Origin: Pseudarthrobacter psychrotolerans
GTDB lineage: Bacteria; Actinomycetota; Actinomycetes; Actinomycetales; Micrococcaceae
Length of the DNA: 64,000 nt
Assembly: GCF_009911795.1 (NCBI RefSeq)
Contig: NZ_CP047898.1
Coordinates: 3,286,001-3,350,000 of the forward strand
Reading direction: 5' to 3'
Part shown: positions 1 through 64,000 of the stretch, piece by piece
How positions within the stretch are numbered: the stretch's first letter is position 1
Layout: every line of letters starts with the position of its first letter
Position numbers and translations under genes: made by a program
Notes under the pieces: generated by a model
Database searches by the model: none
Told to the model about the DNA's origin: nothing
What the model saw: the letters and a program-made list of their open reading frames with translations, nothing else

Positions 1-289
1 TCAGGAGCACGGTGGACAGCGTCACGCCCCAGCCCTCGGTCCGCAGCGCGATGACCACCGGCTGGCGGATCATGGGTGAGCCGTTGGCGATCCAGCCCGT
101 TCCGATCGAGCCCACAAACATCATCAGGGCGCCGAGGAACCCCTGCCAGGTGGCGATGTACACCCGGCGCTTCGTGGGGGGAGCTACGGCGGGCGCGGCA
201 GACTTCGGGAGCTCCGCGCCGGCCGCCGTTTTTTTCGGCGGACCTGGGACGCTCTCCGAAGTGCTGATGTGTGAACCGCCTGCCGTCAT
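1..289 (-). CDS. Probable MptB-type mannosyltransferase, N-terminal part
   Basis: This is the first 96 or so codons of a gene that runs off the left edge. The start is the ATG at 289. About 40 Ala/Pro/Lys-rich cytoplasmic residues are followed by a first membrane segment around WQGFLGALMMFVGSIGTGWI and then a stretch ending RTEGWGV. That arrangement resembles the start of actinobacterial polyprenol-phosphomannose-dependent alpha-1,6-mannosyltransferases (MptB), which extend lipomannan or lipoglycan backbones at the membrane. The catalytic loops lie outside the window, so the family call rests on the N-terminus only. It is divergent from the SulP gene; the 212 bp between them shows no other gene. 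Confidence 0.55.
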   Translation of the reverse strand, partial: MTAGGSHISTSESVPGPPKKTAAGAELPKSAAPAVAPPTKRRVYIATWQGFLGALMMFVGSIGTGWIANGSPMIRQPVVIALRTEGWGVTLSTVLL

Positions 290-501
290 GTCTTTTGTTG
301 TCCCCTACTTACGTTACGGCGCTGGCTGGACTAGCTATAGGCCGGTCTACAACCCAGTCATTTTAGCAGTTGGCTTAGCGCGTGCCCCAGACTGGGAGGG
401 GCGGACGTGCCCCCTATTTCGCAATGAGGCCTCGCGCCGCCCGTCCCCGCCTATGAATGAAGCCACCTCTGCGGGCTTCACCAGCACGATTGGACCCAGC
501 C

Positions 502-2028
502 ATGGCCGTACCACGTGTCCCCGATGCCCGGACCAGCACGCCTCAGCAACTGCAATCAGTCCGCGCCACCCTCCGCTCGCCACGGCGGCTGAAGACCGAG
601 GCACTGGCGGGCCTGGTGGTGGCGCTGGCGCTGATCCCGGAGGCGATCGCCTTCTCGGTGATCGCGGGCGTGGATCCGCGGATCGGCCTGTTCGCCTCGT
701 TCACCATGGCTGTCACCATCTCCTTTGTGGGCGGCCGGCCCGCCATGATTTCCGCCGCCACCGGCGCCGTCGCCCTGGTCATCGCCCCGCTGATGCGCAG
801 CCACGGCCTGGACCACCTGATCGCGGCGGTGATCCTGGCCGGCGTTTTCCAGATCCTGCTCGCCGTCCTCGGCGTCACCAAGCTGATGCGGTTCATCCCG
901 CGTTCGGTCATGGTGGGGTTCGTGAACGCCCTGGCCATCCTGGTGTTTATGGCTCAGATCCCCGAACTGATCGGCGTGCCGTGGATGGTCTATCCGCTGG
1001 TAGCAGTGGGCCTGGTCATCGTGGTGGGGCTGCCGAGAATTACGACGGCGGTGCCCTCACCTTTGGTGGCCATCGTGGTGCTCACCCTGTTTGCCGTGCT
1101 GGCCGGCGTGGACGTGCCCACCGTCCAGGACAAGGGACAGCTGCCCGAAAGCCTGCCCTCGCTGTTTATCCCCAACGTGCCGCTGACGTGGGAGACGTTT
1201 CAAATTTTGGCACCGTTCTCGCTGTCCATGGCTTTGGTGGGGCTGCTCGAATCCCTGCTGACCGCCAAACTGGTGGACGACATCACGGACATCCGCTCCA
1301 ACAAGACCCGCGAGGCCTGGGGCCAGGGCGTGGCGAACATCGTCACCGGCTTCTTCGGCGGCATGGGCGGCTGCGCCGTGATCGGCCAGACCATGATCAA
1401 CGTCAAGGGATCGGGAGCACGGAGCCGGGTATCCACGTTCCTGGCCGGCGTTTTCCTGCTGGTCCTGGTGGTGGTCCTCGGCGATGTGGTGGGCATGATC
1501 CCCATGGCCGCGCTGGTGGCCGTGATGATCTTCGTTTCGGCCATTACCTTCGACTGGCATTCCATTGCCCCACGGACGTTGCGCCGGATGCCCAAGTCCG
1601 AAACCGCCGTCATGCTCATCACCGTGGCAGTGGTGTCAGCGACACACAATCTGGCCATCGGCGTCGGGGCCGGCGTGCTGGCGGCCATGGCCCTGTTCGC
1701 CCGGCGGGTGGCGCACTTCGTCACGGTGGAGCGGACCGTCGTCGAACTTAACGGCGAGAACGTGGCCACCTACACCGTGGACGGCGAGCTGTTCTTCGCC
1801 TCGTCCAACGACCTGTACACGCAGTTCGAGTACGCCCTGGACGCCGAACCGGACATCAGCCGGGTGATTGTGGACCTGCACGCTTCCCACGTCTGGGACG
1901 CCTCAAACATCGCGGTCCTGGACGCCGTGACGGAGAAGTACCGCCGGCACGGGCGGGCAGTGGAGCTGATCGGGCTGAACGCCGCCAGCGTCCTTATGCG
2001 CGAGCGGCTGGCGGGAAAGCTGAACTAG
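502..2028 (+). CDS. SulP family anion transporter with STAS domain
   Basis: About 508 aa, the usual SulP length. A long hydrophobic core with many membrane segments includes ALIPEAIAFSVIAGVDPRIG and the conserved GGMGGCAVIGQTMIN loop. A C-terminal cytoplasmic STAS domain (roughly residues 405-505) includes DLHASHVWDASNIAVLDAV. SulP proteins carry sulfate, bicarbonate or other anions across the inner membrane by proton or sodium symport; the substrate cannot be read from sequence. The start is uncertain: ATG 502 is chosen, but an in-frame ATG at 457 would add 15 residues and neither has a strong ribosome binding site. The stop overlaps that of the convergent GGDEF gene by 4 bp. Confidence 0.88.
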   Translation: MAVPRVPDARTSTPQQLQSVRATLRSPRRLKTEALAGLVVALALIPEAIAFSVIAGVDPRIGLFASFTMAVTISFVGGRPAMISAATGAVALVIAPLMRSHGLDHLIAAVILAGVFQILLAVLGVTKLMRFIPRSVMVGFVNALAILVFMAQIPELIGVPWMVYPLVAVGLVIVVGLPRITTAVPSPLVAIVVLTLFAVLAGVDVPTVQDKGQLPESLPSLFIPNVPLTWETFQILAPFSLSMALVGLLESLLTAKLVDDITDIRSNKTREAWGQGVANIVTGFFGGMGGCAVIGQTMINVKGSGARSRVSTFLAGVFLLVLVVVLGDVVGMIPMAALVAVMIFVSAITFDWHSIAPRTLRRMPKSETAVMLITVAVVSATHNLAIGVGAGVLAAMALFARRVAHFVTVERTVVELNGENVATYTVDGELFFASSNDLYTQFEYALDAEPDISRVIVDLHASHVWDASNIAVLDAVTEKYRRHGRAVELIGLNAASVLMRERLAGKLN

Positions 2029-3176
2029 ACGATCCGGTCGCTGTGGACGGTGCGGTTCCTGCCCCGCGACTTGGCCACATAGAGAGCCCGGTCAGCGGCG
2101 GCGATGAAGTCTTCCACATCGGAGGTCCCGGCGTCGTACAGTGCCACACCGTAACTGACGGTGGGCATCTCCAGCCCGTCGACGGTGGGGACCTGGGCGA
2201 GCCGCCTGCTGACCTCCCCGGCGATTGACTCCGCCCGCCCGGCGGAGGCACCCGGGATAAGGAGGACAAACTCTTCCCCGCCATACCTGCCCACGAGATC
2301 GGCGGACCTCACTGTATCCCGGCACGCGCCGGCGAAGGCCTGGAGCGCAAGGTCGCCGGCAGCATGCCCGTGGGTGTCGTTGACTGACTTGAAGTGGTCC
2401 AGGTCTGCAAGGATCAGCGCACCCGTTCCCTGTGTCGCGGCCGGGTCCTTCAACACCGCCGCGGCCAGGTCCAGGAAGGCTTTGCGGTTGAGCAGCCCCG
2501 TCAGATCGTCCCGGGTCGCCACCATGTGCAGGGCCCGGGTCTGCTGTTCGCTGATGAGACCGGCCATGCTGAAAGACACCACCACCAGCAGCACCATGGT
2601 GAACATGGTGGTGATTGCGGAGCCGAAGAACAACTCGAAGGTGGGTCCTCCGGGCCCATCCGTGAGAAACGCAATAAGGCGGCCCGTGTAGAAGACGGAC
2701 ACCAGCCCGACAGATGCCGTCATGGGGATCCGGACCCGGGTGTAAGCGGGTCCGGCCGGCCACATCTCCCTTGTCGCCAGCCCAAACATCAGGGCCATCG
2801 AGGCCAGAAAGACCGGTCCACCTGCCCACGTGTTCGTGGCCGGACTGTCAAGGGCGCACGCCACCAGGGTCGCCGCCGGCGCAGCGACGAACATCAACGG
2901 CTCTGGCGGGGACCGCCGCAGCGTACGTGCGCTTGACCAGACGCTCACCGCTCCCGAAACCAACAGGACATGCCCCATTGGATTAGCCCACCGTTGAAGG
3001 GGCGTGCCATCGAGCAGGAATGCAAGGGCTCCGGTGAGAAACAGCGCCAGGGCCACGCACCACCAGCCGCTGTACGGTGCGTGCGTGGTGCGGTAGACGA
3101 AGAAGTAGAACAGCAGGCCAAGCAAAAGAGCCATCAGGGCGAACGCGATCCGCAGCGTTGTTGTATCCAGGACCAT
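2025..3176 (-). CDS. Membrane diguanylate cyclase (GGDEF)
   Basis: A 383-aa protein with about six or seven predicted membrane segments in the first 190 residues, followed by a GGDEF domain. The active-site signature is GGEEF (about residues 299-303), and an RxxD inhibitory site (RSAD) sits five residues before it, so an active cyclase subject to c-di-GMP product inhibition is expected. It should make c-di-GMP from two GTP. No EAL or PAS domain is seen; the membrane part probably senses an unknown signal. The start at 3176 is preferred over ATG 3209 because GGGGGAAC precedes it at suitable spacing. Confidence 0.88.
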   Translation of the reverse strand: MVLDTTTLRIAFALMALLLGLLFYFFVYRTTHAPYSGWWCVALALFLTGALAFLLDGTPLQRWANPMGHVLLVSGAVSVWSSARTLRRSPPEPLMFVAAPAATLVACALDSPATNTWAGGPVFLASMALMFGLATREMWPAGPAYTRVRIPMTASVGLVSVFYTGRLIAFLTDGPGGPTFELFFGSAITTMFTMVLLVVVSFSMAGLISEQQTRALHMVATRDDLTGLLNRKAFLDLAAAVLKDPAATQGTGALILADLDHFKSVNDTHGHAAGDLALQAFAGACRDTVRSADLVGRYGGEEFVLLIPGASAGRAESIAGEVSRRLAQVPTVDGLEMPTVSYGVALYDAGTSDVEDFIAAADRALYVAKSRGRNRTVHSDRIV

Positions 3177-3339
3177 TTCAGAAGTTCCCCCGACCGCCGA
3201 GTGATGCAAGTCTCAGTATTGCACCGCTGCCCGACATTTTCGCCGCAGCGGGGACCGCCCCTCCCGCAGAGTTTTTTGTCCACATATTCCGCACCGGAAG
3301 CTATCCAGGGGCCGATATCTGCCCAAAAACTCAGGGCGG

Positions 3340-3993
3340 TTACTGGCCCGGCGTGCGGATGATCCGGCGTTGCGTGGCCAGGGCGATGGCCGAGGTCCGG
3401 TTGTCCACGCCGAGCTTGCCGTAGATGTGCACCAGGTGGGTTTTCACGGTGGCCTCGGAAATGAACAGCCGCCGGGCGATGGCGCGGTTGGTCAGGCCGG
3501 TTGCCAGCAGTTCAAGCAGCTGGACCTCGCGGGTTCTGAGGGCGGTTTCCGGGCTGCTGATCCGCGACATCAGCAGTGCCGCGACCTTGGGTGCCAGCGC
3601 CGTCAGGCCGGCCGCTGCCGACAACACGGCCTGGCGGATCTGTTCCGGCGGGGCGTCCTTGAGCATGTAACCGCTGGCGCCTGCCTCCACGGCGGCCAGG
3701 ATGTCCGCCTCGGTGTCATAGGTGGTCAGGATCAGGACCGGCGGCGGGGATTCCAGCTGCCGGATCGCGGCGGTGGCGGTGACGCCGTCCATCCTGGCGC
3801 CCATCTGCAGATCCATCAGCACCACGTCCACGCGCTCCCCAAGGGTCCGCAGCCGCGCGAGTTCGCGCAGCGCCGCGTCCCCGTCCGCGGCCTCGGCAGC
3901 CACGCTGAAGTCCTCCAATTCAGTGAGCATGGCGCGCAAGCCCGCGCGGACCACGGGGTGGTCATCCACCAGGAGAATACGGAGGTCGGCCAT
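3340..3993 (-). CDS. NarL/LuxR-type response regulator
   Basis: 217 aa. The receiver domain starts LLVDDHPVVRAGL, with the phospho-acceptor Asp61 in VLMDLQMG and the switch Lys in YMLKDAPP. A C-terminal LuxR helix-turn-helix follows (about residues 150-212, TREVQLLELLATGLTNRAIARRL and ATVKTHLVHIYGKL). It overlaps the stop of the upstream histidine kinase by one base, so the pair is co-transcribed and translationally coupled. The divergent ABC exporter at 5550-7477 is its likeliest target, as in many kinase/regulator/ABC gene sets; that is inference from position. Confidence 0.92.
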   Translation of the reverse strand: MADLRILLVDDHPVVRAGLRAMLTELEDFSVAAEAADGDAALRELARLRTLGERVDVVLMDLQMGARMDGVTATAAIRQLESPPPVLILTTYDTEADILAAVEAGASGYMLKDAPPEQIRQAVLSAAAGLTALAPKVAALLMSRISSPETALRTREVQLLELLATGLTNRAIARRLFISEATVKTHLVHIYGKLGVDNRTSAIALATQRRIIRTPGQ

Positions 3994-5384
3994 CAGTGCA
4001 GCTCCCCTTCCGGGCGGGGCAGTTCCGGGCTTACCAGCGGCTGCCCGGGTAGCGCCGCTGCGGTGAGCGGCAGCCGGAGGGCGACGACGGTCCCCTCGCC
4101 GGGTGCCGTCTCCACATCCAGGGAGCCGTCGAGCTCGGCCACCCGGGCAGCCAGCGAGCGCAACCCAAACCCGCTGCCGTCCTCCCGGCCGGCCACCCCG
4201 GGACCCGTTGCTTCCGGCACAAAGCCCGTGCCGTCGTCGTACACGTCCAGGGTTACCTCGTCCCCGAGGAACGCGAGGGTGACGACGGCGGTGCTCGCCT
4301 TGGCGTGGAGCCGGACGTTGGCCAGGCTGGCCTGGGCCGCCCGGAGCAGGGTGACGCTGTACTGCGGCGGCAGCTCCGCCGGGTCGCCCACCAGCTCGAA
4401 GCGGCAGCGGAGTCCGTCACCGCGCGCGGCGGCCAGGGTTTCAGTCTCGCCGCAGAGCCGCTGCAGGCTTTCCGGGAGCGATGACTCCTGGAGCTGGGGC
4501 GAGGTGAGCCCGCGGACAAAGGTGCGGGCCTCCGCAAGGTTTTCCGACGCCGTCTGCTGCACCAGCGCGAACCGCTCGGCGGCGGTGGCAAGATCGCCGC
4601 CGGCCAGGGACTTCTCTGCCGCCCGCGCCACCAGGACGATGCTGGACAGGCCCTGCGCGAGGGTGTCATGGATTTCGCGGGCCAGCCGCTCCCGCTCGGC
4701 CAGAACGCCTGCCTCGTGCTGGGTTCTGGCAAGTTCTGCGCGGGTGCGCCGGAGTTCGTCCGCGGCCAGCCGCTGCGCCTCGCTCTCCTGGTAGAGGGCC
4801 CGGTAAGCCAGGCCGGTGACCACAGCGAAGACGGCACCCAGCCCCGGTCCCAGGAGCATGGGCAGGGTGGGCGACGGCAGGCCGCTGGCCACCCACTGCG
4901 AGGCAACCACGGCGGCCGTCATTGCCGCGATGGTGAACAGCGCGATCCGGCGCGGGAGCACATGCAGGTGGAGGAAGAAGAGCGGAAAGGCGACCCAGGA
5001 GAACTCGGCGCTGCCCGCCAGGAGGACTCCCCACAGGACCGTGACAAGGCCCAGCCACGGGGCGGCGTAGCGGTGCGGGTTGAAGCCTGACCGGCCGGCG
5101 GCGAAGCGCTTCTCCAGGACGGTGCCGGCGAGGTAGGCCGCGGCCAGGGCAAGGGCGAGTGCGGACCAGGCGATGCGCTGGCCGGCTGCTGTGCCTGCTG
5201 TTGTCGCGGGGCCGGAGACTCCATTGGCGCCGGGCACTCCGTTTGCTCCATCCGCTCCGGCCGCCAAATGGAGCCGCAGGATGGCGACCAGCAGCAGCAC
5301 GGCAAAACTGACATGAAGCGTCACCCGCAGGAACCGCAGGATGGCAGCCCCCGACGGGGTGGTCTGTGGTTCCGCGGCAGGCAT
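3993..5384 (-). CDS. Sensor histidine kinase (HisKA_3 type)
   Basis: 463 aa. Several membrane helices lie in residues 15-195, then a coiled linker, then the HisKA_3 dimerisation box with the phospho-acceptor His239 (ERLAREIHDTLAQGLS). The HATPase domain follows, with the glycine box DDGTGF and a GFGLRSLAARV stretch. It phosphorylates the NarL-type regulator encoded just downstream. A low-complexity insert of GANGVPGANGVSG type lies between the first and second membrane segments. The gene is divergent from the ABC exporter genes, with 165 bp between the starts. Confidence 0.92.
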   Translation of the reverse strand: MPAAEPQTTPSGAAILRFLRVTLHVSFAVLLLVAILRLHLAAGADGANGVPGANGVSGPATTAGTAAGQRIAWSALALALAAAYLAGTVLEKRFAAGRSGFNPHRYAAPWLGLVTVLWGVLLAGSAEFSWVAFPLFFLHLHVLPRRIALFTIAAMTAAVVASQWVASGLPSPTLPMLLGPGLGAVFAVVTGLAYRALYQESEAQRLAADELRRTRAELARTQHEAGVLAERERLAREIHDTLAQGLSSIVLVARAAEKSLAGGDLATAAERFALVQQTASENLAEARTFVRGLTSPQLQESSLPESLQRLCGETETLAAARGDGLRCRFELVGDPAELPPQYSVTLLRAAQASLANVRLHAKASTAVVTLAFLGDEVTLDVYDDGTGFVPEATGPGVAGREDGSGFGLRSLAARVAELDGSLDVETAPGEGTVVALRLPLTAAALPGQPLVSPELPRPEGELH

Positions 5385-5549
5385 TTCATCAGCTTAGGCG
5401 TCTGAGGGGGCGTGCGGATCAACCAAAAGGTTGATCGCACGGTCAGCCCTTCGTCCTGCCCGGCTCAACCATGTCCCCGATGTGGGTTGGGCCGATGCGC
5501 CGGAGAGTGGATTAAGAAGGAATCCACCCCCGACTGAAGGAAGTACAAC

Positions 5550-6692
5550 GTGTTTCTCGCTATTCGCGATATCCGGTTCGCCAAGGGACGGTTCGCCCTG
5601 ATGGGCGGCGTGGTGGCCCTGGTAACGCTGCTCCTGGTGCTGCTGTCCGGACTCACCGCCGGGCTGGGCGACCAGTCCACGTCCGCCATCGGGAAGCTCG
5701 GTGCCTGGTCTGGCGGCGCGTCCGGTACTGCGGCCAGGCCGGTGGACAGCATCGTTTTCGGCGCCCCGGGCACCAACGAGCCGACGGCGTCCTTCACTGA
5801 AAGCGAAGTGACGGCCGCGCAGGTGGACAGCTGGAAACACACCGCGGGGGTGGCCCGGGCCGAGGCCCTGGGCATCACTCAGTCCCGGCTCCAAGGCGGC
5901 GACGGCGGCACCACCAACGTGGCGGTGTTCGGCGTTGCCGAGGGCGGGCTGCTCGCGCCGTCGCCGGTCCGGGCGGGGTCTGTGGTGATCGGCGAGACCG
6001 TCGCCGCGGATCTCTCGCTCGAGGTCGGAGATACGGCCACAGTGGGTGGCACCGGGTTGACCGTCACCGCCGTCGTGGACGACCAGTGGTATTCCCACAC
6101 CGGCGTCGTGTGGACGGCGCTGCCCACCTGGGCCGAGGTAGCGCACCTGACGCCGGCTGCCGGCAGCGCGCCGGGGAGCATGCCGGTGGCGACCGTCGTC
6201 GCGGTCACGTACCAGGACGGGTCCGTGGCGGACGAGGACTCGGCCAACGCGATGGCGAGCACCGTCAGCACCACCCGCATCGGTTCGTTCCAGGCACTGG
6301 GTTCCTTCAAAAGCGAAAACGGGTCACTGATGCTGATGCAGGCGTTCCTCTACGGGATTTCGGCGCTGGTGATCGTGGCGTTCCTGACGGTCTGGACGGT
6401 GCAGCGGACCCGGGACATCGCCGTCCTCAAAGCCATGGGCGCATCCGGCGGCTACGTGCTGCGCGATGCCATGACCCAGGCAGCCATCGTGCTGTTGGCC
6501 GGAGCGGGTCTTGGCGGGGCGGTCGGCGTTGTGGGCGGGTTCGCCGCAGCCCAGGCGGCGCCCTTCCTGGTCACGCCGGCCACCACGCTGCTGCCCGTGC
6601 TGGGAATTGTGGCCTTGGGCCTGGCGGGCGCCGCGCTGGCAGTCCGCCGGGTGACCACCGTCGATCCGCTGATCGCCCTCGGCGGCAACTAG
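5550..6692 (+). CDS. ABC transporter permease, FtsX/MacB type
   Basis: 380 aa starting at GTG 5550 behind GAAGGAAG. One membrane helix near the N-terminus is followed by a large extracytoplasmic domain (residues 45-245) and three C-terminal helices that form an FtsX domain, including VQRTRDIAVLKAMGASGGYVL. This is the half-transporter layout typical of MacB/LolC-like mechanotransmission exporters. The ATPase gene follows after 35 bp. The substrate is unknown; systems paired with a two-component system in actinomycetes often handle antimicrobial peptides or envelope stress, which is only a suggestion here. Confidence 0.88.
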   Translation: MFLAIRDIRFAKGRFALMGGVVALVTLLLVLLSGLTAGLGDQSTSAIGKLGAWSGGASGTAARPVDSIVFGAPGTNEPTASFTESEVTAAQVDSWKHTAGVARAEALGITQSRLQGGDGGTTNVAVFGVAEGGLLAPSPVRAGSVVIGETVAADLSLEVGDTATVGGTGLTVTAVVDDQWYSHTGVVWTALPTWAEVAHLTPAAGSAPGSMPVATVVAVTYQDGSVADEDSANAMASTVSTTRIGSFQALGSFKSENGSLMLMQAFLYGISALVIVAFLTVWTVQRTRDIAVLKAMGASGGYVLRDAMTQAAIVLLAGAGLGGAVGVVGGFAAAQAAPFLVTPATTLLPVLGIVALGLAGAALAVRRVTTVDPLIALGGN

Positions 6693-6727
6693 CTCCTGTC
6701 CTTCACCCCTCCCGAAAGGTAGTTCCC

Positions 6728-7477
6728 ATGTCTGTCACACCTGTACTAATCCCCACACCAACTGCCGGCTCCACCCTCACCCACCCGGTGACCCTCACCA
6801 ACGTCACCCTCGAATACCCGGACGGCGGCGGAACCGTCAAGGCCCTGGACAGCGTCAGCCTCCAGGTCCCAGCGGGCAGGATGGTCTCGCTGGTGGGCCC
6901 GTCCGGCTCCGGCAAATCCAGCCTCCTCGCTGTTGCTGCCACCCTGGTCAGGCCCAGCAGCGGGGACGTGGTGATTGACGGGACCAACACGGCGGGGCTG
7001 AAGGACAAGGAACTGACCGCGTTGCGCCGGGAGAAGGTGGGCATCATCTTCCAGCAGCCCAACCTCCTGGCGTCCCTGACCGCCGTCGAGCAGCTGATAA
7101 TTGGCCACCACCTGCGCGGCAAGCCGCTGAAGGCCGCGCGTTCGCGCGCCGCGGAACTCCTGGATCTGGTGGGGCTGGCTGCGTCTGCGGCCAAGCGTCC
7201 GCACCAGCTCTCGGGCGGCCAGCGGCAGCGGGTGAACATTGCCAGGGCCCTGATGGGCAGTCCGAAAGTGCTGTTGGTGGACGAGCCGACGGCGGCGCTG
7301 GACCACACGCGCAGCGCATCGATCGTCGGGCTGCTGCGCCGGGTCACTGACGAGTTCCAGGTGGCCACGGTGATGGTCACGCACGACACGGAATTCGTCC
7401 CGCTGACCGACGCCGTCGCCGTGATGCGCGACGGCGGCCTGACCGCCCCGGTGTTGCCGGGCGGCTTCCTGACATAA
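6728..7477 (+). CDS. ABC transporter ATP-binding protein
   Basis: 249 aa with all nucleotide-binding motifs: Walker A GPSGSGKS (57-64), the signature LSGGQRQR, Walker B VLLVDEP and the H-loop VTHD. The start is ATG 6728 behind GAAAGG. It is the motor subunit for the FtsX-type permease immediately upstream, in the MacB/LolD subfamily. No gene follows on this strand for about 290 bp. Confidence 0.93.
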   Translation: MSVTPVLIPTPTAGSTLTHPVTLTNVTLEYPDGGGTVKALDSVSLQVPAGRMVSLVGPSGSGKSSLLAVAATLVRPSSGDVVIDGTNTAGLKDKELTALRREKVGIIFQQPNLLASLTAVEQLIIGHHLRGKPLKAARSRAAELLDLVGLAASAAKRPHQLSGGQRQRVNIARALMGSPKVLLVDEPTAALDHTRSASIVGLLRRVTDEFQVATVMVTHDTEFVPLTDAVAVMRDGGLTAPVLPGGFLT

Positions 7478-7771
7478 CGCCAGTTGCTCTTGGACGGGGC
7501 TACCCAAGCAGCGGCCTACTCAAAGGGGTTGTTTTAACCATCCCGAATTAGCGTTTCGCCTACCCGCAAATGAACGGACGATGGATGCTAGGCCCACCTC
7601 TGGAGGAGCGGTGAAGGTATGAGGGAGTTTTTTGGACATCCGGTCAGGATGTCATCGGGCCAAACGGCAGGGCGGCACCTGAGCAAGGAGCCGTCACATC
7701 CCTGCAGCCCCTGGCGCATCCCAGGAGCTGAAGCTCAATCAGACCCCGACGCATTTTCGAAAGGCAGCCCG

Positions 7772-9259
7772 ATGCTACAGACCCCAGATTCCAGTCTTGA
7801 CACGTGGATGGTCCGGGAGGCTCTCGCCGAGGCCATGATTCCGGTGATCGGCCGGCTGTACCGCGATAACAACGTGGTGACCAGCATTCACGGCCGGAAC
7901 CTGGTCAACAAGTCCACCATGAACATCCTCAAGGCACACCGTTTCGCGCGCCGGGTTGAGAAGGACGAATTGCTCCTGGAGGAGACTGCCCCGATGCTGA
8001 ACACCTTGGCGCAGCTGGAGCTCGGCCCGGCCACGATCGACATCGCCCTCCTGAACCAAAAATTTAAGGAAAAAGGCAACGGTTCCGCCCTCGAGGACTT
8101 CCTCCGCACGGAACTCGCCGGCCTCGTGGGCAAGCGCGGCGCTGATGACCGCAGCAGCACCGACGTCGTGCTCTACGGCTTTGGCCGGATCGGCCGGCTC
8201 CTGGCCCGCCTCCTGATCGAAAAGGCAGGTGGCGGCCACGGCCTGCGCCTGCGTGCCATCGTGGTGCGCAAAGGTTCGGACAAGGACCTCACCAAGCGCG
8301 CCAGCCTCCTGCGCCGCGACTCGGTCCACGGTCCATTCCAGGGCACTATCCGGATCAACGAGGCTGCCAACACCATCACCGCGAACGGCGTCCAGATCCA
8401 GGTCATCTACTCGGACAATCCCGCCACGATCGACTACACCGCTTACGGCATCAAGGATGCCCTGCTGGTGGACAACACGGGCCGCTGGCGTGACGCCGAG
8501 GGTCTGTCCCAGCATCTGCAGAGCAAGGGCGTAGCCCGCGTCCTTCTGACCGCGCCGGGCAAGGGCGACCTGAAGAACATTGTGCATGGCATCAACCACG
8601 GCACCATCGAGGACACGGACCGGATCGTGTCCGCGGCGTCCTGCACCACGAACGCCATCACCCCGGTCCTGAAGGCCATCAATTACAAGTTCGGCGTGCT
8701 TCACGGGCACGTGGAGACCGTCCACTCCTTCACCAACGACCAGAACCTGATCGACAACTTCCACAACGGCGACCGGCGCGGCCGCTCCGCCGCGCTGAAC
8801 ATGGTGATCACCGAGACCGGTGCCGCCAAGGCAGTAGCCAAAGCCCTGCCCGAACTGCTCGGAAAGCTCACCGGCAGCTCCATCCGCGTCCCCACCCCTG
8901 ACGTTTCCCTGGCGATCCTGAACCTGAGCCTCGAAAACGGCACCACCAAGGACGAGATCAATAACTACCTCCGCGAGATGTCGCTGCACTCGGACCTGCG
9001 CAGGCAGATCGATTACATCGATTCGCCCGAAGTGGTTTCCACGGACTTCGTTGGCTCCCGCCGCGCCGGCATCGTCGACGGACTCTCAACCATCTCCAAC
9101 GGCAAGAACCTGGTCCTCTACGTCTGGTACGACAACGAGTTCGGCTACAGCTGCCAGGTAGTCCGGGTCATGGAAGAGATGGCCGGCGTGAACCGGCCGG
9201 TCTTCCCCGCCACGGATGTCGTTGAGGAGGCCATGTCGGTGCTTGCCGCCGTGGGATAG
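7772..9259 (+). CDS. gap: Glyceraldehyde-3-phosphate dehydrogenase, long actinobacterial form
   Basis: 495 aa, about 150 residues longer than classical GapA because of an N-terminal helical extension, as in the second GapDH (GapB type) of corynebacteria and arthrobacters. The Rossmann start is VLYGFGRIGRLLARLL, the catalytic Cys291 lies in SAASCTTNAITP, and the substrate-binding ASLLRRDSVHG and WYDNEFGYS segments are present. It interconverts glyceraldehyde 3-phosphate and 1,3-bisphosphoglycerate; long forms often act in the gluconeogenic direction, possibly with NADP (family knowledge, not visible here). ATG 7772 follows GAAAGGCAG. It heads a plus-strand group with a cupin gene and pfkA facing the RuMP sugar-phosphate operon. 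Confidence 0.9.
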   Translation: MLQTPDSSLDTWMVREALAEAMIPVIGRLYRDNNVVTSIHGRNLVNKSTMNILKAHRFARRVEKDELLLEETAPMLNTLAQLELGPATIDIALLNQKFKEKGNGSALEDFLRTELAGLVGKRGADDRSSTDVVLYGFGRIGRLLARLLIEKAGGGHGLRLRAIVVRKGSDKDLTKRASLLRRDSVHGPFQGTIRINEAANTITANGVQIQVIYSDNPATIDYTAYGIKDALLVDNTGRWRDAEGLSQHLQSKGVARVLLTAPGKGDLKNIVHGINHGTIEDTDRIVSAASCTTNAITPVLKAINYKFGVLHGHVETVHSFTNDQNLIDNFHNGDRRGRSAALNMVITETGAAKAVAKALPELLGKLTGSSIRVPTPDVSLAILNLSLENGTTKDEINNYLREMSLHSDLRRQIDYIDSPEVVSTDFVGSRRAGIVDGLSTISNGKNLVLYVWYDNEFGYSCQVVRVMEEMAGVNRPVFPATDVVEEAMSVLAAVG

Positions 9260-9346
9260 ATCAACCGCTGCTCAATCGAGCCGCGGCCATCACCACCGGC
9301 CCGCCGGAGACGTTACGGGCGGGTGGAAGAAGAAAGGTAGATCCAG

Positions 9347-9709
9347 ATGAGCATTACTTTCCAGCCCAGCGAACTTTTTGAAGAGGACCTGGAAAAGTCC
9401 TGGCTTGGCCCGCCCTTTGCCGACGTGCTGAGCGACGACATTGCAGTGAGGATGTCCGTTCCGTTCACCAGCGATGACTCGCGCATTGTGTCTGGAGTCT
9501 GGGAAGCCGCACCAGGCCTCTCCCGGTGGGAGTTCCTGGATCGCGGTGAGGTGATTAACGTCCTTGAGGGCCGGATGGTGGTCACTGAGGACGGCCGTGA
9601 TCCCGTCACCCTGGAGGCCGGGACTGCCGCCGTCTTCCCCATTGGATGGCGTGGGACTTGGGAGATCCAAGAGCGGATCAGAAAGTTCTTTGTCATCTTC
9701 GCGGCCTGA
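9347..9709 (+). CDS. Cupin_3 (DUF861) family protein
   Basis: A 120-aa single-domain cupin. The core SRWEFLDRGEVINVLEGRMVVTEDG ... LEAGTAAVFPIGWRGTWEI matches the DUF861/EutQ-like cupin fold, without an obvious complete metal-binding His set. It has the same length and layout as the corrected cupin at 39366-39727 (both have xSRWxxL, LxGxMxxTxDxG and FxIF ends), so the two are paralogues. It lies between gap and pfkA inside the RuMP island. The function is unknown; a ribosome binding site GAAAGGTAG precedes the ATG. Confidence 0.75.
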   Translation: MSITFQPSELFEEDLEKSWLGPPFADVLSDDIAVRMSVPFTSDDSRIVSGVWEAAPGLSRWEFLDRGEVINVLEGRMVVTEDGRDPVTLEAGTAAVFPIGWRGTWEIQERIRKFFVIFAA

Positions 9710-9733
9710 CCGCGGGAAATCTGCCGATTCAGA

Positions 9734-9756
9734 CCCGGGGGGACCGTCCCCCCGGG
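9734..9756 (+). terminator. Hairpin between cupin and pfkA
   Basis: A perfect inverted repeat: CCCGGGGGGA pairs with TCCCCCCGGG across a 3-base loop, followed by a T-rich CCTTTCTT. It lies 25 bp after the cupin stop and 32 bp before the pfkA start. It could terminate or attenuate transcription between them. Confidence 0.6.
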
Positions 9757-9787
9757 CCTGACCCTTTCTTATGATTTGAGCCAAAAC

Positions 9788-10811
9788 ATGAAAATTGGAA
9801 TTCTCACCAGCGGCGGCGACTGCCCGGGATTAAACGCCGTTATCCGCGGCGCCGTGTTGAAGGGCATTGCGATCCACGGCCACGAATTTGTGGGTTCCTT
9901 GACGGCTGGCGGGGTGTGGTCGAGGGCGACATCATCGATATTCCACGCATGCTGGTCCGTGGTATCGCCAAGCAGGGTGGCACCATCCTGGGCACCTCCC
10001 GCACCAACCCCTTTGAAAACGGCGGCGGCCCCGAGGTCATCAAGGCCCACATGGACCGCCTCGGCATCGACGCGATCATCGCGATCGGCGGCGAGGGAAC
10101 CTTGGCCGCGGCCAAACGCCTGACCGACGCCGGGTTGAAGATCGTGGGCGTCCCCAAGACCGTGGACAACGACCTCGACGCCACGGACTACACCTTCGGT
10201 TTCGACACTGCGGTGCAGATCGCCACGGAAGCGATCGACCGGCTTCGCACTACCGGAGAATCGCACCACCGCTGCATGATCGCCGAGGTGATGGGCCGCC
10301 ACGTGGGCTGGATCGCATTGCACGCCGGCATGGCGGCCGGCGCCCATGCCATCCTCATTCCGGAGCAGAGCGTCAGCATTGAGCAGATTACCCAGTGGGT
10401 GAAGGAAGCCCACGCCCGCGGCCGCGCACCGCTGGTAGTGGTGGCCGAAGGGTTTGTTCCCGAGCACATGGAATCCCCCACTCCGAGCGCGGGCTGGATA
10501 CCTTTGGCCGTCCCCGGCTCGGTGGGATCGCGGACCAGTTGGCCCCGGAACTGGAAGCCCGGACCGACCTCGAAACCCGGGCCACCATCCTGGGCCATAT
10601 CCAGCGGGGCGGCGTTCCGTCCGCGTTCGACCGCGTCCTGGCAACCCGGCTGGGAATGGCGGCCATCGACTCCGTGGTGGAGGGCTACTGGGGCACAATG
10701 GTTGCCCTGAAGGGCACGGAGATCGAACGCGTGGGCTTCGAGCAGGCCCTGGGCCAGCTGAAGACGGTCCCGCAGAACCGCTACGACGAGGCAGCTGTCC
10801 TGTTCGGCTGA
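9788..10811 (+). CDS. pfkA: 6-phosphofructokinase, interrupted by two apparent frameshifts
   Basis: Three overlapping frames together give a complete 341-aa PfkA if one base is restored near 9895 (a T in TGGGTTCC) and one near 10477 (a C in the C-run after GAAT). Seen are GILTSGGDCPGLNAVIRG, IAIGGEGTLAAAK and PKTVDNDLDATDYTFGFDTA. The Gly in GGEG with the Lys in PKTVDND is the combination found in ATP-using actinobacterial enzymes. It phosphorylates fructose 6-phosphate, feeding the fructose-bisphosphate variant of the RuMP cycle. Both lesions fall in short homopolymers and the rest is perfectly conserved, so sequencing error is likelier than a dead gene. It converges on fba. Confidence 0.85.
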
Positions 10812-10817
10812 TCTTGG

Positions 10818-11837
10818 CTAGAACGTCTTCCCGGCGGAACCGAGCTGCTTGGTTGCCTCGGTGACGCGGGCAGCCATGCCGGCCTCGGCGGAGGCACCCC
10901 AGACGCGGGGGTCGTAGAGCTTCTTGTTGCCCACTTCGCCGTCGATCTTCAGGACGCCGTCGTAGTTCTTGAGCATGTGGTCAACCACCGGACGCGTGAA
11001 GGCGTACTGGGTATCGGTGTCGATGTTCATCTTGATCACGCCGTAGGAAACGGCGTCGGCGATCTCCTGGTCGCTGGAGCCCGAACCGCCGTGGAACACG
11101 AGGTCGAACGGGTTCTCCTTGCCAAGCTTCGCCCCCACCTGCGCCTGGATCTGCTTGAGCAGCTCCGGGCGCAGCTTCACACCGCCCGGCTTGTACACAC
11201 CGTGCACGTTGCCGAAAGTCAGGGCAGTAATGTAACGGCCGTTCTCGCCGGCGCCGAGGGCTTCAATGGTGGCCAGGGCATCCTCGACCGTGGTGTACAG
11301 CTTGTCGTTGATGGCGTTTTCGACGCCGTCTTCCTCGCCGCCCACGATGCCGATTTCAACTTCGAGGATCATCTTCGCGGCGGCAGTGCGCTCCAGAAGT
11401 TCCCGGGCGGTGCGCAGGTTCTCGTTCAGCGGCTCGTGCGAACCGTCCCACATGTGCGAGTTGAAAATCGGGTTGCGGCCGGCCTTGACCTCGGCCTCCG
11501 AAGCTGCCAGCAACGGCAGGACAAAACCGTCCAGCTTGTCCTTGGGGCAGTGGTCGGTAAGCAGCGCGATGTTGACACCGTAGTTCTTGGCCACTTCACG
11601 GGCGAACGCGGCGAACCCTAGCGAACCGGCCACCATGTCCTTGGTGGAGGCGCCGGACCAGTACGCGGCACCGCCGGTGGATACCTGGATGATGCCGTCG
11701 GACTTCGCCTCGACGAACCCGCGCAGCGCGGCGTTCAGCGTCTGCGAGGAGGTGACGTTAACGGCCGGGAATGCATAGCCACCGGCCTTGGCACGGTCAA
11801 TCATCTCGGAGTAGATCTCTGGGGTTGCAATGGGCAT
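10818..11837 (-). CDS. fba: Class II fructose-bisphosphate aldolase
   Basis: 339 aa, the usual class IIA length. Zinc and active-site segments are ALLTDHCPKDKL, MILEVEIGIVGGEEDGVEN, ALTFGNVHGVYKPG and LVFHGGSGSSDQEI. It cleaves fructose 1,6-bisphosphate to dihydroxyacetone phosphate and glyceraldehyde 3-phosphate, the cleavage step of the RuMP cycle. It is the last gene of the minus-strand tkt-tal-rpe-rpiB-fba run and is separated from rpiB by a 156-bp gap with a strong inverted repeat, so its expression may be set separately. Its stop lies 7 bp from the convergent pfkA stop. Confidence 0.96.
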   Translation of the reverse strand: MPIATPEIYSEMIDRAKAGGYAFPAVNVTSSQTLNAALRGFVEAKSDGIIQVSTGGAAYWSGASTKDMVAGSLGFAAFAREVAKNYGVNIALLTDHCPKDKLDGFVLPLLAASEAEVKAGRNPIFNSHMWDGSHEPLNENLRTARELLERTAAAKMILEVEIGIVGGEEDGVENAINDKLYTTVEDALATIEALGAGENGRYITALTFGNVHGVYKPGGVKLRPELLKQIQAQVGAKLGKENPFDLVFHGGSGSSDQEIADAVSYGVIKMNIDTDTQYAFTRPVVDHMLKNYDGVLKIDGEVGNKKLYDPRVWGASAEAGMAARVTEATKQLGSAGKTF

Positions 11838-11893
11838 GGTGACTCCTATGCTGAGTTTCGTCTGCGCCCTTCCCCTCTTGGTCCAGGCGTTCT

Positions 11894-11943
11894 CCGCCTT
11901 CCGGTTGAGTTCAAACAGTAAGGCGGCTTAAACCGGAAGGCGG
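11894..11943 (-). repeat. 13-bp inverted repeat between rpiB and fba
   Basis: CCGCCTTCCGGTT and its exact complement AACCGGAAGGCGG are separated by 24 bp. It lies in the 156-bp gap between the rpiB stop and the fba start. It may be an operator, an attenuator or an RNA stem that uncouples fba from the upstream genes. The long loop and lack of a U-tract argue against a simple terminator. Confidence 0.55.
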
Positions 11944-11993
11944 CTACGTCACAGCCCCGCCGCACGGGACGGAGCTATGACGCAGCCGGGGTT

Positions 11994-12467
11994 TTATTCG
12001 GCAATTTCGCCGGTGGCTTCATAGGTGGCGATTTTGCCGATGCGGCGCTCGTGGCGCTCGGCCTTGCTAAATGGTTCCGCCAGGAATGCCTCGATCAGTT
12101 CGGTGGCCTCCTTAACCGTGTGCTGGCGCCCGCCCACGGCCACCACGTTGGCGTCGTTGTGTTCGCGGGCCAGCTTGGCCGTGTCCAGGTTCCAGGCCAA
12201 GGCCGCGCGCACGCCTTTGACCTTATTCGCGGCGATCTGCTCGCCGTTGCCCGATCCGCCCAGCACTATCCCGAGGGCGTCCACGCCAGCGGCCTGGTCG
12301 GCCGCGACGGCGGACGCCGCTTTGATGCAAAATTCCGGGTAATCGTCCTCGGCGTCATAGGCCGCAGGCCCGTGGTCCACCATCTCGTAGCCGTTGGCAG
12401 ACAGTGCGGTGATGAGGTGGGAGCTGAGCTCCATGCCGGCGTGGTCGGTTGCGATATGAACGCGCAT
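11994..12467 (-). CDS. rpiB: Ribose-5-phosphate isomerase B
   Basis: 157 aa from ATG 12467. ATDHAGMEL opens the sugar-phosphate fold, and LGGSGNGEQIAANKVKG carries the glutamate used by actinobacterial RpiB in place of the enterobacterial cysteine. HNDANVVAVGGR is also typical. It interconverts ribose 5-phosphate and ribulose 5-phosphate, the formaldehyde acceptor for HxlA. It starts 10 bp after rpe ends, with GAAGGA upstream, so the two are co-transcribed. Confidence 0.95.
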   Translation of the reverse strand: MRVHIATDHAGMELSSHLITALSANGYEMVDHGPAAYDAEDDYPEFCIKAASAVAADQAAGVDALGIVLGGSGNGEQIAANKVKGVRAALAWNLDTAKLAREHNDANVVAVGGRQHTVKEATELIEAFLAEPFSKAERHERRIGKIATYEATGEIAE

Positions 12468-12477
12468 GAGTGGTCCT

Positions 12478-13197
12478 TCAGGCTGGTTGGTGTGCGGTGT
12501 GGTTGGGGTGCAGTGATGTTGAGGTGAAGGCGAGCTGGCCGTTCGCGCGCAGCGACTCGATGGCGTCCGCAGGCGACGGCTTTCCGTACACGGCGGATCC
12601 GGCCACAAAGACGTTGGCACCGGCCTCCGCGGCGCGGGTGATGGTTTCCTCCGTAATGCCGCCGTCGACCTGGACGGCCACGTTCACCCCCGAACCCTCG
12701 ACCGCCGCGCGGGCACGGCGGATCTTGGGCAACATGACATCCAGGAATGCCTGGCCGCCAAAGCCCGGCTCCACCGTCATGATCAACAGCATGTCCAGTT
12801 CGGGGAGCATGTCCAGGTACGGTTCCACCGGGGTGGCCGGGCGGAGTGCCATGCCTGCTTTAGCCCCGCGAGCGCGAAGTTCCCGGGCGAGCTTGATGGG
12901 GGCCCCGGACGCCTCGACGTGGAATGTCACCGAGCTCAGGCCGGCGTCGGCGAACTGTGGCGCCCAGCGGTCCACGTTGGAAATCATCAGGTGGGCGTCC
13001 AACGGCACGGGGCTGACCTTTTGCAGCCGTTCCACAACAGGCAGGCCAATGGTCAGATTCGGCACGAAGTGGTTGTCCATGACATCCACGTGCACGGCAT
13101 CGGCGTTGCTGATGCGGGCCAGTTCGGCCTCGAGGTTGACGAAGTCGGCCGAGAGGATGCTGGGGTTGATGCAGCACTTCAAAGGTGATGCGGACAT
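12478..13197 (-). CDS. rpe: Ribulose-phosphate 3-epimerase
   Basis: 239 aa from ATG 13197 behind GAAAGGCAG; longer in-frame starts give unrelated Pro/Ser-rich sequence. The TIM-barrel metal and phosphate sites are visible: [42 protein letters not shown] and QVDGGI. It interconverts xylulose 5-phosphate and ribulose 5-phosphate, closing the acceptor-regeneration part of the RuMP cycle. It lies 37 bp downstream of tal. Confidence 0.96.
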
Positions 13198-13234
13198 GGT
13201 GTCTGCCTTTCGGTAGCGGTCAGAGCTCGGTGGG

Positions 13235-14356
13235 TCAGGATGCTTTCCGGGCGGTGGCGAGGGCGCCTTCGACGTCGGCCAGCAGTTCCTTCCAGCTGGT
13301 GACAAACTTCTCCAGGCCTTCTGATTCGAGGAGTGCGACGACCTCGTTGTAGGAAATGCCCAGGGCGTCCAGTGCGTACAGCACGGCCTTGGACTCGGCG
13401 TAGGTGCCGGAGATCGTGTCACCGGTGACGACGCCGTGGTCGAAGGTGGCGTCGAGGGTCTTCTCCGGCATGGTGTTTACGACGCCGGGCGCTGCCAGTT
13501 CGGTGACGTACAGGGTGTCGGGGTAGGCCGGGTCCTTGACGCCGGTGGAGGCCCACAGGGGACGCTGCGGGAGCGCGCCGGCTGCGGCCAGGACCGCCCA
13601 GCGCTCGGTGGAGAAGAGCTCTTCGTAGACCTGGTAGGCCAGGCGTGCGTTGGCCACGCCGGCCTTGCCCTTGAGCGCCTTGGCTTCGTCGGTGCCCAGC
13701 GCGTCGAGGCGCTTGTCGATCTCGCTGTCCACACGGGAGACGAAGAACGATGCCACCGAGTGGATCCTGGACAGGTCGTGGCCGTTCTCCTTGGCCTGCT
13801 CAAGGCCGGACTGGAAGGCGTTGATGACCGCGCGGTAGCGCTCCAGGGAGAAGATCAGGGTCACGTTGACGCTGATGCCTTCGCCCAGGGTTGCAGTGAT
13901 GGCCGCGAGGCCTTCGAGCGTTGCCGGGATCTTGATGAGGACGTTGTCCTTGTCGACCTTCTTGTACAGGTTCTTGGCCTCAATGACGGTGCCTTCGGTG
14001 TCCCAGGCCAGACGGGGGTCGACTTCGATGGAGACTCGGCCGTCAACGCCGTTAGTGGCGGCGGCAACCGGGGCGAAGAGGTCGCAGGCGTCGGCGACGT
14101 CGGTGGTGGTGATCTCGAAGATGGTCTCCTCGACGCCGGCGCCCTGCGCGGCAAGTTCGGCGATCTTTGCATCGTAGTCAGTGCCGGAAGTGATCGCGGC
14201 CTGGAAGATGGACGGGTTGGTGGTCACGCCGACGACGTTCTTTTCGTCGATGAGCTTCTGCAGGCTGCCGCTGGCGAGCCGCTCGCGGGAAAGGTCGTCC
14301 AGCCAGATGGACACACCGGCGTCGGACAGCTGTGCGGTGGGTGTTGCGTTGGTCAT
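13235..14356 (-). CDS. tal: Transaldolase
   Basis: 373 aa, as in other actinobacterial transaldolases. Segments are [25 protein letters not shown], the Schiff-base lysine in [22 protein letters not shown], and [16 protein letters not shown]. It transfers dihydroxyacetone units between sugar phosphates. Transaldolase inside this operon indicates the TA variant of the RuMP rearrangement phase rather than sedoheptulose bisphosphatase. It follows tkt after 105 bp. Confidence 0.96.
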
Positions 14357-14461
14357 GGCTTCTGCTTCTTCCTTCGAAAATGATGAACAGTTGAGCGCCG
14401 GCGCCGCGGGACGCCCCCCATGAGGCCGTCCCGCGGCGCCGGCCGCAATGCAGTTGAGCGG

Positions 14462-16615
14462 TTAGCTGCGGGCCGCGGCGAGGGAGTCCTTGGCAGCCGC
14501 GGCAACAGCCTCCGCGGTAATGCCGAACTCCTGGAAAAGGCGCTTGTAGTCTGCCGAAGCACCGTAGTGCTCGAGCGAGATGGAACGGCCGGCGTCGCCG
14601 ACGAATTCCCTCCAGCCCAGGGCCAGGCCGGCCTCCACGGAAACCCGGGCCTTGACGGCGGCGGGCAGCACGGACTCGCGGTAAGCGGCGTCCTGCTTGT
14701 TGAACCACTCAACGCACGGCATGGAGATGACGCGGGCGGCGATGCCTTCGGCCTGGAGGGCTTCGCGGGCCTGGACGGCCAACTGCACCTCGGAGCCGGT
14801 GGCGATCAGGAGCACCTGGGCCGGGACGGTAGCGCCGTCCTTGGATGCCTCGGCCAGCACGTAGCCGCCCTTGGCCACCTCGGCAGGGGAAGCAAAGGTG
14901 TCGCCCTCGGCCGCGCCCTCGCTGCGGGCGAAGGTGGGAACGTTCTGACGGGTCAGGATGATGCCTGCCGGGTTCTCGTGGTTCTCCAGCATGGTCTTCC
15001 ACGCTATGCCCACCTCGTTCGCGTCGCCGGGACGGACAACGTCCAGGCCCACGATGGCGCGCAGGGTAGCGAGCTGTTCCACCGGCTGGTGGGTGGGGCC
15101 GTCCTCACCGAGGCCGATGGAGTCGTGGGACCACACGTAGATGGACGGGACGCCCATGAGTGCGGAGAGGCGGATGGCGGGGCGCTGGTAGTCGCTGAAG
15201 ATCAGGAACGTGCCGGAAAAAGCGCGGGTCCGGCCGTGCAGCGAGATGCCGTTCACGATCGACGCCGCGGCGTGCTCACGGATGCCGAAGTGCAGGACGC
15301 GGCCGTACGGGTTACCCTTCCACGCATCGGTGGAGCGGGAGGCCGGGATGAACGACGCCGATCCCTCGATGGTGGTGTTGTTGGACTCGGCGAGGTCAGC
15401 CGAACCGCCCCACAGTTCGGGCATGACCGGGCCCAGCGCGTTCAGGACCTTGCCCGACGCTGCCCGGGTGGAGACATCCTTGCCTGCTTCGAAGACCGGC
15501 AGGACTGCATCGAGTCCGGCGGGAAGCTTCTTGGCTTCGATCCGCTCCAACAAAGCAGCGCCCTCAGGGTTAGCCGACTGCCACGCCTCGAACGAGGAAT
15601 CCCATTCGCTGCGGGCAGCCGCACCGCGGTCGACGACTGCACGGGCGTGGGCCAGGACATCCTGGTCCACGTCGAAGGACTTGGCCGGATCGAAGCCGAG
15701 AACCTCCTTGAGGCCTGCCACTTCATCTGCGCCCAAGGCGGAACCGTGGATCTTGCCGGTGTTCTGCTTCTTGGGTGCCGGGTAGCCGATGATGGTGCGC
15801 AGCGAAATGATGGAGGGCTTGGACGTCTCGGCCTTCGCGGCGAGCAACGCGGAGTACAGCTCCTGGACGTCTTCGACGTATTCGCCCGTCTCGGTCCAGT
15901 CCACGCGCTGGGTGTGCCAGCCGTAGGCCTCGTAACGCTTCAGGACATCTTCGGTGAAGGAGATGTCGGTGTCGTCCTCAATGGAGATGTGGTTCTCGTC
16001 GTAGATCACTACGAGGTTGCCCAGTTCCTGGTGCCCGGCCAGGGAGGAAGCCTCGGAGGTCACGCCTTCCTGGATGTCGCCGTCGGAGGCGATGACCCAG
16101 ATGGTGTGGTCAAACGGGGACGTGCCCTCGGCGGCGTCGGCGTCGAACAGGCCGCGCATCCGGCGCTGTGAGTAGGCGAAGCCCACCGAGGAGGCAAGGC
16201 CCTGGCCCAGCGGGCCGGTGGTGATTTCGACGCCGGCGGTGTGCTTGTACTCCGGGTGGCCCGGCGTCAGGGAATCCCAGGTGCGCAGCGCCTTAAGGTC
16301 GTCCAGTTCCAGGCCGTAGCCGGACAGGAACAGCTGGATGTACAGGGTCAGCGAGGAGTGGCCGGGTGAGAGGATGAAACGGTCCCGTCCCAGCCAGTCC
16401 GGGTCACGGGGGGCGTGGCGCATCAGCTTCTGGAAGAGGAGGTAGGCGGCCGGTGCGAGGCTCATGGCCGTGCCGGGGTGGCCGTTGCCGACCTTCTCGA
16501 CGGCATCCGCGGCCAAAACACGGGCTGTGTCCACGGCGCGCTCGTCCGCGGGCGTCCAGTCGAGTGTTGCTGAATTTGTAGTGCTGGAGGGCATCACATT
16601 TGTTGTCGGGTTCAC
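14462..16615 (-). CDS. tkt: Transketolase
   Basis: 717 aa from GTG 16615, which follows AAAAAGGA. Thiamine-diphosphate sites are visible: GHPGTAMSLAPAAYLLF, the metal-binding ASDGDIQEGVTSEA, GLGEDGPTHQPVEQ and IREHAAASI. It exchanges two-carbon units in the RuMP and pentose phosphate pathways. It heads the tkt-tal-rpe-rpiB-fba run. An in-frame ATG 22 codons upstream (16681) opens a short extension MDINQKTSVRPLQ that resembles one upstream of hxlB; the GTG is chosen because transketolase homology begins after it, but the longer form cannot be excluded. Confidence 0.95.
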   Translation of the reverse strand: MNPTTNVMPSSTTNSATLDWTPADERAVDTARVLAADAVEKVGNGHPGTAMSLAPAAYLLFQKLMRHAPRDPDWLGRDRFILSPGHSSLTLYIQLFLSGYGLELDDLKALRTWDSLTPGHPEYKHTAGVEITTGPLGQGLASSVGFAYSQRRMRGLFDADAAEGTSPFDHTIWVIASDGDIQEGVTSEASSLAGHQELGNLVVIYDENHISIEDDTDISFTEDVLKRYEAYGWHTQRVDWTETGEYVEDVQELYSALLAAKAETSKPSIISLRTIIGYPAPKKQNTGKIHGSALGADEVAGLKEVLGFDPAKSFDVDQDVLAHARAVVDRGAAARSEWDSSFEAWQSANPEGAALLERIEAKKLPAGLDAVLPVFEAGKDVSTRAASGKVLNALGPVMPELWGGSADLAESNNTTIEGSASFIPASRSTDAWKGNPYGRVLHFGIREHAAASIVNGISLHGRTRAFSGTFLIFSDYQRPAIRLSALMGVPSIYVWSHDSIGLGEDGPTHQPVEQLATLRAIVGLDVVRPGDANEVGIAWKTMLENHENPAGIILTRQNVPTFARSEGAAEGDTFASPAEVAKGGYVLAEASKDGATVPAQVLLIATGSEVQLAVQAREALQAEGIAARVISMPCVEWFNKQDAAYRESVLPAAVKARVSVEAGLALGWREFVGDAGRSISLEHYGASADYKRLFQEFGITAEAVAAAAKDSLAAARS

Positions 16616-16639
16616 GGTATGTCCTTTTTGAATCTGGTC

Positions 16640-16735
16640 GGCCTGTAGCGGTCGGACGGATGTTTTCTGGTTGATATCCATGATCGCGAACCAAATGGGC
16701 GGGGGTAACACTGTTTTCTGACGGTTCTTACTACC
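16640..16735 (-). promoter_or_regulatory. Conserved leader upstream of tkt, shared with hxlB
   Basis: About 95 bp upstream of tkt closely resemble the region upstream of hxlB (26760-26860). A 32-base stretch (16697-16728 here, 26821-26852 there) is identical, ending TTACCCCCGCCC on the coding strand and containing the palindrome AACAGTGTT. A second conserved piece includes the ATG and TCAACCAGAAA. It probably holds a common promoter or regulator site and leader of the two RuMP operons. Confidence 0.75.
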
Positions 16736-16778
16736 CTTTTGGGTTGGGTGGACGGTGCCGTCCCGGTATGCTGTCCGG

Positions 16779-18086
16779 ATGAGCGCAGCCCCCGACCCAT
16801 CCCTGAAGGAATCCTCCATGCCCCTTCCAGACCTGCCCTGGCCGCTTTTGCAGAGCGTGGCTGCCGTGGCCGATGCCCCCCTCGCCCAGATAGCGGAGCG
16901 ACTGCGTGAGGCCACGCTCCCCTATATGGAGAGCAGTGCGCTGGTCATCTTCACCGAAGACTGCACGGGGCGGCCGCAGAAGAAGGCAGGCGCCGAAGAG
17001 ATCATTTCCCGGGCCTCCATCGCCGAGCTGGACACGATTCGCGCTACCCTTTCGGATGAGACACCTTGGTTCGGGGAAGCCGGACTCGCCGGCCGGCCCC
17101 GCCAGGTGCTCGCCCTGAAGCACGCCTCCAGCAATGCCCTTCTGGTCCTCACGGATCCTCAGCCTGCCGATCCGGGACACAATGCCGGGCTGGACCTGGT
17201 GACGTATCTTTGGCACCTTACTGCGCGGCGGATCCGGGAGAAAGTGGCCGATGCGCCGCCGTCGTACCTGCTGGAATCGCGGGCGGCTTCCGCTGAACGC
17301 CTCCGCGTGACGGCGGAACTGACCGATCTGCACTCCACCACCCTGGAGACCGTCCTGGCTGCCTTGCGTTCATCTTCCTTGGACGATGCACTAGCCCGCT
17401 CAACCGTCACCGACCTCACCGCCAAGGCCCTCATCGGGCTCCGCACCCACAGTGACCGCACAACGGACCTGGTGAAAGAGCCCGTCGCCAAGGCCTTCGA
17501 ACGCCTGCGGGAGGACCTGCGACCGCTCACCCGCTACAGCGGCATCGAGATCGAATTTATCGAACCGCCGCTGAATGGAAGGGCCCTGCCCGGCGAAGTT
17601 GCCCACGCGGCACGGGCCATCGTCCGCGGACTGGTGCTGGCCATGACGGAACAACCGGACGTCAGCAGGGTACGGACGCAGTGGGACTGCGACGGCGAAA
17701 ACCTGCTGATCAACGTACGCGACGACGGCCGCGGTGCACTCGCCGCCGACGCTCCGAGCATCGCCCGCCTGGACCGCCGGGTCCAGGCGCTCACCGGTAC
17801 ACTGCGGATCGACGTGATGCCAGGCTGGGGTGCGGACGTGTTCGTCACGCTCCCCCTGGACCTGCCGGCACGCCCGGCCGGGGATGTCGCCGGATGGAAC
17901 CTTGCCGCCCGGGAGCTCGAGGTGCTCGAGCACCTAGTCGCCGGACACCGCAACCGGACCATCGCCACAACGCTGGGCATCAGCGAGAATACGGTCAAGT
18001 TCCATGTGCGGAACCTGTTCAGGAAGCTCGACGTCGGCTCACGCACCGAGGCCATCGCCCTGGCACACAGCCACGGGCTCCGGTGA
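16779..18086 (+). CDS. LuxR-type transcriptional regulator
   Basis: 435 aa, divergent from tkt. The N-terminal half looks like a GAF-type sensor region. The middle carries a degenerate kinase-like ATPase fold (VRDDGRGALAADAPS, GTLRIDVMPGWGADVFVTLPL) without a recognisable phospho-histidine box. The C-terminus is a LuxR helix-turn-helix (ARELEVLEHLVAGHRNRTIATTL, SENTVKFHVRNLFRKL). This is a one-protein kinase-like/LuxR layout. ATG 16779 would be leaderless behind TTGGGT-N17-TATGCT; ATG 16818 behind AAGGAATCC is the alternative. Its place beside the shared tkt/hxlB leader makes it the best candidate regulator of the RuMP genes. Confidence 0.82.
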   Translation: MSAAPDPSLKESSMPLPDLPWPLLQSVAAVADAPLAQIAERLREATLPYMESSALVIFTEDCTGRPQKKAGAEEIISRASIAELDTIRATLSDETPWFGEAGLAGRPRQVLALKHASSNALLVLTDPQPADPGHNAGLDLVTYLWHLTARRIREKVADAPPSYLLESRAASAERLRVTAELTDLHSTTLETVLAALRSSSLDDALARSTVTDLTAKALIGLRTHSDRTTDLVKEPVAKAFERLREDLRPLTRYSGIEIEFIEPPLNGRALPGEVAHAARAIVRGLVLAMTEQPDVSRVRTQWDCDGENLLINVRDDGRGALAADAPSIARLDRRVQALTGTLRIDVMPGWGADVFVTLPLDLPARPAGDVAGWNLAARELEVLEHLVAGHRNRTIATTLGISENTVKFHVRNLFRKLDVGSRTEAIALAHSHGLR

Positions 18087-18126
18087 CCCGTGTAGGAACC
18101 CCGCTGACCGGCCCCCGCAAAGAAGG

Positions 18127-18157
18127 ACGGCCCCGCCTCCCTTCGGAGCGGGGCCGT
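18127..18157. terminator. Bidirectional terminator hairpin
   Basis: ACGGCCCCGC and GCGGGGCCGT form a perfect 10-bp stem over an 11-base loop, between the stops of the convergent LuxR regulator and formate dehydrogenase genes. Confidence 0.8.
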
Positions 18158-18169
18158 TGTGCTGCCTGA

Positions 18170-20524
18170 TCAGCCGGCCGTGGCAGCCGCAAGCGAAGTG
18201 GACTCTGCGGCTGCTTCCGGCGCGGCTACGTGCGGCACAAACCGGACGAACATTGCCTTGAAGCCGGGGGTGTTGGATTCCCTGGCGACGTTTTCCTTGT
18301 GGACCAGGGCGTTGGCTTCCGGGAAATACGCGGCGGCGCAGCCCTTGGCCGTGGGGTAGGCCACCAGCCGGAACTTGTCCGCCTGCCGGTCGTGGCCGCG
18401 GAAGGTGCTGACCACGTCCACCAGGTCCCGGTCCTGGAAACCCAGTTCTGCCAGGTCTTCAGGGTGTACCAGGATCACTCGGCGGCCGCCCGAGATTCCC
18501 CGGTACCGGTCGTCCAGGCCGTAGAACGTGGTGTTGTACTGGTCGTGGCTGCGGATGGTCTGGAGTACCAGATGGCCGTCCGGCGGGGTCAGGTATTCCA
18601 GCGGGCTGACGGTGAAGCGGCCGCGGCCGATGTCCGTCTTGAAGGAGCGGGTGTCCCTCGGCGGGTTGGGCAGCACAAAGCCGTTTTTGGTCCGGACCCT
18701 GGCGTTGAAGTCCTCGAAACCGGGCAGGACGCGGGAGATATGGTCGCGGACCACGTCGTAGTCCCCGGCCATGGCCTTCCAGTCCACGAGGTGGTCCGGC
18801 CCGAAGGTCACCTCTGCCATCCGCGCGACGATTACCGGTTCGGCGAGCAGGTGCTCGGAGACCGGCGCCAGCCTGCCCTGGGTGGAGTGGACCACGGACA
18901 TGGAGTCCTCCACGGACAGGAACTGCGCGCCCTTGGGGTGTTTGTCGTCCTTGTCCGTCCGGCCCAGCGTGGGCAGGATCAGCGAGGTGCGCCCGTGCAC
19001 CACGTGGGACCGGTTGGGTTTGGTGGAGATGTGCACCGTTAGGCCGATCCGCTGCATGCCGGCTTCCAGGGTTTCCGTGTCCGAGCAGGCGAGCGAGAAG
19101 TTGCCACCCATGGACACAAAAACGTCAACCTCGTCGCGCTCGAAGGCCTCCATGGCTTCCACGGCGTCATAGCCGTGATGCCGCGGGGACTTGATCCCGA
19201 ACTCCGCATCGAGGGACGCCAGGAGCCACTCCTTGGGCTTTTCCCAGATGCCCATGGTCCGGTCGCCCTGGACGTTCGAGTGGCCGCGGACCGGGCAGGC
19301 CCCGGCGCCCGGCTTGCCGAAGTTGCCCTGCAGCAGCAGGACGTTGACCATTTCCTTGATGGTGTCCACCGAGTGCGGCTGCTGCGTGACGCCGAGGGCC
19401 CAACAGAAGATCGTGGCCTTGGACCGGACCAGCATCCCGGCGACGGTCTCGATCTGTTCGCGGGACAGGCCGGTCGCCTTCTCCGTTTCCGCCCAGTCCA
19501 GCTCCCGGCGGGCGTTATTGTAGGCATCGAACCCATCAGTTTGCGCGTCAACGAAGGAGCGGTCGACGACGGTGCCCGGGTTCCGCTCCTCCTCCGCCAG
19601 GAGGAGGTGGCCGAGGGCTTGGAACAGCGCCAGGTCACCGCCGACCTTGATCTGAAGGTATTCGTCAGCCAGCGGCGTTCCGCCGCCCACCACTCCTGAA
19701 ATGGTCTGGGGATCCTTGAAGTTGAACAGCCCGGCCTCGGGCAGCGGGTTGACCGCCACCACCTTGCCGCCGTTGTCCTTGCACTCCTTCAGCGCCGACA
19801 GCATGCGGGGGTGGTTGGTGCCGGGGTTCTGCCCCACGACAAAGATCAGTTCAGAGTCGTGGATGTCTTCCAGGGACACGGTGCCCTTGCCGATGCCGAT
19901 GGTCGGGTTCAGCGCCGAGCCCGAGGACTCGTGGCACATGTTGGAACAGTCAGGCAGGTTATTCGTGCCCAGGGCCCGCGCGAACAGCTGGTACATAAAC
20001 GCCGTCTCGTTGGCGGTGCGGCCGGAAGTGTAGAAGACGCAGCGGTCCGGGGAGGAGGCCCGGATGTGTTCACCCACCAGTTCGAAGGCTTCGGCCCAGG
20101 AGATCGGCGAATAGTGGGTCTCGCCTTCGCGGATCACCACCGGCTCGCTCAGCCGGCCCTGGTTGCCCAGCCAGTACTCCGTTTTCCCGGAGAGTTCGGC
20201 GATGGAGTGCTTGGCCCAGAACTCAGCCCCGACCGTGCGGAGGGTGTTCTCCTCGGCCACCGCCTTGGCCCCGTTCTCGCAGAACTCGGCCGCCTTGCGC
20301 TTCGTCGTCGATTCCGGCCAGGCACAGCCGGGGCAGTCGAAGCCACCCTGCTGGTTCAGCCGCAGCAGGGACTGCGCCGTCCGGGTCACCCCGGCCTGGG
20401 CCACGGCGCGTTCAAGGGCCACCATCACGGCCTTGACTCCGGCCGCTTCCGTTTTGGGCTTGTGGACTTCGAGGTCATCCTCGTTGATGTCCGCAACGGG
20501 AGCGGGCTGCTTGCCGAACTTCAT
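18170..20524 (-). CDS. FdhF/YdeP-family molybdopterin oxidoreductase, probable formate dehydrogenase
   Basis: 784 aa, the size of the YdeP/FdhF branch of bis-MGD enzymes. It opens with a cysteine pair in GGFDCPGCAWPES rather than a classical four-cysteine cluster, then shows cofactor segments CVFYTSGRTANE, DCSNMCHESSG, FVVGQNPGTNHPRM and CPVRGHSNVQGDRTMG, and a C-terminal molydopterin-binding domain (SHDQYNTTFYGLDDRYRGI). In this setting it most likely oxidises formate to CO2 as the last step of formaldehyde dissimilation; other YdeP-type proteins have unclear substrates, so the reaction is inferred. The fdhD and molybdenum cofactor genes are not in the window. It lies downstream of a strong terminator and so has its own promoter. 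Confidence 0.8.
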   Translation of the reverse strand: MKFGKQPAPVADINEDDLEVHKPKTEAAGVKAVMVALERAVAQAGVTRTAQSLLRLNQQGGFDCPGCAWPESTTKRKAAEFCENGAKAVAEENTLRTVGAEFWAKHSIAELSGKTEYWLGNQGRLSEPVVIREGETHYSPISWAEAFELVGEHIRASSPDRCVFYTSGRTANETAFMYQLFARALGTNNLPDCSNMCHESSGSALNPTIGIGKGTVSLEDIHDSELIFVVGQNPGTNHPRMLSALKECKDNGGKVVAVNPLPEAGLFNFKDPQTISGVVGGGTPLADEYLQIKVGGDLALFQALGHLLLAEEERNPGTVVDRSFVDAQTDGFDAYNNARRELDWAETEKATGLSREQIETVAGMLVRSKATIFCWALGVTQQPHSVDTIKEMVNVLLLQGNFGKPGAGACPVRGHSNVQGDRTMGIWEKPKEWLLASLDAEFGIKSPRHHGYDAVEAMEAFERDEVDVFVSMGGNFSLACSDTETLEAGMQRIGLTVHISTKPNRSHVVHGRTSLILPTLGRTDKDDKHPKGAQFLSVEDSMSVVHSTQGRLAPVSEHLLAEPVIVARMAEVTFGPDHLVDWKAMAGDYDVVRDHISRVLPGFEDFNARVRTKNGFVLPNPPRDTRSFKTDIGRGRFTVSPLEYLTPPDGHLVLQTIRSHDQYNTTFYGLDDRYRGISGGRRVILVHPEDLAELGFQDRDLVDVVSTFRGHDRQADKFRLVAYPTAKGCAAAYFPEANALVHKENVARESNTPGFKAMFVRFVPHVAAPEAAAESTSLAAATAG

Positions 20525-20568
20525 TGTTCCAACTTTCTTTGCGGCTCACGCCGTTCTTGTCCAAAACG

Positions 20569-20609
20569 CCCGTTGAGGCGCGCCAGCTGTCCTGGCGCGC
20601 CTCAACGGG
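20569..20609 (-). terminator. 18-bp stem terminator after the MBL hydrolase gene
   Basis: A perfect inverted repeat, CCCGTTGAGGCGCGCCAG pairing with its complement over a 5-base loop. It lies 26 bp past the stop of the MBL gene and upstream of the formate dehydrogenase start. It ends the zwf-opcA-mscR-MBL transcript. Confidence 0.85.
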
Positions 20610-20634
20610 ATCCTGCTGATGGGGGAACCCTGCT

Positions 20635-21255
20635 CTACTCGGAAACCTTAGCCAGCGTTTCCCGTTCAGCCCTAATAGTGGTGCTGTCGCCGTGCCCGGT
20701 GCGGACCACGGTTTCGGCCGGCAGCGTCAGCAGCCGTTCCCGGATAGAGGTCAGGATGGTGGGGTAGTCGCTGTAGGAGCGTCCCGTCGCTCCCGGACCA
20801 CCGTTAAAGAGGGTGTCACCGGTGAAGACCGTTCCCTCACTTTCGAGGTAAAAGCAGGTGGAGCCCGGGGAATGGCCCGGGGTGTGGATGGCCAGCAGCG
20901 CGGTGCCACCCACCTCGAATACGTCACTGTCCCAGTGATACCGGTCCGGTTCCGAATCCGGGTAAACCTGCTTCCAGAGGACCAGGTCCTCCGGGTTCAG
21001 GACGATCGGGGCGCCGACAGCGTCGGCTACCTGCAACGCGGCGCCGATGTGGTCATTGTGCGCGTGGGTCAGCAGGATGGCCAGGACCTTCCGGCCGCGG
21101 ACCTGGTTGATGATCGCCTCGGCGTCATGCGGGCAGTCGATGATTACGCATTCATCGTCGTTGCCCACAATCCAGACGTTGTTGTCCACGTCCCAGGTAC
21201 CGCCGTCGAGCGAAAAAGTGCCCGAGGTGACCAGGTTTTCGATGGTGACTGTCAT
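20635..21255 (-). CDS. MBL-fold hydrolase, probable S-formylmycothiol hydrolase
   Basis: 206 aa with the metallo-beta-lactamase signature [13 protein letters not shown], plus [15 protein letters not shown] and [17 protein letters not shown], so a glyoxalase-II-like dinuclear hydrolase. It overlaps the mycothiol-dependent formaldehyde dehydrogenase gene by 4 bp (ATGA). That conserved actinobacterial pair implies that it hydrolyses the S-formylmycothiol product to formate and mycothiol. The substrate is inferred from the pairing, not from residues. Confidence 0.88.
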
Positions 21256-22358
21256 GAGTGCTCCTTCAGAGACTGTATTTGAACGACCGAACGCAGGACC
21301 TTGCCCTCGTGCATCCTGGCGAAGGCCTCCTCCACCTGGTCAATGGTGATGCGCTCGGTGACGAAGGCGTCCAGGTCCAGGTTGCCCTGCTTGTAGTGCG
21401 CCACCAGCATCGGGAAGTCGCGGGAGGGCAGGCAGTCGCCGTACCAGGACGACTTCAGCGAGCCACCCCGGCCGAAGACATCCAGCAGGGGCAGCTCAAG
21501 CAACATGCCCGGCGTCGGGACGCCCACCAGCACCACCCGGCCGGCGAGGTCGCGGGCGTAGAACGCCTGCTTGTACGTTTCGGGACGGCCGACGGCGTCA
21601 ATCACCAGGTCAGCGCCGTTGCCGTTCGTGAGGGCCCGGATGGCCTCGATGGGGTCTTCCTTGCTGGAATCCACGCCGTGCGTTGCACCCAGGGACTTGG
21701 CCAAGGCCACCTTATTGGCGTCGATGTCCACAGCGATGATGGTGGTGGCGCCAGCCAGCTTGGCACCCGCGATCGCGGCGATGCCCACCCCGCCGCAGCC
21801 GATCACCGCCACTGATTCGCCGCGCCGGACCTCGCCGGTGTTGATGGCGGCGCCAATGCCTGCCATCACGCCGCAGCCGAGCAGCCCGACGGCGGCGGCA
21901 TCGGCGTCATCATCCACCTTGGTGCACTGCCCGGCCGCGACCAGCGTCTTCTCTGCAAAGGCGCCGATCCCCAGCGCGGGAGACAGCTCGGTGCCGTCCT
22001 CAAGTGTCATCTTCTGCGTGGAGTTGTGCGTGTTAAAGCAGTACTGCGGCTGGCCCTTCGCACACGCCCTGCACTCGCCGCAGACAGCACGCCAGTTCAG
22101 GATCACGCGGTCGCCGGGAGCTACCTCGGTGACGCCGGGACCGACGGCGCTGACCACACCGGTGGCCTCGTGGCCCAGCAGATAGGGGAACTCATCGCCG
22201 ATCCCGCCCTGCCTGTAGTGCAGGTCGGTGTGGCAGACCCCGCAGGTGAGGATATCCACCAGCGCCTCGCCCGGACCGGGGTCAGGCACGAGGATAGTCT
22301 CCACCGAAACCGGGGCGTTCTTCTCCTTGGCGATGACCGCTTTGACCTTGTGAACCAT
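21252..22358 (-). CDS. mscR: S-(hydroxymethyl)mycothiol dehydrogenase
   Basis: 368-aa class III-type zinc alcohol dehydrogenase. Catalytic zinc ligands lie in [13 protein letters not shown] and GHEATGVV, the structural zinc four-cysteine lobe in [15 protein letters not shown], and the NAD Rossmann motif in [20 protein letters not shown]. It oxidises the adduct of formaldehyde and mycothiol with NAD, the actinobacterial counterpart of the glutathione route. Its placement among RuMP genes supports formaldehyde detoxification and energy generation during growth on methylated amines. It follows opcA by 43 bp. Confidence 0.92.
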
Positions 22359-22401
22359 GATTTGTGTTCCTTTCCTGGATCCGGCCGGAGCCGCGGTCCC
22401 C

Positions 22402-23391
22402 TTAAACGGTGATCAGTGACAAACGGTCCCGGTTACGTTCCGGCTCCCCGCTGCAGGTGAACGTCACGCTGCTGGCTTGCACTCTGGATGTGCCAAGGCT
22501 GCGGACTGTTTCGCCGAAGACTTCGTCGGGGTCGAGGCGGCGGAGTTCTTCGGCGAGGCAGTCTTTGAGGCTGCGGCGTGGCAGGGAGATGCGTTGGGCG
22601 GGTTGTCCGGGCTGGGTGAGTTCGGCGACGGAGAGTCCCGGGCGGAAGAGCTGCACGTCGCCGGTGTGGCGGGTGAGGCGGACGCGGCGGATGCCGGTCC
22701 CGGCGGGGTCCGCGACGATGGTCACGGGCGCGTCCAGGGCCAGGGTCAGCCACGCCGCGAGCAGGATCGTGGAGGGGGAATCGGAGGCGCCTTCGACGGC
22801 GACGGCGGTGACGGGCGAGGAGTCGACCTGGTCCAGGACCGCGGCGAGCTGGATCCGCCAGTTCGTCAGGCGGGTCCAGGCGAGGTCGGTGTCCCCGGCC
22901 TTGTACGTGGCCCGGATGTTCTCCAGTGCTGCCTGCGGGTCGGTTTCGTTGGCGGAGTCGGTGATCCGGCGGTGCGCGATCCGGCCCACGGAGGTTTCGC
23001 AGGCGTTCTCCGGTGCCCCGTGCGGCCACCACGCCACGATCGGGGCGTCCGGGAGCAGCAGGGCCGCGACCAGTGACTCGCTTTCGTGCGCGAGCTCGCC
23101 GTAGCCGCGGAGCACGATGACCTCGGACGCGCCGGCGTCACCGCCGACCCGGATCTGCGCGTCGAGCCGGTTCGGGGCCTGGGCTCCGGCGTCGGCGAGG
23201 ACGATGATCCGGCAGGGGTGTTCGCGGCTGGCCTCGTTCGCGGCCTCGATCGCTTCTTCCTCGAGCCCGGACCGGGTCACGACCACCAGGGTCAGGACCC
23301 GGCCCAGCGCGATCACCCCGCCCTGCTCACGCAGGGACATGATCTTCTTGGAGACCTTCGAGGTGGTGGTGTCCGGCAAATCTACAATCAT
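22402..23391 (-). CDS. opcA: OpcA, glucose-6-phosphate dehydrogenase assembly protein
   Basis: 329 aa, starting [25 protein letters not shown], the standard actinobacterial OpcA opening. It contains [28 protein letters not shown] and ends in [20 protein letters not shown]. OpcA is needed for assembly or activation of G6PDH in cyanobacteria and actinobacteria. It overlaps the zwf stop by 4 bp, so the two are translationally coupled. Confidence 0.93.
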
Positions 23392-24944
23392 GGCCTTCTC
23401 CAGGTTCGTCCGTCACGGGCCAGCAGCTCATCGGCCGAGGCAGGGCCCCAGGATCCCGGGGCGTAGGGCTCGGGCTGCTCTGTGAGCCCGGCCCAGTAGT
23501 CTTCAAAGGGGTCCAGGATCTTCCAGGACAGCTCCACTTCCGCGTGCCGCGGGAACAGCGGCGGCTCCCCGAGGAGCACATCGAGGATCAGCCGCTCATA
23601 CGCTTCCGGGCTGGACTCGGTAAAGGAATGCCCGTAGCCGAAGTCCATGGTCACGTCCCGGACTTCCATCTGCGTGCCCGGGACCTTGGACCCGAACCGG
23701 ATCGTCGCGCCCTCATCGGGCTGGACCCGGATCACCACGGCGTTCTGGCCGAAGTCATCCTCGCCGTGGTCACGGAAGAGCAGGTTCGGGGCGCGTTTGA
23801 ACACCACCGCGATCTCCGTCACCCGCCTACCCAACCGCTTGCCCGCACGCAGGTAGAACGGCACACCGGCCCACCGCCGGGTATGGATATCCACCCGGAT
23901 CGCGGCGAACGTCTCGGTCTTCGAATCGGCCGGGATACCCTCTTCCTCCAGGTAGCCCTGGACCTGTTCCCCGCCCTGCCAGCCGCCGGCGAACTGCCCG
24001 CGCGCCGAATGGGTCGACAAATCCTCCGGGAGCTTGACCGCGGCCAGGACCTTTTCCTTCTCCGCCCGCAGGTCATCGGCGTTAAAGGAAATAGGCTCCT
24101 CCATCGCCGTCAACGCCAGCAGCTGCAGCAGATGGTTCTGGATCACGTCCCGGGCCGCGCCCACCCCGTCGTAATACCCGGCCCGGCCGCCCGTACCGAT
24201 ATCCTCGGCCATCGTGATCTGGACGTGGTCCACATAATTCGCGTTCCACAACGGCTCGAACAACTGGTTAGCGAACCGCAACGCCAGGATGTTCTGCACC
24301 GTCTCCTTACCCAGGTAATGATCGATCCGGAACACCGCATCCGGCGGGAACACCGACTCCACAATGTCGTTCAGCGCCCGGGCCGAGTCCAGGTCATGCC
24401 CGAACGGCTTCTCGATCACCACCCGCCGCCACTTCTCCCCCTCGGCCTGCGCGAGGCCATGCTTGGAGAGCTGCCGGCAGACCTGCTCAAACGCCTTCGG
24501 CGGGATCGAGAGGTAGAACGCGTGATTCCCCCGCGTACCGCGGACCTCATCAAGCCCGGCGATCGTCTCACCCAACCGCTCAAACGAATCATCGTCGTCG
24601 AACTCGCCCCGGACAAAACGGATACCCTCCGCGAGCTGGTTCCACACCGCCTCATCAAACGGGGTCCGCGAATACGCTTTCACCGAAGCCTTCACCTCCG
24701 CCGCGAACTCCGCATCCGACCACGGACGGCGGCCGAACCCCACCAACGCGAAACTCGGCGGCAACAACCCCCGGTTCGCGAGGTCATACACGGCCGGCAT
24801 CAGCTTCTTACGGGCAAGATCCCCGGTCACCCCGAAGAGGACCAGTGAGGACGGACCCGCAATCCGGTTCAGACGACGGTCACGCGGATCCCGCAACGGG
24901 TTGCGGCCGGACTTCACACTGGAATCAACGTAAGTAACTGACAT
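23388..24944 (-). CDS. zwf: Glucose-6-phosphate 1-dehydrogenase
   Basis: 518 aa from ATG 24944. The nucleotide site is VLFGVTGDLARKKLMPA; the substrate and catalytic site is IEKPFGHDLDSA with FRIDHYLGKETVQN. It oxidises glucose 6-phosphate with NADP. Placed with RuMP genes it can run the oxidative (dissimilatory) RuMP cycle and supply NADPH, although gnd for the next oxidation is absent here. Longer in-frame starts (to 25091) give Pro/Ser-rich sequence without homology. Confidence 0.95.
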   Translation of the reverse strand: MSVTYVDSSVKSGRNPLRDPRDRRLNRIAGPSSLVLFGVTGDLARKKLMPAVYDLANRGLLPPSFALVGFGRRPWSDAEFAAEVKASVKAYSRTPFDEAVWNQLAEGIRFVRGEFDDDDSFERLGETIAGLDEVRGTRGNHAFYLSIPPKAFEQVCRQLSKHGLAQAEGEKWRRVVIEKPFGHDLDSARALNDIVESVFPPDAVFRIDHYLGKETVQNILALRFANQLFEPLWNANYVDHVQITMAEDIGTGGRAGYYDGVGAARDVIQNHLLQLLALTAMEEPISFNADDLRAEKEKVLAAVKLPEDLSTHSARGQFAGGWQGGEQVQGYLEEEGIPADSKTETFAAIRVDIHTRRWAGVPFYLRAGKRLGRRVTEIAVVFKRAPNLLFRDHGEDDFGQNAVVIRVQPDEGATIRFGSKVPGTQMEVRDVTMDFGYGHSFTESSPEAYERLILDVLLGEPPLFPRHAEVELSWKILDPFEDYWAGLTEQPEPYAPGSWGPASADELLARDGRTWRRP

Positions 24945-24990
24945 TGTTGCTTCTAACTTTCGACAAGGCAGTGCGGCAGTCGACCGACGG

Positions 24991-25206
24991 TCACGAGAGG
25001 ATCTGCTCGCGGGTCTCCCCATAGGGAACGGTGGTGCTGAGTGCGAGGGTGTACCGGCTGGGATCATGGCGGGTGACCAGAATGCCGGCAAAGCACTGGG
25101 GCCTGGCTATTTGCCGGAGCGCGGCCTCTGCATCGTCCAGCAACTCGTAGAGTCGGCCAGGCTCGGTAACGTGGACTTCCAAATGCTCGGCGGTCTGAGT
25201 GCGCAT
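24991..25206 (-). CDS. Conserved small protein of unknown function
   Basis: 71 aa from ATG 25206 (MRTQTAEHLEVHVTEPGRLYELL ... LALSTTVPYGETREQIL). GGAAAGGAAG lies upstream at slightly long spacing. An even mix of acidic helix and beta-strand-like segments, with one Cys and no membrane segment or signal. It sits 46 bp upstream of zwf and is probably co-transcribed with it. I do not recognise a characterised family. Confidence 0.6.
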   Translation of the reverse strand: MRTQTAEHLEVHVTEPGRLYELLDDAEAALRQIARPQCFAGILVTRHDPSRYTLALSTTVPYGETREQILS

Positions 25207-25311
25207 GATGAACAGCTTCCTTTCCAGGGATTTGGGTCCCCCGCATTGCGCCAACCCCTCATCCTTGAGGGTGTGATGTGTTCTTGGATCAGATTCAGCA
25301 CCGAACCTGTA

Positions 25312-25341
25312 CTGCCCGCGGTGATGTTTCTCCGCGGGCAG
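25312..25341. repeat. Short hairpin upstream of the zwf operon
   Basis: CTGCCCGCGG and CCGCGGGCAG form a perfect 10-bp stem over 10 bases, in the 228-bp gap between hxlA and the 71-aa gene. It could be part of the zwf promoter region or a second terminator for hxlA. Confidence 0.5.
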
Positions 25342-25380
25342 TATCGGGTAAGACATGGGCTGCAGGCCCTGCAGCCCGGA

Positions 25381-25419
25381 GGTGGCGTCCCGCGGTTTTT
25401 GGGAGTGCGGGACGCCACC
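25381..25419 (-). terminator. Terminator hairpin after hxlA
   Basis: GGTGGCGTCCCGC pairs perfectly with GCGGGACGCCACC (13 bp) over a 13-base loop, 15 bp beyond the hxlA stop. It ends the hxlB-hxlA transcript and separates it from the zwf operon. Confidence 0.78.
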
Positions 25420-25434
25420 GCGTCAATCGGCTAA

Positions 25435-26058
25435 TTATTTGATGGCGGCGCGGAGCTGCTTGGCTGCCAGTGCCGGGTCGGCTGCGCTGTAGATGCCGCC
25501 GCCGACGACGGCTACGTCAGCGCCGGCCTTCTGGACTGCTTCGATAGTGGCGAGCTTCACGCCGCCTGCGACGGAGAACGGAACGCGCGCTTCTGCTCCG
25601 GCGCGGAGCAGCCCGGTCAGGTCGAAGCCCGGCAGGGCCTGCTCGTCGAGACCGGCGTGCATCTCCACGAACTTGGCACCCAGGGCGCGGGCTTCCTTAG
25701 CGCGGGTGACCTTGTCTGCCACACCGATGAGGTCAACCACGATGCCCTTGTTGTGGGCCTTGGCTGCCTTGACGGCGCCGGCGATGGTGGAGTCGTCGGC
25801 GGAGCCGAGCACGGTGACCAGGTCGGCGCCGGCCTTGAAAGCAATGTCGGCTTCGAGTTCTCCGGCGTCCATGGTCTTCATGTCAGCGAAGACGATCTTG
25901 TCCGGGTGGGCCTTCTTGACGGCGGTGACGGCGGAGAGGCCGGCAGCCTTGATCAAGGGGGTGCCGAGTTCGATGATGTCGACGTACTCAGCGACCTGGC
26001 CGGCCAGTTCGAGGGCGGCTTCAGTGGTCAGGACGTCCATAGCAACTTGGAGCTTCAT
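25435..26058 (-). CDS. hxlA: 3-hexulose-6-phosphate synthase
   Basis: 207 aa, the stand-alone HPS length. The orotidine-decarboxylase-like barrel motifs are clear: LQVAMDVLTTEAALELA, IIELGTPLIKAAG, FADMKTMDAGELEADIAFKAGAD and VAGGVKLATIE. It condenses formaldehyde with ribulose 5-phosphate to hexulose 6-phosphate, the diagnostic step of the RuMP pathway. It is transcribed after hxlB with an 81-bp gap, and a strong terminator follows. Confidence 0.96.
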   Translation of the reverse strand: MKLQVAMDVLTTEAALELAGQVAEYVDIIELGTPLIKAAGLSAVTAVKKAHPDKIVFADMKTMDAGELEADIAFKAGADLVTVLGSADDSTIAGAVKAAKAHNKGIVVDLIGVADKVTRAKEARALGAKFVEMHAGLDEQALPGFDLTGLLRAGAEARVPFSVAGGVKLATIEAVQKAGADVAVVGGGIYSAADPALAAKQLRAAIK

Positions 26059-26139
26059 GGTGTTGTTTTCCTTCTGTTGGGAACTGCGGTGGGTGTTGAA
26101 AATTGAGCGGGAAATGCGGTGGGTGAAGTTGAGGCTCGG

Positions 26140-26739
26140 TTATTCGAGGTTGGCGTGCCTGAGCCAGAGTTCCTCGGCCGGCACATCGGTGTTGTCCCAC
26201 AGCGACTGGAAGAGGGCTTCCGTGGCGAGGAAAAGTACCTGCTCGAAGAGCGACCCCGAGTACTGACGGGAAACGCTGGAGCCGTGGTCGGTCTTCTGGG
26301 CCGCGGGAATGATCACCAGCGCGTCGGCGAGGCCGGCGAGCGGCGAACTCGGGTTGGTGGTGAACGCGGCAATCCGCGCCCCGGCCTTCGCCGCTGTTTC
26401 CGCAGACTTGACCACGCCCGAGGTCGTTCCCGATCCGGAGGCCACCAGGAGCAGGTCACCGGAACTGATCGCGGGAGTGGTGGTGTCACCGGCCACATGC
26501 ACATCCAGGCCCAGGTGCATCAGTCTCATCGCGGCCATACGCAGGACCAGGCCGCTTCGGCCCGCACCGGCGACGAACACACGTCCTGGCTGGCTGAGGT
26601 GGCGGGCCAGGTCGGCTACCTGCTGCTCGTTGATCTTGGCCGCTGTTTCCGCGATCTCGTCCCTGACGAGAGACAGATTGCGGACAATGTCACCGGTGGT
26701 GCTGTATCCGGTGAGAGTTGCATTTGCTGTCGGAGTCAC
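26140..26739 (-). CDS. hxlB: 6-phospho-3-hexuloisomerase
   Basis: 199 aa from GTG 26739. The SIS-domain fold is recognisable: VFVAGAGRSGLVLRMAAMRLMHLG and LLLVASGSGTTSGVVKSAETA, with the C-terminal QYSGSLFEQVLFL segment typical of PHI. It converts hexulose 6-phosphate to fructose 6-phosphate. It heads the hxlB-hxlA operon. As with tkt, an in-frame ATG exactly 22 codons upstream (26805) opens an extension, MDVNQKASFGRY, in a region resembling the tkt leader. Confidence 0.95.
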   Translation of the reverse strand: MTPTANATLTGYSTTGDIVRNLSLVRDEIAETAAKINEQQVADLARHLSQPGRVFVAGAGRSGLVLRMAAMRLMHLGLDVHVAGDTTTPAISSGDLLLVASGSGTTSGVVKSAETAAKAGARIAAFTTNPSSPLAGLADALVIIPAAQKTDHGSSVSRQYSGSLFEQVLFLATEALFQSLWDNTDVPAEELWLRHANLE

Positions 26740-26759
26740 GATTTGTCCCTTCCATTCGG

Positions 26760-26860
26760 TCGTCGGCCTGTATCGGCCGAACGATGCTTTCTGGTTGACA
26801 TCCATGATCCCGAAGCAAAAGGGCGGGGGTAACACTGTTTTCTGACGGTTCTAACTACAC
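26760..26860 (-). promoter_or_regulatory. Conserved leader upstream of hxlB, shared with tkt
   Basis: This is the partner of the 16640-16735 region. It shares an identical 32-base block (26821-26852), then GATCATGGAT, TCAACCAGAAA, and a TACAGGCCGAC stretch. In both places the distance from the conserved ATG to the GTG start is 66 bases. It is likely the promoter and leader through which RuMP fixation and rearrangement genes are co-regulated. Confidence 0.75.
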
Positions 26861-27112
26861 TTTAGGATTGGGCGTTGCCGCGGGCCGTCCGCTGAGGAAG
26901 CGTCCAACGGCCTGGCCCAGGGTCCGGCCAGGCCTGACGAGTGGCTCTGTAGTGAGACCGGTCCGCTGCAGGGGCGGAGGCCTACCGTGCTGAAAGACGC
27001 AGTTTTGAAGGATTTATTGCATAGACTCTGAGGAACGAGTTACGTCCTTTCAGTACTGTCCGGACTGCTTGTTGTTGACCCGACCCGTAGCCCATTTTCG
27101 GAGCGCAGACTA

Positions 27113-27874
27113 TTGGCCTCGCCGTCCTCATTCCAGTCGCAGATATATCGGTCCTTGCCGGAAATCGAGAGGGCCGATGCGATCGTGGACAGAATTACCA
27201 AGGCCATCGGTCTTGGGCTGCTCAAAGTAGGTGAGCGGTTGCCCCCGGAAGCGGCACTCTCGGAAATGTTTGGGGTTGGCGGCGCGACTCTTCGCGAAGC
27301 TTTAGGGGAACTGCGCGAGCGGGGAACCGTCGAGACCCGCAGAGGCCGCAGCGGAGGAACCTTCGTCGTCAACCAGCCTCGTACCCAGACCGACGCCATC
27401 CGGGATTGGTTCCTCTCAACGTCTATTTCGGAAATACGTGACATCGGAGACGAGCATTCCGCTATAGCAGCCACGACCGTCCGTCTGGCATGTGAGCGCG
27501 CGGAAGCACACGACGTCGACCGTCTTCAGGAACTTGCGCGAGCATTGGTTCTGGCCACAACACCCGAATTGCGTGCACCCGCTGACAGCCGCTTCCACAT
27601 CGAGTTGGCAGTAGCAGCACAGTCACCCAGGCTTACCAATGCAGAAATCCGGCTGCAGGAGGAAACTGTTCAACAGCTATGGACCCCGCTCACGGTTGCG
27701 TTTGACCCCGAACAGGCAACCGCTGAACACTTGGAGTTGGTCCGGGCAGTCGCCGAGGACCAACCCGACAAGGCCCAGAAACTGGTACTTGAGCACATCC
27801 GGCGAAACATTTTTCATCTGATCGACAAGAAACTCACCCTCGGCTACGCCCAATCAATACAGGATGGTCAATGA
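27113..27874 (+). CDS. FadR-family GntR transcriptional regulator
   Basis: 253 aa from TTG 27113. A winged helix-turn-helix opens (RADAIVDRITKAIGLGLLKVGERLPPEAAL, then FGVGGATLREALGELRERGTVETRRGRSGG), followed by an all-helical FCD effector domain with a DSRFHIELAVAAQSPRL metal/ligand segment. It is divergent from hxlB (373 bp between the starts) and overlaps the cache-domain gene by 4 bp. It probably controls the downstream amine permease or the divergent hxlBA genes; the ligand is unknown. Confidence 0.88.
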   Translation: MASPSSFQSQIYRSLPEIERADAIVDRITKAIGLGLLKVGERLPPEAALSEMFGVGGATLREALGELRERGTVETRRGRSGGTFVVNQPRTQTDAIRDWFLSTSISEIRDIGDEHSAIAATTVRLACERAEAHDVDRLQELARALVLATTPELRAPADSRFHIELAVAAQSPRLTNAEIRLQEETVQQLWTPLTVAFDPEQATAEHLELVRAVAEDQPDKAQKLVLEHIRRNIFHLIDKKLTLGYAQSIQDGQ

Positions 27875-28578
27875 AGCCCACCACAGAAGTCGTTCATGCT
27901 GCCACGGCCCTCACCTCGTGGATTAGCGGCGTCTGCACGGAGACCGCGAAACTCTCCGGCTCCGTTGCCGCGCTGCTTGAACGAAATCTCGCCGGCAAGT
28001 CCACGATCGACAAGGCTGCTCTGTCCGGACTGGACGAACTCTCACGGCAGTTCCTGGCGGAGAACACTATTGCTGTCGGAGCCGGGACCTTCTTCGCTGC
28101 GGCATCCGTTGAGGAGGGCGGCCGATCTTGGGAATGGTGGTCCCGCAAGGAATCCGGCGCCGTCGGAAGGCTTGATTTTGACCTGACGCCAGGCAGCAAT
28201 CGATATTACGACTATGAGAAGTTGCCGTTCTTTTCGACCGCTGCTTCCACAGGTGAGCAGACCTTTTGGGGACCGTATGTCGACTATCTCGGCTTCGAGG
28301 AATACATCCTTACATTCACGGCACCATTTTCCGTCCACGGGAACTTTGCCGGCGTAGCGGGATGCGACATTCGGGTCAAGGACCTGGAACCCCTCATCAT
28401 GCCAAACCTGCGTGTCATCCCAGGCGATGCCGCTCTCATCAACGCCAGCAACCGCGTCATTCTCGGCAACTCGGGCAGGTACCTGGTTGGCGAGCGGATC
28501 AAATCCGGATCCCAGGACCAACATCGGCTGGCTCTGGATGTTCCCCACTTGGGGCTGTCCCTGATCTATACCGCCTAG
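27871..28578 (+). CDS. Cache-domain protein coupled to the FadR-type regulator
   Basis: 235 aa with no signal peptide or membrane helix. Sequence such as WEWWSRKESGAVGRLDFDLTPGS, DYEKLPFFSTAASTGEQTFWGPYVDYLG and LTFTAPFSVHGNFAGVAGCDI fits a single small-molecule-binding cache (PAS-like) domain of the kind usually found outside the membrane in receptors. Here it appears cytoplasmic and alone, translationally coupled (ATGA) to the GntR gene. The pair may be a two-part sensor in which the cache protein binds an amine and modulates the regulator; that is inference. Confidence 0.75.
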   Translation: MKPTTEVVHAATALTSWISGVCTETAKLSGSVAALLERNLAGKSTIDKAALSGLDELSRQFLAENTIAVGAGTFFAAASVEEGGRSWEWWSRKESGAVGRLDFDLTPGSNRYYDYEKLPFFSTAASTGEQTFWGPYVDYLGFEEYILTFTAPFSVHGNFAGVAGCDIRVKDLEPLIMPNLRVIPGDAALINASNRVILGNSGRYLVGERIKSGSQDQHRLALDVPHLGLSLIYTA

Positions 28579-29089
28579 CCTCAGACCCCCGCATGTCCTC
28601 GGGCACAGAATCGAGTTCTCAAGCCTGGGCTGGAACATGTCTCGTGAGACGTGGGCAACCGACGCAGCAAAATTGGCGTCCGTAAAAGCTATCGCAATAG
28701 AGCTTTTAAGCTGTAACCTCTGGAAGTGATCTGTTTCACACGAGATGCCGCGGGACAGCCACGGTCCTCCGACACCGGAGGGAGAGCTTCTCCGACTTTG
28801 ACACACCCTCGTCCAAGTCGCGCGGGTTCGATGTCTTCCCGAGCTGCCCCATGGCGCACTTGCCCGCTTAGCAAGCATGGCTTTATTCATGCGCCACGAA
28901 GGAGCCCGTCTCGTGTTCTCGCCGGCCCGCCGCCGTCATGCAGCTGCAGGATCGCGCTGCCGATTGGCACCGTAGTACCACTCGCCGGGCTGACCAGTTG
29001 TGTATCACCGCCACTTTAGATATCCACAACCTAAGTTGCATAACTAACAAAGTCAGAGACGACTTTAAGTAGTTTCAAGGGAGATTTTT
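28579..29089. other. 511-bp non-coding gap before the APC permease
   Basis: No supported gene. It holds GTCCGTAAAAGCTA at 28689, a Crp-type dyad at 28726, and a short palindrome AAAGTC-N6-GACTTT (29048-29065) just before AAGGGAG, the ribosome binding site of the permease. GC content falls towards the permease. Confidence 0.5.
28726..28739. promoter_or_regulatory. Crp/GlxR-type site upstream of the APC permease
   Basis: GTGATCTGTTTCAC matches GTGA-N6-TCAC, in the wider dyad AGTGATCTGTTTCACA. It is one of five such sites upstream of the amine genes. It lies 36 bp after a GTCCGTAAAAGCTA tract like the one before the amine oxidase promoter, and 350 bp before the permease start. Confidence 0.6.
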
Positions 29090-30574
29090 ATGAGTGAAAA
29101 TCGTTTGGATGAAGCCGATCACCTGAAAAGGTCGATCAACTGGAAGCAGGGTGCGGCCATCGCGCTGGGTGTGCCCATGCTGATTCTGCCATCGCTGGGC
29201 TACCTGCCGATGTATGTGTCTGCCGCGGCAATTCTTATCTGGGGATTATCGGTCCTTCAGGGTTTCATGCAGAGCACCGCGTACGCCGAAATGGCTACCA
29301 CCTTTCCCAAGGCCTCCGGTCTGCCGGGTTTTGCGCAGCACGTATTCCGCACCGAAAACTTCAAGGGCAAGTACGACAAGGGCAAGCTGATCGGCGGCTT
29401 CTCCGCCTGGAGCTATTGGTTTGGCTGGAACCCGATACTGGCGATCTTCTCAATCCTGGTCGGCGGCTACCTTCATGGGCTGTTTCCGGTGCTGGGCGAG
29501 ACCTTTACCGAGTATCAGCTCGCGCTGTTCTCAGGTGTGGTGATCTTCACCGGGTTGTTCATAGTGAACTGGTTCGGCCTCAAGGACGGCGCCATCCTGG
29601 GTTACATCCTGGCGGCCATATCCCTGATACCGCTGGTTATCCTGGCCGTGGCGCCGTTTGCTACCGGACACGTTGAACTGACCAATATCACCGGCAGCTG
29701 GTGGCCAACTGACTGGGCTTGGGATATGCACCATATCCTGATGCTCTTTGGCATCTTTGCGATTGCGCAGTGGAGTGCCTGCGCGTGGGAAACAGCAGCC
29801 ATCTACGGCCCCGAATACAAGAACCCTTCCAAGGATGTCCCCAAGGCGCTGCTCGCCTGCGGCATCATCTGCTTCGTATTGTATGTACTGCTGCAAACTG
29901 CAGTGATCGGCGTGCTTGGTGTAGAGGGTGTACAGGCCGAGCCTGTATCCCCGCTGATTCCGGTGGCCCAAGCCGTCTTCGGCGAAGCCGGTTCAATAGT
30001 CACGATCATCATGCTGATCGCCGCCATGATCCTCATCATCCAGACGGCCTACCTGGGTTCCTCCCGCGCCATGCACTCCATGTCGACGGAAGGCAACCTT
30101 CCACGGGTTTTCGGCAAAACCAACCGCCACGGGACCCCGTTTGTTGCCATGCTGGTCATCGGAGCCTTCAACCTGGTGCTGATCTCCATGGGAAATGCCG
30201 CGGCAATTCTTGCAGCCTCAGCAATTGGTTACACCTGCGCCAACGGCATCAGCCTGTTCGCCTATGTCCGAGCCAAGAAGCACCCCGCCTTCGCCAACCT
30301 GGAAAGGCCATTCAAGGCCCCCAAGGGCTGGAAGAACGTCGCCATGATCTTCGGCCTGTTCAATGTGCCACTGTGTGTGGTCGGTGTGGTTTACCTGAAC
30401 AGCCTGGAAATCGGCTGGACCTCAACCTGGGTTGGCTTCCTCGTATTGTCGCTCTATCTACCCATCTGGCTGTATTCCCAAAACGAATCGCGACGTGCGA
30501 AATCCAAGGCAGCCACGGCTTTGTCTTCAGATCACAAAGCAGCAGAACCGGAAAAGGTTCTGGATCTCAGGTAA
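29090..30574 (+). CDS. APC-superfamily amino acid/amine permease
   Basis: 494 aa with about 12 membrane helices and APC features (WKQGAAIALGVPMLILPSLGYLPMY, AYLGSSRAMHSMSTEGNLPRVFGK). The first two-thirds use less G/C-biased codons than the neighbours, and the protein reads like proteobacterial permeases, which suggests acquisition from outside the genus. AAGGGAG precedes ATG 29090. By position between the regulator pair and the dmm genes, it probably imports methylated amines, amino alcohols or a related substrate. Confidence 0.85.
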   Translation: MSENRLDEADHLKRSINWKQGAAIALGVPMLILPSLGYLPMYVSAAAILIWGLSVLQGFMQSTAYAEMATTFPKASGLPGFAQHVFRTENFKGKYDKGKLIGGFSAWSYWFGWNPILAIFSILVGGYLHGLFPVLGETFTEYQLALFSGVVIFTGLFIVNWFGLKDGAILGYILAAISLIPLVILAVAPFATGHVELTNITGSWWPTDWAWDMHHILMLFGIFAIAQWSACAWETAAIYGPEYKNPSKDVPKALLACGIICFVLYVLLQTAVIGVLGVEGVQAEPVSPLIPVAQAVFGEAGSIVTIIMLIAAMILIIQTAYLGSSRAMHSMSTEGNLPRVFGKTNRHGTPFVAMLVIGAFNLVLISMGNAAAILAASAIGYTCANGISLFAYVRAKKHPAFANLERPFKAPKGWKNVAMIFGLFNVPLCVVGVVYLNSLEIGWTSTWVGFLVLSLYLPIWLYSQNESRRAKSKAATALSSDHKAAEPEKVLDLR

Positions 30575-30799
30575 CGGAAGCTGCGCTTAGACCGTCCCGG
30601 CCAAAGTGTCCTGGTTGCAACGGTCCTGATCCGCCGAGCGTTGTCGCGGACGGCGCAGTGGAGGTAGCCGCCAGGGCCCACCGGCTGGACAGGGGGCGGT
30701 GCTTGTTTCACGGCGGACGCCGTGAGTCCGTTCCTGAGGTTTCCCTGGCCTGTCGAGCATGCAGAGGGAAACAAACCTCAAATCTCTCGGCTTAACATC

Positions 30800-30871
30800 T
30801 AAAAAAGACTGGACTAGATGAATTACGTCCCGTAGCTTTGCAGATGAGACGAACAACGTGACTCCTGTCAC
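30800..30871 (+). promoter_or_regulatory. Promoter block of the cupin-dmmABC operon
   Basis: A 72-bp block aligns base for base with the block upstream of the copper amine oxidase (33951-34021): an A-tract TAAAAAAG, then GACTA.ATGA.TTA, CGTAGCTT.GC, GAACA.CGTGAC and the dyad GTGACTCCTGTCAC (30858-30871; GTGA-N6-TCAC). It is 157 bp upstream of the cupin start. Shared regulation of the two operons is implied. Confidence 0.68.
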
Positions 30872-31027
30872 ACCAATCGAACTCGGAGCAGAGCTCGGCT
30901 GGCCGTACAGAACACGCCCCTCCCCAAGCCCCAGTCGGCGCCTGGGTGATCTTCCGCCCCGTCTCAAATGCACCAAGAGATCAACAGTTCTAACAACTCG
31001 TTCACAACACTATTCATAGGAGAGACC

Positions 31028-31408
31028 ATGGAAACCACCCTCGTAGGAACACTGAGCAAGGCCGGCTCCATCCACAAGGTAGAAAACGGTTTCATCGGAC
31101 TGCCGTCGATGAACGAGCCCGGGACGGTCGCTGCGATCGGCGACTCCCTCCACAACCCCGAGGGTTCGGTCATGTGCGCCGGATTCTTCGAACTGAAGGC
31201 TTCCGCGCCGTTGGTGTACACGTACACGTACGACGAAATGAAGGTCGTCATCAAGGGTGAGTTCATCCTCACGGACCAGACGACAGGAGAAGTCACTCAC
31301 GCGAAGGAACGCGACGTGCTGTTCTTTCCCAAGGGCACCACTGTCAAGTTTGAGACCCCTGAGTATGGCTTGGGGTTCTTCGCCGGCGACCGCACCTTCG
31401 CACCCTAG
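31028..31408 (+). CDS. EutQ-like cupin, first copy
   Basis: 126 aa from ATG 31028 behind ATAGGAGAGACC. METTLVGTLSKAGSIHKVEN opens it; the cupin core includes TYTYDEMKVVIKGEFILTDQTTG and KERDVLFFPKGTTVKFETPE, as in ethanolamine-utilisation EutQ-type cupins. A copy at 47369-47749 has almost the same protein. It lies 8 bp before dmmA in the dimethylamine operon, so a role in amine breakdown (scavenging, isomerising or sensing an intermediate) is likely but unknown. Confidence 0.85.
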   Translation: METTLVGTLSKAGSIHKVENGFIGLPSMNEPGTVAAIGDSLHNPEGSVMCAGFFELKASAPLVYTYTYDEMKVVIKGEFILTDQTTGEVTHAKERDVLFFPKGTTVKFETPEYGLGFFAGDRTFAP

Positions 31409-31416
31409 GACCCACC

Positions 31417-31899
31417 ATGCGTTCCGCGTCCACGCCACCTTCAGCAGGCGCCGGCCTGGAACCGGGTTTCCGCGGTGTCATCTGTGCCTCGTTCGGCATG
31501 GATGACACTGCGGATCACAACACCGGTGGCCAGCCCAGGCATAACCTCCGTTTTTCATCTGCAAACCCGGAAACCCTCGCGGACCTGAAGTCTGTTCTTG
31601 AACGGTCGCGCGTCGGGGTCCGTCTCATACTCGCTGGCCCTCCGGCCGACGTCCACGCAGCCGCTGCCGCCGCCGCGAGTTGTGGACTACTGGACGAGGA
31701 TCTGACTCTCCTGTGTGATGAGGTCGGACCCCGGGTTGTCTTCTGCGGGCATTGCCGCACCGCCAACACAACTGATCAGGCAATCGGCTCCGAAGTGGAG
31801 TGTCAAGGATGCGCTACCACCCTGGCCTTCACTGATCATTTTTCCCGTCGAATTGGCGGGTACCTGGGATTCTCAGCCCATGCCGAGGAGGCAGCATGA
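31417..31899 (+). CDS. dmmA: Dimethylamine monooxygenase subunit DmmA
   Basis: 160 aa. The C-terminal third carries two cysteine pairs, CGHC and CQGC, followed by TDHFSRRIGGYLGF, the DmmA signature; the N-terminal part resembles a reduced nucleotide-binding fold (VGVRLILAGPPADVHAAAAAA). In characterised systems DmmA works with a reductase (DmmB) and a heme-dependent catalytic subunit (DmmC). It overlaps dmmB by 4 bp. The start ATG is degraded to ACG in the second copy at 47.3 kb. Confidence 0.85.
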   Translation: MRSASTPPSAGAGLEPGFRGVICASFGMDDTADHNTGGQPRHNLRFSSANPETLADLKSVLERSRVGVRLILAGPPADVHAAAAAAASCGLLDEDLTLLCDEVGPRVVFCGHCRTANTTDQAIGSEVECQGCATTLAFTDHFSRRIGGYLGFSAHAEEAA

Positions 31900-32873
31900 C
31901 CGCCACAGCGCTCCAGCCCCGTGTCCACCCGGCGGTGGAAGGCGGCCTCCTGCTCGATGTGACCAACCTCAGCAGGCAGACGGCGTCGATTGTCAGCATC
32001 ACCTTTGGTGATCCGTTGGGGGAACCGCTGCCTTCCTACGTCCCGGGAAGCCACCTTGTGGTCCAATGCGGCGAAGGCGCCAATGCCTATTCGCTCACCG
32101 GTTCAGGCAGCGCCCCTTCCGAATACACCATCTCGGTCCTCCAATGCGAAGATGGCGCCGGCGGCTCCAAGGCTATGCATCGGCTCGCCATCGGGGACCG
32201 TGTTCGGGTGTCGCGTCCCCGCAGTGCCTTCGCCCCAGCGGCAACAGCGACGCATCATCTGCTTGTTGCCGCAGGAATCGGAATCACGCCGGTGCTCTCA
32301 CACGCCCGGTACGCTGCCGAATGGGGCACACCGGCGTCTCTGATCTACACTCATCGCCCCGGGGCTGGCGCCCACGTGGCAGAAGCGAGGGAACTGCTCG
32401 GACCGGCCCTAACAGAATGCACCGACCGCGGCAGTTTCCAGAAAGTTCTGGCAGAAAAGCTCACCACCCAGAAACTGGGAACCCACCTCTACGTCTGCGG
32501 GCCCGCCGCCTTCATGGAGACCGTCCTCGGGCAGGCCCGGGAGCTTGGCTGGCCAAAGGGCCTGCTGCATTCAGAAGCCTTTGGTGCGGCCGAACTGGAC
32601 GCGGGCCAACCGTTCGCGGTGAACCTGGCGCGCAGCGGCATCAAATTGGAAGTTCCGGCCGGCGTCTCGTTGCTGGACAGCCTCGAAAAAGCAGGAAAAA
32701 GCATCCCCAACATGTGCCGCAAAGGCATCTGCGGCGAATGCAGCCTGACAGTACTTCGAGGGGCACCTCAGCACCGGGATCTCTACCTGAGCGACCAGGA
32801 AAAGGCCGAGAACACCACCATGATGTGCTGCGTTTCACGCAGCCTGGATGAAGAATTGGAGTTGGACCTTTGA
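31896..32873 (+). CDS. dmmB: Dimethylamine monooxygenase reductase DmmB
   Basis: 325-aa phthalate-dioxygenase-reductase type protein: flavin domain (SLTGSGSAPSEYTISV), NAD domain (LLVAAGIGITPVLSHARYA, HLYVCGPAAFMETV) and a C-terminal plant-type [2Fe-2S] ferredoxin with C-x4-C-x2-C (CRKGICGEC) and a fourth Cys in MMCCV. It passes electrons from NAD(P)H to DmmC. ATGA overlap with dmmA and TTGA overlap with dmmC indicate tight coupling. Confidence 0.9.
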   Translation: MTATALQPRVHPAVEGGLLLDVTNLSRQTASIVSITFGDPLGEPLPSYVPGSHLVVQCGEGANAYSLTGSGSAPSEYTISVLQCEDGAGGSKAMHRLAIGDRVRVSRPRSAFAPAATATHHLLVAAGIGITPVLSHARYAAEWGTPASLIYTHRPGAGAHVAEARELLGPALTECTDRGSFQKVLAEKLTTQKLGTHLYVCGPAAFMETVLGQARELGWPKGLLHSEAFGAAELDAGQPFAVNLARSGIKLEVPAGVSLLDSLEKAGKSIPNMCRKGICGECSLTVLRGAPQHRDLYLSDQEKAENTTMMCCVSRSLDEELELDL

Positions 32874-33867
32874 GTATCACCACCGACAAAGACCCTGACA
32901 CCGCCGTCCTCCCGGAACGGATCAGACGCTTTCCCTTTCCCTTTACCGCTGACACCTACCGCTACAGCGCCAATGTCGAACCGTCCCGTAAAACAGTGGA
33001 GACTGCAGCCGGCGCCTGGGGCGGCCAGCTGCTGGACATCGACGAACATTACCTTTCAGACGTCAAGGAACGCGACGAGGTGCTGGACAGGGACCCCTCC
33101 CGCCTGCAGGTCCTCCCGCATATGCGGCCCGCCGTTTGGGACGCCATCACCACCCTGCTGCCCGCCATGGCGGAAGAAAACCCGGGCACGATGTCCTTCC
33201 ACCGGGAAGGAAACCTCTGCCGCTGGCGGAACACCCTGCAAAACCTCGACGTGGCCTTCATCGTCGGCGAGGACACTTCGCTGCCCATGGGTCCATTGCG
33301 GTTCCTGGGCAGCCAGATCCAGGACGACCTGGTGTTTCTTGACCAGCGCGAAGATGCGCTCTGGCTCGACGCCGGTCTTGTCACGTTCGCCGCAGACTGG
33401 TCCGTGGGATTCGACGTCGGCATGAAATTCCTCGAAGTCCATCACCCCGTCCCACGGGTCAAGGAAGAAAAAATCGTGTCCCGGGCCGAGCAATTCCTCA
33501 TGCGGCTCCAACCCGGGGAGCAATACCGCCGAACCAACTGGACCCTGACCATAGACCGGCGCCTGGACACCTCCACCGAAAGCTATCCCAACTGGGCCCC
33601 GGACCGCGGCACCATAGCCGACGACCCTGCCCTGCCGGACAGGGTCCACCTGCGGGTGGAAGTTCAGCATATGATCCGACTCCCACACTCGGGAGCCGTG
33701 TTGTTCCTGGTCCGGACCTACCTTCTGCCCCTCTCCGATATAGCCCAGGTGCCCCTTTGGGGGAGAACATGGGCGGGGTGCTGGCAGAACTTCCAGAAGA
33801 CATGGCCGAGTACAAAGGCTTCAGCCGCTACCGCAAAGCCGCATCTGATTGGCTGCTGGCCAACTAA
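32870..33867 (+). CDS. dmmC: Heme-dependent oxidative N-demethylase DmmC, one apparent frameshift
   Basis: DUF3445-family catalytic subunit, TTG start overlapping the dmmB stop. The frame is open to about residue 296 (VQHMIRLPHSGAVLFLVRTYLLPL), then shifts at a G-run (33759-33763). Restoring one G gives LWGENMGGVLAELPEDMAEY and a stop at 33865-33867, a complete 332-aa protein. The enzyme oxidatively demethylates dimethylamine to methylamine plus formaldehyde. The lesion matches the homopolymer losses seen elsewhere in the window, so the gene is probably intact in the cell. Confidence 0.85.
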
Positions 33868-33950
33868 CCAGCGGCCCCGTCCCGCTCCGGGGGCCCATTC
33901 GAACGGGACTCGACTGCTGCGCGATAGCTTATGTCACAAAAGAATGTCCG

Positions 33951-34021
33951 TAAAAAAAGCTAGACTAAATGATTTATTTGGCGTAGCTTAGCTGCAAAGA
34001 GGAACACGTGACCGGAGTCAC
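33951..34021 (+). promoter_or_regulatory. Promoter block of the copper amine oxidase gene
   Basis: A 71-bp block homologous to that upstream of the cupin-dmm operon, starting at the A-tract TAAAAAAAGC and ending in the dyad GTGACCGGAGTCAC (34008-34021). The block is preceded by GTCCG and lies 236 bp from the ATG, so a long leader is expected. The rest of the 389-bp gap shows nothing else. Confidence 0.68.
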
Positions 34022-34256
34022 GCTAACGGAGTTCAGGGTGGAGCTTCACCAGCCCTTAGCTCCTTAAGGGATACCGGTTTGCCGGGCCAGGAGCTTGCAT
34101 GCAAAGTGCAGCAAGTCCAGGCTCGGCATCCTCCAGGCAGGTTTCAAGCACCTGAGTGGTCTGCCAAGTCTTCGCCAAACCCCACTCATGTCACGGGGCA
34201 ATTCGCCTATCAGGCCATAGGGATCTCATCCTCAAGAAAGAACCAAGGAGAAAACC

Positions 34257-36203
34257 ATGACTCTCAACACTGAAATCGACACCGAGGTAGGGGTTGGGTA
34301 CCCTCTCGATCCGCTGTCCCGCGCCGAGATTTCCCGTGCGGCTTCAATCCTGAAGGATGGCCCGGCCGCGGCAGAAACGTTCCGCTTCATCAGTATTGAG
34401 CTGCGCGAGCCGGACAAGGAACTGCTCCGGTCCGGCGCTAAGACGGTGCGCGAGGCAGATGCAGTTCTCGTCAACCGTGCCGAGGGACGTTCCTACGAGG
34501 CGATTGTCGACCTTGACTCGGGCATCGTCTCGAAGTGGACGCAGTTAGCTGCCAACATTCATCCTCCCTTCATGCTGGACGAATTTGCCGAGGGTGAAGA
34601 GAGCTGCCGAAAGAACCCCGAGGTCCAGGCCGCCCTCGCTAAGCGGGGCATCACAGACATGGGCCTGGTCTGCTTCGAACCCTGGTCCGTGGGCTACTTC
34701 GGTGAAGACAACGAGGGCCGGCGCCTGATGCGCGCCCTGGTCTTCGTCCGCGAGGAGGCCGATGACAGCCCGTACGCGCACCCGATCGAGAACTTCATCG
34801 TCATCGTCGACCTCAACTCCGGCGACGTCGTAAAAGTCGAGGACGACCAGGCGATCCCCGTACCCAGTGCCAGCGGCAACTACCTGCCCAAGTACGTCGG
34901 ACCGGCCCGCACCGACCTCAAGCCCATCTCCATCACCCAGCCCGAAGGCGCGTCCTTCAAGGTCACCGGAAACCACGTCCAGTGGGCCGACTGGTCTTTC
35001 CGTGTCGGTTTCACTCCCCGGGAAGGCCTGGTCCTGCACCAGCTCCGCTTCCGCAACAAAGACACCGAACGCCCCGTCATCAACCGGGCATCACTATCCG
35101 AAATGGTCGTCCCCTACGGTGACACCGCCCCCGTACAGGCAAAGAAGAACGCCTTCGACTCCGGCGAATACAACATCGGCAACATGGCCAACTCCCTCAA
35201 ACTCGGCTGCGACTGCCTGGGCGAAATCAAATACTTCGACGGCATCACCGCCGACAGCCACGGCAACCCGCTGACCATCGAGAACGCCATCTGCATGCAC
35301 GAGGAAGACGATTCCATCCTCTGGAAGCACTTCGACTTCCGCGAGGGCACCGCCGAAACCCGGCGCAGCCGCAAGCTCGTGATCTCCTTCATCGCCACCG
35401 TCGCGAACTACGAGTACGCCTTCTACTGGCACCTCTTCCTCGACGGCAGCATCGAGTTCCTGGTCAAAGCCACCGGTATCCTCTCCACCGCCGGCCAGAA
35501 GCCCGGCGAGAAGAGCCCCTACGGCCAGACCCTGAACAACGACGGACTCTACGCGCCGATCCACCAGCACATGTTCAACGTCCGCATGGACTTCGAAATC
35601 GACGGCCCGCGCAACGCCGTCTACGAAGTGGACATGGAAATCCCCGAAGACAACCCCACCCACACCGCGTTCATGGCTGTGGACCGGCTGCTCGAGACCG
35701 AACAGGCCGCAATCCGCAAGACCGACTCTTCCAAGCACCGCTTCTGGAAAATCGCCAACCGCGACAGCAGAAACATCGTGGACGAGCCCGTTGCGTACCG
35801 CCTCATCCCAACCAACGGCATCCAACTGGCCGCCGGCGACGAATCCTACGTCAGCAAGCGCGCACAGTTCGCCCGCAACAACCTCTGGGTCACCGCCTAC
35901 GACCGGACCGAACGCTTCGCGGCCGGCGAGTTCCCGAACCAGGCCACCGGCGCCGACGACGGCCTGCACATCTGGACCCAGGCAGACCGAAACATCGTCG
36001 ATCAGGACCTCGTGGTCTGGTACACCTTCGGCATGCACCACGTCGTCCGCCTCGAAGACTGGCCCGTCATGCCCCGCCAGAACATCGGCTTCATGCTCGA
36101 ACCCCACGGCTTCTTCGACCAAAACCCCACCCTCAACCTCCCCAGCAACATCTCAGCACCCGCCTCCGCGGACGCCGGGCAGTGCTGCGGAACGGAAAAA
36201 TGA
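34257..36203 (+). CDS. Copper amine oxidase (primary-amine oxidase)
   Basis: 648 aa, close in layout to Arthrobacter globiformis amine oxidase. The tyrosine converted to topaquinone is Tyr385 in ANYEYAFYWHLFLDG; copper ligands are His436 and His438 (HQHMF) and a C-terminal His (594 or 595) in GMHHVVRLEDWPVMP. SLKLGCDCLGEIKYFDG and ENAICMHEED are further family marks. It oxidises primary amines to aldehyde, ammonia and H2O2; beside dmmABC and the RuMP genes, methylamine to formaldehyde is the expected reaction. AAGGAG precedes the start. No signal peptide, so cytoplasmic. Confidence 0.95.
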   Translation: MTLNTEIDTEVGVGYPLDPLSRAEISRAASILKDGPAAAETFRFISIELREPDKELLRSGAKTVREADAVLVNRAEGRSYEAIVDLDSGIVSKWTQLAANIHPPFMLDEFAEGEESCRKNPEVQAALAKRGITDMGLVCFEPWSVGYFGEDNEGRRLMRALVFVREEADDSPYAHPIENFIVIVDLNSGDVVKVEDDQAIPVPSASGNYLPKYVGPARTDLKPISITQPEGASFKVTGNHVQWADWSFRVGFTPREGLVLHQLRFRNKDTERPVINRASLSEMVVPYGDTAPVQAKKNAFDSGEYNIGNMANSLKLGCDCLGEIKYFDGITADSHGNPLTIENAICMHEEDDSILWKHFDFREGTAETRRSRKLVISFIATVANYEYAFYWHLFLDGSIEFLVKATGILSTAGQKPGEKSPYGQTLNNDGLYAPIHQHMFNVRMDFEIDGPRNAVYEVDMEIPEDNPTHTAFMAVDRLLETEQAAIRKTDSSKHRFWKIANRDSRNIVDEPVAYRLIPTNGIQLAAGDESYVSKRAQFARNNLWVTAYDRTERFAAGEFPNQATGADDGLHIWTQADRNIVDQDLVVWYTFGMHHVVRLEDWPVMPRQNIGFMLEPHGFFDQNPTLNLPSNISAPASADAGQCCGTEK

Positions 36204-36252
36204 ACCGACCAAGCTGACTAAATAGAGCTGACGAAGAAACAACCCTAAAAAC

Positions 36253-36294
36253 AGGCGGTCCCCGGTGCTGTGGCAGCAGCACCGGGGACCGCCT
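36253..36294 (+). terminator. 18-bp stem terminator after the amine oxidase
   Basis: AGGCGGTCCCCGGTGCTG pairs perfectly with its complement over a 6-base loop, 49 bp after the amine oxidase stop. No T-tract follows, so some read-through into the DUF5134 gene is possible. Confidence 0.8.
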
Positions 36295-36326
36295 GCACCT
36301 AACCCAAACCCAGTAGTGAGAGCGTG

Positions 36327-36980
36327 ATGCGCGTGTTCAATATCCCCGCAATTACCTGGGCCCTCACGGCCATTCTGTTGCTGAGCGGAAGCTACCACTT
36401 CCTGCAAGCCACAAAGTCTCACCAGCGCACGGACCAGATCAACAAAAGCCTCCATGCACTCATGAACGTCCTCATGGCTGCCATGTTATGGAACCTCGTG
36501 CCGTCAACGATGCTGGCCCAGATCGCAGTCCTCACCGGCGCGGCGCTGTGGTTTGTCATACAGGCCGTTGCCCGGCCGGAATTCAAAACTCTCTGCGCGG
36601 GTAGCCAAGGCCGGCTGAAATGCCTGTACCACAGCCTCAGCATGGCCGGCGCTGCAGTCATGATTGCAATGATGGGTAAGAGCACCACCGGCCACGTGCC
36701 GGCAGGCGGAATGTCACTGCCGAACGCACATCACTCGATGGCCGCGGCAGCCCCCGGCACGGCCGCAGCATCCTTGGATCACTCACCCGGCCTGGCGATC
36801 CTGCTGACAGTATTATTCGGAGCTGCGTCGGTGGTTTTCTTCCTCCTTCTGGCGCGTTTCCGGCTAACGAAAACCGCTCTCCGCGACTCGGCGGCTTCGC
36901 GGCGTTCCGTCCGTGGAGAACACGGGCTGGAAGCGCTTGGTGCCTCCGCCATGGCCATGATGTTTGCCACCATGTCATGA
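36327..36980 (+). CDS. DUF5134-type integral membrane protein
   Basis: 217 aa with about six hydrophobic helices. It is rich in Met and His in the loops (HVPAGGMSLPNAHHSMAAA, MAMMFATMS), a composition often seen in proteins handling copper. It lies directly after the copper amine oxidase and its terminator, so a copper-supply or cofactor role is possible but unproven. The start is ATG 36327 (GTG 36324 is equivalent). It overlaps the next small gene by ATGA. Confidence 0.7.
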   Translation: MRVFNIPAITWALTAILLLSGSYHFLQATKSHQRTDQINKSLHALMNVLMAAMLWNLVPSTMLAQIAVLTGAALWFVIQAVARPEFKTLCAGSQGRLKCLYHSLSMAGAAVMIAMMGKSTTGHVPAGGMSLPNAHHSMAAAAPGTAAASLDHSPGLAILLTVLFGAASVVFFLLLARFRLTKTALRDSAASRRSVRGEHGLEALGASAMAMMFATMS

Positions 36981-37132
36981 CCCTTGCAATTGATCGTCCA
37001 CAGGTAACACAGGCCGTCGCGAAAACCCGGGCCGTATCCAACGCCGATCGATCCATCCTCATAGAAAAGACTTGCGACTCAAGTCTCGAGGCCGATGAGT
37101 GCTTTTTCTGCACAGGACCTGAGACCGACTGA
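36977..37132 (+). CDS. 51-aa cysteine-containing protein coupled to the DUF5134 gene
   Basis: ATG 36977 overlaps the DUF5134 stop (ATGA), a translation-coupling arrangement used repeatedly in this window. The peptide MTLAIDRPQVTQAV ends EKTCDSSLEADECFFCTG; its three cysteines, two as CFFC, could bind a metal or form a disulfide. A terminator hairpin begins 12 bp after its stop. I recognise no family. Confidence 0.55.
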   Translation: MTLAIDRPQVTQAVAKTRAVSNADRSILIEKTCDSSLEADECFFCTGPETD

Positions 37133-37144
37133 GCGCAGCAGACC

Positions 37145-37180
37145 CCGGGGCCTTCCGTTTCCCAATGCGGGAGGCCCCGG
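37145..37180 (+). terminator. Terminator hairpin
   Basis: CCGGGGCCTTCC pairs with GGGAGGCCCCGG (one mismatch) over 12 bases, just after the 51-aa gene. It ends the amine oxidase/DUF5134 transcription unit. Confidence 0.75.
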
Positions 37181-37228
37181 TACCAACAAAGCGGGCGGTC
37201 ATAAGGTCCAACTATGGACGCAGCTTCC

Positions 37229-37555
37229 TTAATCGCATCGGCTCGGCGCAGAGACGCCTGCTATTCGGCCTCGCATGTTCCTGACCTGTCTGGCGTTGAC
37301 GAGCTCAACGTTCAAGCCGTCCTCCAGTAGGTAGTAAGAGGCCTTCCAATAGTCGCCGGTTGCTTCCATGGCAACCAAGGTGGCCTCCTGCTCGAGCAAG
37401 TGGTCCCGCAGCTGAACGATTGAGTTCGTCGTGGATGACCGGGTTGTCACGTTGGACGAATATTGCCCGGCTCTCCGGCTGGGCAGCCGGACGCATACTT
37501 TCGCATCACGATTGGAGATGTCGATCCTGGCGCATCGCTCGTGCGGAATGTCCAT
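37229..37555 (-). pseudogene. IS110-family transposase, N-terminal half
   Basis: The minus strand encodes MDIPHERCARIDISNRDAK, then VVxMEATGDYWK-type sequence (LVAMEATGDYWKASYYLLEDGLNVELVNARQ in outline), the DEDD catalytic half of an IS110 transposase. Homology stops after VRNMRGR near 37262, followed by unrelated codons to the stop. The matching C-terminal half is on the other strand at about 39975-40917. Confidence 0.75.
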
Positions 37556-37779
37556 CGCCTTTCTCCCTGCTTTTAGGGTTCTCGTTGAATTTGAGCGCAT
37601 CCCGGGGAGGAATTATGGTTCAGCAATCTCTTACGCGCTCACAGGCAACACCCCACGATCCCCGTGGGAAGGGCTCCTCCGACATCATGCTGACGTGCGG
37701 GTTGGCTGCACCACAGACTCTATCGGCGTCAACCGGGACACGTCCCAATTCTCCTGCGACAGGCTCAAGGCGCAGAAGA

Positions 37780-37920
37780 CCGGTCACTGGCAGCCGCGGC
37801 TCGGGACGCTGGCCGGCCGATCGGGGAACCCGCGGCCCGGGTCACGGACGCGTTCCTGCCCAAGATCGAGGAATGGGTCGAAGCCTCCAAGGGCCGGGTC
37901 CGCGCCGACGCCGTGAAAAA
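37780..37920 (+). pseudogene. Fragment of an IS21 IstA-like transposase
   Basis: One frame reads EPAARVTDAFLPKIEEWVEA then SKGRVRADAV, the N-terminal DNA-binding part of an IstA-type transposase, with no continuation on either side. It differs from the intact istA at 42381 and is a relic. Confidence 0.4.
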
Positions 37921-37939
37921 CGCGGCGACCGATACGAAA

Positions 37940-38060
37940 AGAGCGACACTTCCGAGGCTGATGCAGCCCGCGAGCTGGTCAGAATGGCCAAGGAGCACGG
38001 GCTGTCCCTGACGGGTCCGGATGGACGGCTGAAGATGCTGACGAACGCAGGGGGTATCCG
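37940..38060 (+). pseudogene. Fragment of an IS256-family transposase N-terminus
   Basis: A short frame reads ARELVRMAKEHGLSLTGPDG followed by RLKMLT, the start of IS256/mutator transposases, then loses similarity just before the TetR gene. It is a relic abutting the IstA-like fragment. Confidence 0.45.
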
Positions 38061-38074
38061 GCGCGTCAGCGCGC

Positions 38075-38662
38075 TTAAACGCCGGCCTTTAGTAGAAGTG
38101 CATCAACCATCATGAAGAACAGTGCGCGGTGATCGGTAGCCTCTGGGGCGGTCATGTACTGAATGGCGGCTCCGTCGTAAATCATCAGAAAGATCCTCAC
38201 CAGCGTAGGGAAGCCTATGAGGCACTGATCACCGCTGCTTTGGGCGGCGGACGAGAATATGTTTCCCAGTTCCACTTCATAGGCGGGGTAAATTTTCGCG
38301 GCCAGCGGGCTGACGGCGGCATTGCGTGTTGCCCACAGGATGAGTTCAATCTCAGAAAGGATGCTTGCGGGCTCTTCCTCCAGTGCGCGCCAGTAGCCTT
38401 CGGCTACCTGTTCCACAGCCTTACGCAGACCCAGGTGGACCGGGACGTCACTGGAAAAGCGGCTCAGGTTCTTAAACCAAGCCTCGGCGGCAGCGTCCAT
38501 GAGCTCTTCTTTATTGCTGAAGCAATAATGAGCGGTCGCCAAGGGAGCATTCGCCTCCTTGGCAATAGCCCGAATGGTCACAGACTGAACACCCTCACGA
38601 CGCATCAGTTCGACTGTCGCTGAAATCAGCTGTTCTTTTCGTTCTTCAGCGGATACCCGCAT
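38075..38662 (-). CDS. TetR/AcrR-family repressor
   Basis: 195 aa. An N-terminal helix-turn-helix (RKEQLISATVELMRREG, VTIRAIAKEANAPLATAHYCFSNKEELMDAA) is followed by an all-helical ligand domain. It is divergent from the cupin gene at 38892, and the intergenic region contains TTGACTTGAACA, a half-site that recurs as part of a near-perfect palindrome upstream of the second EutQ-like cupin. It probably represses its neighbours and the 47.7-kb copy. Confidence 0.88.
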   Translation of the reverse strand: MRVSAEERKEQLISATVELMRREGVQSVTIRAIAKEANAPLATAHYCFSNKEELMDAAAEAWFKNLSRFSSDVPVHLGLRKAVEQVAEGYWRALEEEPASILSEIELILWATRNAAVSPLAAKIYPAYEVELGNIFSSAAQSSGDQCLIGFPTLVRIFLMIYDGAAIQYMTAPEATDHRALFFMMVDALLLKAGV

Positions 38663-38762
38663 AGCTCACTCTCCGGTCTCCCGTTTCGGCCCGACACGGA
38701 CGCTTCCTTAACACTATTGCTTGGCTGGAGAAAAAAGATTCAAGATCTGCGTCTAGAACGAT

Positions 38763-38816
38763 TGACTTGAACACCCGTCCATGTAAAAGTATTGACACCG
38801 GAGTGACCTGCATCAC
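38763..38816 (+). promoter_or_regulatory. TetR half-site and Crp-type dyad before the cupin at 38892
   Basis: TTGACTTGAACA (38763-38774) equals the right half of the palindrome at 47979-48004. GTGACCTGCATCAC (38803-38816) fits GTGA-N6-TCAC, as at the other amine promoters. Between them lies GTCCATGTAAAAGTATTGAC. Confidence 0.6.
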
Positions 38817-38891
38817 GACGATGCGATGTCACTTAGATTCATCAAATCATGTCGCAACGCAGACTCCCCTCTGAAGAAACGGTGAAAGACA

Positions 38892-39302
38892 ATGGTCACA
38901 ACCACCCCTCAGCCCCCGATAGTAACGACGGGGGAAGCGATCGATTTCTGGCCAGCGCAGTCCATGGCCCCCATGAAGGACCAATGGCAGGGCTTGCGCT
39001 GCAGGTTCATCAACGCCCATCCTGCAGGCCCCTGGGAGGACTTCATACTCTCAGAGTGGGAGCTGGAGGCCTGCGCCTGGGAGGACTTCCACCCCCACAC
39101 CGAGACGAACTTCGTGCTGGAAGGCGAACTCCATATTGAGAGTGGAGGCGAGACCGTCATCCTCAAGCCGGGCGATTCAGCCCGCGTAAATCCCGGACGC
39201 ATCGGCCGTTACTGGGCACCCGTCTACGCGCGGATGGTCACCATTTACGGCCCAAACCCCGAAGGTGCGGAATCGCACTCCTTCCGGTACGTCGAAGTCT
39301 GA
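38892..39302 (+). CDS. Cupin-domain protein
   Basis: 136 aa. The cupin barrel includes WEDFHPHTETNFVLEGELHI, with a histidine pair and Glu in the HxH...E arrangement that can bind a metal, then ETVILKPGDSARVNPGRIGRYWAP. It lies divergent from the TetR gene and 63 bp before a second cupin gene, so the two are co-transcribed. The substrate is unknown; sugar- or amine-derived small molecules are typical. Confidence 0.75.
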   Translation: MVTTTPQPPIVTTGEAIDFWPAQSMAPMKDQWQGLRCRFINAHPAGPWEDFILSEWELEACAWEDFHPHTETNFVLEGELHIESGGETVILKPGDSARVNPGRIGRYWAPVYARMVTIYGPNPEGAESHSFRYVEV

Positions 39303-39365
39303 GCCCTGGCATTTAAAGACACCTATCGGCGTAAACCACTGGCAGCCCTTACGAAAGGCAAAATA

Positions 39366-39727
39366 ATGACGCAAAAGACAGCCTCCATCTCCGCACACCT
39401 CATCCGCGACGCGGGGAACGTTACGGAGCTGGACGATTGGGGCCCTTGTCCTGAAGCGACCGGACAGCAGATGGACACCCGCGGAAGCTACCTGTGGAAG
39501 GACGAGAACGGTGCCGAAGCCGGCATTTGGGAATGCACCGAAGGACCCTCTCGCTGGGTACTTGAAACAAACGAATTTGTGCACGTGCTTTCAGGCTCGA
39601 TGACAATTACCCCCGACGACGGCGAACCGCAGTTTGTTGGTCCGGGTGACACCATCTTCGTCCCCCGGGCTGGAGCGGTAACTGGGAACTGCACGAGACA
39701 CTGCGCAAGCTTTACGTGATTTTCTGA
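39366..39727 (+). CDS. Cupin_3 (DUF861) protein, one apparent frameshift
   Basis: Open for about 100 codons (ECTEGPSRWVLETNEFVHVL, DDGEPQFVGPGDTIFVPR), then shifts at a GGG run (39667-39669). Restoring one G gives GWSGNWELHETLRKLYVIF and a stop at 39725-39727, exactly 120 aa, the same length as the paralogue at 9347-9709. The loss is likely a sequencing error. Confidence 0.75.
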
Positions 39728-39974
39728 CAGTCGCAGGATTCGCTGAATAACCCGTACTGCAGACCCGCAGTCAGGGATCCTTTCTTTCGGTACGGGCTTT
39801 GGCTAGCCCGTACCGGAATGGGTCTCTACGGGTACCAGAAGTTCCCTTAGGCATCTGGGCAGGTAATTGTCTGCACAATTTTGCTGTCAATTGCCCAAAG
39901 CGCTTCGCACAATGGACCGAGCAAGGCTGCCGCCGCGCCGTACACCGCGCCGTACACCGAGCACCCTGCTTCCA

Positions 39975-40917
39975 GGTCTCTCAGATGCTCCCTGGCTGGC
40001 CCAGCTTGGCGCGTATGGACTCGTCCGTGCCTCATTCGTTCCGCCCGAACCAATTCGCCGCCTTCGTGACCTCACCCGAACCCGCACGATGTTCATCCGT
40101 CAACGTGCCAGCGAAATCCAACGCGTGGAGAAACTTCTCGAAGACACCGGCGTCAAGCTCTCCTCCGTCGCCACGGATCTGACCGGAGTGTCCTCCCGTG
40201 CCATGCTTCGGGCCCTCATCGAGGGCGAGCGGGACCCGGCTGTACCGGCAAATCTCGCCGTTTACGGATTGCGGGCAAAGATACCCGCGCTGACCGAACC
40301 GCTGAACGGTAGATTCAACGACCACCATGGCTTCCTCACCCAAATGCATTTGAACATCATCGACGGGCACACCCGGGCCATTGCCGATCTCAGTACCCGT
40401 ATCAGTGAGGTATTGGCACCGTTCGCCGCGGCGCGGGACCTGCTCGTGAGCATCCCCGGCGTCAGTGAGCGCGTCGCGGAGATCATCATCGCCGAAACCG
40501 GGGCAGACATGAGCGTGTTCCCCACGGCGGGCCACCTGGCGTCCTGGGCGGGAACAGCACCGGGCAACAACGAATCCGCCGGCCGTGTGAAATCCAGTAA
40601 TACCAGGCCCGGCGACACCTATCTCAAAGGCGCCCTAGGCATCGCCGCCTTGGCTCCGTCCAGATCAAGGCGACGTACTTCGGCGCGAAATACAGAAGAC
40701 TTGCTGCGCGACGTGGACCCATGAAAGCCCTCGTCACCGTTGAACATGCGATCCTCATCGCCGTCTGGAACATGCTCAGTACCGGGGAACTCTACAACGA
40801 TCCCGGACCTGATTACTTCTCCAAGCTGCAACCGGCCAAAACGCGCACCCGAGCCTCAACCAGCTCGAAACTCTTGGCTACACAGTCATCCTCCAAGCAG
40901 CAGGCCGACCCGCCTGA
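39975..40917 (+). pseudogene. IS110-family transposase, C-terminal half
   Basis: From SDAPWLAQLGAYGLVRASF through RDLLVSIPGVSERVAEIIIA and TAGHLASWAGTAPGNNESAG this is the helical and Transposase_20 part of an IS110 transposase. Two -1 shifts (near 40655 and 40854) break the C-terminus; correcting them gives ATYFGAKYRRLAARRGPMKA and a stop at 40915-40917. It takes up almost exactly where the opposite-strand half at 37229-37555 stops. Upstream, a short direct repeat GCCGTACACCG occurs twice. Confidence 0.8.
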
Positions 40918-41790
40918 CCAGGCGGAAGCCGTCCCGGCGCACGCACCAAAGCGGGAACTCACCGCCGTGGCCACCTTAATTTTCGTGAGAGACTGTCCTG
41001 CCTGGACAGGAGACCTGGTCCATGCCGACACGAAGAACTGCCGCCACGGGGCCCGGGGGTGCGGACCATTTGCGGTCCAACCGCCGACATGAGACTGCCT
41101 CACGCCCGGTTACGCCTACATCCGCTGGTCCGCTGGTCCGCTGACCACCATTACCGGCTACCGAATTCGGAGATCTCCCGGACGAACGCCAGGAACTGCA
41201 CCGGGTTGACAGGGCCAAGGCGTCGTCTCAGACCAGCGCCTTCCCCGTCCGAATACGGACCTGCCGTCCGACGATACAGACGCACCGAAACACTCCACGG
41301 AGTGTTTCGGTACTCCAGGCTCAACACCTGCTGACTCATACCGGACATGGGCAGTTGGGGCTCCCGGTTGTCCCGCGGTAGCGTCCAAAAGCCCGGTGGA
41401 CAATTGGGCGGACCTCACTGCTGTTAACGCCGGCAGCTGCAGCCTGCCCATCCACTTTTGGCCCGCTGCGCATTCCAGTGGGCACTGACGAGGCAGCTGC
41501 TGCGGTCGGGGAGGTCCGGGCGGGTAGCGATCCCATCAGTGACCCCTGGTTCGCCGAGACCTGTGGCCTGGAGTGCTTGCGCACCGGGTCGAGAATGACT
41601 GGTCCAACTCCACCCGCGTCTAACATTGTGGTCCGAGCGCGGGAAAAGAACTGCCCACCCGGGAAGACCTCTCCGCACGGACGGTGATCAGCTTTGTGTT
41701 CGGTGCCCGGAACGTCCTTGCCACGGCGTTCACGCCCCTGGGCTGGTAGCAACGAACGGGGTGAAACATGGCGTGGGCGCAAAACGAACG
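40918..41790. other. Degenerate intergenic stretch
   Basis: No supported gene. A perfect hairpin CGAAACACTCC-AC-GGAGTGTTTCG lies at 41286-41309. Open frames here show no family features and are short or strongly Arg/Pro-biased. The stretch probably consists of mobile-element debris. Confidence 0.4.
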
Positions 41791-41836
41791 CAAAACGAAC
41801 ATGGTGGGCGACGAGTCGCCCACCATGTTCGTTTTG
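41791..41836. terminator. 21-bp stem terminator beyond the BCCT gene
   Basis: A perfect 21-bp inverted repeat (41791-41811 with 41816-41836) with a 4-base loop; arms begin CAAAACGAAC and end GTTCGTTTTG, giving U-rich ends on either strand. It lies 73 bp past the stop of the BCCT 3' fragment. Confidence 0.85.
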
Positions 41837-41909
41837 ATCTTTGTGTCACTCCAGTCGCCGGCGACCGTCCTGCGGCCGCCTCAAGAGGTGCTACATCCGC
41901 AGGCTCCGC

Positions 41910-42261
41910 CTATGCGAGGGTACCCGTGGTCGGCGGTGCCGGCTGGGTGATGAGGGTGGGGTGGTCGTACTCGTTCGAGTAGGTGAGGAAGCCGTGGTGG
42001 GCCTCGTAACGGACCAGTATGTCCTCCATAATCTGCTGCTGTGTCACGCCCATCAGGTCATAGCCCTCCGAACCGGTCTGCGAGAAGACCTCCACGCGAT
42101 AGTAGACATCGGCATCACGGCTCTTATGCCTGCCAAATTTCGGCACTGAGGCCTCTACAGCCTCTATCTGATAGTGGAAGTCACGGTGGTCCGGAATGGT
42201 GACCACGAGCACATGGCTGGGGACTGAATATTGGCCTTCAGGGGTCCAGAGGTAGTGCGGG
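41910..42261 (-). pseudogene. 3' fragment of a BCCT transporter gene
   Basis: The minus strand encodes about 115 residues, including IPDHRDFHYQIEAVEASVP, DADVYYRVEVFSQTGSEGYD and IMEDILVRYEAHHGFL. This is the C-terminal cytoplasmic domain of BetT-like BCCT transporters (compare the YYR-E-F...GxGxDLM...DxxxxYExHxxF pattern). Its 5' part lies on the far side of the IS21 element, 44786-46585, in the same orientation, so the gene was split by the insertion. Confidence 0.8.
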
Positions 42262-42337
42262 TGAGCGCCGTGGTCGGAATCCCGATTGGCGTGGGTGAGC
42301 GCCAGTGTCGGTGTGGGTGAGCGCCATCTGTAAGGCT

Positions 42338-42370
42338 CCTTCCACCACGTGAGGGCCACGTGGTGGAAGG
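42338..42370 (+). repeat. 14-bp hairpin upstream of istA
   Basis: CCTTCCACCACGTG and its complement CACGTGGTGGAAGG are separated by 5 bases, ending 10 bp before the istA ATG. It may block read-through transcription from the host gene. Confidence 0.65.
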
Positions 42371-42380
42371 ATTACCGGCA

Positions 42381-43937
42381 ATGGTACGGAAGATCAAGGC
42401 GAAACTGGTTTTGCAGTTTCGCAATCAAGGCCTATCGGGCAGGGCTATCTCGTCTGCTCAGGGCATGTCTCGGCACAGCGTTCAGGCGGTGATCGAGGCT
42501 GCTGATCGGGCAGGGCTCGGCTGGGATGACGTTGCTGATTTGTCTGATGGTGAGGTTTATCTGGCGCTATTTCCCGGCCGCGGGGTGCGCGAGAGCGTGT
42601 TTATGCAGCCGGACTGGGGCCAGGTGCACGGGGAGCTGGCCCGGGTTGGGGTGACGTTGAAGCTGCTGCACCAGGAGTATGTCGACGGATCCGATCGGGC
42701 GGTGCAAGCGGCGATGAGTTATGACCGGTTCTGCAGGCTTTATGGCGATCACGCGATGGTCACTGGCGCCTCGTCCCGGGTCGGCCACAAGGCCGGCCGC
42801 AGCATCGAGGTCGACTGGTCTGGGCCGACGATGCAGCTGGTCGATCCGGCAACGGGAGAGGTCTCGAAGGTGTATTTATTCGTCGCGTGTCTGCCGTTCA
42901 GCAGGTATGCGTTCGTGGAGGCGTGCCTGGATATGCGGCAGGATTCGTGGCTGCGCGCGCATGCGGAGATGTTCGCGTTCTTCGGCGGCACGGTCCCGCG
43001 GCTCGTGCCCGACAATCTCAAGACCGGGGTGATCTCTCATCCGCGCGAGGGCGAGGTCGTGCTCAACGACGCGTATCGGGAGATGGCGGCGCATTATTCA
43101 GCGGCGGTACTACCGGGCCGAGTGAGGCACCCGAAGGACAAGGCGAGCGTGGAAAACACTGTCTCGCACGTCGCAACCTGGGTGATCGCCGGGTTGAGGA
43201 AAGAGGTGTTCACGAGCCTGGCGCAGTTGCGGAGACGGATTCGGGAGCAGATCGATGCCTATAACAGGCAGCCGTTCCAGAAGCGGGAGGGCTCCCGGCT
43301 GAGCGTGTTCACCGCCGAGGAGAAGCCGGTGTTGCAACCGCTGCCGGCGGTGGCGTTCGAGATCAGCACCTGGACCTATGGGCGCAAAGTTGGGCGCAAC
43401 GGCCACGTGGTCTGGGCGAAGAACTTTTACTCCGTGCCGTTCGCCCACATCGGCTCGAATGTTGATCTTCGTGTCACGGAGACCATGCTGGAGATATATC
43501 GCAGCGATGAGCGCCTCACCAGCCACCTGCTGCTGCCAGCGACGACGGCGAACCAGCATCAGACGAACGAGGCGGACCTTCCGGAGGGTCGCAGCTGGCA
43601 GGCGTGGGACCGGGCCCGGATCGATGAATGGGCGTTACGGATGGGCCCGGCAACCGTGACGGTGATCAGCAAGATCTTCGAGTCCGTGCCGGTCGAGGAG
43701 GCCGGCTACGACCCCGCGCTGGCGGTGCTGCGCCTGTCCCGCCGGTTCTCCCCGGCCCGGGTGGAAGCGGCCAGCCAGCTCGCGCTGCGGGGGCCGATAC
43801 GATCGCCCCGCTACGCCCACCTGCGGCCGATCCTGGATACCGGGCAGGACAAAACCGGGATCGTCCCTGATGAGCCGGAGGGAGACGATGGCGGATACGT
43901 GCGGGGCGGCGCCTACTACGCCGGAGGGGCTCGATGA
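42381..43937 (+). CDS. istA: IS21 transposase IstA
   Basis: 518 aa from ATG 42381. An N-terminal helix-turn-helix (LQFRNQGLSGRAISSAQGMSR) is followed by an rve/DDE integrase core with VDWSGPTMQLVD (first Asp), LVPDNLKTGV (second Asp) and a Glu in KDKASVENTVSH, then a C-terminal beta domain. It overlaps istB by 4 bp (ATGA). The frame is intact, so the element may be active. Confidence 0.93.
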   Translation: MVRKIKAKLVLQFRNQGLSGRAISSAQGMSRHSVQAVIEAADRAGLGWDDVADLSDGEVYLALFPGRGVRESVFMQPDWGQVHGELARVGVTLKLLHQEYVDGSDRAVQAAMSYDRFCRLYGDHAMVTGASSRVGHKAGRSIEVDWSGPTMQLVDPATGEVSKVYLFVACLPFSRYAFVEACLDMRQDSWLRAHAEMFAFFGGTVPRLVPDNLKTGVISHPREGEVVLNDAYREMAAHYSAAVLPGRVRHPKDKASVENTVSHVATWVIAGLRKEVFTSLAQLRRRIREQIDAYNRQPFQKREGSRLSVFTAEEKPVLQPLPAVAFEISTWTYGRKVGRNGHVVWAKNFYSVPFAHIGSNVDLRVTETMLEIYRSDERLTSHLLLPATTANQHQTNEADLPEGRSWQAWDRARIDEWALRMGPATVTVISKIFESVPVEEAGYDPALAVLRLSRRFSPARVEAASQLALRGPIRSPRYAHLRPILDTGQDKTGIVPDEPEGDDGGYVRGGAYYAGGAR

Positions 43938-44683
43938 GCCGCCTGGATGCGGAGACCAAACGCAAGCTGCGCGAGATGAACGCGGGCGAGTTGCTGGAGG
44001 CCATCGATACCCAGGACGAGAGGCTGAGTATCAGCTTGCCGTTCGAGGATCGTGTCCGGCTGGTCGTCGATGACGCCTATTCGTCGTTTACGCATTCCAA
44101 GGTGACCGGCTTGATCCGGCGGGCAGGACTGCGTTATCCGAACGCGGATTTGCGCCGCATCGATCTTCTCGACGAGCGCGGTCTTGACCGGCAGCTGCTG
44201 ACCCAGCTGGGCACCTGCTCGTTCGTGGGCAGGCAGCAGAACGTCGTCTTGCAGGGGTTCACCGGGTCGGGGAAGTCGTATCTGGGATGCGCGGTCGCCA
44301 AACGCGCCTGCGAGCACCGAATCCGCGCACATTACGTCCGTATGCCGGACCTCGAGGAAGAATGGGTCGCCGCGCAAGACAGGCCCGGCGGTTCCGGTAA
44401 ATTCCTGCGAAAGTATGCGGCATTCACGCTGCTGGTCATCGACGAGTGGCTCCTGGACCGACCCACGGAACCGATGCGAGGCATGCTGCTGGAACTGATG
44501 GAGCGCCGCTACGGCGAGACCTCAACAGTGTTCTGCACCCAGTATTTGCAGAAGGACTGGCACCAGCGGCTCGGCTCCGGCGTCCATGCGGACGCGATCA
44601 TGGACCGGATCATCCACAACACGATCTGGGTCGAGACCGGCAACTACAACATGCGCGAACACGCAGCACTCGTGAGCGCCTAA
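43934..44683 (+). CDS. istB: IS21 ATPase helper IstB
   Basis: 249 aa, AAA+ ATPase of the DnaC/IstB group: Walker A in VLQGFTGSGKSYLGCAVAKRA, Walker B in FTLLVIDEWLL, sensor in TSTVFCTQYL. It assists IstA in target selection and strand transfer. Downstream, 44688-44742 forms an imperfect 18-bp inverted repeat with arms GTGCCAGAGAGCG and CGCTCTCTGGCAC. Confidence 0.93.
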   Translation: MSRLDAETKRKLREMNAGELLEAIDTQDERLSISLPFEDRVRLVVDDAYSSFTHSKVTGLIRRAGLRYPNADLRRIDLLDERGLDRQLLTQLGTCSFVGRQQNVVLQGFTGSGKSYLGCAVAKRACEHRIRAHYVRMPDLEEEWVAAQDRPGGSGKFLRKYAAFTLLVIDEWLLDRPTEPMRGMLLELMERRYGETSTVFCTQYLQKDWHQRLGSGVHADAIMDRIIHNTIWVETGNYNMREHAALVSA

Positions 44684-44785
44684 TCCTGTGCCAGAGAGCG
44701 TCAGCGGCGCCAAGCCACGCGACTGCTGGCGCTCTCTGGCACGATCCCCGGCGCTCAACCGCACGAATGGGTGGCGCTCAGGGCC

Positions 44786-46585
44786 TCAAATACTCAGGAC
44801 GCCCGTGTGTTCGTTCGGGATGGTGTCCAGGGTTGCGTCATGGCCCTGCTTGGTGAACTCCTCGAGGGCTTCGGCCAGTGCCGGCTGCGCCGTGACTTCG
44901 ATGAACCGCGCCACCTCGATCTTGGACGGGTAGGAGCGTACCCGTGCCAGCCGCTGGCCCCAGGTGCGGTCCGCCACATGACCGCCGTGCACCGCCATCG
45001 ACTGCCGCCGCAGCGCCCGGCCCTCACGATCGGCCTTCTCCATCCGCAGCGCTTTGGTGAACGAGGCCATCACCAGCCAGGCGATGATCGTCACGGGCAG
45101 ACCGAAGATCAGCGTGGCGTACTCCATGGTGGTCACGCCGCCGGCCACCAGCATCGCGATGGTCAGCAGAGCGGTAACCAGGGCCCAGAAGATCCGGAGC
45201 CACTTGGCGCCATCCTGGGTCGCATTGGTGATGTTGGAAGAGAAGTTGGACATCATCATGGCGCCGGAGTTGGCGCTGGTGAGGTAGAACAGCATGCCGG
45301 ACAACGTGCCCAGTCCGATCAGGAGAGGCGCTCCGGGGAACATCCCAAGCAGCGCGTACCAGCCCTCTTGCGGGCTGGTGATGGCCAGCTGCGCGAACTC
45401 CTCATTCCCGTTCAGTACCTCGTGTAGGGCACTGTTACCGAAGATACTCACAACCAGGAAGTCGCACAGCACCGGGAAGGTGATTGCGGCGATGACGAAC
45501 TCGCGCAGGGTCCGGCCACGCGAGATGCGTGCCAGGAACAGGCCCACGAACGGACCCCAGGCAAGCCAGAAGGCCCAGAAGAACAGGGTCCAGCCGCCCA
45601 TCCACTCCGAACCGCCTTCCTGGTACGCGAACGTCTGCAGCGTACGTTCAGGCAGGGTGAAGACAAAGCGGCCGATGTTCTCCACCAGGGAATTGAGCAG
45701 GAACGAGGTCTGGCCGGTCACCAGCATGTACAGCAGCAGGGCCGCGGCGCTCCAGATGTTCAGCTCCGCGACCCAGCGGATCGCCTTGTCAACGCCGGAG
45801 GTGCACGCGGCGATGGTCAGTACGACGGCGACAATCACCAGCGCGATCTGCAGCGCCAGACCCTCTTCGAGACCGAACATAATGGAGAAGCCGACGTTCA
45901 GAAGTACCACGCCGATCCCCATGGCCGTGGCCACACCGAAAACGGTGCCCACCAGGGTGATGATGTCGATCGTGTCGCCGAGACCGCCCCGGACGCGTTT
46001 GCCGAGCAGTGGATACAGGGCTGCGCGGATGGACAGCGGAGTGCCCCACCGGTAGGCGAAGTAGCCCATGGCCATGCCGAGGAGTGCATACATGGCCCAG
46101 CCCGCCACGCCGTAGTGGAACATGGTCCACACCACAGCTTCGTGAGCCGCCTCGGCCGTCTGGCCTGCGCCTGCCGGCGGTTTCATGTACTGCGTGATGG
46201 GTTCGGTCACGGAGTAGAAGAGCATGTCGATTCCCACGCCGGCCGCGAACAGGTAGGCCACCCAGGTGAAGAGCTTGTATTGCGGACGGGAGTGGTCCGG
46301 GCCCATTCGGACCGAGCCAACCTTGGACAGCGCCACCCACAGGACAAAGCCGATGACTACGGTGACGGTGAGCACGTAGAACCAGCCGAGGTTCTCCGCG
46401 ATCCAACCCACCACCGTCTTCATGGTGGACTGGGCGCTGGCAGGCACCAGCATCGCCCAGATAGAGAAAGCAATAATAATGACTGACGCGATGATGAAGA
46501 CCCGCCAGTTTACCTTGGGCGCGCGGTCCTCAGTGAGTTCGGCGGGCGCGGTGTCAGGGTCTTTATCGATATTAATGATGCTCAA
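44786..46585 (-). pseudogene. 5' part of a BCCT (choline/betaine-type) transporter, truncated by IS21
   Basis: 599 codons from TTG 46585 carry the full 12-helix BCCT core, with the aromatic substrate motif region (GGWTLFFWAFWLAWGPFVGLFLARISRG in outline) and Na/H-coupled family features. The frame ends GVLSI-stop six bases outside the outermost IS repeat. The missing C-terminal domain is at 41910-42261. Its first codons (SIINIDKDPDTA) match the start of dmmC (SITTDKDPDTA), showing that the gene was joined to a dmm copy. The transmembrane part is intact, so a shortened transporter might still be made. Confidence 0.85.
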
Positions 46586-47340
46586 ATGTCCAACTCCAAT
46601 TCCTGGTTCAGGCCGCGCGGAACGCAGCACATCATGATGGTGTTCGCGGCCTTTTGCTGGTCGGTCAGGTTGAGATCCCGATGCAGAGGTGCCACTCGAA
46701 GTACTGACAGGGAGCAGCCACCCGCAGATGCCTTCAAGGCACAGGCTGGGGATGCTTTTCCTGCTGTTCGAGGGTCTCCAGCAACGAAATGCCGGCCGGA
46801 ACTTCCAATCTGATGCCGCTACGAGCTAGGTTCACAGCGAACCGTTGGCCCTCGTCAATTTCGGCCACGCCGCAGGTTTGTGAATGCAGCGGGCCATTCG
46901 GCCAGCCAAAATCCCGGACATGCGGGAGGACACTGTCCAGGAGGGCAGGCCAGCCCACAGACGTAAAAGGTGGATTCCGGGTTTCCGGGTCGTCAGCCTT
47001 TCGGCCTGACTTTTGGAAAGTGCTGCGGTCATGAATTCAGTCCGGGCCGGGTCCCAGGTCGGGCAGATGATGCGTGGCCGTTGCTGCAGGGGTGAAGGCC
47101 CTGCGGGGACGCCGCACAGAAACCGGTCGCCGAGGGCGAGCCGATGCATTGCCAGGGAGATGCCAGCCCCGCCTGCGAGTGGGAGGACCGAGATGGTGCA
47201 TTCGGAAGCGGCGCCGCCTGAACCCGTAAACGAGTAGGCATTGGCGCCCCCTCCCGTATCGGACCACAAGGCGGCTCCGCGGGACACAGGAAGGCAGCGG
47301 TTCCCCGACCCGGTTGGCAGCTCGCGCTTAGTGCCGGCGC
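46582..47340 (-). pseudogene. Decayed second copy of dmmA start and dmmB
   Basis: Directly after the second cupin, the sequence matches the first codons of dmmA with ATG changed to ACG, then jumps to dmmB codon 37 or so (GEPLP... region). ANAYSFTGSG, ISVLPLAGGAG and AMHRLALGDR follow, then a deletion of the NAD-binding part, then FAVNLARSGIRLEVPAGISLLE and ending QELELDI with the TGA that overlaps the BCCT start. Several frame changes; not functional. Confidence 0.8.
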
Positions 47341-47368
47341 GGCTTGGACGCGGGACGCGTGGTGGGTC

Positions 47369-47749
47369 CTAGGGTGCGAAGGTGCGGTCGCCGGCGAAGA
47401 ACCCCAGGCCATACTCAGGGGTCTCAAACTTGACGGTGGTGCCCTTGGGGAAGAACAGCACGTCGCGTTCCTTCGCGTGGGTGACTTCTCCTGTCGTCTG
47501 GTCCGTGAGGATGAATTCACCCTTGATGACGACCTTCATTTCGTCGTACGTGTACGTGTACACCAACGGCGCGGAAGCCTTCAGTTCGAAGAATCCGGCG
47601 CACATGACCGAACCCTCGGGGTTGTGGAGGGAGTCGCCGATCGCAGAGACCGTCCCGGGCTCGTTCATCGACGGCAGTCCGATGAAGCCGTTTTCTACTT
47701 TGTGGATGGAGCCGGCCTTGCTCAGTGTTCCTACCAGGGTGGTTTCCAT
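47369..47749 (-). CDS. EutQ-like cupin, second copy
   Basis: 126 aa from ATG 47749, almost identical in protein to the copy at 31028-31408 (the visible change is an A/S near residue 36, GTVSAIGD versus GTVAAIGD) and with the same ribosome binding site. It is the only intact gene of the duplicated dmm-type segment. It heads the minus-strand unit with the dmmB relic and the split BCCT gene. Confidence 0.85.
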   Translation of the reverse strand: METTLVGTLSKAGSIHKVENGFIGLPSMNEPGTVSAIGDSLHNPEGSVMCAGFFELKASAPLVYTYTYDEMKVVIKGEFILTDQTTGEVTHAKERDVLFFPKGTTVKFETPEYGLGFFAGDRTFAP

Positions 47750-47945
47750 GGTCTCTCCTATGAATAGTGTTGTGGAAGATTTGTCAGAACTGTTCATCTT
47801 TGTCAGAGCTGTTCAATCTTTGGTGCCTGTAAGACTGCGCTGACGATCAGGTTCGAATTCTCGGGGCGTCGGAGGGATCGCCTCCAAACCCGAAATGTTC
47901 CGGTTTCCGGCGGACCAGCCGAGCCCTCTCTTGAGCCCTCCTGGT

Positions 47946-47959
47946 GTGATGCCAGTCAC
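47946..47959. promoter_or_regulatory. Crp/GlxR-type site upstream of the second cupin
   Basis: GTGATGCCAGTCAC, or GTGACTGGCATCAC in the direction of the cupin, fits GTGA-N6-TCAC. It is preceded in that direction by GACGAACAAA, matching GACGAACAAC before the site of the first copy. Confidence 0.62.
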
Positions 47960-47978
47960 TTTGTTCGTCCCACAAACT

Positions 47979-48004
47979 TTGACATGAACAGATGTTCAAG
48001 TCAA
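47979..48004. promoter_or_regulatory. Near-perfect 26-bp palindrome, candidate TetR operator
   Basis: TTGACATGAACA-GA-TGTTCAAGTCAA: 12-bp arms with one mismatch. The right arm read on the other strand, TTGACTTGAACA, occurs next to the TetR gene at 38763. It lies upstream of the second cupin, 20 bp from the Crp-type site. Confidence 0.65.
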
Positions 48005-48182
48005 TGGTTCAAGACGAAGATTTCAAAACCTTTTCCATGGCCCAGGCAGTGGTCCCCGGAAGGCTTTTGAGTTTGGTGACATCAACATCGGCCCCAGGGG
48101 CGGCGACCACTCTGACCACACCTGACCCGGCACGAAACAGGCCTCCCTACCCGCCGAAGGTACCGCGGAGTAGGGTTCCTCC

Positions 48183-48887
48183 ATGGACATCATCCTGGTA
48201 CCCGGTTTCTGGTTGGACGCGTCGTCGTGGGAGAAAGTGACGCCCGCACTGGTGGCGGCGGGGCACACAACTCATCCGCTGACGCTGCCCGGCCTTGAAT
48301 CTGCCGATGCAGCCCGAGCCGGTATCAGCCTGCAGGACCATATTGCCGCCGTCGTGAATTTTGTGGATGGCCTCGACGGAAAGGTGGTCCTGGTGGGGCA
48401 CTCCGGTGGCGGTGCAATCATCCACGGCGTGGCTGACGCGCGGCCTGACCGCGTGGCCCGGAACATTTACGTGGACAGCGGACCCCTGGGCGAGGGCGGC
48501 GCCATCAATGACGAGCTGCCCGCCGAGGGCGACGACGTGCCGCTGCCGCCGTGGGAGGGCTTCGAGGACGCCGACCTGGTGGACCTCACCGATGAACTGC
48601 GCGTGTCGTTCCGTGCGCGCGCAATTCCGCAGCCCAAGGGTGTGGCCTACGGCCGGCAGCACCTGCACGACGTCCGCCGCTACGAGGTCCCCGCCACCGT
48701 GATTGCGTGCGAATTCCCGTCATCGCTCCTCACGGAATGGATCGACGCCGGCCACCCCTTCACCGCCGAGCTGGCCCGCATCCGCGACGTCGAGTACGTG
48801 GACCTCCCCACCGGGCACTGGCCCCAGTTCACCAAACCTGAGGAGCTCAGCCAGGCGATCCTGGCCGCGGTGAAACGGGCGGGGTGA
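48183..48887 (+). CDS. Alpha/beta hydrolase
   Basis: 234 aa. It opens MDIILVPGFWLDASSWEKV, with the nucleophile elbow GHSGGG in VVLVGHSGGGAIIHGVA, and a late His in LPTGHWPQF, so a Ser-His-Asp hydrolase of the esterase-like group. No signal peptide. It marks the return to ordinary chromosome after the rearranged amine region; the substrate is unknown. Confidence 0.85.
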   Translation: MDIILVPGFWLDASSWEKVTPALVAAGHTTHPLTLPGLESADAARAGISLQDHIAAVVNFVDGLDGKVVLVGHSGGGAIIHGVADARPDRVARNIYVDSGPLGEGGAINDELPAEGDDVPLPPWEGFEDADLVDLTDELRVSFRARAIPQPKGVAYGRQHLHDVRRYEVPATVIACEFPSSLLTEWIDAGHPFTAELARIRDVEYVDLPTGHWPQFTKPEELSQAILAAVKRAG

Positions 48888-48939
48888 GCTTTGCAACAAT
48901 GCGCAAGTAACTTGATCAAGTTACTTGTATAATTGACTC

Positions 48940-49364
48940 ATGACCCTCCAGGCAATGTCCACCGCCTTCTTCGAGACCCTGCATCCGCTGTTGAGGCGGC
49001 TGAACGCAGAACGAACTATCTCCCCGGCAAGATGGGCGTGTTGCGGCATCTGGCCGAGCATGGGCGCGCCACCACGTCGGAACTGGCGGTCGCCGGCCAG
49101 GTTAGCCCGCAGGGCATTTCGCTCGCCGCCCGGGAGCTTGAGCGCTGGCAGTTCGTCGTCCGCGTCCCCGACGCCGCAGACCGGCGCAGGATCTGGATCG
49201 AGCTCACCGACGCGGGGCGGCAGAAGCTGCGCGAGGAGTCCTTGGCAGGGCATGAGTGGCTGGACCGGGCCATCAGGGAGCAGTTGACGCCGGACGAGCG
49301 GAAGACGCTGGAGGCGGTCATCCCAGTCCTGAAAAAACTTGGCTCGGAGGTGTCCGTTGATTGA
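48940..49364 (+). CDS. MarR-family regulator, one apparent frameshift
   Basis: MTLQAMSTAFFETLHPLLRRLNAERTISP is followed after a -1 shift at 49026-49027 by KMGVLRHLAEHGRATTSELA, the winged-helix core VSPQGISLAARELERWQFVV and DAADRRRIWIELTDAGRQKL. Restoring one G gives a 141-aa MarR protein. TTACTTG...CAAGTAA-type repeats just upstream (48905-48930) could be its operator. The MFS gene starts within its last codons, the usual MarR/exporter pairing. Confidence 0.82.
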
Positions 49365-50787
49365 GGCGCGATCGGGCGCACGGCTGATCCCGGCCCTGGT
49401 CTACGCAGCCCTCTCCACGGCGATCGTGAGTTCCCTTGGCATGCTCTTGGTTCCCGCCATCTCCCGGGAGATGGACGTTACGGTGAGTACCGCGCAGTGG
49501 ATGCTCACCATCAACCTCCTGGTCGGCGCCATCGCCACCCCGGTCATGGGCCGGCTCAGCGATGGACCTCACAAGAAGCTGCTCCTGCTCACGTCTCTGT
49601 CGATCATCCTCATCGGGTCCATCATCGCCGCCGCGGCACCGAATTTCACCGTGTTCCTGATCGGACGGGCGCTTCAGGGCCTGAGCTACGGGATCGTGCC
49701 GGTGACCATCGCCCTTGCCCGCCGCTACGTGGCCGCCGACAAAGTGCAATTCTCCATTTCCAGCCTGTCGGTGACCGTTTCCACAGGTATGGGGATCGGC
49801 TACCCCCTCACCGGAATTATTGCCGGGCTCATGGATTTCCGGTTCGCGTTCTGGTTCGCCGCGTTGTTCGTGGTCACGGCCATCATTGTGGTCTTCCGCG
49901 TCGTGCCGGCCGGCCCTGACGAAGGGGCCCCACGGATCCCGTTCGACTTCACGGGCGCAAGCCTGCTCGGCCTCGGTCTCGGCGCCCTTCTCCTGGGCGT
50001 CAGCGAAGGGCCTAACTGGGGCTGGAGCTCACCGTGGACCATCGGCGCCTTCCTCCTTGCCGCTATTGTCCTCACGGCCTGGGTCGCGGCTGAGCTGCGG
50101 ACCCGGCATCCCCTGGTCAACCTTCGGGTCCTCCGGAACGGAGAAGTGCTGCTGGCCAACGGCACGGCGGCCGGCCTGGGTGCCGCCATGTACATCGGCC
50201 TTTCAATCTCCAGCCTGATTGCCCAGGCGCCCACCTCCACAGGATATGGAATTGCGCTTCCCCTCTTCTGGGCCGGTTTCGTGATGTTCCCGCTCTCAGT
50301 AGGAAGCTTCAGCGCCAACCGCCTGGTGCGCCGCCTGTCGCGCCGGATCCGCCTCACGGCGCTTCTGCCGATCGGCGCCGGCGTGATGGCGGCCGCCGGA
50401 ATGCTTCTCTGGCTGGCCCACACCGAACTCTGGGAAATCCTGGTCGGGATGCTGGTGTTGGGCGTTGGAATGGGAACGAGCTACGCGGCCATGCCTGCGC
50501 TGATTGCCCGCAGCGTGGCCACCGCAGAGCTGGGCAGCTCCGTGAGCTTCAACCAGGTCCTGCGCACCGTGGGAAGCTCCTTCGGCACCGCTATGGCGGG
50601 CGCGGTGCTCGCGGCGGACATCGCGCCGGACCTTCACCCGTCCGGTGCCGGGATCAGCGCAACACTCGGCATCGGCGCGGTCCTTTGCGCGGTGGTGTTC
50701 ATCGCACTGCTTATCCATACCTTTGTCTCGCGTTCACCCCGACAAGGCGATATTCGGCCCGAATCCCGTGCAGCGGGTACTCGGTAG
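49357..50787 (+). CDS. MFS drug-efflux transporter (DHA2-like)
   Basis: 476 aa from TTG 49357, preceded by GGAGG; 8-bp overlap with the MarR stop. About 14 membrane segments; MFS loop motif GRLSDGPHKKLLLL after helix 2 and GRALQGLSYGIVPV in helix 4. Such transporters export drugs or toxic metabolites and are typically controlled by the adjacent MarR protein. Confidence 0.88.
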   Translation: MIEARSGARLIPALVYAALSTAIVSSLGMLLVPAISREMDVTVSTAQWMLTINLLVGAIATPVMGRLSDGPHKKLLLLTSLSIILIGSIIAAAAPNFTVFLIGRALQGLSYGIVPVTIALARRYVAADKVQFSISSLSVTVSTGMGIGYPLTGIIAGLMDFRFAFWFAALFVVTAIIVVFRVVPAGPDEGAPRIPFDFTGASLLGLGLGALLLGVSEGPNWGWSSPWTIGAFLLAAIVLTAWVAAELRTRHPLVNLRVLRNGEVLLANGTAAGLGAAMYIGLSISSLIAQAPTSTGYGIALPLFWAGFVMFPLSVGSFSANRLVRRLSRRIRLTALLPIGAGVMAAAGMLLWLAHTELWEILVGMLVLGVGMGTSYAAMPALIARSVATAELGSSVSFNQVLRTVGSSFGTAMAGAVLAADIAPDLHPSGAGISATLGIGAVLCAVVFIALLIHTFVSRSPRQGDIRPESRAAGTR

Positions 50788-52010
50788 TCAGCCAGCCCGC
50801 GCCCTGGACTGCCTCCTGACCAGCCCGAGGCAAAGCACTGCCGCTGCCGCGGAAGCTGCTGCGACGATCCCGAAGGGGACGGCGTCGTTGGCGCCGCCGA
50901 TGCCCACCAAGGGTGCGGCGATGCCTCCGAACGCGTACCGGGCCAGCCCCAGCAATGAGGAGGCCGTCCCGGCGATATCGGGATAATCCTTGAGTGCAAG
51001 TGAGGTGGCCGGCGGGCTGGTCACAGCCACCCCGCTGACCATGGTGAACAGGGACAGGATGATCGCGACCAGCGGCAGGTGCAGGAGCGCCGTGGCCAGC
51101 AGCCCCAGAGCGCCGGCCGCCGTCATGATGAGGCCCAGGGTGAGCGTTCCCCGCTCGGACCACCGTTCAGAGAGTCCGCCCGCGATGAAGCCGAAGACCA
51201 TAAAGCCGAATGAAATCAGGCCGAAGGCCAACGAGTATCCCTGCGGGGAGAGCCCATACATGCCTTGGAGTATGTATGTTGCCCCGCTCAAATAGGCGAA
51301 GACCGCCGAGTACGTGAAGCCGGTGATCAGCACAGCTCCGACGAACACCGGGTCGGCGAGGAGCCGTCGGAAATCCTGGAGCGTGTGGGAGAGGCCTCCG
51401 GTCACCCGCAGGTTCGCCGGCAAGGTCTCCTGGAAGACCACCAATGACGCCAGCAGGACGGCGACGCCGACGGCTGCGAGGAACAGGAAGACTCCGCGCC
51501 AGTCCGTGACGGTTGCGAGTTGCCCGCCGATGACCGGGCCAATGATCGCGGCCAGTCCCCCGAGAACCGTGAGGCGGCCGTAGTAGCGAAGCAGCTTGGC
51601 GCCCGAGTAGACGTCCCGCCCGGCGGCCTGCGCAATGACTATGCCTACGGCCCCGGCCAGGCCCTGGACGAACCTTGCGATGATGAGCGTCTCGATGGTT
51701 GGGCTCAGCGCACAGAGCGCAGAGGTAAGTGTGTAGGCAACGACGCCGATCAGCAGCGGCATCCGCCGCCCCAGGCGGTCCGAAAGCGGCCCGGCCACCA
51801 ATTGGCCGATGGCGAGGCCCAACAGGCAGGCGGTGATGGTCAGCTGGGCGACCGACGTCGTGCTTTGAAGCTCACCGGTGAGCGCCGGGAGGACCGGCAG
51901 GTAGAGGTCCATGGAGATGGGACCGAAGATGGTCAGCAGGCCAAGCACAATCGCCAGGGGCGGCCGACTGCCTGCTCGCGTGCGGGAATCGTGGTTTCGA
52001 CGGCGGTCAC
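50788..52010 (-). CDS. Bcr/CflA-type MFS transporter, one apparent frameshift
   Basis: GTG 52010 opens TAVETTIPAREQAVG, which joins the main frame (LAIVLGLLTIFGPISMDLYL) after one G/C is restored in the GGGG at 51957-51960, giving 407 aa. Motifs are GPLSDRLGRRMPLL and FVQGLAGAVGIVIAQAAGRD, typical of Bcr/CflA multidrug exporters, with 12 membrane segments. Without the correction, translation could begin at the GTG at 51948. Convergent with the preceding MFS gene (no gap). Confidence 0.85.
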
Positions 52011-52208
52011 GCTGGCTCCGTTCTTTGGGTGGGGCAGGACTGGGATTCAGTTCAATACAACCCGGTCATGCCGGTCCTAGCGAGGGCCCTGCTTATCAGG
52101 GGTCTGCCAGTACCTCCCTCTGCTGCGCCAGACAGGCGTAGCATGGATGTCATTTCCGCGCTTATAGCGCTTATGTACGTTTCGGCGGATTCTGGCTAAA
52201 ATGAAGCC

Positions 52209-52475
52209 ATGAGTGAGATGACTGTGACCGACGCGCGAAGCCGGCTCTCGGAGGCCGTCGATACCGCACGGGTGAACCATGAACCGGTGTACCTACTGCG
52301 CCGGGGACGCCGCGTGGCCGCGCTGATCGACGCGGAGGATCTCGCCATTCTGATTGCGGCCGCGGAGGACCTGGAGGATCTCCGTGCGGCGAACGCGGCA
52401 CGAACCGAAATGGACGAAACGGGCGAAGGCCCGGTGCCGTGGGAGGAAGTCAAGGCGGAACTGGGTCTGACGTGA
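52209..52475 (+). CDS. Phd/YefM-type antitoxin
   Basis: 88 aa: MTVTDARSRLSEAVDTARVN, PVYLLRRGRRVAALIDAEDL, then an acidic helical tail that would wrap the toxin. It overlaps the RelE-type toxin gene by GTGA. It should neutralise the toxin and autorepress the operon. Confidence 0.9.
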   Translation: MSEMTVTDARSRLSEAVDTARVNHEPVYLLRRGRRVAALIDAEDLAILIAAAEDLEDLRAANAARTEMDETGEGPVPWEEVKAELGLT

Positions 52476-52732
52476 GCTATGCCGTGCAGCTCGCGCCTGC
52501 CGCCGTTCGGCAGTTGCGCAAACTTCCGCCCGACCCGCGCCGACGCATCCAGGCCGCCATCGAACTCCTCGCCGAGACACCGCGTGCCCCAGGAGCCAAG
52601 AAACTCACCGGAAGCAGCGGCGACTGGCGTGTCCGTACCGGCGATTACCGGATCATTTACGAGATCCGGGACGCTCAGCTGATCGTTTTGGTTGTCGCCA
52701 TGGGCCACCGGCGCGACATTTACCAGCATTAG
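52472..52732 (+). CDS. RelE/ParE-type toxin
   Basis: 86 aa from GTG 52472. YAVQLAPAAVRQLRKLPPDP, a conserved GDWRVRTGDYRIIYEI beta core and a GHRRDIY end match RelE toxins that cut mRNA on the ribosome. Translational coupling to the antitoxin is clear. Confidence 0.9.
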   Translation: MSYAVQLAPAAVRQLRKLPPDPRRRIQAAIELLAETPRAPGAKKLTGSSGDWRVRTGDYRIIYEIRDAQLIVLVVAMGHRRDIYQH

Positions 52733-52809
52733 GGTTGAGAGCAAGTGCGCTATTGGGTAGGCCCGGGGCGGGGGCTTGGATCGCGCCCAGAGTGTGCAAC
52801 GCTGGTTGC

Positions 52810-53232
52810 ATGGATCTGGAGGTGTCGCCCGCGCTCACTATTCCGGCGTCGGAACTCCGCTGGCGGTTCTCGCGTTCGTCCGGGCCAGGCGGTCAGCACG
52901 TCAACACGACGGACAGCCGAGCCGAACTCTCGTGGAACATCGCCGGCTCCGCCGTACTCACGGATGACCACCGGCAGATGCTGCTTACGCGTCTCGGACC
53001 ACGCCTCGTCGCCGGAGTGATCACCGTGGCCGCCTCCGAGCAGCGCTCCCAGCTGCGCAACCGCGAGAGTGCCCTGGCCAAACTCGCCGATCTTGTAGCT
53101 GAAGGTCTGGCACCCGAAGGCCCCCGCCGTCGGGCGACCAAGCCCACCCGGGGTTCGAACCGCCGTCGCCTCGCCGCCAAGGAACAGCGGTCGGGGACGA
53201 AGCGGCAACGGCAGCGGCCGTCCGCCGAGTAG
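52810..53232 (+). CDS. arfB: ArfB-type ribosome-rescue peptidyl-tRNA hydrolase
   Basis: 140 aa from ATG 52810. The catalytic GGQ lies in FSRSSGPGGQHVNTTDSRAEL, and the C-terminal tail is highly basic (RRATKPTRGSNRRRLAAKEQ), as needed to probe the empty mRNA channel. It releases peptides from stalled ribosomes. It lies 77 bp after the RelE toxin gene. Confidence 0.9.
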   Translation: MDLEVSPALTIPASELRWRFSRSSGPGGQHVNTTDSRAELSWNIAGSAVLTDDHRQMLLTRLGPRLVAGVITVAASEQRSQLRNRESALAKLADLVAEGLAPEGPRRRATKPTRGSNRRRLAAKEQRSGTKRQRQRPSAE

Positions 53233-53281
53233 CGCCGGCCTGGCGCCGGCGGGACCAAGCGGCGATCCCGCCGTCGAGCCC

Positions 53282-54343
53282 CTATCCCTGCGGGTTTCCG
53301 CGTGTTGTCGCCGGGGCCGCTTCGCCGGCGCGGCGTCGCCAGGTATACGCAGCCCAGATGAACAGCAGCAGCGCCACGAGGACCAGCCCGGCATGGCCGA
53401 GGTCCAGTTCGGCCAGGAAGGTGGTCACCGGGTCGGTGAGTCCAAGCATCGCGTGCAGTACGCCGGCGATGGTGATGACCGAGATGAACAGGGCAGAAGC
53501 CGCGGACACACCGGTGATGACCATGTTGAAACCGATACGGCGCCGGGGGTCCACAACGGCGCTTCGGTACATCTTCATCATCGCGACGCCGTTCACCGTG
53601 TCGCACAGCGTCATGGCCGCCATGAAGCCGAAGGGCAGGGCCATGAGCGCGACCGGGGAGATTCCGGCGAGGGCGGCCGTCGCTGTGAGGAGCAGAAACG
53701 CGATGGTCGAGGCCGTGTCGAAGCCGAGGCCAAAAAGGAACCCCAGCACAAAAATGTCACGTGGGCGATTAACGCGGGAGAGCGGTTTGTCGAGCAGGCG
53801 GGCCACGAGCCCGGTCGGTGCCAGTTCCTCGCGGGTGACGGTCGCACCGTCCTTGACCCGGCGGTACAGCAAGGCGGTTCGTCGGAACGCGGCGGCGTTG
53901 TAAACACCGATGGTCAGCAGGAACAGGCCTGAGACGGATGCCCCGGTAATGCTCAAAACCATGTTCGCGGACGAGCCGTCGTTAAGTGCCTCCTGAATGA
54001 TGCCGGCACCACTGACAACAAGCACCCCGGCAAGCACAACCACCATGCTGTGTCCCATGCTGAAGGCGAAGCCCACGCTGACGGGGCTGCGGCCCTGGGC
54101 CGCGAAGCGGCGCGTGGAGTTGTCGATCGCCGCAATGTGGTCCCAGTCGTAGCTGTGCTTCACACCGGCCAGGTAAGCGGTGATGAGCAGTCCGAGCACC
54201 ACTGGGTTGTGGTTTGTGCGCAGCGAATCGGCCAGCAGTGCGAGCATAACCACATGAAGGGCGGCGACAGCCGCGAAGGTCACGGCCAGGCGGCGGCCTG
54301 TCGGGAGGGCTTCCCGCTCGTGGTGGTTCAGGAAGGCTTTCAT
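53282..54343 (-). CDS. nixA: NiCoT-family nickel transporter
   Basis: 353 aa with about eight membrane helices. The metal-recognition motif in the second helix appears as KHSYDWDHIAAIDN, fitting H-x-x-D-x-D-H; FSMGHSMVVVL and LGFDTASTIAFLL are further family signatures. It starts immediately after the ureD stop, so it is the last gene of the urease operon and supplies nickel for urease. Confidence 0.92.
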   Translation of the reverse strand: MKAFLNHHEREALPTGRRLAVTFAAVAALHVVMLALLADSLRTNHNPVVLGLLITAYLAGVKHSYDWDHIAAIDNSTRRFAAQGRSPVSVGFAFSMGHSMVVVLAGVLVVSGAGIIQEALNDGSSANMVLSITGASVSGLFLLTIGVYNAAAFRRTALLYRRVKDGATVTREELAPTGLVARLLDKPLSRVNRPRDIFVLGFLFGLGFDTASTIAFLLLTATAALAGISPVALMALPFGFMAAMTLCDTVNGVAMMKMYRSAVVDPRRRIGFNMVITGVSAASALFISVITIAGVLHAMLGLTDPVTTFLAELDLGHAGLVLVALLLFIWAAYTWRRRAGEAAPATTRGNPQG

Positions 54344-55212
54344 CTAGTACTTTCGAAGGTTGAGACGGGGCTGGCCGTGCCAGCGGAATCGCAGAAAATC
54401 GATGCCGGCGCGGATGACGGCGTCCAGCGGCTCGGTGGCGTGGGACAGAGCACGGATGGCCAGGCCGCCGTCGAGCAGTGACATGCCCAGGTTGCAGCCC
54501 TCGGCAAGCGGCAGCAGCTCCTCATGCAGCTCGTTCAGCAGCGCGGCGTCCACGCGGGCATCCATGACCAGGAGGGAACCGACGTGGGTGTAGTCCTCGA
54601 GGAACGCCATGCCGTCTATAGGGGCGGCACCGGTCAGCGGGCGGATCAGCAGGTTGTCCAGCACCACCAGGCGCCCGTCGACCGAGATCTCGTTCCGCAG
54701 GCGGATTTCGTCGTAGCCGAACAGGGCGCCGTCCGGTGACCAGCCCGGGGTGACGATCTCGGCCATCACCAGCGAGGCGCTGCCGTGCATCTCAATCACC
54801 GTGGCCTGCCGGTAGGTTGCCCCGCGGTAGGCGATCAGCGGGTCCGGCACGGATTCCAGGCTCGCGTTGGGGCCGAGCCGGATGTGCGTGCGCTGTTCGG
54901 CACGGGTCCCAGGCGTGCGGTAGACCTTCGTCGCTGACTGTGTGGTCAGCAGGAGCCGGGCCCCGGTTTCCACTGTGATGTCGATTTCATACTCGTCGCC
55001 ACCGACGTACCCGCCCCGGGATTGACCACCACGTAACAGACCTGGCTGGTGTCATCAAGGTAGTGCGGCCGCAGGATGCGCAGCGCGCCCTGGTGGTACT
55101 GGCTCGTGGCGATGCAGCGATCGCCCCGCACACCTACGGTGAGGGCGAGCGTACCGGCGAGTTCGACGGCGGCGCGGCGCACCGGGAGTTCGGGCGCAGA
55201 CGCACCCGTCAC
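54344..55212 (-). CDS. ureD: Urease accessory protein UreD, one apparent frameshift
   Basis: The N-terminal frame ([31 protein letters not shown]) joins the C-terminal frame ([20 protein letters not shown]) once one G is restored in the run at 55014-55017, giving [12 protein letters not shown] and 289 aa. UreD forms the UreDFG complex that delivers nickel to apo-urease. It overlaps ureG by 4 bp. Confidence 0.88.
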
Positions 55213-55823
55213 TGGCGGAGGTCAAGCATGAGCACGTCGCGCCTGATCCAGTTGATGACGTGCTCCAGCCCCTCGTCGGTCTTGAGGTTGGTGAAGCAGT
55301 AGGGCTTGTTGCCGCGGAACTCAAGGGTGTCCGCCTCCATCACCGAAAGGTCAGCCCCCACATACGGGGCCAGGTCCTTTTTGTTGATGATGAAGAAGTC
55401 TGACTTGATCATTCCCTGGCCGGCCTTGCGCGGGATCTTCTCGCCCTGCGCCACGTCGATGATGTAGATCGAGAAGTCCACAAGCTCCGGGCTGAACGTG
55501 GCCGAAAGGTTGTCTCCCCCGCTTTCGATAAAGACGACTTCGAGGCCGGGGTGGCGCAGCCGCAGCTCCTCGACGGCGGCCGAATTCATCGACGTGTCTT
55601 CCCTGATGGCCGTGTGCGGGCAGCCGCCGGTTTCGATTCCGATGATGCGGTCCAGCGGCAGGATGCCGTTGGCCGCGAGGATCTTGGCGTCCTCGATGGT
55701 GTAGATGTCGTTGGTGATCGCGGCCATCGAGATCTCGCCGCTGAGGTGGCGGGTGAGGCGTTCCACGAGCTGGGTCTTGCCTGCGCCGACAGGACCGCCG
55801 ACGCCGATTTTGATGAGATTCAT
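55209..55823 (-). CDS. ureG: Urease accessory GTPase UreG
   Basis: 204 aa with the SIMIBI P-loop [19 protein letters not shown], the metal-binding [15 protein letters not shown] (Cys-Pro-His) and the NKKDLAP guanine-specificity segment. GTP hydrolysis drives nickel insertion into urease. Confidence 0.96.
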
Positions 55824-55862
55824 GGTGCTCCTTGCGTATTGGGTGCGGCGAACCGCGAACTG

Positions 55863-56573
55863 CTAAGACATAAACATGCGGACGCGCTGGCGTTCGTGGC
55901 GCATCTGGGCGATTTCGAGGCCTGGGGCCGTGATCCCGAAGTCGTCCGCTTCGAGTGCCTGGATCCGGCGGACTGCATCCATGATCTTGGGATGCGTTCC
56001 CAGAAGTACACGCTGCCCGGCGTCCTGCCCTATGGGGATCGCACGGATGGCGTTTTGGGTCAGCGACGTGACCGCCGTGAAGAGGTAGCTCGCCAGCAAT
56101 TCCTCCAGCGGCACGCCCAACTGCCGGCCGGCAACGCCGAACGCGACCGCCGGATGCCCGGCGCAACGCCCGGATCCGACGTCGGCCGCGTAGCCCGCGA
56201 GCCGGGCACCCGGCGCCACTGTGCCGGCGATGGCCAGCATCCGTGCGCCCATCTTGGTCCCCGCCTCGCGGACCTCACGGGGCAGCGCCGCGGCGGCTAT
56301 CATCCGGTCGACCCGGGCAATGTCCTCCGCCGAGGACGCCTCAAACGCCAGCCGCAGGGCGAACCCGTCACTGTACGTCAGTTGGATGCCCACAAACTGG
56401 CTCAGCCAGCTGGCGAAGCTCGCTTCGCCGTCGATGAGTCCACGTTCCAGGAATGTTTCCATCCCGAAGGAATGGCTGAACCCGCCGGTGGGGAGCGCGG
56501 AGTCAGAGAGCTGCAACAGCGGCAGCAGGTACGACGGCGGCTCGTTCACGCGCTCAGTGGGTGTGTTCGGCAT
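55863..56573 (-). CDS. ureF: Urease accessory protein UreF
   Basis: 236 aa from ATG 56573, all-helical, with LLQLSDSALPTGGFSHSFGMET near the start and GRCAGHPAVAFGVAGRQLGV in the middle. It bridges UreD and UreG. The start lies inside the ureE end (20-bp overlap); an upstream ATG at 56624 gives unrelated residues. Confidence 0.93.
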   Translation of the reverse strand: MPNTPTERVNEPPSYLLPLLQLSDSALPTGGFSHSFGMETFLERGLIDGEASFASWLSQFVGIQLTYSDGFALRLAFEASSAEDIARVDRMIAAAALPREVREAGTKMGARMLAIAGTVAPGARLAGYAADVGSGRCAGHPAVAFGVAGRQLGVPLEELLASYLFTAVTSLTQNAIRAIPIGQDAGQRVLLGTHPKIMDAVRRIQALEADDFGITAPGLEIAQMRHERQRVRMFMS

Positions 56574-57039
56574 GGCGGAACGGCACGGGCACCACACGTT
56601 CCTGGCGCGAGTACGGCACCCCAACGTGGATCAGGTAGTCCTCGATCGTGTGGTCATACTGCACCACCATCACCTCGGCCGCGTACTCGCTGTCGGCGTC
56701 GAAGAACTGCGCCTGCATGTGCCGGTTGCCGAGGTTGTGCGCCACGACCCCCATTTCACGGATGCTGCGCGCGGCTATAACAAGGACGTCAGTTGCCAGG
56801 GCAGTCACCACGATGACCGTTTTGTGGTCGCGGAACAGGATGTCGCCGTCGCGGAGGTCCCGCACCGCGCCCGCGGAATCGCTGAGCCGGATGCCCAGCT
56901 CTCGGCCGTGGTCGGTGGACACGCGCTGGATTTTCTTGACGAGTTCCGCGCTCGGCAGCAGGACCTGCTCCTCGTGGAGGCCGGCCAGTTCGTCGTCGGG
57001 GAGATCGTGCCGGTTGGCGATGACGTGGTCGATGATCAT
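56554..57039 (-). CDS. ureE: Urease accessory nickel chaperone UreE
   Basis: 161 aa; the metal-binding domain shows LGNRHMQAQFF, and the protein ends RHAEHTH with a short histidine tail. UreE hands nickel to UreG. It lies 23 bp after ureC. Confidence 0.93.
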   Translation of the reverse strand: MIIDHVIANRHDLPDDELAGLHEEQVLLPSAELVKKIQRVSTDHGRELGIRLSDSAGAVRDLRDGDILFRDHKTVIVVTALATDVLVIAARSIREMGVVAHNLGNRHMQAQFFDADSEYAAEVMVVQYDHTIEDYLIHVGVPYSRQERVVPVPFRHAEHTH

Positions 57040-57062
57040 ATATGCCCCTTAGGGATATGTGT

Positions 57063-58775
57063 CTAAAAAAGGAAGTAGCGCTGCGCCATGGGCAGCACCG
57101 TCGAGGGCTCCGCCGTGATTGGCTCGCCGTCGACAGTCACCGAATAGGTTTCCGGGTCGACCCCGATATCCGGTGTCGCGCCGTTGTGTTTCATGTCTGC
57201 CTTGGTGAGGGTGCGGATCCCGCTCACCGGCCGGATCACGCGGCGCAGGCCCAGCTGTTCGGGGACTCCGGCGGCGATGGCGGCCTGGGAAAGGAAGGTG
57301 ATCGACGAGGTGTGTACCGCGGTGCCGAGTGCCCCGAAGTTGCCGCGCAGGACGCGTGGCTGCGGGGTGGGGATCGAGGCGTTGGGATCTCCCATAACGC
57401 TCATGACGGCCTGCCCGCCTTTGAGCACGAGCTCGGGCTTGACGCCGAAGAACATCGGGTCCCAGAGCACGAGGTCGGCGAATTTTCCCTCCTCGACGCT
57501 TCCGACCGAGTCCGCGATGCCGTGGGCGATCGCCGGGTTGATCGTGTATTTGGCCACGTAGCGTTTGAGCCGGAAGTTGTCGCCCACCTCGGGATCGCCG
57601 TCGAGCTTTCCGCGTTGGCGCTTCATGGCGTCCGCTACCTGCCAGGTGCGCAGGACCACCTCGCCGACCCGGCCCATGGCCTGGGAATCGGAGCTGGTGA
57701 TGGAGAAGATGCCCATGTCATGCAGCACGTCCTCCGCGGCGATGGTCTCCTTGCGGATACGCGAATCGGCGAAGGCCACATCCTCGGGGATGTCCGGGCT
57801 CAGGTGGTGGCAGACCATCAGCATGTCGAGGTGTTCGTCGATGGTGTTGACCGTGTACGGCAGGGTGGGATTGGTCGACGCCGGCAGGACGTTGGGCAGC
57901 GCCGCTATCTTGATGATGTCCGGGGCGTGCCCGCCGCCGGCGCCTTCGGTGTGGAACGTGTGGATGACGCGGCCGCCGATGGCCCGGATGGTGTCTTCGA
58001 CGAAGCCGCACTCGTTGAGGGTGTCAGAGTGGATGGCCACCTGCACGTCATACTCGTCAGCCACGCGCAACGACATGTCGATCGAGGACGTGGTGGCGCC
58101 CCAGTCTTCGTGCACCTTCAACCCGATGGCACCGGCCCGGATCTGCTCCGCGAGGGGCTCGATTGCACTGGCGTGGCCTTTGCCGAGCAGGCCGATATTG
58201 ATCGGCAGGTTCTCCACTGCCTGAAGCATGCGTGAAATGTGCCAGGCGCCCGGCGTCACGGTGGTGGCTTTGCTCGCGTCGCTCGGTCCGGTGCCGCCGC
58301 CGATCAGGGTGGTGATCCCCGACGCCAATGCCACCGGCACCTGATCGGGACTCACAAAGTGCACGTGCGTATCAATGCCGCCCGCTGTGAGGATCTTGCC
58401 CTCGCCCGCGATGATGTCGGTGGCGACGCCGATGGTGATGTTCACGCCCCGGGAAATCTGGGGGTTGCCGGCCTTGCCGATTTTGAAGATGTGCCCGTCA
58501 CGCAGGGCCACGTCGGCTTTATAGATGCCGGTGTAGTCAAGCACGATCACGTTCGTGATCACGGTGTCCGGAATGTCCTCGTCGCGGACCAGCTGCCCGT
58601 TCTGGCCCATGCCGTCACGGATGACCTTGCCGCCGCCAAACACCACCTCTTCACCGTAGTTGGTGTGATCGTGCTCAATCTCGAGGAACAGATCCGTGTC
58701 CGCCAGGCGAACGGCGTCGCCCGTGGTGGGGCCGTAGAGGTCCGAGTACTGTTTGCGGCTCAGCTCGAAGCTCAT
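57063..58775 (-). CDS. ureC: Urease alpha (catalytic) subunit
   Basis: 570 aa. Nickel ligands and active-site stretches are visible: [14 protein letters not shown], the carbamylated lysine in [23 protein letters not shown], and the flap VICHHL-type sequence [18 protein letters not shown]. It hydrolyses urea to ammonia and carbamate. It overlaps ureB by 4 bp. Confidence 0.97.
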
Positions 58776-59119
58776 TTGGTGTCGTCCTGCAGGGAGATCA
58801 GGCCGCGGCTTGGCTCGAGCGGGCCGTTGATGCGGTCCCGGAACCCGTAGACCGCACGCTCGCCCGAGAGTGCGAGCAGGTTGACCGTCTTGGCATCTCC
58901 GGGCTCGAACCGCACCGCGGTTCCCGCCGGGATGTCCAGCCGGAAGCCGTGGGCCGCGTCCCGGTCGAACTCAAGGGCATCGTTCACCTCGAAGAAATGG
59001 TAGTGCGACCCCACCTGGATGGGGCGGTCACCGCGGTTGATCACGGCGAGGGCGCGGGGAATGAGGCCCGCATTGCACGTCACGGGCTCCGTCCGAAGGA
59101 TGTATTCGCCGGGTTTCAT
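58772..59119 (-). CDS. ureB: Urease beta subunit
   Basis: 115 aa: [26 protein letters not shown] and [16 protein letters not shown] are standard beta-subunit segments. It starts 14 bp after ureA ends. Confidence 0.96.
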
Positions 59120-59133
59120 GGGGGGCTCCTTGC

Positions 59134-59436
59134 CTAGCGAATGGGGTTGTGCACGGTGACGAGCTTGGTGCCGTCCGGGAACGTCGCTTCGACCTGGACG
59201 TCCTGGATCATGTCGGCGACACCTTCCATGACATCTTCCCTGGTCAGGATCGTGGTGCCATAGCTCATGAGGTCCGCGACGCGGCGTCCGTCGCGGGCGC
59301 CCTCGACCAGCTCATACGTAAGAATCGCGACGGATTCCGGGTGATTGAGTTTGAGTCCGCGTTTTTGCCGCCGTCGTGCAAGATCGGCAGCAACCACGAT
59401 CATCAGTTTTTCGCTTTCGCGTGGCGTCAGATGCAT
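59134..59436 (-). CDS. ureA: Urease gamma subunit
   Basis: 100 aa: [40 protein letters not shown] and [13 protein letters not shown]. It is the first gene of ureABCEFGD-nixA. The 204-bp upstream gap has no other gene and must hold the promoter. Confidence 0.97.
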
Positions 59437-59640
59437 AAAAGCCTCCTAATCATTCGCGATAAATCGCGAGCTCCCACTCGTTATCTACAACCGGCCAAAG
59501 AAGCGACCGGGAGGCCCGTGGATGACTGAAGACTATCAGAGTCCCGCCGGGATACACCCCGAGCGCCCGCCGTCGAATCTACGTCACCTATTGTGACCAG
59601 GATCCTCTGCGGGAAGGTATTAGTGCGGGTCACCCGAAGG

Positions 59641-60027
59641 TCAGGCTCGAACCCATTCCCGCACCAGCGCAACGAATTCGTCCTTCCGGGCCGCCGCAAC
59701 CTCCGCGCTTGGAAAAATCACCTGGCCACGGTCCTGCCCAATCATTTCCACCAGCCCGCTCCATTTGGAGGCATCAAAATCGAAGTCATTCTCGATGGCC
59801 TTTGCCCCGCGGTGAAAAAACAGCTGCACATGATGAAGCGGCCGCAAGTTGAAAGTGACGCGGTCAACAGAGTTGAAGCAGAAACTCGGCGCTTTCCACT
59901 TAATGCGCTCGGTGATTGCGTCATCCGCGTCCAGAATGGCCACCCGAAGGTTCTCAATCACAGGCCTAAACGGGTGGTCCAGCGACTCAAGGAACGAATC
60001 AACCACCGGGTTTCGATTTGGTGTCAT
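59641..60027 (-). CDS. DUF1801-family protein
   Basis: 128 aa; the YdhG-like fold shows PVVDSFLESLDHPFRPVIENLR, ITERIKWKAPSFCFNS and LFFHRGAKAIENDF. These proteins are small, cytoplasmic and of unknown role (related to iron-chaperone-like YdhG). It stands alone between the urease operon and a small plus-strand gene. Confidence 0.82.
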   Translation of the reverse strand: MTPNRNPVVDSFLESLDHPFRPVIENLRVAILDADDAITERIKWKAPSFCFNSVDRVTFNLRPLHHVQLFFHRGAKAIENDFDFDASKWSGLVEMIGQDRGQVIFPSAEVAAARKDEFVALVREWVRA

Positions 60028-60250
60028 GACGCATAGTCAAACACCTTCCCTATCCCTTCCCACCAAGGAAGTGCCGGGCTGCCCGGATCAGGGCTGAGGA
60101 GATTCAGAAGGCCCGGGTCCCGCCTGCGGCTCGGGCTGGAGTACTAGAGTGTCTTTCATCCGGGGATCGGGTAGTTTCCGCGGCCCCCGGGATCCGCGGC
60201 GAAGTCGCCGCCGGGTTGTGACTGTTGTTTCGTTCAAGCAAAGGATGATC

Positions 60251-60472
60251 ATGGCCGTTTCAATTGAGCTGGGCAAGAAACTCGACAAGGATTACGAGAA
60301 CAAGAGCCTGGAGGAAGTCCTGGACGCCCCGCCGTCCGCCCTGGCCGGCCTCACGGACAAGCACAACGAAGTCCTTGCCAGCATGGGGATCAAGACGGTC
60401 CGCGATCTCGGCAGCAACAAGTACTTTGCCATGGCAGGCGTCCTGGTGGCCCTGTCCAAGCACGTCGACTAA
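60251..60472 (+). CDS. Small conserved protein, helix-hairpin-helix-like
   Basis: 73 aa from ATG 60251 behind AAAGGA (ATG 60245 also possible). LEEVLDAPPSALAGLTDKHN followed by VLASMGIKTVRDLGSN resembles a single helix-hairpin-helix repeat as in proteins that touch DNA or protein partners. No catalytic residues. It is monocistronic, with an inverted repeat AAGGCCTGGC...GCCGGGCCTT downstream (60492-60526). Confidence 0.7.
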   Translation: MAVSIELGKKLDKDYENKSLEEVLDAPPSALAGLTDKHNEVLASMGIKTVRDLGSNKYFAMAGVLVALSKHVD

Positions 60473-60560
60473 AGCACCTTCACACATCAGGAAGGCCTGG
60501 CTGGGTGCGAACACCGGCCGGGCCTTCCTGGTTAATCAGGTCCGATGCTGGAGCTTTTAC

Positions 60561-61762
60561 CTAGTCCCGCACCAGCACATAGTGATCGATCACGTGGTCC
60601 GCGATGGCCATGCACGAGGTGGCTGCCGGCGACGGCGCATTCCGCAGCAGGGTTACCGGCCCTACCTGATCGACGGCAAAGTCGTCGAGCAGCGAACCGT
60701 CACGGCCCCAGGCTTGCGCCCGGACGCCGGCGGCCGTCTTCGCCGTCAGGTCCGACATGGTGAGCTCGGGAATGAAACGCTTCGCCTTCCGGTAGTAGAC
60801 GGACTTCACCAGCGATGCGCTTATCTCGTCGATGCCCATCCGCCAATGCTTCTTGGCCAGCGGAAGGGCCCCGGCCAGGTCAGGGACTGCCAGGTGTCCC
60901 TGAATGAGACCGTGCGCCAGCCATAGCCCTCCCTGGCCAGCGCCGGGACTGCGTTCGGGCCGACGTGGACGTCGTCGTAAACGCCACGGGTGAAGTGCAC
61001 GCCCAGGAACGGGAAACGCGGGTCGGGCACAGGGTAGATCATGCCCCTGACCAGATCGTTGCGTGCGGGATTCAGCTCCCAGTATTCGCCGCGGAACGGC
61101 AGGATTTTCGGCGACGGGTCGGCACCCACCAGGCGGGCGACGGCGTCGGACTGCAATCCGGCGCAGGCCATCACCCGGTCGAAGACATGTTCAGACACTG
61201 GCGTTACGACGCGCACTCCGGCCGGTTCGACGACCATTGACACCACCTCCTGCCCGAGGATGATGGTGCCGCCCGCCGTGCGGACGTCCTGTGCCATCGC
61301 TTCAGTTATGGCCGCGTAGTCGACGACGGCGGTGTGGGGTGAGTGGACCGCCGCCACACCTGCCACATGCGGTTCGATGTCGTGCAGCCTTGCCACGTCA
61401 TCGATGCGGACCATGTCAGGAACGCCGTTGGCCTGGGACCGCTTTTCGATTTCCGCCAGGGCGGGCAGTTCCGTTTCGTCGACGGCGACAACCAGCTTGC
61501 CCACCTCCCGGTAGGGAAGGTTCTTCTCCCCGCAGTACTCTTCCAGCGCGGAGCGGCCCGCTACGCATAACTGCGCTTTGAGCGAGCCTTCGGCGTAGTA
61601 GAGGCCGGCATGCACCACCCCCGAGTTGTGGCCGGTCTGGTGCGCGGCCAGCCGGTCCTCCTTTTCGAAGACGGTGACGTCCCCGATCCCGCGCTGCATA
61701 AACGCCCGGGCGACGGCGATGCCCACGATCCCGCCGCCGATGATTCCAATGCGTTCGCTCAC
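60561..61762 (-). CDS. lhgO: L-2-hydroxyglutarate oxidase, one apparent frameshift
   Basis: The FAD-binding DAO fold opens IGIIGGGIVGIAVARAFMQR; HQTGHNSGVVHAGLYYAEGS and GVHFTRGVYDDVHVGPNAVP are typical of LhgO. The frame shifts at CCCC 60869-60872; restoring one base joins WPG to LAKKHWRMGIDEI and gives 400 aa. It oxidises L-2-hydroxyglutarate to 2-oxoglutarate, passing electrons to the quinone pool or oxygen. Confidence 0.85.
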
Positions 61763-61825
61763 GTCAGGCCGTCCTTATCGCCGGGGTTTGACCAGCGTAT
61801 AGAACGGGCATCCGGACGGGAAGTG

Positions 61826-63594
61826 TCAGCCGATCAGCGCCAGCACGGCTCCCGCGTTCACAACGCCGCCGGCGTCTGCGCGGATCCCGGTCAGCGTACC
61901 GGCGCGGTGCGCGGTCACCTGGGTCTCCATCTTCATCGCCTCAAGAACGACTACGGCGTCGCCCGCCGACACCTCGGCGCCCGGCTCCACGAGCCACTTC
62001 ACCACAGTCCCGGCCATGTCCGCGCGCAGCTCGCCGGGATCAGCGGCGCCAGCACCGCCGTCGGCAGCGCCATCCAAACCAACCCCGTCAAGGGAAACAC
62101 CGGCCGGAACGGCCGCACCGGAGCGCGCCCAGCCATCCAGCAGGTCAGCGGGCAGCCCGACGGCGAGGCGCCGGCCGTCGACGTCAACGGTAATGGTGCG
62201 CCGCTGACCGTCCGGAACGGACGTGCCGAACTCCGGATCCGCCGCGATGGAATCTGCGAAGTCAGTCTCGATCCAGCGTGTGTGGATGCCAAGCGCGGTC
62301 TCGGACGTGAAGTCCGGCGCCTGGACCACGGCCCGGTGGAACGGCAGGACTGTGGCCACGCCGGTGATTTGCATTTCGGCGAGGGCGCGGCGGGCACGGC
62401 GGAGCGCCTGCTGCCGGTCGGCGCCGGTGACGATCAGCTTGGCCAGCAACGAATCGAACTGCGGCGCCACGATGGAGCCGGACCGGACCCCGGCGTCCAG
62501 GCGGATGCCCGGACCCGTCGGGCCGCTGAACGTCGCGATGGTTCCGGGCGACGGCAGGAAGCCCCGGCCCACGTCCTCCGCGTTGAGCCGGAACTCAAAC
62601 GAGTGGCCGCGCGGCTGGGGATCGGCGGTTAAGCGCAGCGGCTCACCGGCGGCAATCCGGAACTGCTCCTGGACCAGGTCCACGCCGGTGGTCTCCTCGG
62701 TGATGGGGTGCTCCACCTGCAGGCGTGTGTTCACTTCGAGGAACGCGACGGTGCCATCGGCAGCCACCAGGAACTCCACCGTCCCGGCCCCGAATAGGAG
62801 GCTTCGCGGCAGACTGCCTTGGCGGCGTCGTAAATCTGGTGGGTCTGCTCTTCGGTCAGGAAGGGTGCGGGGGCCTCTTCCACGAGTTTCTGGTGCCGGC
62901 GCTGCAGCGAGCAGTCGCGGGTGCCCACCACCACCACGTTGCCGTGCTGGTCCGCCAGGACCTGGGCCTCCACGTGCCGGGGCCGGTCCAGGTACCGCTC
63001 CACAAAGCACTCGCCGCGGCCGAAGGCCACCACCGCTTCGCGGACCGCGGAATCGAAGGATTCTTCGATCTGGTCCATCTCGCGGACCACTTTCAGCCCG
63101 CGTCCGCCGCCGCCGAAGGCCGCCTTGATGGCGATCGGCAGGCCGTGCTCCTCGGCGAACTTGCGGACCTCCGCGGCAGAATCCACCGGACCGTCGCTGC
63201 CGGCCACCAAGGGGGCGCCGGCACGGACGGCGATCTCGCGCGCTGTGATCTTGTTGCCCAGCTGGAGGATGGCCGCCGGGGTGGGGCCGATCCAGGTCAG
63301 GCCGGCGTCCAGGACTGCCTGGGCAAAACCGGCGTTCTCGGACAGGAAACCGTAGCCCGGGTGCACGGCGTCCGCCCCTGATTCCTTGGCCACGCGCAGG
63401 AGGTTGGGGATATCGAGGTACGTTTCCGACGGCGCGTTGCCGCCCAGGCTGTACGCCTCGGTCGCGCCGCCCACGTGCATGGCGTCGGCATCAACGTCGG
63501 CATACACAGCCACGGACTCCAGTCCGGCGTCTTCGCAGGCGCGGGCGATGCGGACGGCGATTTCTCCGCGGTTGGCGATCAGGACCTTACGCAT
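61826..63594 (-). CDS. Biotin carboxylase with C-terminal carrier domain, one apparent frameshift
   Basis: [20 protein letters not shown], the ATP-grasp glycine loop [11 protein letters not shown] and [18 protein letters not shown] show a biotin carboxylase; EAMKMETQ near the C-terminus is the biotinylation site. The frames join at CCCC 62788-62791 if one base is restored ([12 protein letters not shown]), giving 589 aa. The neighbouring PxpC-type gene suggests a role in a 5-oxoprolinase/urea-amidolyase-like carboxylase set rather than an acyl-CoA carboxylase; both are possible. Confidence 0.82.
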
Positions 63595-63601
63595 CAGATG
63601 C

Positions 63602-64000
63602 TCACTTTGTCTGGGAAATGTTTGGGTATGATTCGGACAAGCTGGTGGGCAGCCCGTAGCCGGGGGCCCAGCGGAACCGGATGGACCCGCCGATGGGAAC
63701 CTGGGCGGCCAGGTCCAGCTGGTGATCCACCACGACGGCGATCACAGGGTAGCCGCCGGTGATGGGGTGGTCGGCCAGGAAGAGAACCGGCTGTCCCTCC
63801 GGCGGAATCTGCAGCGCGCCGGCCATGGTTCCCTCGCTGGGCAGCTCCCCGTCCCGGCTCCGGCTGAGCGGCTGGCCGTCCAGGCGCATGCCCACACGGT
63901 TGGAGCGGGGCGTCACCGCCCACTCCTGGGAGCAGAGTGATTCCAGTGCTGCGGCGTCGAACCAGTCATCGCGGGGTCCGGGAACGATGTCCAGGACCGT
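63602..64000 (-). CDS. Carboxyltransferase/PxpC-type subunit, partial
   Basis: C-terminal about 132 residues of a gene entering from the right edge. [33 protein letters not shown] and [16 protein letters not shown] are characteristic of the allophanate-hydrolase subunit 2/5-oxoprolinase subunit C family. It ends 7 bp before the biotin carboxylase start, so they are co-transcribed. The last 20 or so residues look atypical and may hide another frameshift. Confidence 0.78.

Follow-up and report, generated by a model that had tools for sequence, protein, structure and literature searches.

The window, i.e. the whole stretch of 64,000 nucleotides analysed, contains a genomic island in which genes for the RuMP cycle are clustered with amine oxidation genes, as in the C1 islands of Arthrobacter and Mycobacterium (Table 1). 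Profile searches recovered the enzyme set named in the initial annotation (gap, fba, rpiB, rpe, tal, tkt, mscR, opcA, zwf, hxlA, hxlB, dmmAB, and a copper amine oxidase), opcA scoring below its cut-off. The products of zwf, rpe, rpiB, tal, tkt, fba, and gap each score above threshold for one or more NCBIfam models. For pfkA and dmmC, the families assigned were correct (PF00365 and PF11927), but neither gene is intact in this assembly, with two frame breaks in pfkA and one in dmmC near position 33760. In relatives, the frames of pfkA and dmmC are intact (341 and 348 aa, respectively), the latter being open in loci L028, L033, and L036. Matches to all three DmmABC subunits (DmmA, reductase, and HODM alpha-like) occur together, although the frame of the third is interrupted. 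Of the formaldehyde oxidation branch that had been proposed, mscR stands (TIGR03451), whereas the "formate dehydrogenase" is an FdhF/YdeP-type protein and the MBL-fold hydrolase scores below every curated cut-off shown, so that the substrates of both are uncertain.

Table 1. Features of the window, numbered from its first nucleotide.
Feature	Position	Strand	Evidence or remark
Genomic island	7435..48145 (approximate borders)	.	stretch missing in congener G013
RuMP element upstream of gap-cupin-pfkA	7516..7560 (palindrome 7516-7531)	+	PWM 33.4 bits
gap	7772..9259 (start 7772 or 7619)	+	NF006139 806.6 bits
pfkA, spread over three reading frames	9788..10811 (about)	+	PF00365
fba class II	10818..11837	-	TIGR01520
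rpiB	11994..12467	-	TIGR02133
rpe	12478..13197	-	TIGR01163
tal, island copy	13235..14356	-	TIGR00876
tkt, island copy	14462..16615	-	TIGR00232; first codons like those of window hxlB
RuMP element upstream of tkt	16702..16746 (palindrome 16731-16746)	-	PWM 75.1 bits
LuxR-type regulator: GAF-like + kinase-like (no phosphoacceptor His) + GerE	16779..18086 (start 16779 or 16818)	+	
FdhF/YdeP-type oxidoreductase (molybdopterin protein)	18170..20524	-	TIGR01701
MBL-fold hydrolase	20635..21255	-	TIGR03413 80 bits, under cut-off
mscR, S-(hydroxymethyl)mycothiol dehydrogenase	21252..22358	-	TIGR03451 660 bits, cut-off 512.9
opcA	22402..23391	-	TIGR00534 225.1 bits, under cut-off 256.25
zwf, island copy	23388..24944	-	TIGR00871
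hxlA (3-hexulose-6-phosphate synthase)	25435..26058	-	TIGR03128 253.9 bits, cut-off 200
hxlB (6-phospho-3-hexuloisomerase)	26140..26739	-	TIGR03127 237.3 bits, cut-off 160; proposed start GTG 26739
RuMP element upstream of hxlB	26826..26870 (palindrome 26855-26870)	-	PWM 77.1 bits
GntR/FCD regulator	27113..27874	+	PF00392, PF07729
PDC/dCache-domain protein	27871..28578	+	PF22673 36.7 bits
APC-type permease	29090..30574	+	PF13520
Second palindrome, before cupin-dmmABC	30857..30872	+	CGTGACNCCNGTCACG-type, 1 mismatch
dmmA, dmmB, dmmC	31417..33861	+	NF041259 101.6 bits, cut-off 60 (DmmA-like); reductase-type matches; PF11927 192 bits (dmmC, HODM alpha-like)
Second palindrome, before amine oxidase	34007..34022	+	CGTGACNCCNGTCACG-type, 0 mismatches
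Copper primary-amine oxidase	34257..36203	+	NF008559 896 bits

That the island is an insertion was borne out by synteny, since positions 7434-48145 of the window are replaced by about 2.7 kb in congener G013. GC content is 0.57-0.62 at 26-40 kb of the window versus 0.66-0.71 at 1-8 kb, and profile matches reveal genes of IS110 and IS21 type within the island. In a tree of the LuxR-type regulator, built by a quick method with SH-aLRT values and no bootstrap, eight mycobacterial rows fall inside a group of 47 rows drawn from several families (SH-aLRT 99 and 98). The insertion relative to G013 and this tree show that the island was laterally acquired. The kind of island is not new, contrary to what had been implied. 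McTaggart et al. 2015 (PMC5023230) described C1 islands in Arthrobacter and argued for lateral exchange with Mycobacterium; the amine/RuMP block is a C1-metabolism island of this published kind, and the new part is regulatory, comprising a regulator and a shared element of which the initial annotation made no mention. In the available part of that paper, its islands have in common with ours Mao, Hps, Hpi, Zwf, OpcA, Tkt, Tal, Rpe, Rpi, Fba, Pfk, and Gap, as well as EutQ-like cupin genes, and many of these genes carry neighbouring gene numbers. Its "Tmd" (ferredoxin/flavodoxin-like, with an NAD(P) motif) is probably the counterpart of dmmB. Unlike the islands in that part of the paper, ours has mscR and the genes for the MBL hydrolase and the FdhF-type protein between luxR and opcA. 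The main text available there does not contain the word LuxR, and its Figure 2 colours regulatory genes.

The regulator gene, referred to as luxR, is divergent to tkt in the window. It was found in 60 of 101 genomes of the genus, every one of which also has hxlB (0/60 without it). Excluded before counting were 7 of 70 genomes whose hxlB matches were all weak (about 20-30 bits, against >230 bits for those kept) and a 72-residue luxR fragment in G055. Among the named loci (the best 80 of 98), 71 have hxlB or tkt as the divergent neighbour of luxR, and the other 9 have no divergent hxlB or tkt beside it.

The encoded protein has a GerE DNA-binding domain of the LuxR/NarL type (PF00196, 68.3 bits, cut-off 23.5), which is present in 21/21 members. 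The 15 Pfam families matched by these members include neither a PF00072 receiver domain, with the proviso that HMMER filters drop very weak matches, nor the HxlR family with its MarR/DUF24 winged helix. The central part has the core fold of HisKA_3 histidine kinases, with a weak PF02518 match (E 0.19; matches in 16/21 members, best 0.013), and the predicted structure model has a pTM of 0.47. In HisKA_3 kinases, the phosphoacceptor His sits in a RELHD-type motif. Here, the corresponding column is T, V, or I in 81/81 and 42/42 rows of two alignments; aligned rows cover mainly residues 185-349. Cys49, Lys55, and Cys291 are conserved. For the 81-row set, the invariance of Cys291 is to some extent circular, this residue being part of a peptide used for retrieval, but it is also invariant in the 42-row set, which was assembled from loci retrieved by their hxlB. 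The N-terminal part appears GAF-like, judging only from the predicted order of helices and strands. The regulator therefore resembles a VraS/DesK-type kinase without its phosphoacceptor histidine fused to a NarL-type DNA-binding domain. Known VraS/DesK-type kinases and LiaR/DegU-type regulators are separate proteins, whereas here both are in one polypeptide, in which the histidine expected of the former is replaced and the receiver domain of the latter was not found.

Upstream of hxlB, tkt, and gap there is a 45-bp element, composed of a 16-bp imperfect palindrome (consensus CTAYCC-N4-GGGTAG) followed by a second block (AACCRTC..GCGTT). At all three, an ATGGAT box lies 65 nt after the first base of the element. 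The hxlB element scores 67.3 bits with a matrix trained on hxlB elements of other records only, and the tkt element 48.4 bits when training was restricted to 32 native-type hxlB promoters. The gap element, part of no training set, is the third site over 4 bits, and a matrix scan of the window gave no other good match beyond these three. The same genes are preceded by the element in other Micrococcaceae, Cryobacterium, Flexivirga, and Mycobacteriaceae. No RuMP gene follows three gap-type sites. A plain identity score of 22/45 was rejected as proof of the element, being passed by 86/88 upstream regions but also by 442/8800 shuffles. We therefore relied on scores ≥28, which 63/88 upstream regions reach and no shuffle does (the highest being 27), together with matrices whose training sets excluded the sites under test. 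With strict patterns, a site is detected in just 23 of the 60 genomes with luxR; elements in the remainder are more diverged and seen only where the locus was fetched, with matrices partly trained on the same group. The element is missing at one hxlB of G065 (L049) and at one hxlB copy of G079 (L030), both of which have luxR.

Considering the element, its target genes, its spacing, its co-occurrence with luxR, and its spread across families, all read from sequence, it is likely that the RuMP genes of this C1 island of published kind form one regulon under the LuxR-type protein encoded at 16779-18086. In brief, a one-piece and probably cytosolic regulator would bind the palindrome, and probably also the second block, ahead of three predicted operons (hxlB-hxlA, tkt-tal-rpe-rpiB-fba, and gap-cupin-pfkA), at each of which the palindrome begins 65 nt upstream of a -10-like ATGGAT. 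As the palindrome is far upstream and no obvious -35 is present, the regulator would act as an activator. The signal, at a guess, is probably formaldehyde or a product of it.

Alternatively, the element might be a conserved RuMP promoter for another regulator or sigma factor, which luxR merely adjoins. Binding of the regulator to the element is a prediction, and G045, a draft of about 140 contigs, has the element but no luxR. We nevertheless find this alternative unlikely, because luxR occurs in no genome without hxlB and is usually divergent from hxlB or tkt, and because two genomes with hxlB but without luxR also lack the element. LuxR/NarL-type dimers are expected at palindromic sites, which the first part of the element fits.

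The initial annotation, which as a whole is partly supported, saw in the island a self-contained and transferable module for growth on dimethylamine. The island borders relative to G013 are in line with this, as are its dedicated sugar-phosphate genes: second copies of tkt, tal, zwf, and fba exist outside the island. Indeed, among 18 genomes searched, the 7 seen with the island have 2-3 tal and 3 zwf, whereas each of the 11 selected as island-free has a single tal, and 10 of these 11 have 2 zwf. Neither fba (3-4 matches in the 7 island genomes, 2-5 in the 11 others) nor pfk, whose count varies among the 18, is a clean marker of the island. Self-containment is not supported, however, since gnd and a weak match to the pgi family are located beyond the window and the frames of pfkA and dmmC are disrupted in this assembly (an intact pfk is found elsewhere, at C1:2068699). 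The island is also of a kind published in 2015, at least as far as the available part of PMC5023230 shows. We regard such a module as quite improbable.

The hxlB and tkt promoters look like copies of one another. Their elements differ at 13.6 of 70 positions within a genome and 17.3 between genomes (permutation p 0.0002, 11 genomes). The two leaders of the window are alike down to the first codons. It seems that the island thereby put acceptor regeneration under a formaldehyde-fixation promoter. The idea that tkt captured the hxlB promoter together with its first codons was not upheld; the likeness is plain in the window, but a start like GTGAATCCGACAG is present in 26/35 tkt leaders and only 6/39 hxlB leaders, so that copying may have gone either way and over a longer or shorter stretch. 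That the likeness reflects duplication only, with no regulatory meaning, is very improbable, considering that both elements remain conserved in Flexivirga, Mycobacteriaceae, and Cryobacterium and that the gap element, although diverged, retains core and spacing. A structured RNA leader (riboswitch or attenuator), suspected from complementary CCCCTT.. / ..AAGGGG and compatible with a shared stretch lying 5' of coding regions and reaching the first codons, is hardly credible and was dropped, as the stretch has no Rfam match, RNAalifold runs on 22 hxlB and 31 tkt leaders returned no consensus structure (weak evidence, since the shuffles also scored zero), and conservation peaks upstream of the -10-like box at fixed spacing, i.e. 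mostly before the likely transcript start.

HxlR of Bacillus, a formaldehyde-activated regulator of hxlAB, belongs to the MarR/DUF24 family (PMC7835342, PMC8879981) and, in the available parts of these sources, resembles our regulator in its target, the hps-phi genes of the RuMP pathway, whose control here is proposed. Its DNA-binding family is unrelated to GerE, and it is known for hxlAB (hps and phi), whereas our element also precedes the tkt and gap units. HxlR is the only entry for RuMP enzymes in the table of bacterial formaldehyde regulators of a 2022 review, as available (PMC8879981), and our literature search found no published actinobacterial RuMP regulator. Judged from sequence, the regulator and its matching DNA site look like an undescribed gene switch for the RuMP cycle, common to many actinobacteria. 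A candidate regulator, an exact predicted site, and three target units can thus be named for the actinobacterial RuMP cycle, the shared promoter hints at the way in which an island coupled genes of core sugar-phosphate metabolism to formaldehyde fixation, and the switch could supply an inducible part for synthetic methylotrophy in actinobacteria.

More speculatively, and with the balance tilting against it, the protein may represent a new class of formaldehyde sensor in which both partners of a two-component system have merged into a single cytosolic protein. An inactive kinase core of DesK/VraS type would be joined to a GAF-like domain, Cys49 (with Lys55/Lys56) and Cys291 would sense formaldehyde, and fixation and acceptor regeneration would be switched on together; this class would have spread on C1 islands to members of different actinobacterial families, among them Candidatus Mycobacterium methanotrophicum.

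The amine oxidation genes may have a motif of their own. A motif search over eight intergenic regions, followed up without a shuffle control, yielded one usable pair, the second palindrome that precedes both cupin-dmmABC and the amine oxidase gene.

The upstream regions of hxlB and tkt, two unrelated genes 10 kb apart, have 90 nt in common with 90% identity, and their local alignment extends into the first codons. The shared element consists of a palindrome (CTAYCC-N4-GGGTAG), followed by AACCRTC..GCGTT and then CCTACCC. A search of 101 genomes of the genus for its core pattern (≤2 mismatches) gave 38 sites, spread over 21 genomes, with exactly two in the genome studied here; a reversed control pattern gave no site in the same 101 genomes. 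Thirty-six of these sites (33 of the 35 distinct sites plus the other 3) precede hxlB or tkt, the two exceptions having hxlA ∼1 kb away and opcA downstream. Scanning the 64-kb window with a matrix built from 81 elements, with the gap site outside the training set, revealed only three places scoring above 4 bits, upstream of hxlB (77.1), tkt (75.1), and gap (33.4). The same three sites ranked top with matrices built from 50 hxlB elements of other records or from 32 native, non-island type elements. A gap-type pattern, for which the control gave no site in the 101 genomes, was found at 23 sites in 16 genomes (one in our genome), preceding gap (12), hxlB (5), hxlA (2), or a cupin gene (1). The remaining three (loci L199, L212, and L219), with no recognizable RuMP gene downstream, are perhaps remnants. 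In 77 of 86 elements, an AT dinucleotide lies exactly 65 nt past the first base of the palindrome, a position at which all three promoters in the window have ATGGAT.

Adjoining the tkt element is a gene encoding a LuxR-type regulator of 422-443 aa, depending on the start. This gene is present in 60 of 101 genomes (leaving out a 72-aa fragment in G055), all of which have hxlB; 38 genomes have neither gene, three have hxlB alone, and none has luxR alone. In two of these three (G019 and G046), the element is absent upstream of hxlB, and in the third (G045, a draft of ∼140 contigs in which no luxR was found), it is present. With a matrix whose training set came in part from this genome group, 48 of 53 hxlB alignments had a positive upstream score; the five exceptions were those of G019 and G046, a fragment of hxlB, one of the copies in G079, and an hxlB of G065. 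Among the best 80 of 98 loci, the gene divergent to luxR is hxlB in 40 and tkt in 31, and nine loci have neither in this arrangement. For each of 14 loci from Mycobacteriaceae, Cryobacterium, and Flexivirga, the top match of a Micrococcaceae-trained matrix was an element preceding hxlB or tkt. In a regulator tree, computed by a quick method with no bootstrap, a group of 47 rows (SH-aLRT 98) combines these three lineages, including eight Mycobacteriaceae rows (99), with the island-type Micrococcaceae; the 32 native rows form a separate, weakly joined group (52).

Most likely, this one-piece regulator activates three units, both binding and activation being suggested by anatomy. Activation of hxlBA would fix formaldehyde, that of tkt-tal-rpe-rpiB-fba would regenerate the formaldehyde acceptor, and that of gap would take triose phosphate onward. 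As to the signal, formaldehyde is a guess based on the analogy of HxlR, a regulator that detects it via a Cys-Lys bridge (PMC7835342). Elements of hxlB and tkt are more alike within one genome than between genomes, in keeping with a promoter that was copied and has since coevolved with a single regulator. Of 35 tkt leaders, 26 have first codons resembling GTGAATCCGACAG, as do 6 of 39 hxlB leaders, so that copying may have gone in either direction. The literature searched, with most subscription journals outside its scope, yielded no LuxR-type or other actinobacterial RuMP regulator, a weak negative. The accessible parts of a report on a methanotrophic Mycobacterium isolate name RuMP and no regulator (PMC12366331), those of a review name HxlR alone for Hps-Phi (PMC8879981), and PMC8292978 was also consulted in part.

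Profile searches recovered the genes listed in the initial annotation, except that pfkA and dmmC are not intact. The former has two frame breaks and spans three frames, the latter has one break, and both genes have open frames in relatives. The breaks may reflect either an assembly error or real decay.

Features of the C1-metabolism block and its surroundings (window positions)
Feature	Position	Strand	Remark
gap-cupin-pfkA		+	pfkA at 9788-10811
fba-rpiB-rpe-tal-tkt		-	read from tkt
luxR	16779-18086	+	between tkt unit and fdhF
fdhF-MBL-mscR-opcA-zwf-hxlA-hxlB		-	read from hxlB
Inverted repeat	25357-25377		directly after hxlA, before zwf
gntR-cache, permease, cupin, dmmABC, amine oxidase		+	beyond hxlB
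GntR/FCD and PDC/dCache genes	27113-28578		ends overlapping
Second palindrome	30857-30872		before dmm unit
dmmC frame break	near 33760		
Second palindrome	34007-34022		before amine oxidase
IS110 and IS21 type transposase genes, then BCCT choline-type transporter	39867-46630		near right end of island
5' ureB sRNA	58336-58622		opposite strand to urease alpha gene (57063-58775)

The inverted repeat following hxlA is perfect and GC-rich. It is perhaps a terminator, and zwf may therefore have its own promoter.

The block had been proposed to be a self-contained, possibly transferable module, a reading that sole genomic copies syntenic in non-methylotrophic relatives would have contradicted. Second copies and a comparison with a congener favor an island. 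Our genome (5.17 Mb, three contigs) has a second full transketolase gene at C1:930770. Among 18 genomes examined, the seven carrying the island have 2-3 tal and three zwf each, and the 11 selected for its absence have one tal and two zwf (three in G070). In the congener G013, the counterpart of window 3-7434 is followed after ∼2.7 kb by those of 48145-48872 and 53364-59436, their order being conserved; that of 50819-52119 is displaced. Self-containment did not hold, since gnd and a weak match to pgi are found at other places in the genome and the block thus leans on core genes. This kind of island is already published; PMC5023230 lists comparable gene sets for the Arthrobacter strains 31Y, 35W, and MA-N2 and makes a case for genetic exchange with Mycobacterium. 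Beside the same left flank, locus L223 of genome G015 (contig C11) carries other island-like stretches (regions of gntR, cache, BCCT, and cupin), a possible sign of a hot spot for insertion.

A second palindrome, CGTGACNCCNGTCACG (≤2 mismatches), has just two occurrences in the window, one preceding the cupin-dmmABC unit and one preceding the amine oxidase gene. With a motif derived from two of its sites, and in counts without shuffle control, it was detected in 6 of 16 other loci. Four of these (L033 and L105, both from G083, as well as L035 and L036) have it before amine oxidase, and L035 also has it before cupin; in L223 and L118, it precedes no listed gene. Its cognate protein may be the GntR regulator. 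The GntR/FCD gene and the PDC/dCache-domain gene that follows it are kept as a pair in several island relatives, although a protein of the latter type does not usually accompany a GntR regulator. Beyond the island, the 5' ureB sRNA matches an Rfam family (RF02514, 75.4 bits).
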